From Loxodes magnus (lineage: Eukaryota; Ciliophora; Karyorelictea; Loxodida; Loxodidae), in contig CAMPDV010000192.1 in the NCBI GenBank assembly GCA_946699065.1, positions 248,001-312,000 of the forward strand: DNA of 64,000 nt, read 5' to 3'. Both the position numbers and the translations under genes were made by a program. The notes below the pieces were generated by a model that was not told the origin of the DNA, searched no databases, and saw only the letters and a program-made list of their open reading frames with translations. Below, piece after piece: positions 1-64,000 of the stretch (positions are counted from its first letter, which is position 1; every line of letters starts with the position of its first letter).

Positions 1-511
1 AAATTTGAGTATTTTTATATTTTCAATTATTTAGTAGAAATTTTTTAATTAGTTCTAATATTTAATAAAAAGTTAAAAAGCAAGATTGATCTTTATTTTT
101 ATTTTTATTTAAAACAGATAATAAATGATATCCTTTTAAATGTCTACAAAATTGCAAATAAATATTACTAATGAAATATTTATTAAAAAATTTATAATTT
201 TACCTCTTCGAAAAATTAATTTTTTCTATTTATTCATAACAAGAAATCCTTAACTTAATGAAAAGACTAATACTTTAAAAAATTAGTTATTTTAATCTGA
301 ATTTTCAGTTTTTGCTTAATTCTCTTGTTGCTTAAATATAATTTGTCAGATTTATAATTTTTTAATTTAAATTTATTTTTTATTTACTATAGTTTAATTT
401 ATCTAGATTTTTTCATAAATTTCCCTATTATTTCTTTATTTTTTACGTTTTTCTATCCTTTTTAAATTATTTAATTGAACAAAATAATAATTATAGCAAG
501 AAAATAAAAAT
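1..511. other. AT-rich spacer
   Basis: No coding or repeat signal is visible here. The sequence is A/T runs with no match to the other repeats in the window. Confidence 0.5.
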
Positions 512-783
512 ATGTCAGAATTAAAGCCAAGATTCTTCGCAGCTCCAAAAAGGCAGGAGTTAACAACATCTTGAAATCTAGGATCAGGAAAAGGGGACCA
601 AAAATGACATCTATTAAATCGAATCTCCCATTTCTGAAGAAATGCCTAGGAAGCAGGTTAAAAGTATTATACGCTCTAAAGTCTTGAATCTCACCAAATA
701 AGCTATAGTTAGTTGATAAAAGTAGTGCTGGACCTCCAGGAAGAGGTCAAAAAGTCGAAGAAAGACAATAAGAAATTAAATTG
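512..783 (+). pseudogene. LINE ORF1 (alpha type), 5' fragment
   Basis: The frame opens with an ATG and reads MSELKPRFFAAPKRQE, a diverged version of the N-terminus MEGLKKGFYTTSKKQE of the intact ORF1 at 50080-50754. Near the right end the pattern LDLQEEVKK matches the coiled-coil start (NLQEEVKKLK) of that protein. Several TGA codons interrupt the frame. Homology stops at about 775, where a minus-strand LINE begins, so the rest of ORF1 is missing. The product would have been a gag-like RNA-binding protein of a non-LTR retrotransposon. Confidence 0.6.
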
Positions 784-2450
784 CCTTCTTTAATCCTTCC
801 ATTTCTTAATTTTTCAATTTTGATTAATATTAATGTTTTCACATTTTTAACTCTTAGTTCTAAAGCATATATATTCATGCTTACTAACATTAATGCTAAA
901 TTTTACAGATTCGAACACTCTACATATTGTTTAGGGAATAAATATATATGATTCATTATAAAATCAAAAAAATCCTCTGTCCAAGCTTTATTAGCAAAAG
1001 CATATACAGAGATTTTGAAGCTAAATCGTTTTTAATAAGTTTCTAAATACTTGAAAGTAATATCATAGAAGATAATAGATATAACAGGACCATGTGAACT
1101 TCCTTACAATACTCCATTATTATATTATATTAAATATTTCTTGAAAGTGTACCATCTAAAATGAATCTATTATCTAGATTAAGATAAAATAATTCAAAGC
1201 AGTTTATAAGGGCAAGAGGTAGGTTTATTCTACGTAAGCAATTAAGCAATTGTCTTCTATTAGCAGTATCAAAGATCTTTTCTACATTGATAAGAGTTGT
1301 AAGTAGGTGCTTTGATTTTCCCCACCTTCTATGTAAATCAATAGTTGGCTATAAAATTCAAGCATAATATTTTTTTTATCTACTCTTTAAAAATCCTTAT
1401 TATGTGAACCTTATAATTTTACGTTAGTAAATATAGTCATAGAACATTTAAGCCACTATTTTATTATATGTTTTAGAGTTACATTCATGAGCGCAATTGA
1501 TCTTCAATTCTTCCAATCCCTCTTAGATCCTTTTTTAATTGGAAGAATTCTTACATATTTGACCTAATTATGGAAGTTTTACTATATCAATGTATTATTA
1601 ATGAATTCTTATGAAACAAGATAAAATTCTGTATTAGCATATTTGATAGGCACTATTTTACGCCATCTGCTTCGGATAATTTATTATTGACTAGTCCCTT
1701 TATAATTCCCAAAACTCCTTTAAATCAAATAAGATCAAATCTTTACAAGTAAGAAGCTTGGTATCCTTTTACAAATGTACAAATTCTGAAAATATTATCA
1801 ATCTTTTAATTGTTGTTTTTTTGATTCTTCTTCATAAATAATCTTATGCTTGCTGAAAATATTACTTTCCCAATTATTAATAAAATTAAGTAAATATTTC
1901 TTGATCAATATAAATTAAATCTCTTTTCTTTTAATTTAAAATTTTCCTTGATTATTTAAGCATTTTTTAAGTGGACTAATTAAATACTTCTCTGTTTTTT
2001 AACCTATTTCTAATTATATTATCAGTAATTACGTCTATATATATTAAATTATTTTGCTTTTTCTTATGCTAGTTATATTACTTCCTAGTTTACTTTTCCC
2101 TACCATATAGGGCATTTTACCAGTTATTTATGCTAATTTCGCAGCATTAAAATTAATTATTATCTTCAAAGCTTATTATAGTTAGTATTTTAACAAACTT
2201 ATCCTAGAATATGTAAAGCATTATGATAGAGAATTTAAAGAATAACGTTGTATTAAATTTCTAAGTTATCTTCTTCAATTGCTTCAAAATAACTAAGAAT
2301 TCATTAATTTATTCTAATATTCTTTACTTATGGTTATATTTTAAACTAGATCTTTAAGTTAACTTCGGGCCGAGTATTGGTGGATTTCTATTTATGTTTT
2401 AAGTATGTAGCTATAGTAGTATTGAAAAATAATTAGTGTCAAGTTCACTA
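775..2450 (-). pseudogene. LINE ORF2, reverse transcriptase region
   Basis: Read on the minus strand with TAA/TAG as Gln, this holds the palm of a non-LTR reverse transcriptase. Motif A is LINVEKIFDTA (around 1245-1300), motif B is NNGVLQGSSHGPV (around 1085-1130), and the motif C region reads KAWTEDFF (around 985-1005), where YADD or FADD is expected. Several TGAs and frame changes are present and no endonuclease domain is recognisable. A second copy of the same region lies at 25797-27425 and begins at the same 3' point. The copy is dead, because the catalytic Asp pair is altered to Glu-Asp and the frame is broken. The 5' boundary near 2450 abuts the tail of another element. Confidence 0.75.
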
Positions 2451-2489
2451 CTGAATAAGATAAGAAAGCTAAAAAATTAACTGACTTTA

Positions 2490-2910
2490 ATATAATAAAT
2501 AAATATGTTTATAGAGCGCGTACCACACCGTTGGCGCGCAGCTCTTTCAGTATTAATATTTAATATTAATCAAGGTGTTCTCAAAAGCTTTATTTCATTC
2601 TATTCGTCAAAGAGTCACTTCATCTTCTCCAAATAGGGAATCTTCTTATCGAAAATCATTCTCGAATCTGAATCAAATGCTCCAGTCTTCTTGAATAAGG
2701 TCCAAACAAGAATTAGTTATTAAGTCATTAATTAGAAGGCCTTCAGTCAAACTTTCATACTTCTAGAGAGAATCCCCAGGGTAAGTTAGGCATGTCTCAA
2801 CTGAGTTTATCCACCCTTCCCCATGGCATCTAGTGCGAGATTACTCGCAATGCAGTATACACTGCACCAGATTACCTACTTATTCTCCTGACGCGGCCGA
2901 CATCCATTCT
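2490..2910 (-). repeat. 3'-terminal hairpin element, group A, copy 1
   Basis: This block of about 410 bp is repeated at 18590-18995 and 38720-39100, with a decayed copy at 11050-11320 on the other strand. All three better copies end at the same inner point (GACATCCATT on the plus strand). In element orientation it finishes with a stem-loop at 2513-2545 (AGAGC paired with GCTCT) and an ATTTATTTATT tail. The shared left and right ends suggest a discrete non-autonomous element or a LINE 3' UTR. I could not find a clear target-site duplication. Confidence 0.7.
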
Positions 2911-2919
2911 ATATTATAT

Positions 2920-3160
2920 ATAAAAAAAATTAAAAAGGATATAATTAAGTTTATAGTCTTAGAAAAGAGCTCCAGGGTTCACTTGTTTTTGTTCCTGCTC
3001 TTTCCTGAACTAAAGGACTGCGTATGACTACATTAGTCCGCCATCCTTGTCTCTCCCTCATCCACTAATTATCGTTATAGTTTCTTCTTCCATTTTTATA
3101 AACCTCGTTGTTTCTTGAGTTGTAGAATTTCTTTCTGTATACTTATCCTGTTCTTGTTGG
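2920..3160 (-). other. 3' untranslated part of ORF1 element
   Basis: This stretch follows the stop codon of the ORF1 at 3161-3784. It is repeated, diverged, at about 4880-5085 behind the second ORF1 copy, so it belongs to the same mobile element. No ORF2 lies between the ORF1 stop and the hairpin block. Confidence 0.5.
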
Positions 3161-3784
3161 TCATATTCTGAAAAGTTAGTCTAATATTTATTACTTGTTA
3201 ATTTTTTCAATTTCTTGTTTCTTCCAGCATTTTTTCCAGCAATGATTTTTCTAGCATAAATAGCACCGAATCTTTTTGCGATAATAATTGATCTTATTTA
3301 TTTCTTATTATTAGAATTCCGATTCGATTTCCATTGGGATATTTGATTATTAATCTTATTAATATTATAATTTCTAAATTATTACTTGTTATTATTCTTG
3401 CTTTTCTTAAAGTTGCTTTATTTGATATTCAATTTAAGAAAAATGAAATTGGAACATTTGAGTGACTTCGTTAAATTATTTATCAATTTATTCCAATTTA
3501 ATTACTATTTACGATTAGATTTTATCTAATGATTCATCTATGGATGGGAATTATAGGTTTAATTACTCCATTAATTTTTCTAGTAAGTTTTCTAAATTTT
3601 CTATTTTTTATCTTTGCTTTTTCAATTCATATTGGATATTTGATATCCTTTGCTGAACTGATTATGCAAAGGATTCCTTAGATTATTAATTTTTATCTTA
3701 TTAAGGCTATTCTTCAATTAAATTAGGTTATTCTTATTTTTTCAAGTATTCGTTAATAGAAGTCTATTATTTCTTAGGTGCCAT
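3161..3784 (-). CDS. LINE ORF1 (beta type), intact gag-like protein
   Basis: An uninterrupted frame of 207 codons runs from ATG (complement of 3782-3784) to TGA (complement of 3161-3163), with many TAA/TAG codons read as Gln. The N-terminus MAPKKQQTS is shared with six other copies in the window. Residues about 50-150 are rich in heptad-like Leu/Ile/Gln and should form a coiled coil (SNIQYELKKQRQKIENLENL). Near the C-terminus a zinc knuckle, CYLCQKNHCWKKC, has CX2CX3HX4C spacing, one residue shorter than the canonical CX4H. Such proteins trimerise and coat element RNA. A TATATATAAA stretch sits directly before the ATG. There is no adjacent ORF2, so mobilisation would need an enzyme in trans. 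It could be a domesticated gene, but the other copies are decayed, so a retrotransposon origin is more likely. Confidence 0.75.
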
Positions 3785-3799
3785 TTTATATATATAATA

Positions 3800-4870
3800 A
3801 TTTATTATAACATTATTGTTGCAATAACTTCTATAGTTAGCACGGCTTCTATAAATATAATTTTTATTAAAGCGAATTCATTTTAGTACTCTTTTTTATT
3901 TTTATTATAGTGAAAAGTTACTATGAAAGTTCGTGTTTTAATATCTTTTAAATTAATAAAAAATTAATATATTACTATCCTTTTGATAAATTTATTTTCT
4001 AAAAGATCTAATCAGTTCTTAAATTTAATTAAAGTATATTGCAATAAACAATAAATTTTCATATAATTACAAATCTTTACTAGTTGTAAACTGAAGATAC
4101 TCCTAATTTTAAGTTCGATTCTGTTTCGCCAATGAAAATAAATTTTTAAAAGTAAAATATCCAAGTCAAGAAAGATAAAATATTCCTTCTTTGATTATTT
4201 TATTTTATACATTTAAAGCAAAATAACTATTAATAAAATACAATTAAATATAAAAATTAGATAATATTTACTAACAAATAAAAGAATAACTTATAAATTT
4301 CTACTTATAGAGTTAAAAATGGGAAATAAAAATTGATTTAAAAATATATAAATTTATGAATATCTAATAAAAACAATATATTTTATTAATGAAAATTGAT
4401 AAAAAATTATATTAAAGAAAAAGAATTATATAGGCTATAAAAAGCTGCTTTCATTTTTTAATAATATCTTACTAATAAAAAACCAAAAGCTTATATTTTT
4501 AAATTAAATTTTTTAAATTAATGTTTCGAATTTAATTTAGCATAGATGAAAAATTCTCTATTAATTATTTATTTTCTGCTTTTTTATTAATAAACTATTT
4601 TAAATTTTTTAGGGCAGTTAATTTAAAAGATAAAAGATTAATTTATTTGTAATAAAATTTTATGTAAAATTTCCTTTGATGAAATTAAAAATTTCTTCCT
4701 AATATAGTTTGATTTTTTAACCGAAATATTAGAATATTTAAATTGAAAATTTATTCAGGCTTATTTATAGCTTATTAAAGAAACTTAAATTATATCTCTG
4801 AAATTTCAAAATTTTTATGACAAAAAATAAAATATATGTTGATACACGAAAGTTAATTTTACTATTAAAA
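3800..4870. other. AT-rich spacer
   Basis: No protein homology or repeat shared with the rest of the window was recognised. The sequence is over 80% A/T. Confidence 0.45.
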
Positions 4871-4879
4871 TAAAAAAAA

Positions 4880-5709
4880 TAAAAGGATAAAATTAAGTTT
4901 ATAGTCTTTGAGAAGAGCTTCACAGTTAACTTCTATTTGTTCTCGTACTCTCCTAAACTAAAGGATACCGTAGGATTTCATTAACCCGCCATCTTTGTCT
5001 TCCCTCAAAATCCATTTTTCCTTCTTTTTTTTCTCGAATTTTTATTTTATTTGTGATTCTTGAATTATAGAATTTCTTTCTGTATAATTATCTTTTCTTT
5101 TTGTTCAAAAGCAGAAAATTCTTCTAGTATTTATTTATTATTAATTCTTTCAATTTATTTTTCTTTCAACACCTTTTTTAGAGTTATTCTTCTTTCTTAT
5201 ATTGCAACAGATTTTTCTACTATTGAAATTTACTTTATTTATATCTATTATTGATATTCAGATTAGATTCATTGGAATGATTGATTACTAATCTAATACT
5301 TTTTAAATTACTACTTAATATTATTCTTACTTTTCTTACAGTTATTTTATTTTCTATTAAAACTTAGAAAAGTATAATTAAAACATTTGAGGAATTTCGT
5401 TGATCTTTTTATCAATTTTTTCATTACTATTTATGATTAAATCTTAATAAAAGCTTCTTCCATGGACTAAAATTTAGACATAGTTATTCAATCAGATTTT
5501 TAGCATGCTTTCTAGTTTTTCTATCCTTTATTTTTGCTATTTTAATTCATATTATAAATCAGTTATTCATTGTTGCATCAATTATGCATATTCTTCCTTA
5601 GATTATATTTCTTCATCTTATTCAGGTTCTTGTTCAATTAGATTAGATTAAACTATTTTTCTTATTTTTTAACGAATGAGCCAAGAGATTATTATTTCTT
5701 AGAAAGCAT
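4880..5709 (-). pseudogene. LINE ORF1 (beta type), decayed copy with 3' UTR
   Basis: This is a diverged copy of 2920-3784 on the same strand. The frame starts MLSKKQQSLGSFVKKQ at 5709 and is soon broken by frameshifts and TGA. The zinc-knuckle region and the block after the stop align with copy 1. The two copies lie about 1 kb apart in direct orientation, which points to a local duplication or two insertions. Confidence 0.6.
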
Positions 5710-6026
5710 TTTTTTCTATATAGTAAATATGTAATTTAAAATAGTAAAATTAATAAATCTAATCTGTTTATTATAGAATGCTTTTTCTTAATTTAATTAA
5801 TTTTTATAAGTTTTATATTGCTATATTAAAAAATAAAGCACCTAAAAAGTAAATATATACCCCGAAAACATTTTTTAATTAACAAGATTTAAGAAATGAT
5901 TCTTTTATGATATAGCTAGGTAATTAGAACTAGCAAAGTCTAAAATATAAATAAATAACTTAATTTTTTGAATTTACTATTATCAAACTGATCAATAAAT
6001 AGTATTCTTAATAAGAAATTTATTAA

Positions 6027-6350
6027 ATGCCTCTTATCTATTAGATGGAAATGTACTTTAATGCAATTGAGAGGAGTTTAAGACAAAATTTAAATTAGAG
6101 GATAAGTCAATTGGAGCATATTTAGAACTAATAATCTGATATAGAGTCAAGAGGGATGTAGAACTCATCATGAAACTTCAACTGCATAAAAAGAAAAATT
6201 TAGTTTATAATATTGCAAGAATTATGGCTAAAAGGTAAAAATTACTACGAATTTAGTTAAAGTAAAACTTAGCCACAGAAAAAAGGTTATATAAACTGTT
6301 CAAAATTTATTACAAATTAAACGAAAAATCTTTTAGAAAAAAAATTTTAA
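6027..6350 (+). pseudogene. possible ORF1-like fragment
   Basis: In one frame this reads a Gln- and Leu-rich stretch (RISQLEHIQNQQSD) that resembles the coiled-coil part of ORF1 proteins, with one TGA near the middle. It lies directly upstream of the ORF1 start at 6361. Composition is the only support, so it may be chance. Confidence 0.25.
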
Positions 6351-6360
6351 CAAAAAAAAA

Positions 6361-7490
6361 TGTCAGGATTCAAAAAGGATTCTTCGCGACAACAAAAAAA
6401 TAGGATTTAACTACATCCTAGAAAGACCAGAACTAAAAAAAGAGTTCCATAAAATCATCCTTCAAGATGAGTTTCTCTCCTTTGAAGAAAAGCTTAGGAA
6501 ATAGGCTAAAAATATAATGCGCTCTGCAGTCACAAATCTCGTCCTATAGTAGTAAATAAGCTAGATTAGCTGATTAAAGTGTGCTGGACCTCCTTGAAGA
6601 GGTCGAAAAGTTGAAGAAAGATAGTATAGAAAAATTTTAGCTTTCATAGGAAATAGAATCGAGACTCATGACCTAAGAAAAAAACTTAACTCATTTTGAA
6701 ATATTTCACAAGATTGGAGCAGTTAATTTCAAAACTAACAATAGAAGCAGAAAGAACTGATTAACAAGTTAAAAAAATGGAAGAAAACTATTACAAATTG
6801 CAGCGTTAAATGAAATTGAAAAAATAAAGGAATGACCCAATAATAATTGAAGGAGAAAAAATCTCAAGATTTTAATCTAAAAGATGTAATTACTGTAACT
6901 CTCAAAAGCATCTTTGGAAAATGTGATAGAAATTTCTCAATTTCAAGTAATAATATTGAAATTAATAGAAGTAGTTTGAGAACAAAAAGAAGAGACAATA
7001 GCAATTAAAACTTTAAGAGAAAGAGAAAAATTATATTGTAACAAATTTTGGGAAATTTACAAGAAAAAAGATGTCTAGCATCGAAGGTGAAAGAAGAATT
7101 AAAGGACAATTAGGCATGGCAAGGAGAAGAACCGCAGAGATTTTCATGATTTTATATTTAGCCTCTAGAGCAATCTAGAGGTTGGTGGAAAAGAGGTTGA
7201 AATATCTCCAAGAACGGCAAACATTTAATTTTTTATTTGTAAAATTTAACCATTGCTAGAAGTTCTAAAAATCTCAAACATGCTGAGAAGATTCGAAAAA
7301 TGATTGACTGATTTGATTTTCAATCAATAGTAAGAGGAGAAAATAAAAAATTATAAGAATTTACGAGCAAGGGAAACCAGAGAATACTATATAGAATCCT
7401 ATTAATGATAAAAAACTATTACAAACTCTAATTTGTGAAAAACCAAAAAAAGATGATGGCTTTTTAATATATTATACTATATTATACTAT
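6361..7490 (+). pseudogene. LINE ORF1 (alpha type), frameshifted
   Basis: It starts MSGFKK and continues, after a frame change, with the pattern TTKKQ known from other alpha ORF1 copies. Further on, VLDLLEEVEKLKKD matches the coiled-coil start NLQEEVKKLK, and a region like ESRLMT...LN.F matches the copy at 23980. Multiple frameshifts and TGA codons are present. It runs straight into a 3'-terminal hairpin block at 7500-7816 with no endonuclease or reverse transcriptase between, so this copy is internally deleted or non-autonomous. Confidence 0.65.
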
Positions 7491-7499
7491 ATAAATAAA

Positions 7500-7816
7500 T
7501 AGGGAGGAGCAATCCTCCAACTGAAACTGACTTAAACTCTGGTACCAAGAAGTACCCCATAGGTGAAGAACCAGCCAAGAGAAGAGAAGACAAGATCGAA
7601 GAGACATCAAGCAACATTAATGATGAAAGATGCCAGATACTAAGGTCTCTTGGGGTAGCATTCCAATCGCGGTCATATAGAAGACAAAACTCACAAAGGA
7701 ATGCTAGCACTGTGGAAGACTTCAGCAAGAAATCTTTTAACTTTAAAATTCTTTATTAAAGAGCTGCTCGCCATTAAGATGCTACGCGCTCTATAATCTC
7801 ATTTATTTATTTATAA
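7500..7816 (+). repeat. LINE 3' end with hairpin and ATTT tail
   Basis: The block is notably less AT-rich than its surroundings. One frame stays open with good protein composition (EEPAKRREDKIEETSS) and continues through the stem-loop at 7760-7792 as QRAARHQDATRSI, close to the reading in the copy at 47350-47640. The stem pairs AGAGC with GCTCT. A CATTTATTTATTTAT tail follows at about 7800-7815. This is the only strong plus-strand copy of the hairpin and fixes the polarity of the tail. Confidence 0.65.
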
Positions 7817-7829
7817 ATATAAATTTTTT

Positions 7830-10380
7830 ACTCTATTCTAAGTATATTAGAATATTAAATTTTGTAATAATAAATACTAAGTTAAAGAAATTATTTTTTA
7901 TTATTTATTACGTTTTAACTTTTACAATTTTTAAAGCTGAAAAAAATTAGCAGTACAACTACAAATTTTTCGCAACATAAAATGAATATTTCCAAATTTA
8001 TTCATTAAAATAAAAAAATTAATCAAGAGAGTGAGATAAGAAAATAATTAAAAAAATAATATGACTACAAAAGAATTTATTTTCTTAATTATTATTAAAA
8101 CTAAAAATGATTTAAAAAATTAAAATCATATTTTTAATTTAAAATTATAACTTAAAATTGTTTTAATATATATTAATCATTTCTAATTTTTTTTATTCTT
8201 AGAGTCATTTTCATTTTTAAAATATTGATTAAGAAATAAAATAAAATATAGCTATTGGAATAAAGAAATATTTATATAACTTTTTATTAAAAAGTTTGCT
8301 TGGAAAAAGCTGAAAATGTAAATTTATAAGTGGCTAAATTGAAATTTTACAATAAATATATAACATGTAATAGTATCTTAATTAGAAGTTAAAAAGTTCA
8401 AGTAATTACAAATTTTAAAGTAAATTTCCGATTAAATATTTCTTTTTTCTTTGAACTTTCTTAATAGAAAATTACAAATAAGATTTATTATAAAATTATA
8501 TTTTTCTTAATTATATTCAGTACATTAAAATAAATGTATTTAGCAAGATCAGACTGATTACATAGTTTTCACTTGCTTTACTTTGAATAACTACTACAAG
8601 ATTAGAAAAAATGGATTGCTGGTATCTTGATGTAAGTAAGATCCATTTTCTGATTTTTAAATTATCAATACTCTATTAAAATAGGAAAATTTTCAAAAAT
8701 ATTTGTGAAAAAAGAACCTCAAGGCACAAAGAATATACTTTTCAATAAATATCCTAATAATGGTTATTGTTAAGAAAATCTTACAATCATATCAATCATT
8801 CAGCAATTAAAAAACAATTTTAACTATAAAATTTAAATAAGAAATTTATTCAAAATTTTATAAAAAATTACTTTTTATATAAATTAATTAATTTTTTATA
8901 GTTTATCTTATTTTTAGCAAAAGAAACGCATTATCTTTGAATAAATTATGATAAATAAAAAATTAAAACCAAAATTAGATATTATAAAATATATCCAATT
9001 AAAAAATATTTAATTAAAAATATTACAGATAAAATTAAATTAAAGGTGATATAATTTTTATATATATAAATATAAATTAATTAAATGATTAATGTAATTA
9101 AAATTCTGGATAATATAATTATCATCTTATCTTTTTCAATAATATATTTAAAGCTATTTATAAAATAAAATTAATATTTACTTTTAAAAATTTGCAAAAA
9201 AATTGCTAGATTTTAAATATAATTTATTATAATTTACTGGTGATTTTAAAGAGATAAAAAGTTAAAAAAAATGAATTTAAAAGTTTATTCTAAAAATAAA
9301 TAATTTAAATATTTTATAAAAGAGAATCATTTAAAAGATGATAAAAGTTAAAGGAAAAATTTAAAATAAATACATAATTTATAACATTTTTAAATATGTT
9401 TCACTTAATTATTTAGATTTCTTTTAACTTGTATCTTAATATGCATTTCAATTTTATACATTATCATGAGAAAACAAATTTTTTTTGATGATTTTATTTT
9501 TTTAAATAAAAACTTTAAATTTACCTAAGAAATAAAATTATTTTATCAATGAACATGAAAAAAATGAAAGAATTTTGAAAAAATATTTTCAGTTAATTTT
9601 AATATGCATCAATAAATTGATAACTTTAATAATTAAATTACTAGTTATATAACGAAAAATAAGCGTATAAAGAATTCAATCTTTTAAACTAAAATTTTAA
9701 ATTTTTTCATATTTTTTATTTATAAAACTTATTAATTAGTTATATGCGTGATTTTAATTTATACAGAAAGAGTTTTCATGCTTTTCACTGTCAGAAGTGG
9801 TTCCTTAGGATTTAACATTTTTTTAATAGCTTCTATATCACTCTTTGTTTTCTTTTCTTCTCTTTCTTGATTTTTTAATTTCTATTTCTAACTGTTCAAA
9901 TCTTCTCGAGAGTAGTTTTCTATAACCATTTTGATTTATAAAATTTAAAATATTATAAAAATTAGGAATTGAGATTTTATAACCTTAGTCATTAAATACT
10001 ATCTTTTTTTATAAATAATTAATTAGTATGATAGTGGATATATTTAATAAATGTCCAAGCATTTCAAAGTTCATAAATATATAAAAAATATTCTAAAAAT
10101 ATTCTAAAAATGGTGATAGTTTTTCTGAAGAATCCTTCGAATATTATAAATTGAGTTCTAAATTTACATACATTGATAATTTTTAATTTATAACTATTTC
10201 TACATATATTTATAATTTGATAAATAAATATAAATAACCAAGAACTCCTTTATATGAATTAATATTTTAATTCTTTTAATTTTTAAGTAGCAGCATTATA
10301 GAAATAATTTTATATTATTTAGATATTTAGTTAATGTTATGAAGCTTTTATTGTTAAAATATTTTAATTTTTAAAATGAT
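7830..10380. other. AT-rich region without recognised genes
   Basis: About 2.5 kb of very AT-rich sequence with no matches to the repeat families here. Around 9770-9920 the composition is slightly more mixed, but no domain could be recognised. It may be spacer or very old element sequence. Confidence 0.4.
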
Positions 10381-10394
10381 TAAATAAGTAAATT

Positions 10395-10750
10395 GGATTA
10401 TAGAGCGCGTAGCACTCTCATTGGTGCGAAGCTCTTTAAATTAATTTTATTTAATGTCGAAATCTTTTTTACGGATCTCTTTATCCCTGTTTTCTCTTCC
10501 TGCAGTACGTCCCTGTAATTTTTCCTTCCAAAGAATAGGATGCAATATGCGATTACGGGTACATCTTTCCCCAACCTACGATGAAGAAGGTTTTCTCCTG
10601 GCATTCAGAGTTCTCCAGCTTGTCGAATCTTCCTATTCTTGCTATTGGTTTCTCTTTCTCCGATTTATCCTCCGTCCGCGTTCATTTTTTAGTTGCCTTG
10701 CTGAGCCTCCAAGCAGCATCCGAAGGAAAGGGCTTTCCACTCTATTTAAA
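10395..10750 (-). repeat. 3'-terminal hairpin element, group B
   Basis: On the minus strand it ends with the stem-loop at 10402-10435, whose loop is a variant of the common one. Inside is a block around 10555-10620 (CTTCATCG.AGGTTGGGGAAA on the minus strand) that matches both halves of the duplicated block at 32366-32585. It is less AT-rich than the flanks and is cut off near 10750. No long convincing frame is present. Confidence 0.55.
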
Positions 10751-11049
10751 AATATATTATATATTAATAATAAGAATAAATGCTTACTTAAATACAGAAA
10801 AACCATAAATAAAGTTATTAATTCACTGTGTTAGAATTTAAAAATATTATATTGTTTTATATTGAAGCTTATTTTTAGAAATTAAGTATTAATTTATTTA
10901 ACATTTTTAAATATCTAAATTTGTAATTTAAAAATTAAGTATTTTTGTTTATCTACCATCAGTTCTATTACTATTTTTAATTTTCTAGCTATTTTATTCA
11001 TTTAAACTTCATTATTCTTTTCTTAAGTATTATTATACATAAAATAAAG

Positions 11050-11320
11050 AGAGTTCTCGCTGGAAGTATGAACGCTTGACTGACGCGCTAGTAATGATTT
11101 AACTACTAATTCTTATTAGTCTTGTTCAAGAAGACTGAAGTATTCGGTTCAAAATTAAAGAATAATTTTTAATAAGCAGATTCCCATTTGAAGAAGCTGA
11201 CGTGACTCAATGGGCGAATAGAATAATAACAAGAAGTATGAGAACACTTTTTAATATTAAAATTGACAATGAACACCAACGAGATAATATGCACTCTTTA
11301 ACAATATTTATTTATTGTTT
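11050..11320 (+). repeat. 3'-terminal hairpin element, group A, decayed copy
   Basis: This aligns in opposite orientation to the inner part of the block at 2490-2910 (TTCTCGCTGGAAGTATGAA, GCTTGACTGACG, TTGTTCAAGAAGACTG). The hairpin region at about 11270-11302 keeps ACACCAACGAGA and a TTTATTTATT tail but has lost stem pairing. Confidence 0.55.
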
Positions 11321-11339
11321 ATTTATATAAGAATTTTAT

Positions 11340-13400
11340 ATTATAGATGGAATTGAAACTAAAACTTTATCCAGGAATTCATCATTTAAAACGATTTTGT
11401 CATTTTTTCAATTAATGAAACATTCGCAAAGAATAGTTTGACCTGCTAAAATACATGGATTTCTGACCTATAATAAAATGCTAATGGGAGAGAAGGTATT
11501 TGTATATTGGTTAAAAAGAACTAAGCACACGTCAAATAATTTAAGAGGTTGATGGAGAGCCCTCACTCAGAGCTTGCAAAATAAAACTTGACAATATACT
11601 CTTCACTTCCTACTACATACGAGATAACATCAAGACAACAGATATGAAAGATGAAGCTTATGTCATTCTTAATGAAATAACCAATGAGCTTCCTATTAAT
11701 GGTCACATCCTCCTTGGTGACTTAAATGCAATACTAGATTTCGGTAGAAATCCTCTTACTAACTACAATAATCTACACGACTAAAACAGTTTATATTATA
11801 GAATGACTTGTAGATAACCAATAACCCTATAGATAATACTACATTCATAGAGTTAGATATCAATATTACTGCAATGACTATATATAGGCAACCCAACACT
11901 TAAATATTGATTAATTCAATAATTTCTACACACTCTATGATCAACTAATCACTGATCATATTCCTATATCGGTCTAACTAGCAATGCAACCGAGAATGTC
12001 CCAAAATAACAGCAATTACTTTATAAAATAGATAAGCTACTTGATCATATGGACAGATTAAATAACTAAAATGAGTTTTAAGAAAATTTTCTTTTTTTTT
12101 GACTGTATATTAAGATAACTTAGATTTATAATATAATTTCATCACGAATTTACTTTAGAATAGTGCATTGAACACTTTAGAAATAGTTAAATAAAATACT
12201 AATTACAATAAACTCTCTAAGGATATCATCATGAAATATATAGCTGCGAAAAGAGAAAATTAGAAGTACAAGAGGCTGCTATTTATGCAAGGAAGAGTCA
12301 ATAAAGTAAGCCAATTCTATAATAGAAAAGTTAGAAGCAAATATATACAATCTAATTGGAAGTGGAAAAAACTCCAGACTAAAGGCAAGTTTCTCAAATT
12401 CAATGGGAACTAGCGAATGATGTTCTGATCAAGCGAAAAAATTATCAATTCTAAAATAAAGAATTAAATGAATTTTAACAAGAACTATAGGACTCTTTTA
12501 TTGATAATTGAGAAACTTTTGTACTTAACAAGCATTAAATATATTAATTAATTAATTTCAACTAAAAAAGTTTTTGGACCGGAAACTCCTTTCCAATTGC
12601 ACGACCCGATGCTCTCTTTTTATGGAATAACGGGGATATCCTGTTGTACTCCAGACACAGCTGCTAGGGAGCTCCATCGCTATGAGCAGCCAGGCTTCAA
12701 GCCCCTACCAAGAGCGGATAATCTCAAAGACAGTGTTCCCTTTCAAAAATGACTCTGACCAGGGACTTTCTCAGCGACAGGAAAGGAACTTGTTCCTAGC
12801 CATAAAGCCAGAAAGTTTAGTACAAAAGGTTATTCTCAATTCACACCATCTTTCAATTGTAAAACATTAAATATATTACATAGAAGCAACTTGAGTTCAG
12901 TAAACAATAACAGATCTCAATTATAAAGATTCATAAATTATCAATTATCCATCTTCTCCCTTAAAAAATTTTGAACTTTTCAAATTTTAAGAAATATAAG
13001 AAATCGTTGAGCATATTTTAAACGGAAAGGCAGCTGGGTCCGAAGGAATTAAGAGTGAACACATCATGTATGCTGGAAAAGAGATACTGATAATAATGCA
13101 CTGTTCATCAATAATATGTTAAGAATCTAAAGAATTCCATAAAAGTTGAATACCTCTATCATTATCTCTATTTTAAAGAAAGGTAGTAAAAAAAACTAAA
13201 AACCAATTTCAATTATTGATACTATACTGAAAATCTATGGCCAGACTTTAACAGAAAAAACTTATAAAATTCTTTAAGAGCGTAACGTCATACATCCAGC
13301 TTAAATAAGATTCCTCAAGAAGAGAAAAATAGCTTACTAAATATGATCATTGAAGCAGATTATTGACCTCTATTAAAGTGAAGAAAAATCTAAACAAATA
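11340..13400 (+). pseudogene. LINE ORF2 with endonuclease and reverse transcriptase, SINE-interrupted
   Basis: The APE-type endonuclease signature is clear: GHILLGDLNAILDFGRN at about 11695-11750, preceded by FTSYYIRDNIKTTDM. After about 1 kb of decayed sequence, the reverse transcriptase fingers appear as GKAAGSEGIKSEHIMYAG (about 13025-13080), followed by SILKKGSKKNQKPISIIDT. The later motifs A-C are absent, so the copy is truncated at about 13400. A SINE-like element (12547-12864) is inserted between the two domains. Several TGAs occur in frame, so it is not functional. In an active element this protein would nick target DNA and prime reverse transcription from it. Confidence 0.75.
12547..12864 (-). 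mobile_element. SINE-like element, copy 1
   Basis: This is a relatively GC-rich element (near half G+C) in very AT-rich surroundings. A perfect 14-bp target-site duplication, CATTAAATATATTA, flanks it at 12533-12546 and 12865-12878. The left end is a variable ATTAATTAATT tract, taken as the 3' tail, so the element is placed on the minus strand. The sharp 5' end starts AATTGAAAGATGG on that strand. It sits inside a LINE ORF2. The 62-codon standard-code frame inside it is not conserved as a protein under the ciliate code. Confidence 0.8.
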
Positions 13401-13419
13401 TGGTTATATTTTAATATAA

Positions 13420-13910
13420 GAGAAAAAATTAAGATAATAAATTAATATAAAATGACAATTATATCTGAGATAGTAATGTTATAAATTATCTTCTTTATTA
13501 TTAAAAATCTCTCATAGATAAAAAAGGTTTTAGCAATTTAAGAAAAAAAGAACAAAAAATTTATCTGATTTTAATTTTAAAAGATATACATTTTTTATTA
13601 ATTTATTATAAATTAATAAAAAATTTAATAAAAATTTTCAAAATTTTATTATTATTTTTATTAAAAAGAAAAAAATTTATTGAAGGTTATAAATATATAA
13701 TTTAAGTAAAAAGAGTTTAATTTAATTTAATTATAAATAAAGAGTCATATTAAAGCTAAAATATCTCTAAATTTTAGGTTCAAAATTAATTATTTAATTG
13801 TATCTGCTTAATATAATATATATTAATAAAAATTAATATGCTTTATATCAAAAAATTTTAACAGTTTTTACCTTATATTAAATCTTTTTTAATTAGTTTT
13901 TAAATAAAAG
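13420..13910. other. AT-rich spacer
   Basis: No homology was recognised between the truncated LINE and RING gene A. Confidence 0.45.
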
Positions 13911-13916
13911 TTAATT

Positions 13917-15264
13917 TCATTTTATAAAATATATATAAGGAATCTATCCATTTGAACTATCTGTACCATTATTTGAATCTTCTCCTTCAAATTTTGTTTT
14001 TTTTAAATTTACTTTTATTTCTTAAGAACTTACTTCGCTATGGAGTGAATTTTTATAGCATGACTTTTCACTTTTTAAAAGTAACTTAATACTGTAAATC
14101 TAATTCTATTCAATTTGTATTTATTTATCAAACAATATTTTCTCAATTTTATTTTAATCATCTTTATTTTTTATTTCAACTGTTTTATCTAAATTAAAAA
14201 TAATCTCTGACTAAGTGCTTTCTCCCTTTAAAATTTTTAGTTCTTACACTTAAAGAATACTACCTACGTATGATGGTACAAATTATGCTATTCCACATAA
14301 TTTAGTATTTTTATTAGTTTTAAAACTTATGCAATCATAATTTTTGCCTGAAATAGCCCACCCCTTTGATAAATTTTCTAAATTATCTAATCTTTTTATT
14401 TCAATTAAATGATTCTCATCGAATTTATTAAATTCGTCTATTTTAATTTAAACCTTAATCATATTTTATAGTTATTTCATAATTTCTTAAAGTTGTTCTT
14501 CTAAAATTTCATAACTTAAATTCATTTAGAATTCTAATAAGGCTCCTTTTTAAATTTCGATTTCAGCTTATTCATATCTATGAGAAATTTATTAATATTA
14601 TTTTTTTATTTTCTTGGAATTATTAAAATATTTTAATTCTTTAATTTAGTTTTTCTATTTCATTTTATATTAATAACTTTTTCTAGTCTGAAGTATCTTT
14701 AAGATATTTTTCTTTTTCATCAAATAAATTTATTATATCTTTTATTGTTTTATCCTTCAATTAAATTAATTTTTAGCTAGAAGTGTTATAGAAACTTTCA
14801 AGCTGATTATAATTTTCTTGGGTTTTATCTAATCTTTAATGCAACTCTTCTTTTTAAAAAAGTATTTGCTTATTCAAATTTACAATATTTGGTTTCATTT
14901 CTTCAAAAATTTTTTAAACATATTAGACATCATGCTATTAATGATCACTGACTATGCATTTGAAGCATATTTATTATTTATCTTATTTACATCAAAATTC
15001 TTACTTTTCAGTATGTTTCTGACATTATAAATATTCTTATTCTTATTAATTTTAAAGTAATTAAATAATAGCGAAATTATTGGGTAATTAATCCGGCTGT
15101 TGATTAAACTTTTTTTAATCTAGAGGACAAGTAATTTGGTTTTAGAGGCTATAAATCTACTTAAGACATTCGATACATACCAAATGACCACATGGCAATG
15201 ATTTTGGAATTCTTTTCTAGATATCAATATTATTTAAACAAATAGGACACTCCAAATTCTACAT
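13917..15264 (-). pseudogene. RING/B-box/coiled-coil/PHR gene, copy A
   Basis: Predicted TRIM-like E3 ubiquitin ligase. Residues 6-50 hold a C3HC4-type RING (ECPICLNNIDI, LPCGHLVCIECL, CPLD). Residues about 80-105 form a B-box (CQKHTEKQEF, CFKC, then H residues). A Lys/Glu/Gln-rich coiled coil follows. The C-terminus is a PHR-like domain (GWAISGKNYDCISF, KLCGIAQF, IYSIKLLL, NGTDSSNGQIPY) ending in TGA at 13917-13919. Two lesions are visible. A TGA at 14992-14994 replaces an aromatic residue just before a B-box Cys (codon 91). A one-base deletion after LIDM in the coiled coil shifts the frame; the PHR part is then open to the end. Long stretches are identical to copy B, so duplication or conversion was recent. 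Confidence 0.8.
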
Positions 15265-15269
15265 TATTA

Positions 15270-16435
15270 AATTACAATAATTTATAATATTTAATAACTT
15301 TATTTCCTTATAAAAATATTAAAATTAAAATAATTATATTTATAACTTAGATGTATTATCTTTTAAAAGTTAAAACTAAATAAAAGAAATATTATTTTCA
15401 AATGTTATAAATTAAATTACGATACAATTTACTTTTTCGAACATTTTTAAGTTATTGCAATAAAAATTTTTATTTAATGAAAAATTATAATTTTATTAAA
15501 GCTAAGTAATAGTTCTATTGCAAGCTTCTATAGGCTGTTTAATTTTTAATATTTGTGGATTTATTTAAAATTAATTTTTAAATAAATTATAAATTTAGAA
15601 ATTTTAATTAAACACTTTAAATAAAAAGATTCTTTTCACATTTAATAGAACCATATGTTCAAACTAAAAATTTAAAAACTATTTAAAAAATTTTAATTTT
15701 TATATTCTAATTTTCATTAAAATCTAAATTTCTAGCGTAATTTTCACTGCTTATTAAAAAAATTATATTTTTAAATTGACAGAATAAATCAAAATAATGA
15801 TTAAAAAGATAAAATTTTATAAGAAATTATGAGTTTAAAACTGAAAATTATTTATTTGCAGAAAGTTTACTAATTAATAAAAAAGCATTAGAATAAAAAT
15901 TAAAAAAGAAGTTTTGTTAACGCTATGTATAATAAAATTTAGAATTAAAATTACTTAATATTTAAATTAATAAAACTATAAAATACTAAAGAAATAAAAC
16001 TATTAAAAAGATAAAATAAAAATATTTAATTAATAAAAATAATTATTATTATTTTTAATTTTTAAGAAAAGTTAAACTCATACTGATTTCTTTTCTTTGA
16101 ACGGTCTATTTAGGAATATAATAAGAAATATTACTAATACATTTCTGCAAATCATGATCACTACAAGTAATGAATACATACTCCATCTCATTAATTTAAG
16201 CAATTTTCAATACCAGAAAATCTTCTAAATTTGTTCTCTTCATTGAATCCAATCAACCATTATAAGTTTGGAAGTATAATCAGAAATTCAAAATCTTATT
16301 TTCACTGATTATTTTACTTAAAAATTTAAATAAAGGAAAGATAATTAAGACTAAGATTTTAAATATTGTAAAATATATACTGATTAAATAAGAAACTTTA
16401 AAATTCATAATTTTATAGCTTAACATATTTTATTA
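15270..16435. other. AT-rich spacer, weak coding remnant at 16075-16265
   Basis: Mostly A/T runs. On the minus strand at about 16075-16330 two adjoining frames read protein-like stretches (LIILPNLQWLIGFNEENK; EYVFITCSDHDLQKCISN) joined by a frame change. I could not assign a family. Confidence 0.3.
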
Positions 16436-16439
16436 ATGT

Positions 16440-16959
16440 GGCGCCGCCTTTATTTGACTTGTCACTTTTTATTTTATAAAAAGTCTCATGAATATTCGTT
16501 TAAATTAATGAAATTGCTCATTTCTCCTCCAGATTCATATTCTTGAATAGCATATCTGCTGCTGCAATGATATCCTTTCTTTATCATTCGTATTTTATTC
16601 CAATTTCGGTCTTTTCCAAGCTCTTGCTTTGTTCTTTCTTTTGAGTGTCTTTTATTTGGTAGAGTCATTTATATCCGCTAGTCATTTTTTTCTTATTAGG
16701 TTACTTTCATATGTACAATAAATCTTAGTTAGCTTTTTACAGAATTTTAAATTACTCTTTTTGCAATTTTTGGTATCTGTATTTTATTATATATTCTAGC
16801 CTTTTGAAGAATCATCATATAATAAGTCTTCTTTTTATTTGCGGAATTATGTATGCACTGAATCCTATAGTTTTTTCTTAGTCTATAACAGTAATTTAAT
16901 CAAAGTATATTATTGTTATTTAGGAGATTATTTTAGGTGGATTGCTTCTTAGGTACCAT
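16440..16959 (-). pseudogene. LINE ORF1 (beta type), decayed
   Basis: The ATG at 16959 opens MVPKKQSTQNNLLNNNN, the typical beta start, preceded by TATAAATAAA. The frame meets TGA after about 20 codons and the rest is only weakly ORF1-like. A 60-codon standard-code frame at 16486-16668 lies in the decayed 3' half and has no visible domain. Confidence 0.55.
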
Positions 16960-17248
16960 TTTATTTATATAATTTTATAATTATTATCAACAGAGGAAGG
17001 ATATGCTGAAACAAAATCTAAAGTAAAATATAGGAAAATAAATCCGATAATTTTTTAGATCACTTGAAAAAACTGCTGAGAGAGTTTTAGATAGAAAATG
17101 CCAAATTTACTTAATTGATAATTAAAATTTAGCATTAATTAACAAACTTGCATAATAAGATAGAATAACTATACTATTTTTACATATCTTTGGAATTTTA
17201 GCAGTCTATTTCTGAATAGTCTGGTTAAGCTTATTATTATGATATAAA

Positions 17249-18022
17249 ATGACACCTAAAAAATAGCAAACTTCAACTAGACCAACAAAGTATAATAAGA
17301 AAAATAAATAAATCTTTAACATCTATTAATGCGAATCTTAAACTCTAATGGTCAGTTCAAGTGCTTTCAAACAAAGCCTGCGTTTTGGTTTAGCAAATCG
17401 TTTAACTAAAACATGAAAATGGCTGATTAAAATAAGATATCATAAGTAGGCCTTTGTATCAGCAATTATACACAATAATTCTACATTTTAATATAGACTA
17501 CTATGAATAAATTCGGAAAAGTAATAGGAAATTCAAAGTAAGATGAAAACGATCCTATGGATATAGTAGACAGTGACAGAAGAAAACAACTAAGCATTAA
17601 TCTATATATATTGAAGACAAAAAGTAAGGTTTTGATATGCAAGGAGACATATTATAAGGTAAAAAGTGTTGGAGATTTTAGGAAAAAAGGAAAGCAGAAG
17701 AACAAAAACTTAAAATAAAATATTTAAAATATGATGCTCAAGAGAAGCAAATATCTATAGAAGGAAAGAACAACAAATCCTATAAAAAATACCTTAGATA
17801 CTAATGGAAGCAAGAGAATGGCTCAAAAGACAATAATGGATTCAACGTAGGAAAGTTTATGCAGGCAAGTCTCAGTGGAAGCAAGAAAAAAGTAAGGCAA
17901 GACATAATATAAGTTCAATTTGAAGAAGAAGACTATTATTAAGAATTAACTCATTTTTTAAACTAATATTTGACTAACCAAATAAAGATGAAGTTATTTT
18001 AATAAATTATGCTATGTTAATT
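17249..18022 (+). pseudogene. LINE ORF1 (beta type), decayed
   Basis: It starts MTPKKQQTSTRPTK after GATATAAA. It is interrupted by TGA after about 55 codons and then by frame changes. A remnant of the zinc-knuckle region appears near 17630-17680, with most Cys/His lost. The end (LTNQIKMKLF) matches the end of the copy at 61438-62040. It lies head to head with the minus-strand copy at 16440-16959, about 290 bp apart. Confidence 0.6.
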
Positions 18023-18029
18023 TATTTTT

Positions 18030-18570
18030 TTAAATGGATGTTGAGCTCTAGTTAACTAAGTAGATAATCCGATGTAGTGTATTCTTCATTGCAAGTACTC
18101 TTGTAATACATGACATCTCGGATAATAAGGATGTGCACTTTGTGTGATAAGCCTTTTTATTTGAGGATTCTTTCCATCGATACGAGAATCTGACTAAGAG
18201 CACTGAAATTCAAGTCTCAGATTTATCCTGTCTTTACGTGTCGTTAAACTGGTCGGAAATTAGAAAAAACCTAAAGATATGACTGAGATCAGAAATAATT
18301 TTTATTTAGATAAATTTAATTCGAATGTGGCATTTGATACAAGAAGCGAATTATCCTATAACCCCTTTTAACTCCTACCTTCTAATGGAATCAATGGAAA
18401 TTAGAGAAAGAAGTTAAATCAATTTTTATTGAAAAATGGAGAAAATTGGAAAATAAGAGCTAAGAGAGCAGGTGAAGCTAGAACATTACTAAATTTTATT
18501 GTTAATAAAATTTAGCTTCTTTTATTAATCATAGTGAACTTAATAAAGGTGAATTCACGTTAATATATTA
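18030..18570 (+). repeat. 3' region of ORF1 element, diverged from group A
   Basis: It begins AAATGGATGTTGAGCTC, comparable to the AATGGATGTCGG start of group A blocks. It keeps scattered matches (ATTGC.AGTA.TCT.G) for about 150 bp. It ends with AATAAAGGTGAATTCACG, a terminus also seen at about 27495 and 37752. This looks like the 3' end of the plus-strand ORF1 element at 17249. Confidence 0.5.
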
Positions 18571-18589
18571 TTTATAAATAAATATGATT

Positions 18590-18995
18590 TTATAGCGCGT
18601 AGCATCTCGTTGGCGTACAACTCTTTCAATATTAATATTTAATTCTAAAAAGTGTTCTCAAACTTCTTTGTTGTAATTCTAGCTGTTCAATGAATCACGT
18701 CAGCTTATCTAAATAGGGAATCTGCCTATTAAAGATTATTCTCGAATCTTAAACCAAATGCTCCAATCTTTATGAATAAGATCCAAATAAGAGGTAGTAA
18801 TTAATAATAGGCACGTCAGTCAAACTTTTATACAGATAGCGAGAACTGTATGACAAGTTTGGCTTGCTTCTTTCAAAATTGTCCACCCTTCCCCGTGATA
18901 GCATCTAGTGCGAAAATGCTCGCAATACAGTATATACTGCAACAGCATACCTACTTATTCTCCTGACCACAGTTGACATCCATTTTATTACATAA
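18590..18995 (-). repeat. 3'-terminal hairpin element, group A, copy 2
   Basis: Full-length relative of 2490-2910 with the same inner end (GACATCCATTTTATTA). The stem-loop at 18593-18625 is weakened at its base. The tail reads TAAATAAATAT on the plus strand. It abuts the 3' terminus of the plus-strand element at 18030-18570. Confidence 0.7.
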
Positions 18996-18999
18996 TAAC

Positions 19000-19380
19000 A
19001 CTAAAATCAAAAATTTTCGTTTTAATAAGTTGCTCGACCCAGGTATTTAGTAATTTACTTAACAAATTCATTTTATTTTTATTAATTCAAATTATAGCAA
19101 CCCAAAATCTTGTATTTTGAGGTTTTTATGGATCTACTCGTGCTTATCCTTTGAGTTTAAAATTTCTTTTTAATAAAAAGAAGAATTTTATTTAAAGCAA
19201 ATAGATTCAAAATTATTACCATCTAATTATTGAAAACAAATAATAAATAAAAATAATAATTATCTACAAAGTTTAATCAAATTTGAAATATAAAAAAACT
19301 TTTATAATAAAGCTTTAAAATAAATATATAGCACTAAAAATATATTTTATCCTTTTTATTAATATTATTTACTATCATTT
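19000..19380. other. AT-rich spacer
   Basis: No recognised feature. A short GC-richer stretch near 19030-19140 has no match elsewhere in the window. Confidence 0.4.
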
Positions 19381-19391
19381 GCAATATAATT

Positions 19392-19721
19392 TATTTATTT
19401 ATTTTAACTACAGGAGTTTTTGAGGCCAGAAACTCCTTTCCAGATAGAAGACTTGATGCTCTCTTTTTAAGCATTATGGGGATTATGGGGATATCCAATA
19501 ATGTTCCAGACACAGCTGCTAGGGAACTTCATCGCATGAGCAGTTAGACTTCATTATCCTACCAAGAGAGGATAATCTCGAAGACAGCATTCCCTTCAGA
19601 AATTGACTCTGGCCAGGAAATTTCTCAGCGACAGGAAAGGAATTTGTTCCTAGCCATAAAACCAGAAATTTTAATCAAGAAGGCCAATCTCAGCCCCACC
19701 ATCTTTTAATTATGTAATTTG
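19392..19721 (-). mobile_element. SINE-like element, copy 2
   Basis: The duplicated target AATATAATT lies at 19383-19391 and 19722-19730. The tail end reads TTATTTATTTATT on the plus strand, so the tail is AAAT-type in this copy. This is the most diverged of the five copies, with small insertions (GGGGATTATGGGGATATCC) and several substitutions. Confidence 0.75.
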
Positions 19722-19953
19722 AATATAATTAGTAAAGTTTTCATAAATCACCATATTTTAAATTTAATAAAATATTCTATTACTTCTTTTTAAATAAATA
19801 TAAAATGAACAAAATAGATTTTTAATTTTTCCAATATTAAGAAAAATTCTAAAAATATATAAATAAAAATAAACAATATTGCATTGAAATTCTTTAAAAA
19901 TATTCTATCATTTGCAAAAAGTTATAATTTTTATTACTGTAATTTACTTGCAA

Positions 19954-21330
19954 ATGTAAAGTTTAGAATGTCCTATTTGTTTAAATAAAATTGATGTCTA
20001 GAAAAGAATTCCAAAATCATTGCCATGTGGTCATTTGGTATGTATTGAATGTCTTAAGTAGATTTATAGCCTCTAAAATAAGATAATTTGTCCTCTAGAT
20101 TAAAAAAAGTTTAATCAACAACCGGATTAATTACCCAACAATTTCGCTATTATTTAAATACTTTAGTTCTAATAAGAAGAAGAAAACTTATAATGTCAGA
20201 AACATGCTGAAAAGTAAGAATTTTATTGCAAATAAGATAAAAAATAAGGTTGCTTTAAATGTATGTTTAATGAACACTGATAGCATGATGTCTAATATGC
20301 CTATAAAATTTTCGAAGAAATGAAACCAAAAATTGCAAATTTGAATAAATGAATCCTTAAATAAAAAGATTAAGTTTAATTGAACTTAAATAAAGCATAA
20401 GAAACTTATAATCAACTTTAAAGCTTTTGCGATGCTTCTAACTAAAAATTGATTTAATTAAAGGATAAAACAATAAAAGAGATAAAAAAATTATTTGATG
20501 AAAAATAAAAATACCTTAATGATATTTCGAACTAAAAGAAGCAGATAATAAAAAGTGAAATAGAAAACCTAAATTAAAGGATTAAAATATTTTAATAATT
20601 CTAAGAAAATAAAAAAAACAACATTAATACATTTCTTGAAGATATGCAATAAGTAGAAAGAGAAATTGCAAATGGAGTTGGACAAGAATTTTAATTGAAA
20701 TTGAGCTATGAAATTTAAGAAGAAAAAATTTAAGAATTTTAAAAATAGTTATAAAGCTTTATTATAATATAAGTAGAAGCAATCTAGTTTAATAGATTTG
20801 ATGAGAATAATTAAATTGAAATAAAAAGATTAGATAATTTAGAAAATTTATCAAAGGGGTGGGCTATTTCAGGCAAAAATTATGATTGTATAAGTTTTAA
20901 AACTAATAAAAATACATAATTATGCGGTATAGCTCAATTTGCACCATCGTAAATAGGTAGCACTCTTTAAATAAAAGAACTAAAAATTTTAAAGGGAGAG
21001 AGCACTAAATCAGAGATAATTTATAATTTAAATAAAATAGTTGAAATAACAAATCAAGATGATCAAAATAAAATTGAGAAAATTTTGTTTGATAAAGAAA
21101 TTTAAATTGAATAGAATTAGATTTACACTATTAAGTTACTTTTGAAAGGAGAAAAACACTGTTACTTTAGTTAACATTATAACGAAGTAAGTTGCTAAGA
21201 AATAAAAATAAATTTTCACGAAACAAAATTTGAAGGAGGAGATTCAAATAATAAAACATATAGTACAATAGGATAGATTCCATATTTATATTTCATTAAA
21301 TGGAATTAATTTCTTAATAAATTTAATTGA
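19954..21330 (+). pseudogene. RING/B-box/coiled-coil/PHR gene, copy B
   Basis: A 459-codon frame with no frameshift but two premature TGAs: codon 109 (20278-20280) and codon 133 (20350-20352). Both lie where copy A has Gln (TAA or CAA). All domains remain: RING (ECPICLNKIDV, LPCGHLVCIECL, CPLD), B-box (CQKHAEKQEFYC, CFKC), coiled coil, and PHR (GWAISGKNYDCISF, QLCGIAQF, IYTIKLLL). The stop that ends copies A and C is TGG here, so the tail extends to the next TGA by a few residues. If UGA were suppressed the protein would be whole; otherwise it is a young pseudogene. RING ligases of this design transfer ubiquitin, with PHR as the substrate-binding end. Confidence 0.8.
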
Positions 21331-21640
21331 AAAGATAAAATTATAGGTAAAAATATGATCTAAATATATTAAACTACATAACTTATATATGAAATTTATA
21401 CTATTCCTAATTAAATTCCTAATTTTTAAACTAAAATTTAAGTATTTTTAGCTTTTAATAACTTATTATTTTTTTAAATATTTAATTTAATTTTTTCTTT
21501 GATTTTATATTTTTTTATTAAAAAATATTTTTTTTAGTACAATCATTAGTATGCAAAATATAATATAATTTAATTTAAAAATTTATAATATATTAATTTA
21601 AAATTAAATCTCTTAAAATTAACTTAAGATAATTTTTATG

Positions 21641-22480
21641 TTTGTGGAAAAATTTGATACTTCAGTAAAGGATTCTTCCCTACTCCAAAAAAACAGGAGT
21701 CAAAAACTTATAACACTAAGGGGAGCAAAAGAAGCTTTGAAGGCGACACATTCATTAACACCAACGTCAGATGAGAGGCCGATGAAGTAAACTAAGTCTG
21801 CTTTACATAAGAAGGTCTCAGCGTTTAATCCCTTAGGCTAGATGAGCATGGAATAGCTCATACAGGTAGTACTAGGTAGGAGAATTCGAAGCTAGTCGAG
21901 CACACCTAGCCTTGATTACAAGATAATTTAGACCTCAGGATTGCAAATCAAGAGAGGAAATTGGACACTCTATGGAAATATTAGCAAGAACAGTTCAATC
22001 AGACAAACTCCTAAGGGCAGAGGATTAAAGATTAAAGCTAGTAGATTGAAATCCTCTTATAAAGCTAGAAAAGCTTTCAAGATCAGAAAATTCTAATAGA
22101 CTAAAACGCAAACTCATATAAGATGGAGATAGAAAAAACTACATTAGAAACAAAGAAAATAGAAAAAAGATCTATTCAAGGAAATTTTGTTTCTATTGCA
22201 AAATTTAACTATATCTGTTGAAGAATTGTGGCGAATTTAAAAAGGTGAAAGAATGATTGAGGAGGAGGAAAATAGAAAAGTAAATAAGAAAGAACAAGAA
22301 CTAAATTTGGTATAGGGAAATCGGAGAAGTCTTCAGATTGAAAAAAAACTTAAATCAGAAGAACTTGGGCTTACAGCTGAAAAAAGTTATGATAGCAGAA
22401 GATGAACTAGAAGGACAAGATCCTGAATATTATAGCATAAAAAGCTAGGCAATCGAAACTTTAAAACATTTACTTAGTGA
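21641..22480 (+). pseudogene. LINE ORF1 (alpha type), decayed
   Basis: The N-terminal pattern VKDSSLLQKNRSQ is a frame-shifted form of the alpha start. RPMKQTKSALHKKVSAFNPLGQ with SMEQLIQVVL then matches the alpha core KSALHQEVSE..PSGQ.S.EQLIKVV. A zinc-knuckle relic (CFYC ... C, His lost) lies near 22185-22230. Frameshifts and TGAs are frequent. Confidence 0.6.
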
Positions 22481-22499
22481 TAATCTATCAGACACCACA

Positions 22500-23221
22500 T
22501 TCAATTTTCATAATAATAATTATTAATTAGCATGATTCCACCTATATTCGGCTCATCAGAAATAAAATTTAATGTTGAATCAAAGCATTAACTTAAAATT
22601 TGCTTGGATGTGTCTATTATAAGTATTGATTATTTTTATTTTTTCTTTTTAATAGTATCCGATAGGCCTATTCTCATTAATTTCTTATAAAATTAATTAA
22701 TTGCATAATAGATATTCTGGAGATTCTTTGTTTAGTTGGATTTTTTCCCTGTAAATTTTTTCTCCTAAATTTCAATGAAGTCTAAATATATTTTCCCATT
22801 AATTTTCTAAGATTCTCCTTTCTTTTAGTCTAAATTGGAAAAAATTCAGCATTTTATGATCTGGCCTCTTTGCAATATCAGCATCTAATTAACTTCCAAT
22901 AGGGGATATAATTTATCGTAGGTTGTTGCTCCACATTCATCGATATCTATTAGAGGAATATACTTTCCTTCATCTATGCGAATTGATTGCATTTTGTTTC
23001 TAATTAATCGATTCTGATATTCGTTACCTATTTATTTTCAGTTTTTTGTAGATTCATATTCATCATCAAATATTCAATTTTCCTTTTAAGCTCTTATACT
23101 CGTCTTAAAAGTTTGAAATTTCCTTATTGTATAATTTTGAGTTCTTAAAGTAATGCTTATTAATCGTAGTTTGGTTAAGATAAATCCTTCTAAGAAAAGA
23201 CATTTTCCAGAAATTTTCCAT
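22500..23221 (-). pseudogene. LINE ORF1 with TGA in the zinc knuckle
   Basis: The ATG at 23221 opens MENFWKMSFLRR, similar to MENFLQKN at 31817. Downstream, EQQPTINYIPYWK leads to a knuckle reading RC-stop-YCKE; the TGA is at 22878-22880. The same knuckle position is TGA in three other copies (27819-27821, 31485-31487, 37430-37432). The 3' end near 22500-22640 aligns with 27500-27600. Not functional under the ciliate code. Confidence 0.6.
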
Positions 23222-23276
23222 TTTATATTATCAAAATAAATTTAACTTTAGTTAAATAATAAATAAATAAATAAAT

Positions 23277-23560
23277 TTGATTATAGAGTGTGTAGCACCT
23301 CCTTGGTGGGCAGCTCTTTACATATCTCAATATATGTCCGTTTCTTCAAGTAAGCCTTCAGGTAATAGAAATTCTTCTCTTATTAGTTACATATCTTCCT
23401 CACTTTCCTCTATGATATCTCTTGTTCTTCTGTCTTCTATCTATCCACGCTTTATTAGATCTTTATTGCAAGCTTCTTTCTTACATATCTTACATATCTT
23501 ACTAATTTTCATTTCTAATACTTTTCTTCTTGATCAAGCTTTTATAAACTCATAAAAATT
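23277..23560 (-). repeat. LINE ORF2 C-terminus with hairpin, group C, copy 1
   Basis: Nearly the same sequence is at 47350-47640. The stem-loop lies at 23285-23317 with two changes from the common stem. The tail TAAATAAATAAATAAA lies to its left. On the minus strand one frame is an Arg/Glu-rich ORF2 C-terminus. The copy is 5'-truncated at about 280 bp, which is typical of LINE insertion. Confidence 0.7.
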
Positions 23561-23569
23561 AATAACTGA

Positions 23570-23975
23570 ACTTTATTTTAAATTTTATTACTTAAGATGT
23601 ATATTAAATTAATAATTTTATTTAATAAGATATAATTTTTAATTGAAAAGAAAATAAAAGCATTTTTGAACTATACAAAGTTATGTTTAGTTATATAAAC
23701 ATTATATAATTTTAATTATTTAACTATTTAAATTAAAGGATAATTTTCAATAAATTAAGTTTGCGTTGAAAATTATTAAGAAAAAACTTATTAAAAAACT
23801 TATTTTCAAATTAACTTTAAAATAATAATTAACAAAATAAGTTTTAAATACTGATAAAATTAAAGATAAATAGATTTTCAATATAATTGAATAACTTAGA
23901 AATAAAAACTATTCTTATTTTTTCAATTTATAACGAGAGTAAATTTCTATTTTATAAATATTAGACAAAAAATAA
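23570..23975. other. AT-rich spacer
   Basis: Nothing recognised. Confidence 0.4.
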
Positions 23976-23979
23976 AAAA

Positions 23980-24890
23980 TGGTTGAAGGTTTCAAGTCAG
24001 GCTTCTATACCACCTCTTCCTAAGCCAAAAAGGAAGGGGAGGAAGCAAGAAACCAAGTCTTAATAATCTTAAAAATCTTCTCTATCACAACCTTAACCAA
24101 CACTGAACTAACAAAACGAAGAAAGCCAACCTTGAAGAATATGCACACGGAAACTCCAACCTCAAGCGAGAAACCGAGGAAACAGATAAAGTCTGTTCTC
24201 CACCAGGAGGTATCAGAGTTCAACCCTTCTGGCCGATGAGCATGGAGTAGCTCATCAAAGTGGTACTGAACCTCCAGGAAGAGGTCATGAGATTGAAGAA
24301 GGATAATGATATGCTGATAGCAAAGCTAGACCTAGCAGAAGGAATTGAGTCAAGACTTATGACCTAGGAAAGAGATCTTAACGCCTTTTGGAATATCTCA
24401 CAAAGTTAGACTAACGAATCCTAAAATTAGCTTTAGAAACAGACTGAACTGGATAACAGAATCGAAAAAGTAGAAGAGAAATTGTAAACTTTTAAGAAAG
24501 AGTAAAGCGAAACTGGAGCTATACAAATGGAAATTGAAGCCTAGAAAGACTAAACAAATCAAGGAAAATAATTCAAAATAAAAAAGAAATGTTTCTGCTG
24601 TGGAAGCGTATGACATTTTTATCGGAAGTGTTAGAAATTCTAATAGAATATTAAAGAAACTATTGGATAAAAGAACAACAAAAGAAGAAAATGAAGAAAC
24701 AAGAATAAAAAGAATGTATTGCAACCCGGATGGTTCAATATACAAGATTAAGATGGAAACATAACAAGTAAACGGAAGGAAAACCTGGAGAAACCCGAGT
24801 TCCCAATCTCGCTAAAATTGGACGTCCCAAACATTTATATTTAACAGCAGGGAGCATGAACTGCTGTATTCCTGACGGGGTTGAAAATCC
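23980..24890 (+). pseudogene. LINE ORF1 (alpha type), full length but broken
   Basis: It starts MVEGFKSGFYTTSSQAKK. After a frame change it gives EKPRKQIKSVLHQEVSEFNP, then SMEQLIKVVLNLQEEV, a coiled coil to about 24560, and a zinc knuckle CFCCGSV-stop-HFYRKC (TGA near 24612). The end reads like GWFNIQDQDGN, matching the post-knuckle part of other copies. It is the closest relative of the intact ORF1 at 50080-50754. A GC-richer stretch at about 24780-24890 follows and has no match in the window. Confidence 0.7.
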
Positions 24891-24899
24891 CTAAAACGG

Positions 24900-25790
24900 A
24901 AAATTTAAAATTAATATTATTATAATAAATATTAGACTAATTTTTTTAAATATTGTAATTCCTAAATAAAATCTTGCAAATTTTCCCGTGATTAAATATG
25001 CTCAAAGTTATCTAAGTTTCCACAGATGTAAAACTCAGAGTGATTAATTTTGAAGTGTCTTTATTATAAGTAATATTAGAAATTATCGCATAAGGTTCTA
25101 AATTTATATATGGAAACTATTTTTCTAATCGTAAATGTATTAAATTTAGTTTATGTATATATATATAAATTGGAAATTATATCGTTTCATTATTAATATC
25201 TTCAAAGTAAAAATGTGCAGTTTGCATTGATCTCATCTAGTCTGTAGCATCTAAAAATAATTTTTCTTTGATTTTATCTTAAACTCTATTCAAGAAATTT
25301 TTAGGTTTTCAATATTATATGCATTTATTTTAAAATATTAATTTAGTTTCTTCAAGTTTTTAAAATATCTCAGATTAGCAATCTTTATTTTACTAAATGC
25401 AAAAGCAATATCAGATCAGGATTCTTTTATATTTCTTATCGTAACTTTAATAAAAATTTACACCTCATAGCTATATAATATTCAAAATTTAATCAATTTA
25501 AGTCTATAAAGCATGATTTTTTAAACGTAGAGTTTAGACTTTGAGTGCACATCTTACTACTTTTCTATAATCAATATGTATATCTTTCTTTATTTTTTTG
25601 ATACCCCGTAGAATAGCTCATGGAATAATTTCTTAGTCTTACTCAGCTTTAGGGAGTAAAAAGATTGAAAAAAATATATTTAAAGTTTTAAGAAGTGATA
25701 TTCTAATATTTGACAACTATAATATGTATCCATTAACATATTTCTTATATTTTAGCAATGGATTTTATATCATTCATCTTCATAAAAACT
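24900..25790. other. AT-rich spacer
   Basis: No recognised coding sequence or shared repeat. The LINE copy of 25797-27425 begins at its right edge. Confidence 0.4.
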
Positions 25791-25796
25791 TTATCC

Positions 25797-27425
25797 AAAT
25801 TAAATTACCTTCTTCGCTCCTTCTGCTTCTTAACTTTTCAATTTTTTTAATATTAATGTTTTCAAATTTAAATCTTAGTTCTAAAACATATATATTCATG
25901 TTTACTAACATTAATGCTTAATTTTACAAATTAAAACACTTTACATATTGTTTTAGTCAATAAATTCATATGATCTTAATTAAAAAAATCATCAGCAAAT
26001 CATCTGTCCAAACTTAATAACAAAAAAAAGTACACTCATTTTGAAACCAAAACATTTTTAATAAATTTCTAAATACCTGACAACAATATCGTAGAAGATA
26101 ATAGTTGTAACAGGATCATGTGGACTTCCTCACAATACTCCATTACTATATTTTAAATTCTTGAAACTGTACCATCTAAATAAATCTATTATATTGATTA
26201 TGATAAAATAATTCAAAGCAGTTTATATATGCATGAGATAGATTTTTTCCACGTAAGTAATTGAACTATAATCTTCAATAAGAAGTATCAAAGATCTTTT
26301 CTACATCGATAAGAATTGTAAATATGTGCTTTGATTTTCTCCACATTCTATTTAAATCAATAATTAGCTATAAAGTTTAAATATGATGGTTTGTATCTAC
26401 TCTTTTAAGATCCTTATTTGAGGGGTTTATAATTTTACGTTAGTAATTCAGACATAGAACCTTTAAGTCAGTATTTTATTATATGTTTTAGAGGCACATT
26501 CATAAGCTCAATTGATCTTCATTTCTTCCAATCCCTCTTAGATCCTTTTTTTTGTAAATTGGAAAAATTTTTACTTATTCGAGCTAATTATGGATGTTTT
26601 ACTGTATCAATATATTATTAATGAACCTTTATGAAAAAAGATGAAGTTCTGTATTTGCATATTTGATAAACTCTGTTTTTACTCCATCTACTTCGAATTA
26701 TTTATTATTGGCTAGTCCCTTTATAATTCTATAACTTCTTTATTATTTTACAAATGTACAATTCTGAAAATATTATCAATCTTTTAAATGTTGTACTCAT
26801 CAATAATCTTACGCTCGTTGAAAATATTACTTTCCCAATAATTAGAAAATTAAGTAAATCATTCTTGGTCCATATACATTTAATTTTTTTTCTTTGAATT
26901 TAAAATTTTCCTTACTTATTTAAGCTTATAAAGTGGAATAATTAATTACTTCTCTGCTTTTTATCCTATTTTTAATTATATTATCAGTAATTATGTTTAT
27001 ATATATTAGACTATTTTGCTTTTATTTAAGCTGTTATATTCCTTCCTAGTTTACTTTTCCCTTTTTATAAAAGACATTTTATCAGCTATTTATGCATATT
27101 ACGCAGTATTAAAAATATTATTATCTTTCAAAAAAGTCCATTATAGTTAGTATTTCAGCATATTTATCCTAGAATATGTTAAGCACTATGATAGAGAATT
27201 TGAAGAAAAATGTTTAATTAAGCTTCTAAGTCATCTTCTTCAATTGCTTCAAAATAAACTAAGAATTCATTAATTTTAACCTAATATTCTTCACTTATGG
27301 TCATATTTTAAAGTTTCTAGATCTATAAGTTAAATCTAGGAGCGAGTATTGGTGGATTTCTATTTATTTTTTAAGTATATAGCTATAGTATTATTTAAAA
27401 ATGATCTGTGTTAATTCTACTAATG
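25797..27425 (-). pseudogene. LINE ORF2, reverse transcriptase region, second copy
   Basis: Homologous along its length to 775-2450, beginning and ending at nearly the same points. Motif B is partly preserved and the catalytic motif reads RQFADDFFN, so the FADD pair is kept here although it is lost in the first copy. Frameshifts and TGAs break the frame and no endonuclease is visible. The matched ends of the two copies indicate either a segmental duplication or a shared structural boundary. Confidence 0.7.
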
Positions 27426-27494
27426 AATAAAGTTAGAAAATTAAAAATAACTGTTGTTAATATAATTATTATTAATTTACGTAATTTCACCTTT

Positions 27495-28196
27495 ATTAAG
27501 TTAATAACAAATCAAAAATTTAATGTTAAATAAAAGAAGCTTCATATTTGCTTGGATCTTGTTTATCATAAGTCCTGATTATTTTTTTTTTCTGAGAATT
27601 TCCAATAGGTTGATTCCCATCGTTTCTTATTGAATTCGTTAATTGCATGCTGATATTTGGAGCTTCTTTGATTAGTTGGAATATTTTTTTCGATGAGTAA
27701 ACCTTAATTTTGTGTAGTATATTCAAAATATATCTTACCATTTATTTTATATTAATCTCATTTATTTTTATTAAAATTGGTAGCAATTTCTTACTTTATG
27801 TCCTGAATGCTTGCAATATCAACACATCATTATTTTCCTATAAGGAATATATTTTGTTACAGGTTGTTATTCTATTTCATTGGATCATTTTGTATTTAGG
27901 ATTGTTTTTTTTACATATTTTAGAGTTTTAAATTTCTCTTACTATTTGTTATGTCTGTAAAATTCTACCCTAAGTTTGTTGCAAGTACGGGTTTAGAGCA
28001 AATTCCTATCGTAGTGTTGAATTTTCGATTTTAGAATTTCCATAGAGTTTAATAATTAATTATTTCGCTGATAAAGATCTTTAAAAGCATTTACTAATTC
28101 TTAATTCTCTATCTAAAGAAAGTAGAGATAATTGGTTACATCCTGCGAATTGTTATTAGATTTTGTTAGTGAATTCTGTTATTTCTCAGGTTTCAT
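27495..28196 (-). pseudogene. LINE ORF1 (beta type) with TGA in the zinc knuckle
   Basis: The start is MKPEKQQNSLTKSN at 28196, after ATATATATAAA. The knuckle is a classical CX2CX4HX4C except that the residue after the first Cys is TGA (27819-27821), giving C-stop-YCKHSGHKVRNC. Other TGAs lie upstream. The C-terminal part TYDKQDPSKYEASFI matches the copy at 37166. The element ends at AATAAAGGTGAAATTACG near 27480-27500. Confidence 0.65.
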
Positions 28197-28209
28197 TTTA
28201 TATATATAT

Positions 28210-28965
28210 CCTATAATATTTATAAACTCCATTTTTAATTATTCAGATTTTATAAAGAATACTTCATAATTTTGTTCATCATTTATCATGAGTTTATTTC
28301 AACAAAATATTTTCGTAATATGAGGCTATTTTATTTGTAGTATTAGCAACTTTTGAACTGATTTTTCTTTAACTTTTTTTGTAATAATTTTTTATAATTA
28401 TTCTAATCTCTTATGTAAATTAAAGCAATTTTTTTATCTTGTTTTATTTATTGATCAAATGTTTAAAATTTTTCTTTTTCCTTAACCTTGTTTATTTTTG
28501 ACTAAATATTTATTAAGATTGTTAATATATTTTCTATTATATTTTGCTATTAATGATTAGCTATAGACGAAGTATTAATAATTAATTATTTTAATCTCTA
28601 TGTTGTTTATTAGTTCTTTTATCTATTTCCATAAATTTAAATTTTTTGTTCATACTTTTAAATTAGTTTTTCCATTCTAATAGCTGACTTTAAAGTTTTT
28701 AATCAGCTACATTTTTGCTTCTCTTAATTTAACAAGTCCGATAATAACTTTAGTTTCAGAATAAGAAATTAGTTCCTCTAGTGATATTAGATTTTCAACA
28801 TTTCTAACACTATTTTTTCCTTAAGTTCTTTGGAAGGCGAGCAGTTAACTTTACTTTTTCTCTTTTAGTTAATAATTAAAAATTTAAATAATTTGTAAAT
28901 TTTTAATATTGAAATAATTATAAGATAATTTTTTAATAGTCCAGATATGTCAAAGTTTAGATAGT
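28210..28965. other. AT-rich spacer
   Basis: No recognised feature upstream of RING gene C. Confidence 0.4.
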
Positions 28966-28973
28966 ATTTAAAA

Positions 28974-30320
28974 ATGTAGAATTTTGAATGTACAATTTGC
29001 TTAAACAATTTCGATGTTTAGAATAGAATTCCAAAATCATTACCATGTGGACATTCATTGTGCTTAGAATGCTTAATTAAGATGCATGATAGTTAAAACA
29101 AAATTTAATGTCCTTTAGATATGAAAGAATTCTAAATTAAACCTGATGATTTACCTCATACTTATGCTTTAATGCATTTTCTGAAAAGTTCATTAGAAGA
29201 AAATTAACTTTAGTGCAATTAGCATAATAAAAAGTAGGCTTTCTATTGTTAAGATGAAAAATAGCAACTTTGTTTTAAGTGTGTTCAAAAAGGACATGAA
29301 AATCATAATATTGTAGACATTTCGGAATACCTAAAAGAACTTAAACCAAATATAACTACTATTAATTCTTAAATTTTATAGAAATAAATTGAAAATGTAT
29401 ATTGACTAAAAAAAAACGAAGATTGCTATAAATAGGTCGAAAGTTTTTTTTAAACTTCGCATCAAAATCTAATTGCCTTAAAAGAAAAAACTTTAGCCCA
29501 TATTACTAACATTTTCGACAAAAAGGATCAAATTCTTACAGATTTAATTTAAAAATGTAAAAACTAAATTTAAAAAGAAATTGATAGGCTAAATGAAGAG
29601 AATAAAATATATTAATAATTTCATGAATAAAACAAAAATAATATTAAAGACTTTCTACAAAAAATGAAAAATTCTGAAAATTATTTAAAAAAATGAACTT
29701 ATACTGAATTTGTAATAAAATTAATTTATAATATTCCAGAATAATAAATTCAAGAGTATACATAGAAAATTGAAAATGTTCTAAACATTTAAATTGAAAT
29801 CCAAGAAATTAATTAATTTGATATAAATAATTTAATTATTGCTGAAAGAAAGGGTAGCATAGAAAATTAAGGAATTTGGACCATTAGTGGATAAAGTTAT
29901 GATTGCATATGCTTTTCTTCTGATAAAATTTGTAGATTGTGTGGTATAGGCGTAATTATTCCTAATAAATTGGGTGATAAACTTGTTGTAAAATAATGTT
30001 AAATTCTAGAAGGAGATAATACTTAATCAGATTCTATTTATAATTTAGATGAAAAAATAGAAATAACAAATAAAGATTAATAAAATAAAATTGAATAAAT
30101 TCTTTTTAATTAATACGTAGTCATTTAAAAAGATTAAATTTATACCATAAAATTACTATTGTAAGGAACATCATGTTATAGATAAAAGGGATACTAAACT
30201 GAAATTCAATGTTAAGACATTAAATTTAAATTTTAAGATGCTTAATTTAAAGGTGGCAGCAGTTCAAATGGTACAAGCGCTTCAAGTGGTTAGATTCCTT
30301 ATTTACTTTTTTTGAAATGA
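28974..30320 (+). pseudogene. RING/B-box/coiled-coil/PHR gene, copy C
   Basis: A 449-codon frame with no frameshift and two in-frame TGAs, at codon 144 (29403-29405) and codon 241 (29694-29696). Domains in order: RING (ECTICLNNFDV, LPCGHSLCLECL, CPLD), B-box (CNQHNKKQAFYCQDEK, CFKCVQKGHENH), a long coiled coil (about 130-265), and PHR (IWTISGQSYDCICF, RLCGIGV, IYTIKLLLQG, GTSASSGQIPYLLFLK) ending in TGA. All RING and B-box ligands are present. It belongs with copy E in a second subfamily (LDMKEF in place of LDQKKF). Copy E has TGA at exactly the same two codons. It could be a duplicated pseudogene, or UGA may be read through. Confidence 0.8.
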
Positions 30321-30324
30321 ACTT

Positions 30325-30895
30325 CAAAGATAACTCATTAAAACACATTTTAAAAATAAAGTTTATGTAATTAATATAAAATGTTAATAATTTTTAATTT
30401 TTAAATCTTGCATAAAAATATTGATATATTTTCTTTCAAAATATTTAATAAAACTTTAAAATTAAATTGATTATTTCTGTGTTATTTTATTTCAGATAGA
30501 TAATAATAAAAATCTTAAAAACTACTATCAATTTTTTAAAACAATTATAAAAGCAAATCAATTTTTTGTTTTATAATTTTTTTTCTTTTATAAAAATTAT
30601 TATTTAAGAAGCGTCTCTTAATAAAATAATAAGACAAAACCTTTATTTTTTTTAGTTTTGAGTTTTAATATAATTTTCTTAAAATTATATAAGTTAATTA
30701 AATGTAACAAAAAAATATAAAATATCAAACTTAAGCATGACCTTTGGAAGTACTTTATCTCCTTTTCACCAAATTTAAAATATTTTTAGATGTGTAAAAA
30801 TTTAGTCGTTTTTAATATTGATTTAATTTATTATTTATATATTATTTTTTTTTACTAGTTCTGTAATAAGTTTTGATATATACTTAATCTAATTT
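30325..30895. other. AT-rich spacer
   Basis: Nothing recognised. Confidence 0.4.
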
Positions 30896-30899
30896 ATTA

Positions 30900-31817
30900 T
30901 ATTATAATTTCTATTTATTCCTTTTTACACTCATTAAATATTATTGCTTTGATTTCTACTGAATCTTCCTATCTTTTTTCAGTAATAAATTGAAAACCCG
31001 AAATTTTTGCTATCTTAGATAATTATAATGATAAAGAGGTTATATTTCCTCTTATATTTTTGTATTTTTTAATTCTATTAACAATACTGTCATTAATTAT
31101 CTTGTGATCTTATTTACTATTTCTTTATGAAAAATTATACTTTTTCATCGGTTTCTTTTTCTTTTCAATATTTTTGATAGATTGATTTTTTTAATTTTTT
31201 GGTTTACTCTTGAAATATTTTATATCACTTTTGTGACATGATTCTCGAACCTAGTCCTCATATTTATTAAATTTCTTCATTATTTTAAATAATCTTTCAT
31301 AAGTTTGCTGATACATCTTATGCTTTTTATAAATCTTAAATTTGGACTAAATTTTCCTTCTTACTAACTTTCTGTATAATATATCATTTAGAAGCAGTAA
31401 AAATTACTAAATGATTTATATAATTTTAATTATTTTCGTTAAAATCATCCGTAATATTTACCATGTATCCCATCTCCTACAATATCAGCATTTTTTTAAG
31501 GAACTTTTGCAGGCTGATATTTTAGTTCCACATTCATAAGATCTTTCATTGACATATTTTAAAGAAATATGTTTTAAGTCTAATTAGTAAATTAGCAAAA
31601 TTGTTTCAAAATTTTTTATTTTTATATTTACTGAATGCCCATTATCAATTTTTTAAAGTGTTAGAAAAAATATGGAAAATTTTTCCTTCTGGCAATTGTA
31701 TATCTAAAAATATATATTTCTAATACTTACTTTCAAGTTCTTTGAATATAATTATCTAATAGTATTTTGAGATATAATATCTTTTTGGATGATATTTTTT
31801 TGCAAGAAGTTCTCCAT
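30900..31817 (-). pseudogene. LINE ORF1 with TGA in the zinc knuckle, decayed
   Basis: The start MENFLQKNIIQKD at 31817 matches the copy at 23221. The knuckle remnant reads KKC-stop-YCRR with TGA at 31485-31487; the His is lost. The rest is strongly decayed. Confidence 0.5.
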
Positions 31818-32119
31818 TTTTAAGTGATAATTTTTTTATAAAAATAATTGAAATTATTTGAAAAAAATTTCAAGCAAATATATATTTATTTGCAGGATAA
31901 AATAAAAAATAAATTTAATTATAAGAAAGTAAATGATTATAATGATACAAAATAAATTTGTTTAAAAAATTAAAAAGAAGATTTAAGAAAATCTTTTTAA
32001 TATTTCAGGATAATGAAACTGCAAGCAATTTTTAATGAAATACAGGCCATTATTCAGAATAGGTTTAAATATTTTGTATTGATAAATTGATAGATTATTT
32101 AGATTTTTTATTATAAATA

Positions 32120-32645
32120 AATAAATTTGATTATAGAGCGCGTAGCACTCTCGTTTGTGCGCAGCTCTTTAAAAAAAATGTTTCATATTGACAAGAATGT
32201 TTGTTACTGATAAAATTATCAGATACTGATAAACCTTGTTCAATACTGGTATAATTATTCAGTACTGATAAAAATGTTCAATACTGATATAATTTTAGAA
32301 TACTCGTAATCTTTAATACTTGCCGGAGGTCCAAGGACATGGCAGGATTGTGTCTCATTGCATCACCAAAGCAGAGGACGACATGTGTCAATTATGGGTA
32401 CTTAAATTCCCCACCTCTGATGAAGCTCGCAATATTATTTCTTTTTCGTTCCAGTATTAAAAATAAACGAAACCAAGTCAAGCCAACGTCGAAGGTCTAA
32501 GAATCTTATGTCTCGAGGCCAAACCAAAGCAGAGGAAGACATAACGTCGATTATGGGTACTTAACTTCCTCAACCTCTGATGAAGATGACCTTGTTGTTC
32601 ACCTTCGAACAACTATGGCAGTTTTAAAGAATATATATTAATAAT
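32120..32645 (-). repeat. 3'-terminal hairpin element, group D, copy 1
   Basis: A stem-loop at 32135-32168 follows a TAAATAAATAAA tract. It is followed on the plus strand by short direct repeats built on TACTGATAAA and TTCAATACTG (32200-32310), and then by a GC-richer block present twice (32366-32425 and 32523-32585, CCAAAGCAGAGGA...ACCTCTGATGAAG). A second copy starts at 63770 and continues beyond the window. Confidence 0.7.
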
Positions 32646-32649
32646 TTAT

Positions 32650-33505
32650 TAGTTTGGTAAAGTTAAAGATATTTTACTTTTTTTTTAATTTTTTTTATAG
32701 ATTTTAAAGTTAACGGAATAAAATAATATTTTTTGATGAAAACATTATAAATTTAAATCTTTAACAAAATCTTTACGATAGTTTTTCTATTCTGCAATAG
32801 CATGTCTATACCTAATGAAGCAGGTATTTAAGAATAACATGAAATAGATCTTAAAATTGATTTTTTTAAATGTTAATAAATTAAATAAACTTTCTTATGA
32901 TTATGTTTTTGAATCGAAGATAATATTACAGTAGCTTGCTAAATTCTAAAATAATAAATTAAAAATTCAGATTTAATTAAAGAAAAATAAAAGGATTAAA
33001 ATTCAAAAAATAACTATGGAAATGAAGATAAAATAAGAATAGGGCTGAAAAAAATTTTTTTTTGTAGTTAAAAATTCCCTCAAGCAAGTCAGCTATTAAC
33101 AATAAACTAAATTTATAAAAATTAAAATATTTTAAATTAATTATAAAACTAAAATAAATTTTTAAATTAACCAATTTTATATAAATTAAATTTTAATATT
33201 TCAATTTTCTAAATTTATAGTGAGTATGTTTAATTAAAATAAAATAAAGAGAACGAATTTCATTATATTTATTATAAAATAAAAATTTAATAACAAGTTA
33301 AATATTAAAATATAAATTTTTATTAATAAGCAAATATTTTTAAACTTATAATCTCAAAATTAAATATTTTATCTGTTAGAATAGCAAAATAATAATATAG
33401 AAAATGCAAGAACTAATAAAATTGAGATCAGAAAATTTTTTGTCCTTTTTAAATTTTACTATTTGGCTTTATTGTTTAAATTTTAAAAAAATTAAAAACA
33501 ATTCA
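32650..33505. other. AT-rich spacer
   Basis: No recognised feature. A 65-codon standard-code frame on the minus strand at 32977-33174 has low-complexity Phe/Leu/Lys composition and no homolog here. Confidence 0.4.
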
Positions 33506-33512
33506 ATTAAAT

Positions 33513-34848
33513 TCAATTAATAAAGTATAGATAAGGAATCTATCCACTTGAAGTATTAGTACCATTAGTTTTAATTCCTCCTTGAAACTTCGAACTATAA
33601 AAATTTATTTTTGCTTCTTAGCAATTTATTTCACTAGAAAGAGAACTACTATAACATTTTTTTCACCTCATAAAAGTAGTTTAATGGTATAAATCTGATT
33701 CTATTCAATTTGGATTTCTTTATCAAAAAAAATTTTCGTTATTTTATTTTAATCATTTTTATTTACTATTTCAATTGTTTTATTTAAATTATATATAATC
33801 TCTGAATCAGTGTTTTATCCCTTTAAAATTTATATTTCTTTTATTTAAAGAGTACTACCAATTTACGAAGGCATAAATTAGGCTAATCCACAAAGTTTAA
33901 TGATTTTATTACTTTTAAAACTAAATAATCATGATTTTTACCTAAAATATTTCAACCAGTCTCTAAATTTTCTAAATTGTCTAATCTTTTTGCTATAATT
34001 AATTTATTCTCATCAATTTTTTTAGATTCAATTAATAAAATTTAAATTTTGATCAAATTTTAAATTTATTCCTAAACTTGATTTTCTGAACTCTCATAAC
34101 TAAAATTCAATTAGAATTCTTATCAAAGCTCATTTTGAATTTCTCTTTCAGTTTATTACATTACTTCAATAAAATTATTGATATTAATTTTTTTAAGTTC
34201 TTGAAATTATTAAAATATTTTACTTTTTTCATTTAGTTTTTTTTTAATTTTAGATTAATTACTTTTTTTATTCTGAGGTATCTTTTAGATACTTTTATTT
34301 ATCCTCAAATAAATTTTATATATCCATTAATAATTTTCTTTTAATTAAATCAATTTCTAGCTAGTAGTATTATAAAAATTTTCTAGTAAGTTATAAATTT
34401 CTTATGCTTTAATTAATCTTTGTTTAATATATTATTTTTATTCAATGATATTTTTGTTCAAATTCACAAGAATTGGTTTAATTTCTTCAAAAATTTTATA
34501 TACATACTAGACATCATGCTATTGATGATCACTGATTATGCATTTAAAGCATATTTATTATTTATCCTATTTACAAAAAAAATCTTATTTTTCAGTATGT
34601 TTCTTACATTATATGTTTTATTCTTCTTACTCATTTTATAGTAGCTAAATAATAGCATAATTGTTAGGCAGTTAATCAGGTTATTAATTAAATTTAGTCT
34701 AGTCTAAAGGAATAGTGATTTTGTTTTAGAGATTATATAATTATTTAAGATATTAATTGCATACAAAATGACCACAAGGTAATGATTTAAGAAGTTTTCT
34801 TTAGATGTCGAAGTTGTTTAAACAAATAGGGAATTCCAAACTTTACAT
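33513..34848 (-). pseudogene. RING/B-box/coiled-coil/PHR gene, copy D
   Basis: Same subfamily as copies A and B. It starts MQSLEFPICLNNFDIQ and ends NTSSGQIPYLYFIN before TGA. The RING is damaged: the first ligand Cys is Phe (LEFPIC), CIECL became CNQYL, and CPLD became IPLD. The B-box is intact (CKKHTEKQDFFC, CFKC). Frameshifts begin in the coiled coil (about 34190) and further TGAs lie in the PHR part. This is the oldest-looking of the five long copies. Confidence 0.75.
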
Positions 34849-34849
34849 T

Positions 34850-35160
34850 TTTATAAATTATTGTAGAAGTAAAAAATTAATAAATTTAAAATTTTCATTA
34901 TATTTTGAGTAAATTACTACCAACAAAAATTTTTAAATTTTTTATTAAGATCCTCTTGTTATTTTTTACCGTAAAATAAAAAAATGAAAATAACCTATTT
35001 TTTTATTTTTAGTTAAATAAATATTTTATTATAAACAATTAATATAATATTTAACTTTAGTTAGTTATAGAATTTAAAAAATGTTAAGCAAATAACTATA
35101 AATAATTTTTTATAATAAGGTATCATTTTAAGAAAATCTCCATTCTATTTATAGATTTAA
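34850..35160. other. AT-rich spacer
   Basis: Nothing recognised. Confidence 0.4.
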
Positions 35161-35183
35161 AAAAATATATTTATTTAAATTTA

Positions 35184-35493
35184 ATTTAATTTTAAACTTA
35201 AAGAGTTTTGGACTGCAACTTCTTGCAGTTTAACGACCCCAACACTCCCTTCATGGGATAACGGGGATATCCTGTTACTTTCGAAAAGCAGCTGCCAGGG
35301 AGCTCCATCGCTATGGGCAATCAGGCTTCAAGCTCCTACCAGGAGTGGATAATCAAAAGGAAGGTGTTCCCTTGCAAAGGTTGACTTTGGCCAGGAACTT
35401 TCTCAGCGACAGGAAAGGAACTTGTTCCTAGCCATAAAACCAGAAAGTATGATTCAGAAGGTCAATCTCAGCTCCCGCCATCTTTTTAATTAT
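35184..35493 (-). mobile_element. SINE-like element, copy 3
   Basis: It is flanked by a 19-bp perfect direct repeat, ATATATTTATTTAAATTTA, at 35165-35183 and 35494-35512, the longest target duplication of the five copies. The body aligns with copy 1, with changes near the tail end (GACTGCAACTTCTTGCAG). The tail is TTAATTTAATTTT-like. Confidence 0.8.
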
Positions 35494-35559
35494 ATATATT
35501 TATTTAAATTTAAAGTGTTTTCAGTGCAGTAATTGTTACCGCTTAAAAAAATAAAACTT

Positions 35560-36310
35560 AAAATTATCCAGTTTTTCCAGCTCTGGAAATCACTGATCTT
35601 GCTCTTTTTCCATTTCTAGTCATCTCCTCAACCTCCGAGTTTTCAAAATTTCTTTTTAGTCTTCATACTTGGTCATTCTTTTTACACAAAATCTTGCTTT
35701 TCAATCTGTGATATTTTATTCTTTATTTGTTATTAGCTTAATTTTTATCTACCTCTAGAAGGCAGGGTATTTTCTCCATAAATGCTGTTTACTATTACAT
35801 AGATAGCATAATTTTTTTAATCTTGATTAGTCTTTCTGCGTTGGTTTTTTCTGTGGGTCTTTTCGATCGCCATTTGCGTTGCTCCAGTTTCGCGTAAATC
35901 TGTCCTTGGTAGTTTATTCTCTTATTTTTAAACTTTCTCTGTCAGATATGTAATTTTTGTCTTATTCTTTTTGAAAATTCCATAATGCTTACATTTCCCT
36001 TTCATAGTTCATTAATTTTGTCTCATTCAGGTCTTCTCTTTGCTTTTTTTATTCAAATTTTTTTGTTTTTGAACCTCTTCGTAAAGATCGACTACCATTA
36101 GTGCTAATAGAGTAATATTAATTTTCTCCTTTCCAAAATCGAACACATGCACAGCCTAATGCATGACAATATCCTATTTTTTTCTTGGTTTTTCACCCAT
36201 AATTATAAATATTTTTTGTCTATTGCCTTAATTTAGTTATTAAGTAATTTCTCATTAAGAAGAGGTTAGAAGAAGAAATGAGATAAGAGGGAACGATATT
36301 TTACTTCCTC
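35560..36310 (-). pseudogene. LINE ORF1, decayed
   Basis: On the minus strand LMVVDLYEEVQKQKNLNKK resembles the coiled-coil start of alpha ORF1. The zinc knuckle reads KKLCYLCNSKQHLWRKY, with the last Cys replaced. TGAs and frameshifts are present. It is less AT-rich than its flanks. Confidence 0.6.
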
Positions 36311-36589
36311 TTTTCTTTTTTACTAAAGATATATTAAAGAAGCTTTATCAAATGCCCACCATTTTTTTAGCGAAGCTTTTTTTTAATTATATAAACTTAA
36401 ATTTGTAGTTTTATATATATTATAAATTTGTGAACAAATTATAGTTTCAAACTTAAAAAATTTAATCTGGAAATTTTAAAGAAAAAATAATTTAATTCTA
36501 TATTTTTATTATAAAATATAATTAAGAAAATTTTATTTTAGTGATTATTCTTATTCATATAAAAAAATTTATAATTGAGTAATTTAAAA

Positions 36590-36904
36590 TAATTGAAAAG
36601 ATGGTGGGAGCTGAGAATGACCTTCGTGACAACACTTTCTGGTTTTATGGCTAGGAACAAGTTCCTTTCCTGTCGCTGAGAAAGTCCCTGGTCAGAGTCA
36701 TTTTCTGAAGGGAACACTGTCTTTGAGATTATCCGCTCTTGGTAGGGGCTTGAAGCCTGGCTGCTCATAGCGATGGAGCTCCCTAGCAGCTGTGCCTGGA
36801 GCACAACAGGATATCCCCACTATTCCATAAAAAGAGAGCATCGGGTCGTGCAATCAAAAAGGAGTTTCCGGTCCAAAATCTCTTTTAGTTGAAAATAATT
36901 AATT
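36590..36904 (+). mobile_element. SINE-like element, copy 4
   Basis: A 17-bp perfect target duplication, AATTGAGTAATTTAAAA, lies at 36573-36589 and 36905-36921. In this orientation the 5' end is AATTGAAAAGATGGTGGGAG and the 3' end GTTGAAAATAATTAATT. It is very close in sequence to copy 5. The 88-codon standard-code frame on the other strand overlaps most of it and is a by-product of its composition. Confidence 0.85.
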
Positions 36905-37165
36905 AATTGAGTAATTTAAAACTAGATATTATTACAAAAATTTAGTATTTCCCGCAAGAAGCAACTTCTGATTTAAAATATTAAATTTTTTTAATTTATT
37001 TGTTAATTTTTTTTTCAAGTTTTAATTTGTATGTATAAATCATAAATTTAATTATTTTATAAATTTTAAAATATATATTTATTTTTTATTTATTGTCTCT
37101 TTATTTTATAAAAAATTTAAATCTTTTAGTAAAGGAATCATAATTTTTATTTTAATATATATAAA

Positions 37166-37790
37166 ATGGCACCTAAGAAATATCAGAACTCTCAGCAAAA
37201 TTTGATAAATCGTAAAAGGAGATTGCCAACGATCTCTTCCTTCTTTAGACTGTGATTCATAATTCTTTAAGGTTATTGATGAGCTCTATCAACGAACTCA
37301 AGATCTAGCCAAAACTTAGAATTTTTAAATTCCAGAAACACTAAAACATACAGTTAATAGCTCAACGATCCAATGGATTTAGAAAAATAATCTCAAACAT
37401 AAGAGATTCCCTATCGGAAAATAATATGCTGACTTTGCAAGCATTTAGGGCTTAAAATACGGAATTTTAATAAAAATAAAAGAGAATAATATGAAAATAA
37501 TGGTCAAATTTATTTAAAATATACTGTACATGTTAAGGTTTACTTTATAAAAAAAATTCTCAACTAAATAAAGAAGTTTCCTATATTTAATAAACGGTGA
37601 ATTAATTCAAAAAGTTATTGGTATTAGGCCTATCAAAAAATAAAGAAAAATAATTTAAAAACCATTAAGACTCATGCTAATCAAGATCCAAGTAAATTTG
37701 AGGTGAACATTTTTATCTATCATTAAACTCTTTTTCTCGTGATAAACTAAATAAAGGTGATATAACATTAATCGATTATTTTATGATATA
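37166..37790 (+). pseudogene. LINE ORF1 (beta type) with TGA in the zinc knuckle
   Basis: It starts MAPKKYQNSQQNLI after ATATATATAAA. The knuckle region reads EIPYRKIIC-stop-LCKH with TGA at 37430-37432, the same position as in three other copies. THANQDPSKFE near 37670 matches TYDKQDPSKYE in the copy at 27495. It ends with AATAAAGGTGATATAACA (about 37750). Confidence 0.6.
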
Positions 37791-37911
37791 AATTTTTTAA
37801 ATAAAAAAGAAAAGTACTAATAAAAAATTTATAAAAGAATACCAATCAATAAAGCTATAATAAATTACTAATTAAAAATTAAATTAATAAACTTATGCTT
37901 AAATTAAAAAA

Positions 37912-38328
37912 ATGGAAAAACAAGAATTTTTCTTTAATTATGAGAAAAATACAATTTCTAATTTTCTCGAATATTTAGCTTCACTTAAAATAGGTAAATT
38001 TAAAAGAAGAATTGAAAAAATAATGGAAAGACCTATACTAAATTTAGGGGTTAGAACTTTTTGCTAAATAAAATTATATCAGGCTAAGAAACATTTAGAA
38101 TTAACTTTAAAAAGTTAAAGAAATAAATTTCGCTATATAAAAATACCACTTTAGATGCTTTGTAAATTAAAATCTAAAATAGAAGAAATAATAAAAAACT
38201 ATAATAATATATCAAACAGTATAAAATAAAGGTTTTATTGCAATCGTAAGACAGATTAACCTTTTTATTGGCAACTATAAGATTAATCTAAAATAAATTA
38301 AAAAATATTTTAGATTTATAGAACATGA
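37912..38328 (+). CDS. unassigned open frame, 138 codons
   Basis: Open from ATG to TGA under the ciliate code (MEKQEFFFNYEKNTIS ... FQIYRT). It is rich in Lys, Ile and Asn. The part RFYCNRKTDQPFYW faintly recalls a degenerate zinc knuckle. In DNA this AT-rich with a single stop codon, a frame of this length is expected by chance, and base use by codon position is not clearly coding. It may be ORF1 debris. Confidence 0.2.
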
Positions 38329-38719
38329 ATCCCCAAAATCTTTAAAATCAAACTTAAATTCATAAGATATATTAGATTTAACCATATAAGATCCTCGGCA
38401 TTCAAGTTAGATTGAATAAGATGTTTATAATAGCAAATAATTAAAAGCATAATAAAAACATATGTAAAATTAATTTTGTTTTAATAAAAATTAAACTTAT
38501 ACTTTAATTCAATAAATTTAAAAATTAAATATAGAAATATAAACTGAAATTCATGTTAATTGGCAAATAATTCATACGAAATATTTTAGAAATAATGTAT
38601 CCATTTAAACAAATTTGCTATATGATCAAATATTTACTTGATAAGACTTTTATTTCCTTGAGAAATAAAATATTTTATAAAATTAGTAAATAAAATATTT
38701 AAAATTATTGAAAATATAA

Positions 38720-39100
38720 ATAAATATGATTGTAGATCGCGTAGCATCTCGTTGGCGCAGCTCTTTCAATATTAATATTTACCATTAAAAAAATTTTCTC
38801 ATACTTCTTGTTGTAATTTTAGCTGCCCAATATGTCACTTCAGCTTCTCCAAAAGGGAATCTACTTATTAAAGATTATTCTCGAATCTTGAACCAAATGC
38901 TCTAGTATCTCAAATAAGATCCAAATAAGAATTTTTAATTAAGTCATTAGTAGGCCCGTTAGTCAAACTTTCAAACTGCTAGCAAGAACTTTTGAGCAAG
39001 TTAGGCTTGTCTTTTTCGAGCTTGTCAAGCCTACTCAATGGTGATATTTAGTGCACCAGATTACCTATTAATTTTCCTGAAAACAGCCGACATCCATTTT
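38720..39100 (-). repeat. 3'-terminal hairpin element, group A, copy 3
   Basis: Same inner end (GACATCCATTTTATTT) and tail side as copies 1 and 2. The stem-loop at 38734-38764 is three bases shorter and has one stem mismatch. About 40 bp of the inner block (the TAGTGCGAGATTACTCGCAA part of copy 1) is missing. Confidence 0.7.
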
Positions 39101-39104
39101 ATTT

Positions 39105-40350
39105 ATATATAATAATGGTTATAAATATAAGAGATAAATTCATAAAAATAAGTTAATAAATCCATCTTAATGAAGCTTTTAACAAAATCTTATTATGGTA
39201 AGTTCATATCTAATCATTAGATAATTAGTGTTATGAATTAAAAATAAAATTTTAGAATTTAAGCAAGATTGGGAAGAAAAGTTTTAACAGAAAAACTAAT
39301 TAATTTCTGTATATTAAATGTAGATATAATAACATAAAAATAATATTGAGAATATATTTTTTAAAAGAAAATGAGATTTAAAATAAGTTTAATTTTATTC
39401 CAACTAATTAAAAAATTAATTAAAAGAATATTCTTTTTATCAAACTTAAACTCTTTAATAAGTGCATATAAAATTATAACAAATTGAATATAAAATGATA
39501 TGAATAAAAAGAGAACTTTAGAAATTATATTTAAACTCTAACGAAATAATAATTTAACTAATAAATTTAAACATAAAAAAAGTTTGTGAAAAAGTGAAAA
39601 AATGACTAATATTACGGAATAGCATCTAAATCATTTTTATTAGAAATTATAATAATTGAAGTAAAATAAATTGGAATAATAATAGGTTTAAAATACTTTG
39701 ATACTAAATATATTTAATTAACAAAGGAATAGGATCATTTAATTGAACTAAAATTAAATGTCTATGCTAAATTATCAGAGCTTTTAAAAAATAAAACTAA
39801 ATCTTAGATTCAATTATTTTAAAAAAGCATTAAAATGAGATAATACGACACAAACCACTCGTTTTAATTAATTTTTGGGAATAACTCAAATTTAATTTTA
39901 GATACTCCTCATTTTATAGCAGAAATAATTAATATCCACATATAGATTCCTAATCAGTAGATTTTATGAAACTTGGCGAGGAAAACGGGAGAGATGCTCA
40001 TTAAACAAAATAAATTAAATCTTAAATAATGTAAATTTAAACTAATTTTTATATTGAGGAAATTATAAAAAGATATAACTTTTAAACGGAAAATTTGCAT
40101 AATTTTTAAGATAAAAAATGATAAAATTAAAATCTCTTTACTACAATTGAAAATAGATTTGCTATTTTATCTTACTAGCTTAACTATGCTACATGTGATG
40201 GAATTTAAATTCCTATAAAAATAGATAAAAAATAACCCAATAATATGGTGCATTAACTCTATATATAATAATTTTCTACAGAAATTCAATATTTTAGGCA
40301 CCAAAATTACTATATATTTAAGTAAAAAATAATTAAAAGTCCTTTGCATC
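39105..40350. other. AT-rich region before LINE ORF2
   Basis: This may hold the decayed ORF1 of the LINE that follows, but only short protein-like stretches (IAEIINIHIQIPNQQ near 39920) are visible. No domain was recognised. Confidence 0.35.
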
Positions 40351-40351
40351 T

Positions 40352-43300
40352 ATGACTCAGATCTTAATGTGGAACAAAATTGAACAGATTAAAACTAGCG
40401 CATTGTAATAGGAATTTAATTTAGATAAAATAATTAAGTATTTAATAATTTAGTAAACGATAAGAAATTGATATATTTTCTATAAAATAAACTTGATAGA
40501 TTAAAACTTTATTCCTATATAAATTTATGGATATCAAACTTATTTCAAAAACTGAGAAGAGACGTAAAGAACTGGCGGTATTTGCTTTATTGTTAAAGAA
40601 GAATTTGATTCTAAATAAATAGAATTGGATTTTGATTAATAAAATAATAGTTTTCTACTAATAAAAGTAAATAAAATATATTTTGCTACATGTTATATGC
40701 CAACTGATGAAAAATATTTAACAATAAAAGATTAATCGTACTCAATTCTAGAATTAATACTTACAGAAGTTGGAGATCAAGCATTTATGCTGATGGGTAA
40801 TTATGATGTCCTTTTACATGGATACGGTAGAAATAATCAACAAAACACTTTGGACAATGCTTAGAGACTGCAAAAATTCATTAAAGATTATGATATGCAA
40901 ATATTAAACGATTAAAATTAGAATACTTTTAGAAATCGTGTTAATAATAAAACATATTACAATGATTATGTTATAGTCAATTATCATATTAACATTTACT
41001 AGATTTCTGAGTTCAAAGTTATATAATGCATTGGACTTGATACAGATCATTTTCCAATATTACTTGATTTACATATCTAAAATATTAGCAGAAATATTCC
41101 AATACTTGCTCCCAGAGTTATTTTTAAGATAAATAAACTCTAGAATTTGGAGGTGAAATCTGATTACAAAGCTCAATTTGATGTATATTCAATAACTTTT
41201 GACATGATAAATGAAAATAATATATATGAATAAAAAATTACATTAGACACGTTCTAGTAAATAATGCAGACAATGTTTTAGGATAAGTTCGCCTAAATAA
41301 TAATTTTAATTGATTGCCACCAAACTTAATTTAAAGTTTAATGCTACGAATAAAGCACAAAAAGTTTATTAGTAGGCCTTAGAATAATAAGGAATCAAAT
41401 TTGATAGTAATAAAATTAGCCTAAAAAAACTAAAAAATTTAATAAATAGATATAAAATAAATTTCTGGTACTTCAAAATAAAATAAGTTAAAAATAATAG
41501 AGAATAAATGAATAAAACTCCACCTAAAATGATTAAATAAGCAAAGAAAATTTTAAATCCAAAGAAGAATAATAATATGTATTTAGATTCGGAAGGATTT
41601 TCTCATTATATAAACAATTCAGGAAATAATGTTTTCAATAAACATAAAGATATTGATTAGAATGAATTAAAAGCATGTAGTAAAAAGATTGACAGTATTT
41701 CTTAAATTGTGATTTTTTTTAATTATTAAGAGTCTTATGTGCAAGAATTAAATCTCTTTAGTTTCTATGAGGTTTAAGTAATAATAAGTAAACTAACTAA
41801 TAATAAATCATCAAATACAGGCGGCATTAAAGCAGAATTAATTAAATTTGCAAATAAATAGTTCCTTATTGCTCTTTGAAAGTTTATGAATAATATATTA
41901 AGAGAATAACGAATTCCTAATGAATAAAAGTTGATAAGAATCCTTCCTATTTATAAAAAAAGATAAAAAAGTAAACGAAAGAATTAAGACCTATAGCTCT
42001 TATTAAAATAATTCTAAAAATTTACGATAAACTATTAACTTAGAAACTTTATGAGTATGTTAATTATAGTAGAATTAACACCCCTCATAAAAAGGATTCT
42101 TTAAAAGCAATTAAACTATGCATCATGTATGGACTTTGCATCGAATTATAGATTTGCATAGAAGATGAGGAAAAAAATAACAACTTATTACTACTCTTAT
42201 AGATGTAGAAAAGATGTTTGACACTATTGATAGACGATTACTTTTTGATCAATTAAGAAAAATTAAGCTTCCTTAAGCATTAATTAATAGCTTTTGAATC
42301 TTTTTATAAATAATTGAATGCTAGATTTATTTTAGATGGACTCTATCTAAAAATTTACTCTATAATAGCGGGGCTTTATAAGGGAGTTCGCATGAACCAT
42401 TTCTTGCTATTATTTTCTATGATATTGTTATAAGATATATTAAATTTATTAAAAAAAGTACGGTTTTAGAATATGTGGTCGAACTGTTACTTCTAAAGCT
42501 TGGGCGGAAAATTTAATCCTAATTTCAGATGAAATAAAGATTCATTAATTTAAGCAACTTAAGAAATTTTTAGTTGAGTAAAATTATCTATTAATGTCGA
42601 AAAGAGCGAGCACATCTTATTTTTAAAGCAAATAACAGTCAAAATGATTCTAACTTGAAAATTAATTTGAATAACATATAGGTAAAAAAATCTAATATTA
42701 TAACATATTTGGGATATAAATTTAATGAATATGAATACTATAAATCTCATTGCAATTAAATCTATCAAAGGTATGAGTATTGTGTAAATTGCACTATTTT
42801 GTAACTATCTAAATATAAAAATATAGCAACATCAAATTATAAACTGATTTTTCGATCATTTATAGTTCCAAGAGTAGAATATGGTTCATGAGTAATTTCT
42901 TGAGCTATTATCGTGGAATTAAAAAAATTAAAATAATATTCATGCAAGTTAAAGAAAAGAAGCAAGTCAGTCTTACAAAATCCGAACTAGACATTTAATT
43001 AATCTTGCTTCATAAATCAAATTGATTACCGTTCGAATACTACATTGTAATTAAATTCATAAAATTCTATATCAAAATAAAATTAGAAACTTAATAACAA
43101 TCTAATATTGATATTGCAATTTCTTTTTAAAAGAACTAAGAGTGTCAACTTAGACTATTTTAAAAATATTTAAAAATTATCCAAATACTTTTAAATAAAT
43201 TTAGAATACTAATGAAAGCAAAAAATTTATCAAAGAATCAAAAATTTTAATAAAAAAGAAATTCTAACAAGATGCAGTGATTCAGATGAGTAATATATCT

Positions 43301-43740
43301 ACAATAAGCCTTTATTTTGAAGAAATTTAAAATGATACAGAATAATTTCCTATTACATATACAACACTTAACAAGAACAAACAGGAGAAATAATTTCAAT
43401 ATACAAACTAAGAACTTTATGTTACAGTTTTTAATATGATTAGAAGAAAATACATTACTAAATAAACATTCAGAATTTTTTTATCTGTGGAGATTGGATA
43501 CATTCGAGCACATTGAGCAATTTGAATCTCTAAAAGATTTGATTGAAGGATTTAAATATTCAAAAACTAAGATTTGCTTAAATTTGTGATTTATAATTAA
43601 AGTTATCTAATGCAAAAAATTTCCAACCTGAAAATAGTTAGAAAAAATAAGATTTGGAATAAAATAATCTCATAAAAAACTAATACGAAGAAGAAATCTA
43701 ATTATTTAGCAAAATGACAAGTTTTTATAAGAAATATTGA
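40352..43740 (+). pseudogene. LINE ORF2, most complete copy (endonuclease to C-terminus)
   Basis: The ATG at 40352 starts MTQILMWN, a normal APE-endonuclease opening. Next come TGGICFIVKEEF, the degenerate GDxN site MGNYDVLLHGYGRNN (about 40790), and DTDHFPILLDL (about 41040), the DHFP site. Reverse transcriptase: GGIKAELIKF (about 41820), motif A LIDVEKMFDTIDRR (about 42195), motif B GALQGSSHEP (about 42370). At motif C the sequence is SKAWAENLILIS, with WAEN in place of the catalytic YADD. The C-terminal part runs to about 43740. Several TGAs (for example IAL-stop-KFMN, where Trp is likely) and frameshifts are present. Gly-Asp in the endonuclease and Asp-Asp in the RT are both lost, so the enzyme is dead. 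An ATT-repeat tract at 43868 may be its tail. Confidence 0.75.
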
Positions 43741-43867
43741 ACTTTCAAAGCCTTGGAAGCTACAATAATGATGAAGAGGAAAATAAAGCAGATATGGAGC
43801 AATATAATTAATCAGGAATTATACTAAACTTACTTATTACCTAAATAAAATATAGTAAAAACATATT

Positions 43868-43895
43868 AATTATTATTATTATTATTTTTATTTTA
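43868..43895 (+). repeat. ATT microsatellite, possible LINE tail
   Basis: ATTAATTATTATTATTATT lies about 130 bp after the last recognisable ORF2 sequence. Simple-sequence tails of this type end many LINEs, but the distance leaves this open. Confidence 0.35.
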
Positions 43896-43899
43896 AATA

Positions 43900-44335
43900 A
43901 AAGATGCATGAGAATTTTTAAAATAAAGTTAATTAAATTTTCTGTTTTCTTCAGATTAATTACCTATTCCAAGTTTCAAGCATTTAATAAATAATAGAAA
44001 TATCATAAATTAAAAATTAAAATTGTTCTCCATATATAAATCACATATACTTTCAAAAATTAACAATTAAAAGTTTTTCTTATAAAGTTTTAATTTTTAT
44101 AGCATTTTACTCTTTTAATTTACTAATCATTGTATTAAGAGATCATAGATATAAATTTAAAAAACTAAATATTTAAAGAAAATGATGAATACAATTTTCT
44201 ATAATACAAATTTATTATTTAAATATAATATAATTTTAATTATAAATCTAAAATTTTTAAGATAATTTTTTTTAAATTTTTATATTTCTAAAATAATTTT
44301 ATATAAAATAGATTTTAGATTATGATAAATGAAAT
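43900..44335. other. AT-rich spacer
   Basis: Nothing recognised. Confidence 0.4.
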
Positions 44336-44339
44336 TTAA

Positions 44340-45692
44340 ATGTAAAACTTTGAGTGTCCTATTTGTTTGAATAACTTTGATGCTTAGAAAAGAATCCCAA
44401 AGTCATTACCATGTGGTCATTCACTATGTTTAGAATGTTTAATCAAGATGAATGATATGCAGAATAATGTTAAATGTCCTTTAGATATGAAAGAGTTCTA
44501 AATACAGCCAAGCGAATTACCCCATAATTATATTTTAATGTATTTATTGCAAGAATCATAAGAAGATAATTAACTTTTATGTAAGCAACATAATAAAAAA
44601 TAGACAATTTATTGCATGGATGAAAAGAAATAAATTTGTTTAAAATGTGTATAAAAAGGACATGAAAACCATGACATTTTAGATATTTAAGATTATTTAA
44701 AAGAAACCAAGCCAATTATAAGCACTATAAATATTTAAATCTTATAGAAAAAAACTGAAAATGCTTAATGACTTAAAAAATATGAAGATTGTTATAAATA
44801 GGTTGATTTTTTCTTTTAAAATTCACATCAGAATCTTATTGCTTAAAAAGAAAAAACTTTAGCTTTAGTTAAAAATATTTTCGAAAAAAAAGATCAAATG
44901 CTTTCAGATTTAACATAAAAATGTAAAAATTAAATTTAAAAAGAAATTGATAAAATAAATGAAGAGAATTAAATATATTAATAATTTCAAGAGTAAAATA
45001 AAAATAATATAAATGAATTATTACTGAAAATGAAAAATGCTGAAAACTAATTAAAAAAATGATTATTTATTGAATTTGCCTTAAAATTAAAATTTGATGC
45101 TTCAGATTAATAAATTTAAGAGTTGACTTAGAAAATTGAAAATGTTATTAATGTTTAAATTGAAATTTAAGAAATTAATTAATTTGACGAAAATAAGTTA
45201 ATTATTGTTAAAAGAAAAGATAACATGGAAAAATTTGGCTCTTGGGGAATTGGTGGAAATAGTTATGATTGTATAAGTTTTTCCTCCAACAAAAATTGTA
45301 GATTATGTGGTATAGGATAGTTTACTCCACGTAAATTGAATGATAAACTTGTTATAAAAGAATGTAAAGTTCTAAAAGGACAAAACACATAATCAGAAGT
45401 TATTTATGATTTAGATTAAAGAATAGAAATAACCAATAAAAATGAATAAAATAAAATAGAGTAAATTCTATTTAATTAATATGTTCTCATTTAGAAAGAT
45501 TAAATTTATACTATAAAAATACTTTTATAAGGATCATCATGCTACGATTATAGTGGATATCAAAATGAGGTGCAAATTTAAGAAATTAAAATTAAATTTT
45601 TAAATACTTAATTTTAATTGGGTGATTGTTCAAACAGTACTACAACTCAAAATGGTTAGATTCCTCATTTAATTTTTTTGAAATTGGATTGA
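44340..45692 (+). pseudogene. RING/B-box/coiled-coil/PHR gene, copy E
   Basis: A 451-codon frame without frameshift. RING (ECPICLNNFDA, LPCGHSLCLECL, CPLD), B-box (CKQHNKKQTIYCMDEK, CLKCVQKGHENH), coiled coil, and PHR (SWGIGGNSYDCISF, RLCGIGQF, IYTIKILLQG, NGQIPHLIFLK) are all complete. In-frame TGAs sit at codon 144 (44769-44771) and codon 241 (45060-45062), the same codons as in copy C, although the two copies differ at many other sites. The frame ends two residues beyond the usual stop. Predicted E3 ubiquitin ligase or pseudogene. Confidence 0.8.
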
Positions 45693-45699
45693 GATTTTA

Positions 45700-46585
45700 A
45701 AATTATTAATTTTTAACTTAGATTAAGAAAATTATTTAATAATTTTTTACCTTTAAGTTAATTTTTAAATTTCAAAAATGTGGGGATAAATTTTTTACTT
45801 TTGTATTATTAATAAATTTCATAAGAAATTTTAGAATAAAATATCGTAAATTTTATTATTTTATATTACAAACTACTACTATTAGAAGTTCATAAAACTA
45901 TTAAAAATTACAAGTAAAAAATTAAAAAATAAAATAACTATTTTTAAATAATTTATCTATCATAATTTTTTCAATAAAATAACTAGTAAAAAGAATTTGA
46001 AAAGGTTTCAAGATGAATTTAATTGTTTAGAATCGAGAAAAAAGGAAAAGGTAGAAATCAAGAAAAAAACAAGAATGATGAGTAATTCGTAAATCAAAAG
46101 AATTAAAAAAATCAGAAATATCTATATCTTTTAAGAAGCGGATTCGTCAACTAAAAAATCAAACATTTTTTTAACTAAAATTTTTAATAAAAAGATAAAA
46201 TAGGTTAAATGAATAAGATAGAAAATATTTTCAAATATAAAAAATAATAATGATATGCTAATAATAATATCAATTTTTTTGTATTTTTATGGTTAATTTG
46301 TTTATATAAAATTAAAATTTCTAGGTTCTAACTAAGATAAAATAATTTTAAATATTTATCTAGAGGTAAAAACTATGATACTTAATAATTATAACTCAAG
46401 AAATAATTCTTCTAAGTTAAGATAGAGTAAATGATTAAAAAATTCATAAAAAACAATTAAAATTTTGTAAAAACTTAAATATAAAATGAAAGAAAAATTA
46501 ATAAAATTTAAATATGCCAAAATCATTTAAATTCTATTTGAAAAATCAATCAATTAGAAATCTTTAATAAATTTAATTTCAACAA
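45700..46585. other. AT-rich spacer
   Basis: No clear feature. Weak Lys/Arg-rich stretches near 46010-46150 have no assigned family. Confidence 0.35.
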
Positions 46586-46589
46586 AACA

Positions 46590-47346
46590 AAATTACATAG
46601 TTTTATTATTATAAATCTTGCCACTCTAATTGACGTTAAGAAATTGTTCTATACTATATCAAGGAAATTACTTATTGATCATTTGAGAAGATTGGGTTTT
46701 ACCTTGGACTTGATTCTTGCTATAGAATCATTTTATAAATATTATACTAAGTTTATTATAAGTGGTTGTCTTAATAGATCAAATAAAATTAATAATGGAG
46801 TTCTACAAGGAAGTATTCATGGCCCTGTACTTGCTATTTTATATTATAACATAGCTATGAGTTTCTTAGAAGAAAATTAAAAAGAATATGGATCTACTAT
46901 CTGATCAAAAGCTTTTGTAGTGCGAGGATTTGTGTATGACTTAATAGAAATTTAAAGTTAATAAATGAATGCTTAAAAATTATTATTTGCCACAGTTTAA
47001 GCTTTTACTAGAGTAAAATTTAATATAATCATTTAAAAATGTGAAGTAATTAATTTCCTAAAAAAGCATAAATTAAGTAAACTAAACATTAATGGATAGC
47101 CAATCAAAAAAGAAATAATTATTTACAATGGGTATAAATTAAGAAAAAAATAAAATTATAAACTTTATTGTGCAACAAAAGTCTCTGATTTCAGAATAGT
47201 AATCTCTAAAAATATTGCAATATTATCTAAATATAATGTTATTTCGCCACATAATTTTAAAACACTTTGTAGGACTTTTAATTTACCTAAAGCAGAGTAT
47301 GGTAATAATATTAAACCTTGGGCTACTCTATCAGGACATAAAGGAA
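46590..47346 (+). pseudogene. LINE ORF2 fragment, reverse transcriptase motifs A-B
   Basis: In one open stretch: NLATLIDVKKLFYTISRKLL (motif A, with the catalytic second half altered), IESFYKYYTKFIISG, and motif B NNGVLQGSIHGPVLAILYYN. At the place of motif C the sequence reads SKAFVVRGFVYDLIE after a TGA. The C-terminal piece NLPKAEYGNNIKPWATLSGH keeps TGG for Trp where the copies near 42900 and 63370 have TGA. It stops at about 47346, where the tail of the next element starts. Confidence 0.75.
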
Positions 47347-47349
47347 TGA

Positions 47350-47640
47350 TTAAATAATTAAATAAATAAATTTGATTATAGAGCGCGTAGCACCTCCTTG
47401 GTGCGCAGCTCTTTACATATCTCAATATATGTCCGTTTCTTCAAGTAAGCCTTTAGGTAATAGAAATTCTTCTCTTATTAGTTACATATCTTCCTCATTT
47501 TCCTCTACATTTTCTCTTGTTCTTCTGTCTTCTACCTATCAACGTTTTATAAGATTTTTATTGCAAGTTTAATTTATTTTTTCTTACATATCTTACTAAT
47601 TTTCATTTCTAATTCTTTTCTTCTTGATCAAGCTTTTATA
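47350..47640 (-). repeat. LINE ORF2 C-terminus with hairpin, group C, copy 2
   Basis: A stem-loop at 47380-47412 with perfect outer stem (AGAGC/GCTCT) follows an AATTAAATAAATAAA tract. In element orientation one frame reads KGLLEETDIY-stop-DMQRAAHQGGATRSI through the hairpin. It continues without a break into the minus-strand ORF2 at 47640-49970, so here the hairpin is joined to its LINE. Confidence 0.75.
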
Positions 47641-49970
47641 TACTCAAAAAATTATCCTTTTCCTGCTCTATAGTATTTTCCTATTTCTTTTTTTCATTCA
47701 ATTTTCTTTTCTATATATCCTCTTTTCCTTTATTCTAATATATCTTTGATATAATCTTTTATTATCAAGTCAGCTTTAGCTCTTTTTACTCTTCTTAGGT
47801 TCTAATGAATTTCTCGAAATTGGCTGTACCTTATATTATATCAAATAGTTCCATTCCTTATCTCTCTACTCCTATTGCTCTAAGATTTCAAATACATTAT
47901 TATCTTCCTTCTTTGCATTCTGAACAGCTGTCTTTGACATGCCTTTCATTTTATCTTGCATTGTTACAGAAAGGGCATTGACTTGTCATGACTAGGTGTC
48001 TTTCTTTTAAGCAATCTTAGCTCCAATTACATCTCGTTCTTATTCTAAATAAGTAACATATTTCTTCTTTACTATTTTTATTATATCTCAGGTAGTTGGG
48101 TGGTCTTACTACATATTCATCAAATCATGTTTTTCTATATTGTAATGTTGTTATCATTTATTCCATTCTTTCTCTATCTTCTACTTACTCTATATTCTCA
48201 TATTGCCCGATTAATGTTTTTTTTCCTTTTTAATTATTATTGCCATCATATATAAATGTTTCTTTGTCTTCAATTTTTAATTTTATTTTTATTGTTCTAC
48301 AATATTGTTAAAATATAAAATTTTCTTCTTTACTTAGGTCGAGCAATAATCCGTCAACTGTTTTTCCTTAGTTTCCTATTAATTTGTCTCTTAATCTCAA
48401 CATTTTTTGTCATAGGTAATGTTTACATTTCATAAACTGCAATTCGTGTTCTAACATCTTATTTTTCCCTTAAAAAGGTGCGTCTATGATTGTTCATAAA
48501 GATCTTCTCTATATTATTTCTAATTGCTCCATCACTTATTTTTCTACAAATTATTTGCAATATGGGACCACTTCTGTCCCATAACTGAAAACTGAGCTTA
48601 AGAAGAGTTTTTATCATTATTCCTGCATTATATGGTGTTAATCCCTTATTCATTGTTATTTTTCTCAATATTCATGCTTATATTTTTATGCTGCTTCTAG
48701 TCTTTTCTCTATGTTTTTTCAAAACTGATGCTCTCTTCTATTATATGACCTAGGTACTAAAAGGTCGTTACTCTTTCGATCCTTAAATTTCCCACCTCGA
48801 TAGTATTTTTAATATTTTCTCAGTTACTAATTTCTGCTGATTTTCATATCATTCATTTTGTTTTATCTTTAATTCCAATTTGTACTTTTCTGCCCACTAT
48901 GTTAAATTTTCGATTACTTCCTCTAATTATTCCCATTCACTTATTAAGTCTAGATCATCTGTATATGCAAAACATCCTGCATATATTTCTTATGTTCATC
49001 CCTCTTCGTTTTTAAGGTTTATCGTAACTCCTAGCTTTTAATCTTCCAAACTATGGAGAAATCTTGCTATTATCAAGTTAAATAATCTTGCCAATGTTAT
49101 GCTTCCCTGTTTTAGCCCTTTATTTGTCGCGAATGATTTTACTATTTAATCATTGATTTTCAGTTTAATTTCTTCTTCACAGTAGAAGTTTGCTAGAAGT
49201 TTAATTATCTATTCCGGTACTTTTAGATCGTTTAGGATTAATCATATATCTTTTCTTTGCCCTGAGTCAAGCTTTCTTAATATAAACAAATTTTAAAAAT
49301 AAATCTTTTTGCTTCGCATAGACCATTCCTATACTGTTCTTAGATTGAAAATTTATAGTGCGCATGATTTTTCTTTTTTGAAACCATATTAGTATTCGCT
49401 TTCATCACTATGAAGATATCCTTACAATTGTTGGAAAATTCAAGCGTCTACAATTTTTTAAGCATGATTCAATAAAGAGATTGGTCTTTAGTTCATTGGG
49501 TTAATCTATCCTACTTTTTTTTATATTAATATTATGTATTGTTTTTTCATCTCCTAAGATATTACTCCCTCTTAAATCATCTTAGCTATCATTTTGCAAG
49601 TTACTTCTATTAGTTTTTTTCCACCAGCTAAAATTGTTCTTACTTAAATTTCATGAGGTCCTACTGCATTTTATTCCGCCAATTAATTAATATTTTTCAA
49701 ATTTCATATTCGTTTACCACTATTTGTCTCTTGTTTAAGAATTTAGTTGGTATCGTATTATCGCCATCTTCATATAACTGCTATCATTCTTTCATGAAAG
49801 TCTAGTTTCTTCCACATTTCTGTCAGGTTTCCTTTATTTACATTGTCCATAGATAGGTTAAGTTAGTTTCAATTCAATTCAATTTAAATTTTCTGCAGTA
49901 GCTTCAAGCCGCCGCATAAAATAAAAGTTTTTTAATCTTGGTGGTTTTTCTTCTTGATTCTCTCTTGTCC
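47640..49970 (-). pseudogene. LINE ORF2, reverse transcriptase without endonuclease
   Basis: Read on the minus strand: NAVGPHEIQVRTILAGGKKL (finger region, about 49650), NQRPISLLNHA, QYGFKKEKSCA, LKQGSITLARLFNLII (motif B), AGCFAYTDDLDLIS (motif C with intact YTDD, about 48960), ENLTQWAEKYKLEL. Several TGAs are in frame and motif A is eroded. The gap between the intact ORF1 (stop at 50080) and the RT finger is only about 300 bp, too short for an endonuclease domain (normally about 230 residues), so it was deleted or never present. It forms one element with the ORF1 upstream and the hairpin downstream. Confidence 0.8.
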
Positions 49971-50079
49971 CAATTCTCATCTTCTCTATTCTTGAAGTTC
50001 TTGATTGTTTTTATTTTTTCTTGTATATTTGTCCGTCTTTATTGCAATACAGTTTCTTCCTTTCCTTTTCTTCTTTAAT

Positions 50080-50754
50080 TCAGTATTCTTTCTTGAATTT
50101 CTAGAATTTCTTACATCTTCTGTAAAGATGATTCTGGCTTTTACAAAAGTAACATTTCTTCTTTATCTTTCTAGCCGGCTCCATCTTGATTACCTGCTCT
50201 TCTTCTATTTCCATTTAATCGATCTTAGGAATTTCTTGTCTCTAACTTAATATTATTTCCTTATTCTAATCTTGTATCGTTTTTATTGAGGCGCTCATCT
50301 GTTTCAACTCTTCCTACTGATACTTCCAGAGAGTGTCAAGCTCCCTTTCCCAATTTGCCATTCGAAGCTCTCTTGAGTCCTGTTGCTCAATTAAATCCAT
50401 TAGCTTCGTATTTTCCCTCTTGAGCTTCTTAACCTCTTCCTATAGGTTTATGACTACCTTGATTAGTTGTTCTATGCTCAACTACCCGGATGGATAGACT
50501 TCCGACACCTCCTAATGTAGAGCCGACTTAGGCTGCTTCCTTGGCTTTTCCTGCGTTGACGGAGTGAGTTCATGGCTTGTCCTAGCAATTGGATATTCTT
50601 CCCTGGGTAAGGAAGATTAATATTACTTCACCGGAGTTTAGTCTTATTAAGAAGAAAATTAGGGTTAAGTGTAAGACGACTAATTAAGAGTGGCTTCTGG
50701 TTTCCTCTCCTATTTCTTGGAGGTGGTGTAGAAACCTTTCTTTAAGCCTTCCAT
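50080..50754 (-). CDS. LINE ORF1 (alpha type), intact
   Basis: An unbroken frame of 224 codons from ATG (50754) to TGA (50080-50082), using TAA/TAG for Gln. N-terminus MEGLKKGFYTTSKKQERKPE; a Gln/Ser-rich linker; EKPRKQPKSALHQEVSE..PSGQLSIEQLIKVV; a coiled coil from about residue 98 to 170; then a CCHC zinc knuckle CYFCKSQNHLYRRC (residues 201-214, CX2CX4HX4C, all ligands present) and a basic end. Trp residues use TGG. Gag-like RNA-binding protein of a non-LTR element, cytoplasmic or nuclear RNP. Six decayed relatives lie in the window. It is far less AT-rich than its flanks. Its own ORF2 is broken, so selection on this copy is uncertain. Confidence 0.8.
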
Positions 50755-51249
50755 GTTAAGTTAGTTTCTTTTATCTTTTTTCCTTGATTAAAAATGTATT
50801 CTTGTCTTCCTCTTTGATATTCTCTATATTTCTCGTTTTATTTATTTTAATTTATTTCTTCATTGTTCTTTATCCTTTATTCCAATTGTTCGCTGCATTT
50901 TCTAAAAATTTTATTGCACTACTTCTTTTTTATGAGTATTTATATATCTTAAAGTTTTATGCTTTAACTGTTCCACATACCATTTGAGCTTCTTCTTATA
51001 TCTTTTTCTTTCATATTTTGTAAATCTACGTACCATTTAGGCATTCAATTTCTTCTTCTTAAATATTTTCTTGTATAAATCTTTCAAATTTTTCTTAGAT
51101 CTCTTTTTTCTTTAATAGTAAGTAATTTATTTTTGTTATCTTTAATGGTTTTCTAACTTCTTTAACAATCTTTATCTATATAATACCAGATCTATGTCCC
51201 CTATTATGTATGAGTAATAAAAATCACTTTTTATCACGTTTACTCTTAT

Positions 51250-51800
51250 TATCTCTTCAATAAAAAAGTAATCTACTTTATATTCATTGTTTTAGTTAAC
51301 GAAAGAACCTATTTCAATTGGATAGGCGTATTAAATTATTCTGTTTCATGAACTGTAGCATTCTCTTACCAGCTGAGTTTGTTTTCTTTGGTAGTCATTA
51401 CTCTATGTGTGCATTTCAATCTCCTATGATCATTACATTAAGTTCTTTTTCTGTTGCTTATAGTTTAATTCGTTCACTAAGTTATAGAATGGCTCATATT
51501 ATTAGTTGTCATTTGCCAAAGGTGCATATATATTTATTAATGCCTAGTTTTCTCCTTATTTCAATGGCCATCACTCTCGCTCCTCCAAAAGTGTCATTTG
51601 TCGTTTCTAATATAGTATGATATTCATTTCCCTTTTTTTGACCTCACATTTATTAAGTTTTTATATCCTGATATATTACACATATCTTTCTAGTCTTCAA
51701 TATAAATCTCTTATATTGCCATTATGTGGATACTTTTTTGAGTCATGAATTTGACTAGTGTCTCTTTTGCACTTTTAACTCTCATAACATTTGCTGTCTC
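51250..51800 (-). pseudogene. LINE APE-type endonuclease domain
   Basis: On the minus strand: IHIMAIQEIYIEDQK (AIQE, catalytic Glu region), ISGYKNLINVRSKKG, FGGARVMAIEIRRKLG, then after a frame change INKYAPLANDNQQYEPFYNLV-like sequence (the YAP motif), and LNVMIIGD-stop-NAHI, where GDxN normally carries an aromatic or Leu. Sequence beyond 51250 is decayed and there is no RT before the next element starts at 50754. This is the 5' half of a LINE cut by insertion of the 47350-50754 element. Confidence 0.7.
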
Positions 51801-53640
51801 TATTTTTATGACTTATTCTTATTCTTCTTTTTCACCTATCTCCTCTGCTTCCTCTTCATCGCTTTCTTCTTTTTATTCATCTTCCTTCTCCATCTTTCTT
51901 TCATCTTATCTATCATTCTCTGCTTCCATATTCTCTTCATTATTAGTTATTTTACCTTTTTTATATTTTTCAACTTATAATCTATCTTTTCCTTCTTATT
52001 TTCTATTCTATTCTATTCTTTTTCTTTTAACTTTTCCTATTAACTGTTGTTGGGTAATTCCTCATTTTTGTTTTTTGGTTTCTTAGGATAGTAATTTCTA
52101 ATTAAAGTTTGTTTCAGTTTGCTTCTTACTTCTTACTTTTATCTTATATTTTATTCTTTTTGTTCTTGAGATTGTTCTATTTCTTTTTGTTATATTTCTT
52201 AATTTACGCTTTTCCTTACATACTATATTATGGTATTTTGTTTGTTTCTTATTTCTTCCGTTAGGGTTTAGCATTTTTACCATCACTTATACTATCCTTT
52301 TCTCTGATTTATTTATATTATATCTTACTATATAATAATTTGTTTTCTATTTTATTTAATTCTATGAAAATTTTTCTTTCCTTTCGCCTTACATATGTCC
52401 AATTCCATTTTGATGAAAAATAACTCTTACTTTTTCATTTACCATAAAAGACATTTTATCATTTATTTGTTAGCTGTTTTAATTATTTTTCTATTATTTT
52501 CGTTTTATTTCCTTCTCTTGTTCCCTTGCTTCCTCTATAATCATTTACTTTCCTTCTTCAATTATCCTCTTATGTGATTGATTTGCTTGTAATTCTGGTT
52601 TGTTTATTGTTAATTTAACTTCTCCTTTAAGCATCTCTAATTCTCTTGTATGTAGTTTTTTCCTTTTTGCTACTTCCATCCTTCTGCATTGCTAATCTGT
52701 GGGCCCTTTCAAGTTGCATAGATAGCAGATAAAATTTACTGGGTGCTGTATTCTCATTTTATTTCCGTTCAGGTTTAGTACTTCTGGTATCCTCTTTGCC
52801 TCGCCTATATCCTTTAAATTTAAGTATACTACTGCTACCTGTTAGCATTGTAGTGTTTGGGTTTGTATGATATACCTCTCCTCTAGATTTTCCATATTGT
52901 CTCATTTCTTCCATTACTTCCTTCATGTTTGAGTCTTCGTTTATTATGAAGTAAATTGGGTAGTTATGAATGTCAAAGTATTCATTAGTTTCTTGCTTAG
53001 ATAGGAATTCTAAACCTTTGAATGCTCATTCCCTGAATTAAGCAAATTGCTAGTATCTTTCTCCATGTTGAATTATAGATATACTATTCCGTTTTATTTG
53101 ACGATTAATTTGGCCACTACTTGTCCGTACTAACTCCATATTTTATTCCTAAACACTTGTATCACTTCTTAGTCTATGGGCTTTTTCTCTACTAAATCAG
53201 TATTTTCCAGATAGTGGTTAAAATATACTGCGACCACCATATCTGATAGATCATCATAGTCATTTTAGTAGACTCTTACCATTTAGTCTTCAGGGACGTT
53301 GGCTGAAATTAGTTGTTCGTTCTTTTATTAAATTTTAGCTTATGTTGTGACTTTTTTTTACCAATTCATTCCTTTTTTATTATATACTCCTCCTTTTAGT
53401 GAAGTTTGTCCAATCATAGATATAATGATGTTCTTTTCCGTTGAGGGTATTATTATATCATGTTTCTTTTATCAGTGAAAATGGTTTCGTGTAGTCTAAG
53501 AGCTTGAGTTATAAGTTTGGTTTCCATTCGTAATAAAGAAGGTTGGACTAATTAAAGCGAAGAAGTGCTTCAGGTTTTCTCTCCTACATTGAGAAAGTGG
53601 TGTAAAAACCCTTCTTGAAGCTAACCTTTTTTTAATATAT
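51800..53640 (-). pseudogene. LINE ORF1 with RRM-like domains and zinc knuckle
   Basis: It begins SFKKGFYTTFSMQERKPEA, the alpha N-terminus with the ATG lost. A TGA follows, and then EQLISANVPEDQMVRVYQND. Two RRM-like units come next: around 53080-53250 WSQYGQVVAKLIVKQNGIVY, and around 52780-52880 VAVVYLNLKDIGEAKRIPEV. A knuckle follows, FICYLCNLKGPTDQQC (about 52700), without the His. The end is acidic then basic low-complexity sequence (51800-52330). At least two frameshifts and several TGAs. RRM plus CCHC is the common ORF1 layout in many LINE clades, and differs from the coiled-coil ORF1 at 50080. Continuous with the endonuclease downstream. Confidence 0.6.
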
Positions 53641-53913
53641 TTAATAAAATAACTAAATCTTAAAAATTATATAAAGAATGGCCTTACGCTTGTCCACTTA
53701 GAAACAATGAAGTTAATGCGCTTTTTCCTTAAAACTAAAAGAAATCAGTAAAGAGAATCCAGAATCAGATATTTCATTTTTATTGTAAAAATGCTTCTTA
53801 ATACAATTTACTATATAAGAGATACTTAAGTAAAAGCTTCTAAATATATCAACTTGATGCTTAAAAAAACTCATAACTTTCAAAATTTTAATTAACATCT
53901 TAAAATCAAAATT

Positions 53914-54468
53914 ATGTTCTTCTAAGAATATTCCTTTGAAGCTTACTTATACAAAAAGAAAAATAGATCAAGTATAAAATAGCTAAAATATGTTTCCTTA
54001 AGTATAATACACGAAATTGCATAAACATCTTACTCAGGAGATTATTTTCATCTATAAACTGAAAATTACTCTTATAATTTCTAAATGAATTCAGCTAATG
54101 TCACATTGGTACCTAATCAAGTATAAATTGTATATTTGATTGAGATTTTGATGAATTTTAACACATTTTTAATTGTTTTTACTATAGAAATTTATTTAGG
54201 AATTTTCTAACCATTAGTTTCTTTTGGTAAGAGGTTAGAAAAATTAATTTTATAAATTAAGGCTTATATCAATTAGAATTTCTCAAGAACTTAACTTCCT
54301 AAAGTAGATGAATTAGTCAAAGTCTTTCATAAGCAATTATAGAGGAGAAAATTAGAAATTTTAAAGTTGAAAAACGAAATATCATTAAATTACTCAAATG
54401 AAAAAGATGAAATTTAAGATGAGCATATTTAAGTAAATTTTCAAGATGAATTTAAACAAGAAGTTTGA
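53914..54468 (+). CDS. unrecognised open frame with coding-like base use
   Basis: The frame is open to TGA at 54466-54468 and also open further upstream, to an earlier ATG at 53707 (253 codons in all). From 53914 (MFFQEYSFEAYLYKKKN) on, G is strongly concentrated in codon position 1, as in real ciliate genes; upstream of that it is not. The protein has a hydrophobic stretch (LIVFTIEIYLGIFQ) and a charged helical end (VDELVKVFHKQLQRRKLEILKL). I recognise no domain. It is not related to the LINE or RING families here. It might be an exon of a host gene or an old element gene. Length alone is not significant in this composition. Confidence 0.4.
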
Positions 54469-54559
54469 TGAGGTTTAATGAAAATAAATACTTTATTTAT
54501 GCATAATTTGCATATTGCACTCAATGTAACTATGCAATTATGTTCCAATATTCAAAATA

Positions 54560-54671
54560 TTGAAACTTTTTTATCTATTTTTATTATTTTTATTATTTTT
54601 ATTTTTATTATTTTTATTTTATTATTTTTATTATTTTTATTTTTATTATTTTTATTATTATTATTATTATA
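54560..54671 (+). repeat. TTA / TTTTTA microsatellite
   Basis: About 110 bp of ATTATTTTTATTATTTTTA-type repeats directly after the open frame. The frame reading Ile/Phe/Leu through it is a low-complexity artefact. Confidence 0.85.
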
Positions 54672-54679
54672 AATCTTTC

Positions 54680-55875
54680 TTAATAGAATAAAATTAAAAT
54701 CTTTTGAAATATAAGAAATTTTATTTAAATCTTAAATTTAAGTTAGTTATTTTTATGTATTTTCTTTCAAATTTCTTTTTAATTTTTTAAATAATTTTTC
54801 CAATATTAGTAGCGTCTTTTTATGAATCATATCTATACTATGATTAAGCTTTTATTTTAATAATTACATTTTGCTACAAAATTTAACAAAATTTTAAATT
54901 TTAAATGTTCATAACTCACAAAAAGTATTTAACTTATAATTAACTTCCTATTATTTTAATTTATTTTAAATTTACGTTTAAAAAATTTGAATATTTATTT
55001 TTAGTTCATTCTTAATTTTTTAATTTAAATTTTTCAGAAAATTAAATCAATTTTTTACATTATTAAGTAATATAATAGCTTCTTTAAATTAAATCGTTTT
55101 ATATAATTTTTCTTTATAAATTATTGCTTAAATTTAATTAAAATTTAAATATATGATATATAAATTTTTAGGAAATAATATTTAGATTTTAGTTTTTCTC
55201 ACAATAACATGCTGAAATATAATTTTTATTTATCTTAAATAATTAATAAAATATTGCTCTATTTTTCTTTAAAATTTTATTCAGCAAGATAAAAATTAAT
55301 TGGTAATAGCTATAAAAAGATATTTCAATAATTGGCAAATAATACATTTTATGACATATTATAAAGATTTCCTTATTAGATAATAGTTTATAAGATTAAA
55401 AAAAACATATATAAAAATACCAACATAGTTTTTTAAATTTTTGTCAGAAATTGCATCGTTTTATTGTAAAAGAATAAATTTCGTCTAATAATACTCATTA
55501 AACAAGTAGAGAAAATATTAAAAATTATATTTTTATCAATTTTTTATTATTTTTTGTGTTTTTATTAAAATTTCATGAAATTTTTTTTTAATATTGTGCG
55601 AACCTTTTATGATTTATTTAGTTCTAAACTTTTTTCTTTTAAAAAGAACTATTTTTTAAGATCATATGTTTATTACTTATAAGTTTATTACAATAATTGA
55701 TGTTCATAATTTATTTAATTTTTTAATATTTAAAGTCATTTTAAAATTTTAATCCTCTTTTAATTTTTTTATAAATATATAAATTACTTCTTTGAACATG
55801 TTAGATTTTTTATTTAAAGTATTATTTGTTAGCATAAATACAATTTTTTACGAATTAAATTAATTTTTCTTTTAT
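54680..55875. other. AT-rich spacer
   Basis: No recognised coding or repeat sequence. Confidence 0.4.
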
Positions 55876-55879
55876 TTGA

Positions 55880-56490
55880 AGAATATATATAAGAGATGTA
55901 CGGTTTAATTGCTAATTTAATCATTAATTAAATTTAAGAAGATTTTTTCATTTACTATAGAATAAATATGTGATTTATCCACTTTATTATTTATAATATT
56001 ACTTAAATCTCCTTTTTTTATTTTGTAAAATTTTTTTTTTCGTTTTTAACAAAACAATTCGCTTAGGATGAACTATACAAAAACTCTTTTCTTTATACTA
56101 TATAAAAGTATTTTTATTACGTAAATCTAATTTTAATTAGTCAATACATATTTTTCAAATAAAATTTTTTCAATTTTAATATAATCATCTTTATTTTTAT
56201 TTTAATTATTTTATCTAAATCATAAAAAATTTTGATTAGTCAATTTTTCCTTTTACAATTTAATTATTTATTTAAGAATTTCATACAATTATTATAGTAA
56301 AGGCTCATATTTCATAAAATTTAATTTTTATAATTTGAAAAATTATATGCTATAATTTCACCTGAATATCATCAAAAAATTAAAATTTCTAATATTTTAT
56401 TCTTTTTCTATAATTAAATTATTTTTGTCAATTTTATTAAAATCGATTGATTCAATTTGTCCCTTATCAATTTTTAAATTATTTCCATAA
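55880..56490 (-). pseudogene. RING/PHR gene copy F: PHR remnant
   Basis: The minus strand reads FDKIDKNNLIIEKEQNI, then KDDYIKIEKILFEKYVLTNQ and NQIYVIKILLY, matching FDENHLIEIKRLDN, KDDQNKIEKILFDKQIQIEQ and NQIYSIKLLL of copy A. Many TGAs and frameshifts. The N-terminal part of the same gene, in the same orientation, is at 58690-59065, and LINE sequence lies between. Confidence 0.6.
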
Positions 56491-56509
56491 TTATATTTAT
56501 TTATTATAG

Positions 56510-57465
56510 TATTTAAAGCAGCCGATTACACATCTGCCGCTTAAAGTAAGTTTGCAAGTCCAATTTTTTCTCCATTTGCTTTGGTCCCTAATTTCTTATA
56601 CCTCCATGTCCTGTTAATATCAGTTTTATTTTCTCTTTATTTCCTTTTCTTCTGTATATTTCTCCATCCATATTGTAAGAAAATTTTTCTTGTTTTTGCT
56701 TATATTTCTTTCAATATTTTTTTGAAGTTTTAATGATTCAAACATTACTTATATGTAAATCTTTCCTTAAGACAATAGCAGCAGTTTTTAATTAATGTCT
56801 GGTTTTGCTTTATTTCACTTTGTTCTATTTCATTTTTTTTATATTAAAGAAATTTAAATATCTTATTTTTAGTTCTAAAATTCGGATTCAATTTTTTAAT
56901 CCTGCTTGCTAATTTCTTTTAATTAGAAATTAGTCTGGCTTAACTGATCTTTTCATAGGGCCCAATCTACTTCTCTTAATTAGCCATTCTCAAATCTCAA
57001 ATATATTAGAGTCCATAGAATTTATTTATGTCAGCTTAGTGTTTTCTTTTCTGAGTTTCTTAAGTCTTCCTGAAGGTTTAATACATTTTTGATGAGTTAA
57101 TCTATGCTCATCTAGCCAGAAGGATTAAATTCTGTGGCCCCCTTATGTAAAACGGACTTCACTCACTTCTTAAGGTTTTTCTCCAAAATTAATCTCATTT
57201 CAGCATGAATGTTTTCTGCAGCTTTTTCCACTCTTCGTATTTTTGCTGCATTTTGGGCTCTTACTTCCTTGGAATTGGTAAAAATTCCTTTCTAAGGTAC
57301 GACATCGTTTTTTCTTTCAAAATTTTTTATATGTTAAAAATGGATAGCTTCTGAAGGATTTTTTACCACTTACTCAGAACAGGAAAGAAAGTTAGAAGCA
57401 CTTTTCCTTATCACATCTTTACTTTAATAAGTCCAACCTTCTTCAAGCCAACATATAGAGGCGCT
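56510..57465 (-). pseudogene. LINE ORF1 (alpha type), decayed
   Basis: On the minus strand: EFNPSGQMSIDQLIKNVLNL and QEDLRNSEKK match the alpha core. A knuckle CCYCLKERFTYKQC has Phe in place of His, and NMDGEIYRRKG matches the post-knuckle NKDGQIYKKK of the intact copy. The 5' end near 57465 carries a rearranged GGCTTGAAGAAGG leader. Frameshifted; inserted inside RING gene F. Confidence 0.65.
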
Positions 57466-57699
57466 AACGAAAAAATTTAAAAGAAAAAAGTTATGCAACT
57501 CTGAAACCTCCTTTTAAAATTGAAAAAAAAAATTTGAATAAATTACTAAAAGTAATAATAAAGAAATAAAAACAAACAAAAAGGCTAAGTTTGATAATTC
57601 AATAAAGGCTCTAACATCTTGAATTAGATAATATTAAATAAAGCAATAAGACTCTTAATAGACGAAACATCTAATTTATAAACTTATCTTAAAATAAAA

Positions 57700-58240
57700 A
57701 AAATTCAAAGATGAATTAAGCACATAAAAGGAAGAAATTTTTCGAAATAAATCAAAATCTTATAAAATATAATAATTATATGGACTGTATGTTTGATAAA
57801 TGAGCTGTCGGAGTCTATGAACGAAATACAGGTTTAGAAAATATTTGAATAATAAGAGAACAAGATGAAAAAATAAAGTTAAATTAATTCAAGACTCTAA
57901 AAATCTGAAGAAAATTTGCAGAAGATTTCAAAAGAAATCTGTATAAATAGAAAGATAAAAAAGAAAATTTTCATAAAAAAAGTAAAAGGTGTTGAATTTT
58001 CAATCAAACGTGAAAATTGTGATGGAAATCTCCTTGTCAAAAAGAATAAAAAATAGCATCTGACGAAATATTAACTTCTAGGAATTGAAAGAAAGAGCTA
58101 CTGAATTTTATCTTCATGAAATGGAAAGCTCTGCAGAAATAAATAAATTTCGAATACAAGTTATAGCAGAACAAATAATTTGAGATTAAATGTAAACAAG
58201 TAGAAAAAATTTTTGTACTAAAAATCAACTTTAACTTTTA
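57700..58240 (+). pseudogene. possible ORF1 remnant
   Basis: The plus strand holds a Lys/Glu-rich stretch and a degenerate knuckle-like pattern (RC-stop-IFNQT...KSPC, near 57985-58040) with three TGAs. Orientation is opposite to the adjacent ORF1. Weak evidence. Confidence 0.3.
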
Positions 58241-58689
58241 AGCCGAAAGGCAAATTCCATTAATGATTAATTATTTATTTAAAAAAAATTGTTAAAATTT
58301 TCTTCTTAAATTTGAAAGCTTTAATTTAATTTGAGTATTAAAAAACTTTATTTTAAATTTCGTTTTTCTACTTTTACATGATTTCAATAAAATTTAATTT
58401 TTTTTATAATTTATTGAAATAATTGAAAAATTATGATTTTTTAGTCTGAAATTTAAATCTCATTTTAAATATCTATCTCTTTTAGTCTAAAATATTTTTA
58501 AGGTTTTATATGTATAAATTTTGCACATCTATAATGTCTTATCTTTTTGTTTAAAATTTTAATATGAAGTACTATTTCAATTTTCTGTATATAAATTTCT
58601 TTTGATTTACTCAATTTTTATCTAATATTAACTTTCTAGAAAATGATTTATCTATTTAATCTTACGATGTTTGATTCATTTCTATTAAA

Positions 58690-59065
58690 ATTTGAAAATT
58701 ATAAGACACCACCCCACCAAACTTCTTTAAGCAGGCATTAAAAGCAACAATATTAGTTATTGTATTTACATTACATGTTTAATATTTTAGTGTGCTACTT
58801 AAAAATAAATTTTATTCTACTTATTGATTTTACAGATTTCGCAACATTTGAGAAATTAAAAATATTGAATTAAGTTATTATTAAAATTTAGTCTAGTCTA
58901 GAGGACATGATATTAGATTTTTATATTATATTATATTATATTAAAATAAAAGAAAAGAAAACAATACATACAAAATGACCACATAATAATAATTTTATAA
59001 TTTTTTTAATTACCGAATTTATATAAGCAAATAGAATATTCTAAATTAAAATTAATCTTTATATT
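58690..59065 (-). pseudogene. RING/PHR gene copy F: RING remnant
   Basis: The minus strand reads NLEYSICLYKFGN, a weakened MWSFCMYC-type CGHFVC region, and CPLDQTKFQQQLN, matching NLECPICL, CGHLVC and CPLDQKKFNQQ of copies A and D. A TATTATATTATAT simple repeat interrupts it. Together with 55880-56490 this is one gene broken by about 2.2 kb of inserted LINE sequence. Confidence 0.6.
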
Positions 59066-59377
59066 TCATTCATAAATAAAATTTCAATAGATTAAATTTT
59101 AATCAAATTTAAGAAAATAGACTTCAAAATCTATTTTTATTTTTTAAACTAAATTCCCTTTATATCTCATTTTAAAATTTAAAATTTTTATGAAAGTTAT
59201 TTTTTATTTGGATATATTATCTAATTAAATTAAATTAAATAATGTTCGCCTTTCAGCTTAATAATCTAATTAAATAATTAAAAATATTTTAAATTAAATT
59301 AAAAAAAGTCATGTAAATTCAATTTTTTAATATTTTCAAAGATAGGAATGTTTTAAATCTTAATATTAAATTTATTA

Positions 59378-59694
59378 TAATTGAAAAGATGGTGGGAGCT
59401 GAGAATGACCTTCGTGACAACACTTTCTGGTTTTATGGCTAGGAACAAGTTCCTTTCCTGTCGCTGAGAAAGTCCCTGGTCAGAGTCATTTTCTGAAGGG
59501 AACACTGTCTTTGAGATTATCCGCTCTTGGTAGGGGCTTGAAGCCTGGCTGCTCATAGCAATGGAGCTCCCTAGCAGCTGTGCCTGGAGCACAACAGGAT
59601 ATCCCCGTTATTCCATAAAAAGAGAGCGTCGGATCGTGCAATCGGAAAGGAGTTTCCAGTCCAAAAACTTTTTTAGTTGAAATTAATTAATAAC
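59378..59694 (+). mobile_element. SINE-like element, copy 5
   Basis: Target duplication AAATTTATTA at 59368-59377 and 59695-59704. The body is almost identical to copy 4, including the 3' end GTTGAAATTAATTAATAAC. The near identity of copies 4 and 5 shows recent mobility or recent segmental copying; their different target sites favour transposition. Confidence 0.85.
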
Positions 59695-59704
59695 AAATTT
59701 ATTA

Positions 59705-61430
59705 AGTTTTTTTTTAAAATAAATACAAAACATTAAATTTTACTATTTTTTAAATTTGACTATATAATTATAATATAAAATAAATGCATAAAATTTTATT
59801 TTATTGATAAATTCAAGAGTTTAAAAAATATTTTTAGTATGTTTTATTGTGTTTATAAAAACAAAGAAAATTAGAAGACAAATAGAAATAAATGTTCTTT
59901 ATTTTTTAAAGATTAAAGCATGTAATCTTAAAAAAAATGAAATATCATGCAATTATCTGCGTTTACAGCTATGAAATAATAAAAGGGAAATGAGGTATAA
60001 TTAAGATTATTAATTTTTTCTAAAATTTTTTTAATTGATAAATATTTTAGTAAATTTTAAATAGTAAAATATTTACAAAAAGAGTTCCAAATAATTAAGA
60101 AAAACAATGCGAAAATTAACACTTAATTTTAATAATCAGAAGTTAAATAATTCAAAGAAATTCCTTAAATGAAATTTGACTGATTTTAGATTTTTAAGAT
60201 AAATTTAAAAATATTCATCAAGAAATTAGGCTCAGAAACATATAAGCATAATTGAAATTAATCGGAACAAAATATTTATTAATTTAATTAGTTGCGAATA
60301 AAGAAATAAAAATCGAAAAATTAAAAAAAATTAAAAATATTCTTTTTGTAAGTTAAAAAGTATCTAATAATAGATACAAAAGTTATAGATATAAATTAAA
60401 TTAAATTTTAAATTTAAAATGTGTTTTTAAATTAAAGTTAAAATACTGCTGAATATAGAGAAAAATAAAGAGAAATTATGCTGAAGTTATAAAGAATAAT
60501 TTATAGGTAAATATTAAGTAATATTAACAAATTTAAAAGAATTTAATAATTAATAATAGTAATTTAAAAGAAAAATTGTATAATTCTTCATGCTTAAACA
60601 TACTATAGAAAATAATCCGCAAAAATAGGCTTGTCTAAACAGTTAATTTAAATAAAAAATATAAAAATGTTAAATATAAAAAAATGCAAAAAAAAGTAAG
60701 CAAATTTATTTAAGCGTATAAATCAGGATGTAACAACTAACACTATTAGAAAGAATATGATATATAATTAATGTTACAAGTAGAGTTGCTTTATCAAAAT
60801 ATGATTATTATTTTGGTATTAATATCAGCAAGTGAGTCTAAATCTCATTTTAAGTATAAAAATATATAAGTAAAAGAGATAGAAATATAAAATCTTTAGA
60901 ATTTAATTAAATTTTAAAAATATATATTTAATTTATGTTAAAAAGTTGATATAATGATTAATAAAGCTAAAATGATTTTTTATTATATTTTTTATAAAAT
61001 TAAAATTTATTTTTCGTTATTTTTTTTAATATTTTGAAATAAAAATGGAGAATATGATAAATGAGTTCCACCAGCAAAATATATGAGTAAAATTAATAAT
61101 AAAAAAGATTAAGATTAAATATTTTGAATCATTTATCCTACTAACTTTAAAAAAATTTTAAGTTTGAATCTTGAAGACATCCATATTATGAAGTGTGAAT
61201 ATATAAGGTAGATATGTTAAATTAAATTAAGATATAATAAATTTATGTAATTATTGTGAAAAATAAAGACGAAATAGATCGAAGACCACTTGTATACAAT
61301 ATTTTCATTAACATCGTGAACATGAAAAGAGACTAATACTTATATAAGTCAATCAATAAAAATAAAAATACTTGCATTTATGAAATTTGACTTCCTGCAG
61401 AAATTAAAAATTTAGACAATATTGTATATT
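59705..61430. other. AT-rich region without recognised genes
   Basis: About 1.7 kb of A/T-dominated sequence; no repeat of the window and no protein homology was recognised. Confidence 0.4.
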
Positions 61431-61437
61431 TTAAAAA

Positions 61438-62040
61438 TGGTACCTAAAAAATAATAGATTTCTCCAGCTAAATCTATAACTAATCAGATTTTTCTAATGA
61501 TTTTCATTTGCTACAATTTGATAATTGGAAAATAACAAAAGGGATTTAAGATCTTTAATAAATAAAATAATCTCTTGAGCTAACAATTAGCAAATTGATA
61601 AATAAATAGAATCCTAAGCAATAAATTAAATAATTGACTATTTCCTAGGAGATGGAAAGGTAGATTATTCAAATTGAATGTAATTTAAGATAAGGTTTTG
61701 GCCGGAGGATCAGTTAACTGGAACATACCAAGCTCAACTAACGATCAGATTTTGAGTAAAAAGGAGAGGGAATCCGTCCTTAAGCTTCTCTTATTAGAAA
61801 AATTTTTTGTATATTATTATTGCAATAATTATGGATATACAAGTAGGATTTGGCTTCCAAACATTAGCACGAGGAGAAAAGTAGTAATTTATAAAGATTT
61901 ATGGTCCGATAAAGGCTGATTTATATATCATCGAAAATTACTGATAAGAAAAAACTTCTGTAAACTCTAATTTTCTAGCTTAACAAATAAAGATGAGGTC
62001 ATTTATTCTATTATGCTATTATGTTAAGAATAAAACTAAC
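61438..62040 (+). pseudogene. LINE ORF1 (beta type), decayed
   Basis: It starts MVPKKQQISPAKSITN with the usual AAAATGGTACCTAAAAAA context. TGA occurs after about 60 codons. A degenerate knuckle (FFVYYYCNNYGYTSRIW) lies near 61805-61850, and the end (TNKDEVI) matches the copy at 17249. The 73-codon standard-code frame at 61698-61919 covers this knuckle part. Confidence 0.55.
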
Positions 62041-62479
62041 AAATTAACTCAGGAATCATAGCATAAAGCTATAAATTTTTCCAAAATTAAATAATTAGAA
62101 AATAGATCTAATTAATTATCTTAATATACATTTATAAAGAAATTTCATTTTATAATAAAGCCTTTTTTTAAAAACTAAATTAAATAAATTAAGGTTTTTT
62201 TTTAAGCAAATTAAAGAAAAAATAATGAATTGGAAAATTTTTTTAAATCTTATATAAATAGGTAAAAAAGTAAGAGAAAAATAGACCAGAAAACTTCAGA
62301 AAAAATTAAGAAAATTATCTCTAAATAAAACATCAGAAAAATGTTTTAATTGTGCTAAATTAAAAATTTCTTTCTCTACGACTGAATTATTGAATATGTA
62401 AAAAATTTAAAAAGAAATGTAGAATTTATATAAAGATACGATTAAATTTAAATTTAAACTTAAAAATATTTACTGAAAT

Positions 62480-63765
62480 CTATAATTGATAGAGTCATTT
62501 CTTTCAATTAAAGATACTAATTTTTTAATGTTCATTACAATACTTTCTCTTCCTCAGACATTTTTTTCAGTTTCTCATTATTCAAACTTTTCCAACGTAA
62601 ATAATTATAATCTTCATTCAAGTAAAATTATTGTAGCATTTTTATTTTTAATTTAAAAAATTATATTTTACTGATTGGAAATTAGTTAATGTAAGTTTGT
62701 TCGTGCAGTATGAGACACCCTAAATCATAATCATCCGTTTTACTTAAGTCATTCCTTAATACCAATATAAAATATGCAATCCATGTCATTTAAATTATCA
62801 AATCCTCCACTAATACAAAAGGGATTTTCAGCAGGGTAGTGATAATCTCTGAGATTTTGCTAAATTGTAAAAATACATCCTTATTTTATATATACTATTT
62901 ATCTCTATTCTAAATTGCTTATCCAGTGTTGTATATAACATATAAGGAAGCTTTTAGGTGCTTTGAAATTATTCAATAAATATTTTTGCATTTTATATTC
63001 TATTATATCTATAAGTTGCAACTCTATAAAATTAAACCTCAAATTTGTTCTTTATATTTCTATTAAAAGCTTTTATGCTGTAGTTTTGTTCTTAACTGTC
63101 TAGCTCGATATTGTAAGATGTAAATAATCGTTAAACATCATTAAAATATTAATTTTTCATATTTTCTAAATAAATTACTATAGTTGATTAATGGAATTTG
63201 ATTTTTTTTTCTTATGCTATTAAAAAAATTGTGGAAATCTCTGTTCTATAATATGCTTAAAAGATATTCAGTTAAAATTTATAAACGTGATTCATTAAAA
63301 ATTTATTCATTTTTTTAAATGTTTTTCTAGTTAAAAGGCTTATAATTGCATTGATTCTACTCATTATGGCAGAGATTCCATTTTGCGTTTTTCAAGGCAT
63401 TAACTCACCTATGTATTCTGCTTTGGGAATTGTAAAAAGTTTTTGAAATGTCACGGTGACATATTTTTATACCTTAGCAGTTAATAAAAAGCTTTTTATC
63501 ATTGCCACTAGATATTTGGAGGTTATTTTCATACAATGATTTTTCAGATTCTTTTTTAGTGTAGATGGATTTCTAAATACGTAACTTATTATTTTTAAAT
63601 GATTGGTTAAGTTTCAATCTTCCAATTAATTTAGAACTCGTCAATTTTATCTTTCTACAAAAATTAGAAAGCTTCATATTTGGAATACTTTTTAATAATT
63701 AAGTTCAGCCAAAAACTATTTTCGTTTTTTAATTGTTACATATTTTTAATTGATTTAGATAAATA
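62480..63765 (-). pseudogene. LINE ORF2, C-terminal part
   Basis: The minus strand reads KLFTIPKAEYIGELMP-stop-KT, matching NLPKAEYGNNIKPWAT at 47300 with Trp changed to TGA, then MSRINAIISLLTRKTF and further decayed ORF2 C-termin al sequence. The catalytic RT motifs are not present. The right edge meets the TAAATAAATAAA tract of the group D element at 63770. Confidence 0.55.
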
Positions 63766-63769
63766 AATA

Positions 63770-64000
63770 AATAAATAAATTTGATTATAGAGCGCGTAGC
63801 ACTCTCGTTGGTGCGCAGCTCTTTAAAAAAAATGTTTCATACTGACAAGAATGTTTGTTACTGATAAAATTATCAGATACTGATAAACCTTGTTCAATAC
63901 TGGTATAATTATTCAGTACTGATAAACCTTGTTCAATACTGATATAATTTTAGAATACTCGTAATCTTTAATACTTGCTGGAGGTCCAAGGACATGGCAG
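63770..64000 (-). repeat. 3'-terminal hairpin element, group D, copy 2 (cut by window end)
   Basis: TAAATAAATAAATAAATAAA then the stem-loop at 63789-63822, with perfect outer stem, followed by the same TACTGATAAA-type short repeats as at 32135-32340. It continues past 64000. Closely similar to copy 1, so it spread recently. Confidence 0.75.

Follow-up and report, generated by a model that had tools for sequence, protein, structure and literature searches.

A shared 3' hairpin and ATTT tail as the probable recognition end of an APE-type Loxodes LINE and of unrelated short elements

Introduction

The closest described systems are LINEs of fish in which mobility depends on a stem-loop at the 3' end. 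In zebrafish, deleting or swapping the stem-loop was reported to abolish retrotransposition of ZfL2 LINEs (PMC4176376), and UnaL2 of the eel was found to require a stem-loop together with a TGTAA repeat (PMC5135761). Among ciliates, the Tetrahymena non-LTR retrotransposon Tt.REP has a conserved 54-bp 3' end, of which 169 copies are reported to be retained in the macronucleus, separate from most of the LINE; stem-loop, hairpin and SINE are not mentioned as whole words in the main text of that paper (PMC6564038). Putative SINEs of Paramecium were described as short multi-copy sequences without coding potential, with no LINE-shared 3' end named and with the terms stem-loop and hairpin absent from the main text (PMC5405496). 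The main text of a further paper compared here, which describes two families, is likewise free of the terms SINE, non-autonomous, short interspersed, hairpin and stem-loop.

Here, we describe a 64,000-nucleotide stretch of Loxodes DNA (the window) in which one type of hairpin, followed by an ATTT tail, closes both a LINE and several short elements with unrelated bodies. The term SINE is used throughout for a short non-autonomous retroelement.

Results

Hairpin copies in the window

The preliminary description listed nine stem-loops with an AGAGC/GCTCT outer stem, followed by TATAATC and an ATTT-type tail. All nine are present, eight on the minus strand in element orientation and one (7760) on the plus strand, and only one placement was corrected, by a single base (18593-18625, where the 33-nt unit is 18592-18624). 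A tenth, badly decayed hairpin at ~11264-11297 (plus strand), absent from the first list, lies within a match to the B family.

2513-2545, minus strand: hairpin of short element B (body 2546-2912)
7760-7792, plus strand: hairpin of short element D
10402-10435, minus strand: hairpin of short element G
11264-11297, plus strand: tenth, strongly decayed hairpin at a B-family end (B match 11052-11330)
18592-18624, minus strand: decayed hairpin of short element B (body 18625-18988)
23285-23317, minus strand: hairpin of a 5'-truncated LINE copy (body 23318-23561)
32135-32168, minus strand: hairpin of short element A
38734-38764, minus strand: decayed hairpin of short element B (body 38765-39102)
47380-47412, minus strand: hairpin of the LINE C subfamily, with ATAATC and ATTT repeats at lower coordinates
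63789-63822, minus strand: hairpin of short element A (body 63823-64000, incomplete at the window end)

An ATTT-type tail stands behind all nine listed hairpins; other parts of the description held for most copies only. Both arms of the outer stem are intact in six (2513, 7760, 10402, 32135, 47380 and 63789) and decayed in those at 18593, 23285 and 38734. TATAATC is exact in six of the nine and reads TATAAAC, TAAAATC or TACAATC in the remaining three. The loop, given as CAACGAGA-type, is more variable than claimed, with CATTAAGA at 7760 and AAGGA at 23285 and 47380. Matched to a 41-nt consensus, the nine hairpins reach scores of 26 to 41. The maximum was 12 in three mononucleotide shuffles and 16 when five consensus strings were run over five first-order Markov sequences, and a chance origin of the nine is excluded. 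(The tenth hairpin scores only 16, and its case rests on the B-family body.)

The LINE that carries the hairpin

The earlier grouping of the bodies was right in kind, except that one group, comprising the copies at 23285 and 47380, is the LINE itself. The longer copy has the following parts:

47413-53000, minus strand: LINE body, a degenerate coding sequence (53000 is only a guide to the 5' end)
~47422-47424, minus strand: last TGA, nine nucleotides ahead of the hairpin
~49650-48870, minus strand: reverse transcriptase (RT) with YTDD motif; the C-terminal part follows
~50750-49900, minus strand: insert interrupting the LINE (limits by eye)
~51700, minus strand: endonuclease motif region (Exo_endo_phos_2, 4.4e-05, below the curated cut-off)

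No RVT_1 profile match was obtained in this window copy, which matches LINE copies of the genome at 85-88% over 1.5 kb. The copy at 23285 gives a 244-nt anchored match, at 91%, to the one at 47380. One read-through frame of the LINE holds both RVT_1 (4.1e-36) and Exo_endo_phos_2 (2.5e-11), and the best PDB match of the LINE protein is L1 ORF2p (2.5e-22). All three stop codons occur in frame inside RT domains. The presence of an APE-class endonuclease and an RT in a single ORF marks an APE-type LINE.

The expectation that the hairpin would be found at the ends of coding LINEs was confirmed. This hairpin or an AGTGC/GCACT variant of it follows the RT at 35 of 39 distinct RVT_1 loci, in sense orientation and ~1.3-1.5 kb past the RT domain (29 of the 30 top loci and six of nine further distinct ones). 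Neither version was present at the remaining four, L035, L066 (X family), L069 and L070; the RT of L070 is 97% identical to that of LINE F1, yet there is no hairpin within 2.65 kb. The last in-frame TGA of the LINE lies 8-12 nt 5' of the hairpin, so that the LINE 3'UTR is essentially the hairpin plus its tail.

Fold and covariation of the hairpin

The F1 hairpin was predicted to fold into 5 bp, a 1-nt bulge, 2 bp, a 3-nt bulge, 5 bp and a 5-nt loop, with an energy of -15.1 kcal/mol and a z-score of -2.78. For the 34-nt form of A and G, the z-score was only -1.08, with 27 of 200 shuffles as good, and for the E form it was -0.02. The predicted folds of F1 and C have a 5-nt loop, a bulge 5 bp away from it and 12 bp in all; predicted loops are 8 nt in the A/G form and 3 nt in the H form. 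The published stringent-type consensus has a loop of 5-7 nt, a stem of 8-10 bp and a bulge 4-6 bp from the loop (PMC5135761).

Compensatory stem changes, which the preliminary description had pointed to as a sign of a shared signal, do exist, but are few and occur in two pairs: 3-31 (A-U in the main and U-A in the H lineage) and 13-19 (C-G or U-A). The covariation score on 16 real copies was 0.188, a value reached by none of 500 shuffles (mean 0.115); slid structures gave at most 0.111. Two pairs were changed on both sides, a count not above that in shuffles (297/500). In the 95 genomic copies with a changed A3, the partner at position 31 was Watson-Crick in 66 and standard in 77, while G.G at pair 2 was found in 16 and U.U at pair 11 in 21. 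At pair 4-30, only four of the 100 changed-G4 copies listed (122 exist) had a standard partner, leaving 96 uncompensated. We assume that these uncompensated G4 copies, and the mismatched A3 mutants, are dead or decaying.

LINE lineages and their hairpins

Three LINE lineages have hairpins at one and the same position: AGAGC/GCTCT in the main lineage, AGTGC/GCACT in the H lineage and CGTGG/CCACG in the X lineage. In the H lineage, hairpin arm and tail differ together, the AGTGC/GCACT stem going with TTAATCAAAGTTTTT and the tail being a T-run. The X family has its different hairpin in the same place with an ATAAT + ATTT tail at all four loci read, and the CGTGG/CCACG hairpin, with 103 copies, has its own LINE body at 20 of 20 sampled. 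In a tree of this genome's RTs only, hairpin change follows RT distance across lineages: at 91% identity to the main lineage the outer stem is the same, at 67% one pair is swapped, and at 53% the arms are new.

These observations bear on the possibility that the hairpin serves transcripts, by forming their 3' ends (termination or processing) or by stabilizing them, as any short transcript would require, with mobility using only the ATTT tail. A LINE 3'UTR made up of nothing but hairpin and tail fits such a role too, and the tail repeat could prime by itself. A host signal, however, should not track RT lineage; in the H lineage arm and tail differ together, and one short element, L086, has arms that match those of the H lineage and a similar start of the tail. 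We consider a transcript signal improbable.

Short elements with unrelated bodies

The short bodies in the window (A, G, B and D) are about 260-460 nt long. Bodies D, G and A are placed as follows:

7497-7759, plus strand: body of short element D, with AAATAGGGAGGAG at its start; L090, L085 and L092 are related copies
10436-10750, minus strand: body of short element G, ~310 nt, with one copy of a core domain
32169-32632, minus strand: body of short element A, ~460 nt, with two core-domain copies and a TATCAGTATTGAACA-type repeat near the 3' end

A further element, E, is related to D. A tail swap in element D was considered and rejected, since both D copies concerned, L085 and L092, keep their own hairpin and have a second one, of H type, downstream.

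Exact-length sequence patterns were counted over the 705.7 Mb genome at ≤3 mismatches, with reversed patterns as the control. The 34-nt hairpin pattern gave 7,032 matches and the 33-nt pattern 3,480; the reversed pattern gave none in either case. Pieces of the short bodies (element A, 4,786; element G, 1,187) were commoner than the last codons of LINE F1 (979; all controls 0), which counts in favor of a recognition end used by both. (The "germline genome" of the preliminary description corresponds to a macronuclear assembly if the species is Loxodes magnus; the two nuclear genomes of L. magnus are reported to be much alike.) Sorted by body, 84 hairpins from the retrieved sequences, with three F1 places counted twice, fell into F1 (36), A (30), G (8), C (4), B (3), H (2) and D (1). 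The F1, C and H bodies of this set align mutually over more than 1.3 kb upstream of the hairpin; A, G and B align only within their own families, over at most ~540, 346 and 391 nt, respectively, except for two near-identical A pairs.

If the short elements were internally deleted derivatives of one LINE, their common end would reflect descent of the 3'UTR with no selected signal. Element A does have ~20 more nucleotides like the LINE just 5' of the hairpin (GTATTGAAACATTT..TTAAAGAGC), spanning the region of the last TGA of the LINE, and the end of A therefore did derive from the LINE. The ends of B, D and G, by contrast, have little in common beyond the hairpin, and in a blastn comparison none of six bodies (A, G, B, D, E and L086) matched the LINE better than E 0.005, with ~7 kb upstream of the window LINE hairpin included, a span that may stop before the LINE 5' end, so that a short 5' piece could be missed. 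Consistent with the earlier claim, internal deletion of a single LINE with a continuous 3'UTR does not account for the bodies, and we regard descent by deletion as a very unlikely explanation for the shared end.

The claim that the bodies are unalignable beyond the hairpin needs one qualification. A domain of ~60 nt, CAGAGG[GGG..CCC-AUAAUCG-GAC..GUC]CCUCUG-CUUUGG, is found in two copies in A and in single copies in G and in L086, the latter being the only short element read that carries an H-lineage hairpin. In these four sequences, 95.7% of cells are paired and the covariation score is 0.306 (26 of 500 shuffles as high), which is suggestive of a structured core.

Sequence comparisons identified no tRNA-, 5S- or 7SL-derived head of the classical SINE kind. 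ARAGORN found no tRNA in the six bodies, and Rfam gave nothing at gathering score in the window; the A and G regions yielded only weak matches that fall far short of that score. An SRP (7SL) origin of the A/G core, an idea taken from its three-helix plan, was examined with two of the three genome SRP RNA copies against A, G and B. The SRP RNA scored below the best of 100 shuffles in 12 of 12 comparisons, the closest being G (36, against a shuffle mean of 26-27 and maxima of 41 and 38). An SRP origin thus appears unsupported, short of strict exclusion in the case of G. No target-site duplications were recognizable in the AT-rich flanks, where the longest shared strings had raw lengths of 6-11 nt. 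TTATTATATA is abundant in the 5' flanks of A copies.

Discussion

The hairpin and ATTT tail are very probably the 3' recognition end of an APE-type Loxodes LINE, used by unrelated short elements. The preliminary description had proposed a shared LINE recognition signal with non-autonomous partners; this proposal is supported, and neither of the two outcomes that it named as contrary was obtained. Short 3' hairpins common to elements with different interiors are also typical of Helitrons, which end in a fixed CTRR after the hairpin. A DNA-level terminus of that kind, with the hairpin recognized in DNA, is barely credible here, since ATAATC and a variable ATTT tail, in place of a fixed CTRR end, come after the hairpin, since the autonomous partner encodes an RT and an endonuclease, and since one LINE copy is 5'-truncated.

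If the recognition-end reading is correct, the ORF2 protein, with its endonuclease and RT, would most likely bind the stem-loop of its own RNA, and target-primed reverse transcription would start in the short repeat tail directly after it. The same protein would also copy other RNAs that end in this hairpin. The hairpin end may have been acquired by at least four non-coding families of short elements whose bodies are unrelated (A, G, B and D; also E) and which would have spread by it. Related LINE lineages carry altered versions in the same position, one of them seen on a short element. Element structure, copy numbers, the minimal LINE 3'UTR, the lack of relation among the bodies and the stem differences between lineages are seen in the sequence; we infer that ORF2 binds the hairpin, that priming takes place in the tail and that the short elements depend on the LINE.

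A more far-reaching reading is conceivable but doubtful: a modular SINE system in which the ~60-nt core was joined to different heads and to the hairpins of two LINE lineages, while the LINE lineages diverged in their hairpins, keeping or losing parasites. If true, one genome would display an entire arms race over a single RNA hairpin. In either case, three graded hairpin classes and the corresponding RT distances in one genome amount to a natural experiment. It bears on the joint change of a LINE protein and its RNA tail, and on whether parasites are shed when the hairpin changes. The assignment also gives an identity to abundant short repeats; most repeats of this genome are unclassified.

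Among known systems, the best reading appears to be a stringent-type LINE/SINE system like UnaL2/UnaSINE1. The same hairpin stands at the ends of RT-bearing LINEs and at bodies A, G, B and D, with ATAATC and then ATTT repeats (a T-run in the H lineage) behind the stem-loop. In the eel, too, a short bulged 3' stem-loop, followed in UnaL2 by a short tandem repeat, is common to a LINE and an otherwise unrelated SINE (PMC4176376, PMC5135761). As with ZfL2-1 and ZfL2-2 of zebrafish, related LINEs of one genome that need their own stem-loops (PMC4176376), the Loxodes lineages differ in their hairpins. Tt.REP, as described, is similar in being a ciliate LINE with a conserved 3' end (PMC6564038). Unlike UnaL2 and ZfL2, the Loxodes system is found in a karyorelict ciliate, is known from sequence, has ATTT as its repeat (T-run in H), has a 3'UTR reduced to the hairpin, and includes at least four SINE-like partners on one hairpin. 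The short elements most likely rely on the hairpin to be copied by the LINE enzyme, a known strategy in a new host, and the hairpin itself varies among related LINEs. The stringent pairing of LINE and SINE, established experimentally in fish and insects, would thereby be extended to a karyorelict ciliate.

The hairpins of the window

All nine stem-loops of the preliminary description were present in the window sequence, eight of them on the minus strand in element orientation and one (7760) on the plus strand, and each was followed by the expected ATTT-type tail. The outer stem AGAGC/GCTCT, described as shared, had both arms intact in six of the nine but not in the other three; TATAATC, said to follow every hairpin, was exact in six copies but not in the remaining three. 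The nine scored 26–41, and the null maxima were 12 (three shuffles) and 16 (five Markov sequences). One further hairpin came from a rescan, and two of the nine end LINE copies:

about 11264–11297, plus strand: tenth hairpin, decayed, within a copy of the short B family
ended by hairpin 47380, minus strand: degenerate LINE with endonuclease and RT motifs
ended by hairpin 23285: LINE copy of 244 nt, truncated on the 5' side

An hmmscan of the 47380 LINE copy returned weak Exo_endo_phos_2 only. An insert within the window LINE (about 50750–49900, minus strand) reads as a CCHC-like knuckle together with a stretch resembling a coiled coil, and reading frames at 24122–24540 (+) and 57100–57400 (-) resemble it by eye.

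The hairpin at the ends of coding LINEs

Coding LINEs were expected to end in the hairpin, and 35 of 39 distinct RVT_1 loci carried it. Rarer LINE families are under-sampled in this set, because only 150 of the 3,403 first-look candidates from the genome search were scored and listed. The hairpin followed the RT in sense orientation in 29 of 30 cut-out loci and was found in nine of 12 further downstream stretches (three of these being repeat loci from the first 30). The four loci without it were L066, which belongs to family X and has a different hairpin; L069, with an RT 29% identical; L070, which lacks a hairpin within 2.65 kb but has an RT 97% identical; and L035, the exception among the first 30, which is unexplained.

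A single ORF2 stretch of locus L031 matched both RVT_1 (4.1e-36) and Exo_endo_phos_2 (2.5e-11), and by sequence its closest solved structure was L1 ORF2p. Each of the 150 listed RT domains contained 3–9 TGA, 1–5 TAG and 6–13 TAA in-frame stop codons. In L. magnus, UGA encodes W or stop and there is no other stop codon, according to PMC11441545, which also reports coding UGA as depleted shortly upstream of the true stop. Because of this depletion, the last TGA before the hairpin was taken as the LINE stop; in the frame common to the main lineage F1 and the more distant lineage H, it precedes the hairpin by 12 nt in F1 and by 8 nt in H. RVT_1 copies were spaced regularly at 2,532 bases on contigs C5131 and C20, where the LINE 3' part is in tandem arrays.

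LINE lineages and their hairpin versions

RT identity to F1 was 91% for the C subfamily, 67% for H, 53% for X and 29% for Y (C910), in an RT tree whose bootstrap is not settled. Both F1 and C have the arms AGAGC/GCTCT. H has AGTGC/GCACT and a T-run tail (two LINE copies read), and X has CGTGG/CCACG followed by ATAAT and an ATTT tail in four of four loci. Hairpin X occurred 55 + 48 times in the genome. The 154 nt upstream of it were X LINE in all 20 sampled copies, 17 being nearly identical (0.95–1.0) and three diverged (0.48–0.62, kinship by eye).

Weak X-type matches occurred in the window at 22580 (-), 27530 (-), 37716 (+), 18511 (+) and 16485 (-), with scores of 15–19 at a null maximum of 16, and 18462–18574 resembles the LINE X 3' end. 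The matches at 22580, 27530 and 37716 belong to one repeat body whose copies are about 70% alike, and X-type ends may thus have short partners too.

Structure and covariation

The predicted fold of the F1, C and H hairpins comprises 5 bp, a U bulge, 2 bp, a UAC bulge, 5–6 bp and a 3–5-nt loop, with z-scores of -2.78, -2.13 and -1.89, respectively (second H form, -1.29). Hairpin X reached -2.33, the A/G form -1.08 and the E form -0.02; in the A/G form the inner stem has 4 bp and the loop 8 nt.

Among 16 real copies from different families, 95.3% of cells pair, and pairs 3–31 and 13–19 change on both sides. The anticipated compensatory changes were borne out in part: covariation was 0.188 vs. 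0.115 in shuffles, none of 500 reaching it (slid structures gave at most 0.111), but double-changed pairs numbered 2 vs. 1.6, with 297 of 500 shuffles as high. In all 95 A3-changed copies in the genome, the partner at 31 was Watson-Crick in 66 and standard in 77, with G.G at pair 2 in 16 and U.U at pair 11 in 21; most look like a single inherited H-lineage change. G4-changed copies numbered 122, with a standard partner in four of the 100 listed. We read the uncompensated copies as dead, but they lend no support.

Short elements that share the hairpin

Sorted by body, 84 hairpins (72 loci and the window) comprised F1 36, A 30, G 8, C 4, B 3, H 2 and D 1, where three F1 sites occur in two overlapping loci each, the C assignment of L009 is weak and one G copy has diverged strongly. 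Alignments among F1, C and H extend over >1.3 kb; the short bodies A, G and B align within their own group only, up to about 540, 346 and 391 nt. Compared with the LINE sequence at hand, the short bodies gave no match better than E 0.005. Two near-identical A pairs (L019/L020 and L028/L029) align into common flanks. No target-site duplications were recognisable. TTATTATATA-rich 5' flanks precede the TTTAAAA start of element A at varying distance (27 copies profiled), a possible insertion-site preference.

Upstream of nine variant hairpins were B (three), D (three, two of them composites), E (two, partly D-like) and a new body, L086. Among short elements, L086 is the one locus read that bears the H hairpin, and H thus probably has a short partner. 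In the composites (L085 and L092, on contigs C32 and C237), a D element that has a hairpin and tail of its own is followed, after about 50 nt, by a second hairpin of the H type. This second form accounts for about 20 of the 95 A3-changed copies, with only two bodies read, and the composite may have been amplified.

A core domain of about 60 nt is common to otherwise different short elements: 32169–32632 (two copies), 10436–10750 and L086, where it accompanies another LINE lineage's hairpin. Across the four sequences 95.7% of cells paired, and 26 of 500 shuffles matched the covariation.

Genome-wide abundance

The genome (705,730,643 bases, 7,843 contigs) was searched with patterns at <=3 mismatches; each reversed-pattern control gave 0 + 0. 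The 34-nt hairpin occurred 3,486 + 3,546 times and the 33-nt form 1,821 + 1,659 times, the latter pooling LINE copies with short elements (B, D etc.) whose hairpins are a few bases off the pattern. Among sequence pieces, 34 nt of body A gave 2,352 + 2,434, 34 nt of body G 622 + 565 and 35 nt of the last F1 codons 549 + 430; ratios between these counts are rough, because the pieces evolve at different rates. Of the first 30 exact hairpin matches in the genome, 27 were A and 3 were G. Among the matches listed, LINE and hairpin sites coincide, e.g., on contig C7 (F1 codons, 1892366–1892400; 33-nt hairpin, 1892417–1892449).

Other repeats and RNAs

A separate family of about 1.5 kb lies at 13551–15281, 19933–21642, 28863–30318, 33137–34902 and 44239–45684, overlapped by code-6 ORFs with RING (and one B-box) domains at 14995–16077 (-) and 43632–44768 (+). 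Another repeat, of about 320 nt and lacking the hairpin, has copies 77–96% alike at 12536–12874, 19383–19711, 35143–35514, 36581–36903 and 59363–59701. All 30 listed SRP RNA matches (31 of 459 candidates scored) fell on contigs C93, C273 and C421.

Comparison with known systems

Both the observation and the kind of interpretation in the preliminary description were right. We found no earlier report of the hairpin in the papers cited here or in titles and abstract openings on Loxodes and ciliate retrotransposons, SINE/LINE tails and stem-loop LINEs; the main text of the Loxodes paper (PMC11441545) contains SINE, non-autonomous, hairpin and stem-loop 0 times each. Its interest lies in the coexistence, within a single genome, of several versions of the hairpin and several partners.

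In zebrafish L2 LINEs, retrotransposition is abolished when the 3' stem-loop is deleted or swapped, and this stem-loop is bound by the part of the protein that lies between the endonuclease and the RT (PMC4176376); UnaL2 requires the stem-loop and the repeat (PMC5135761). The anatomy of the Loxodes hairpin end corresponds closely to both, and by this analogy use of the hairpin through the same mechanism would be the best-supported reading.
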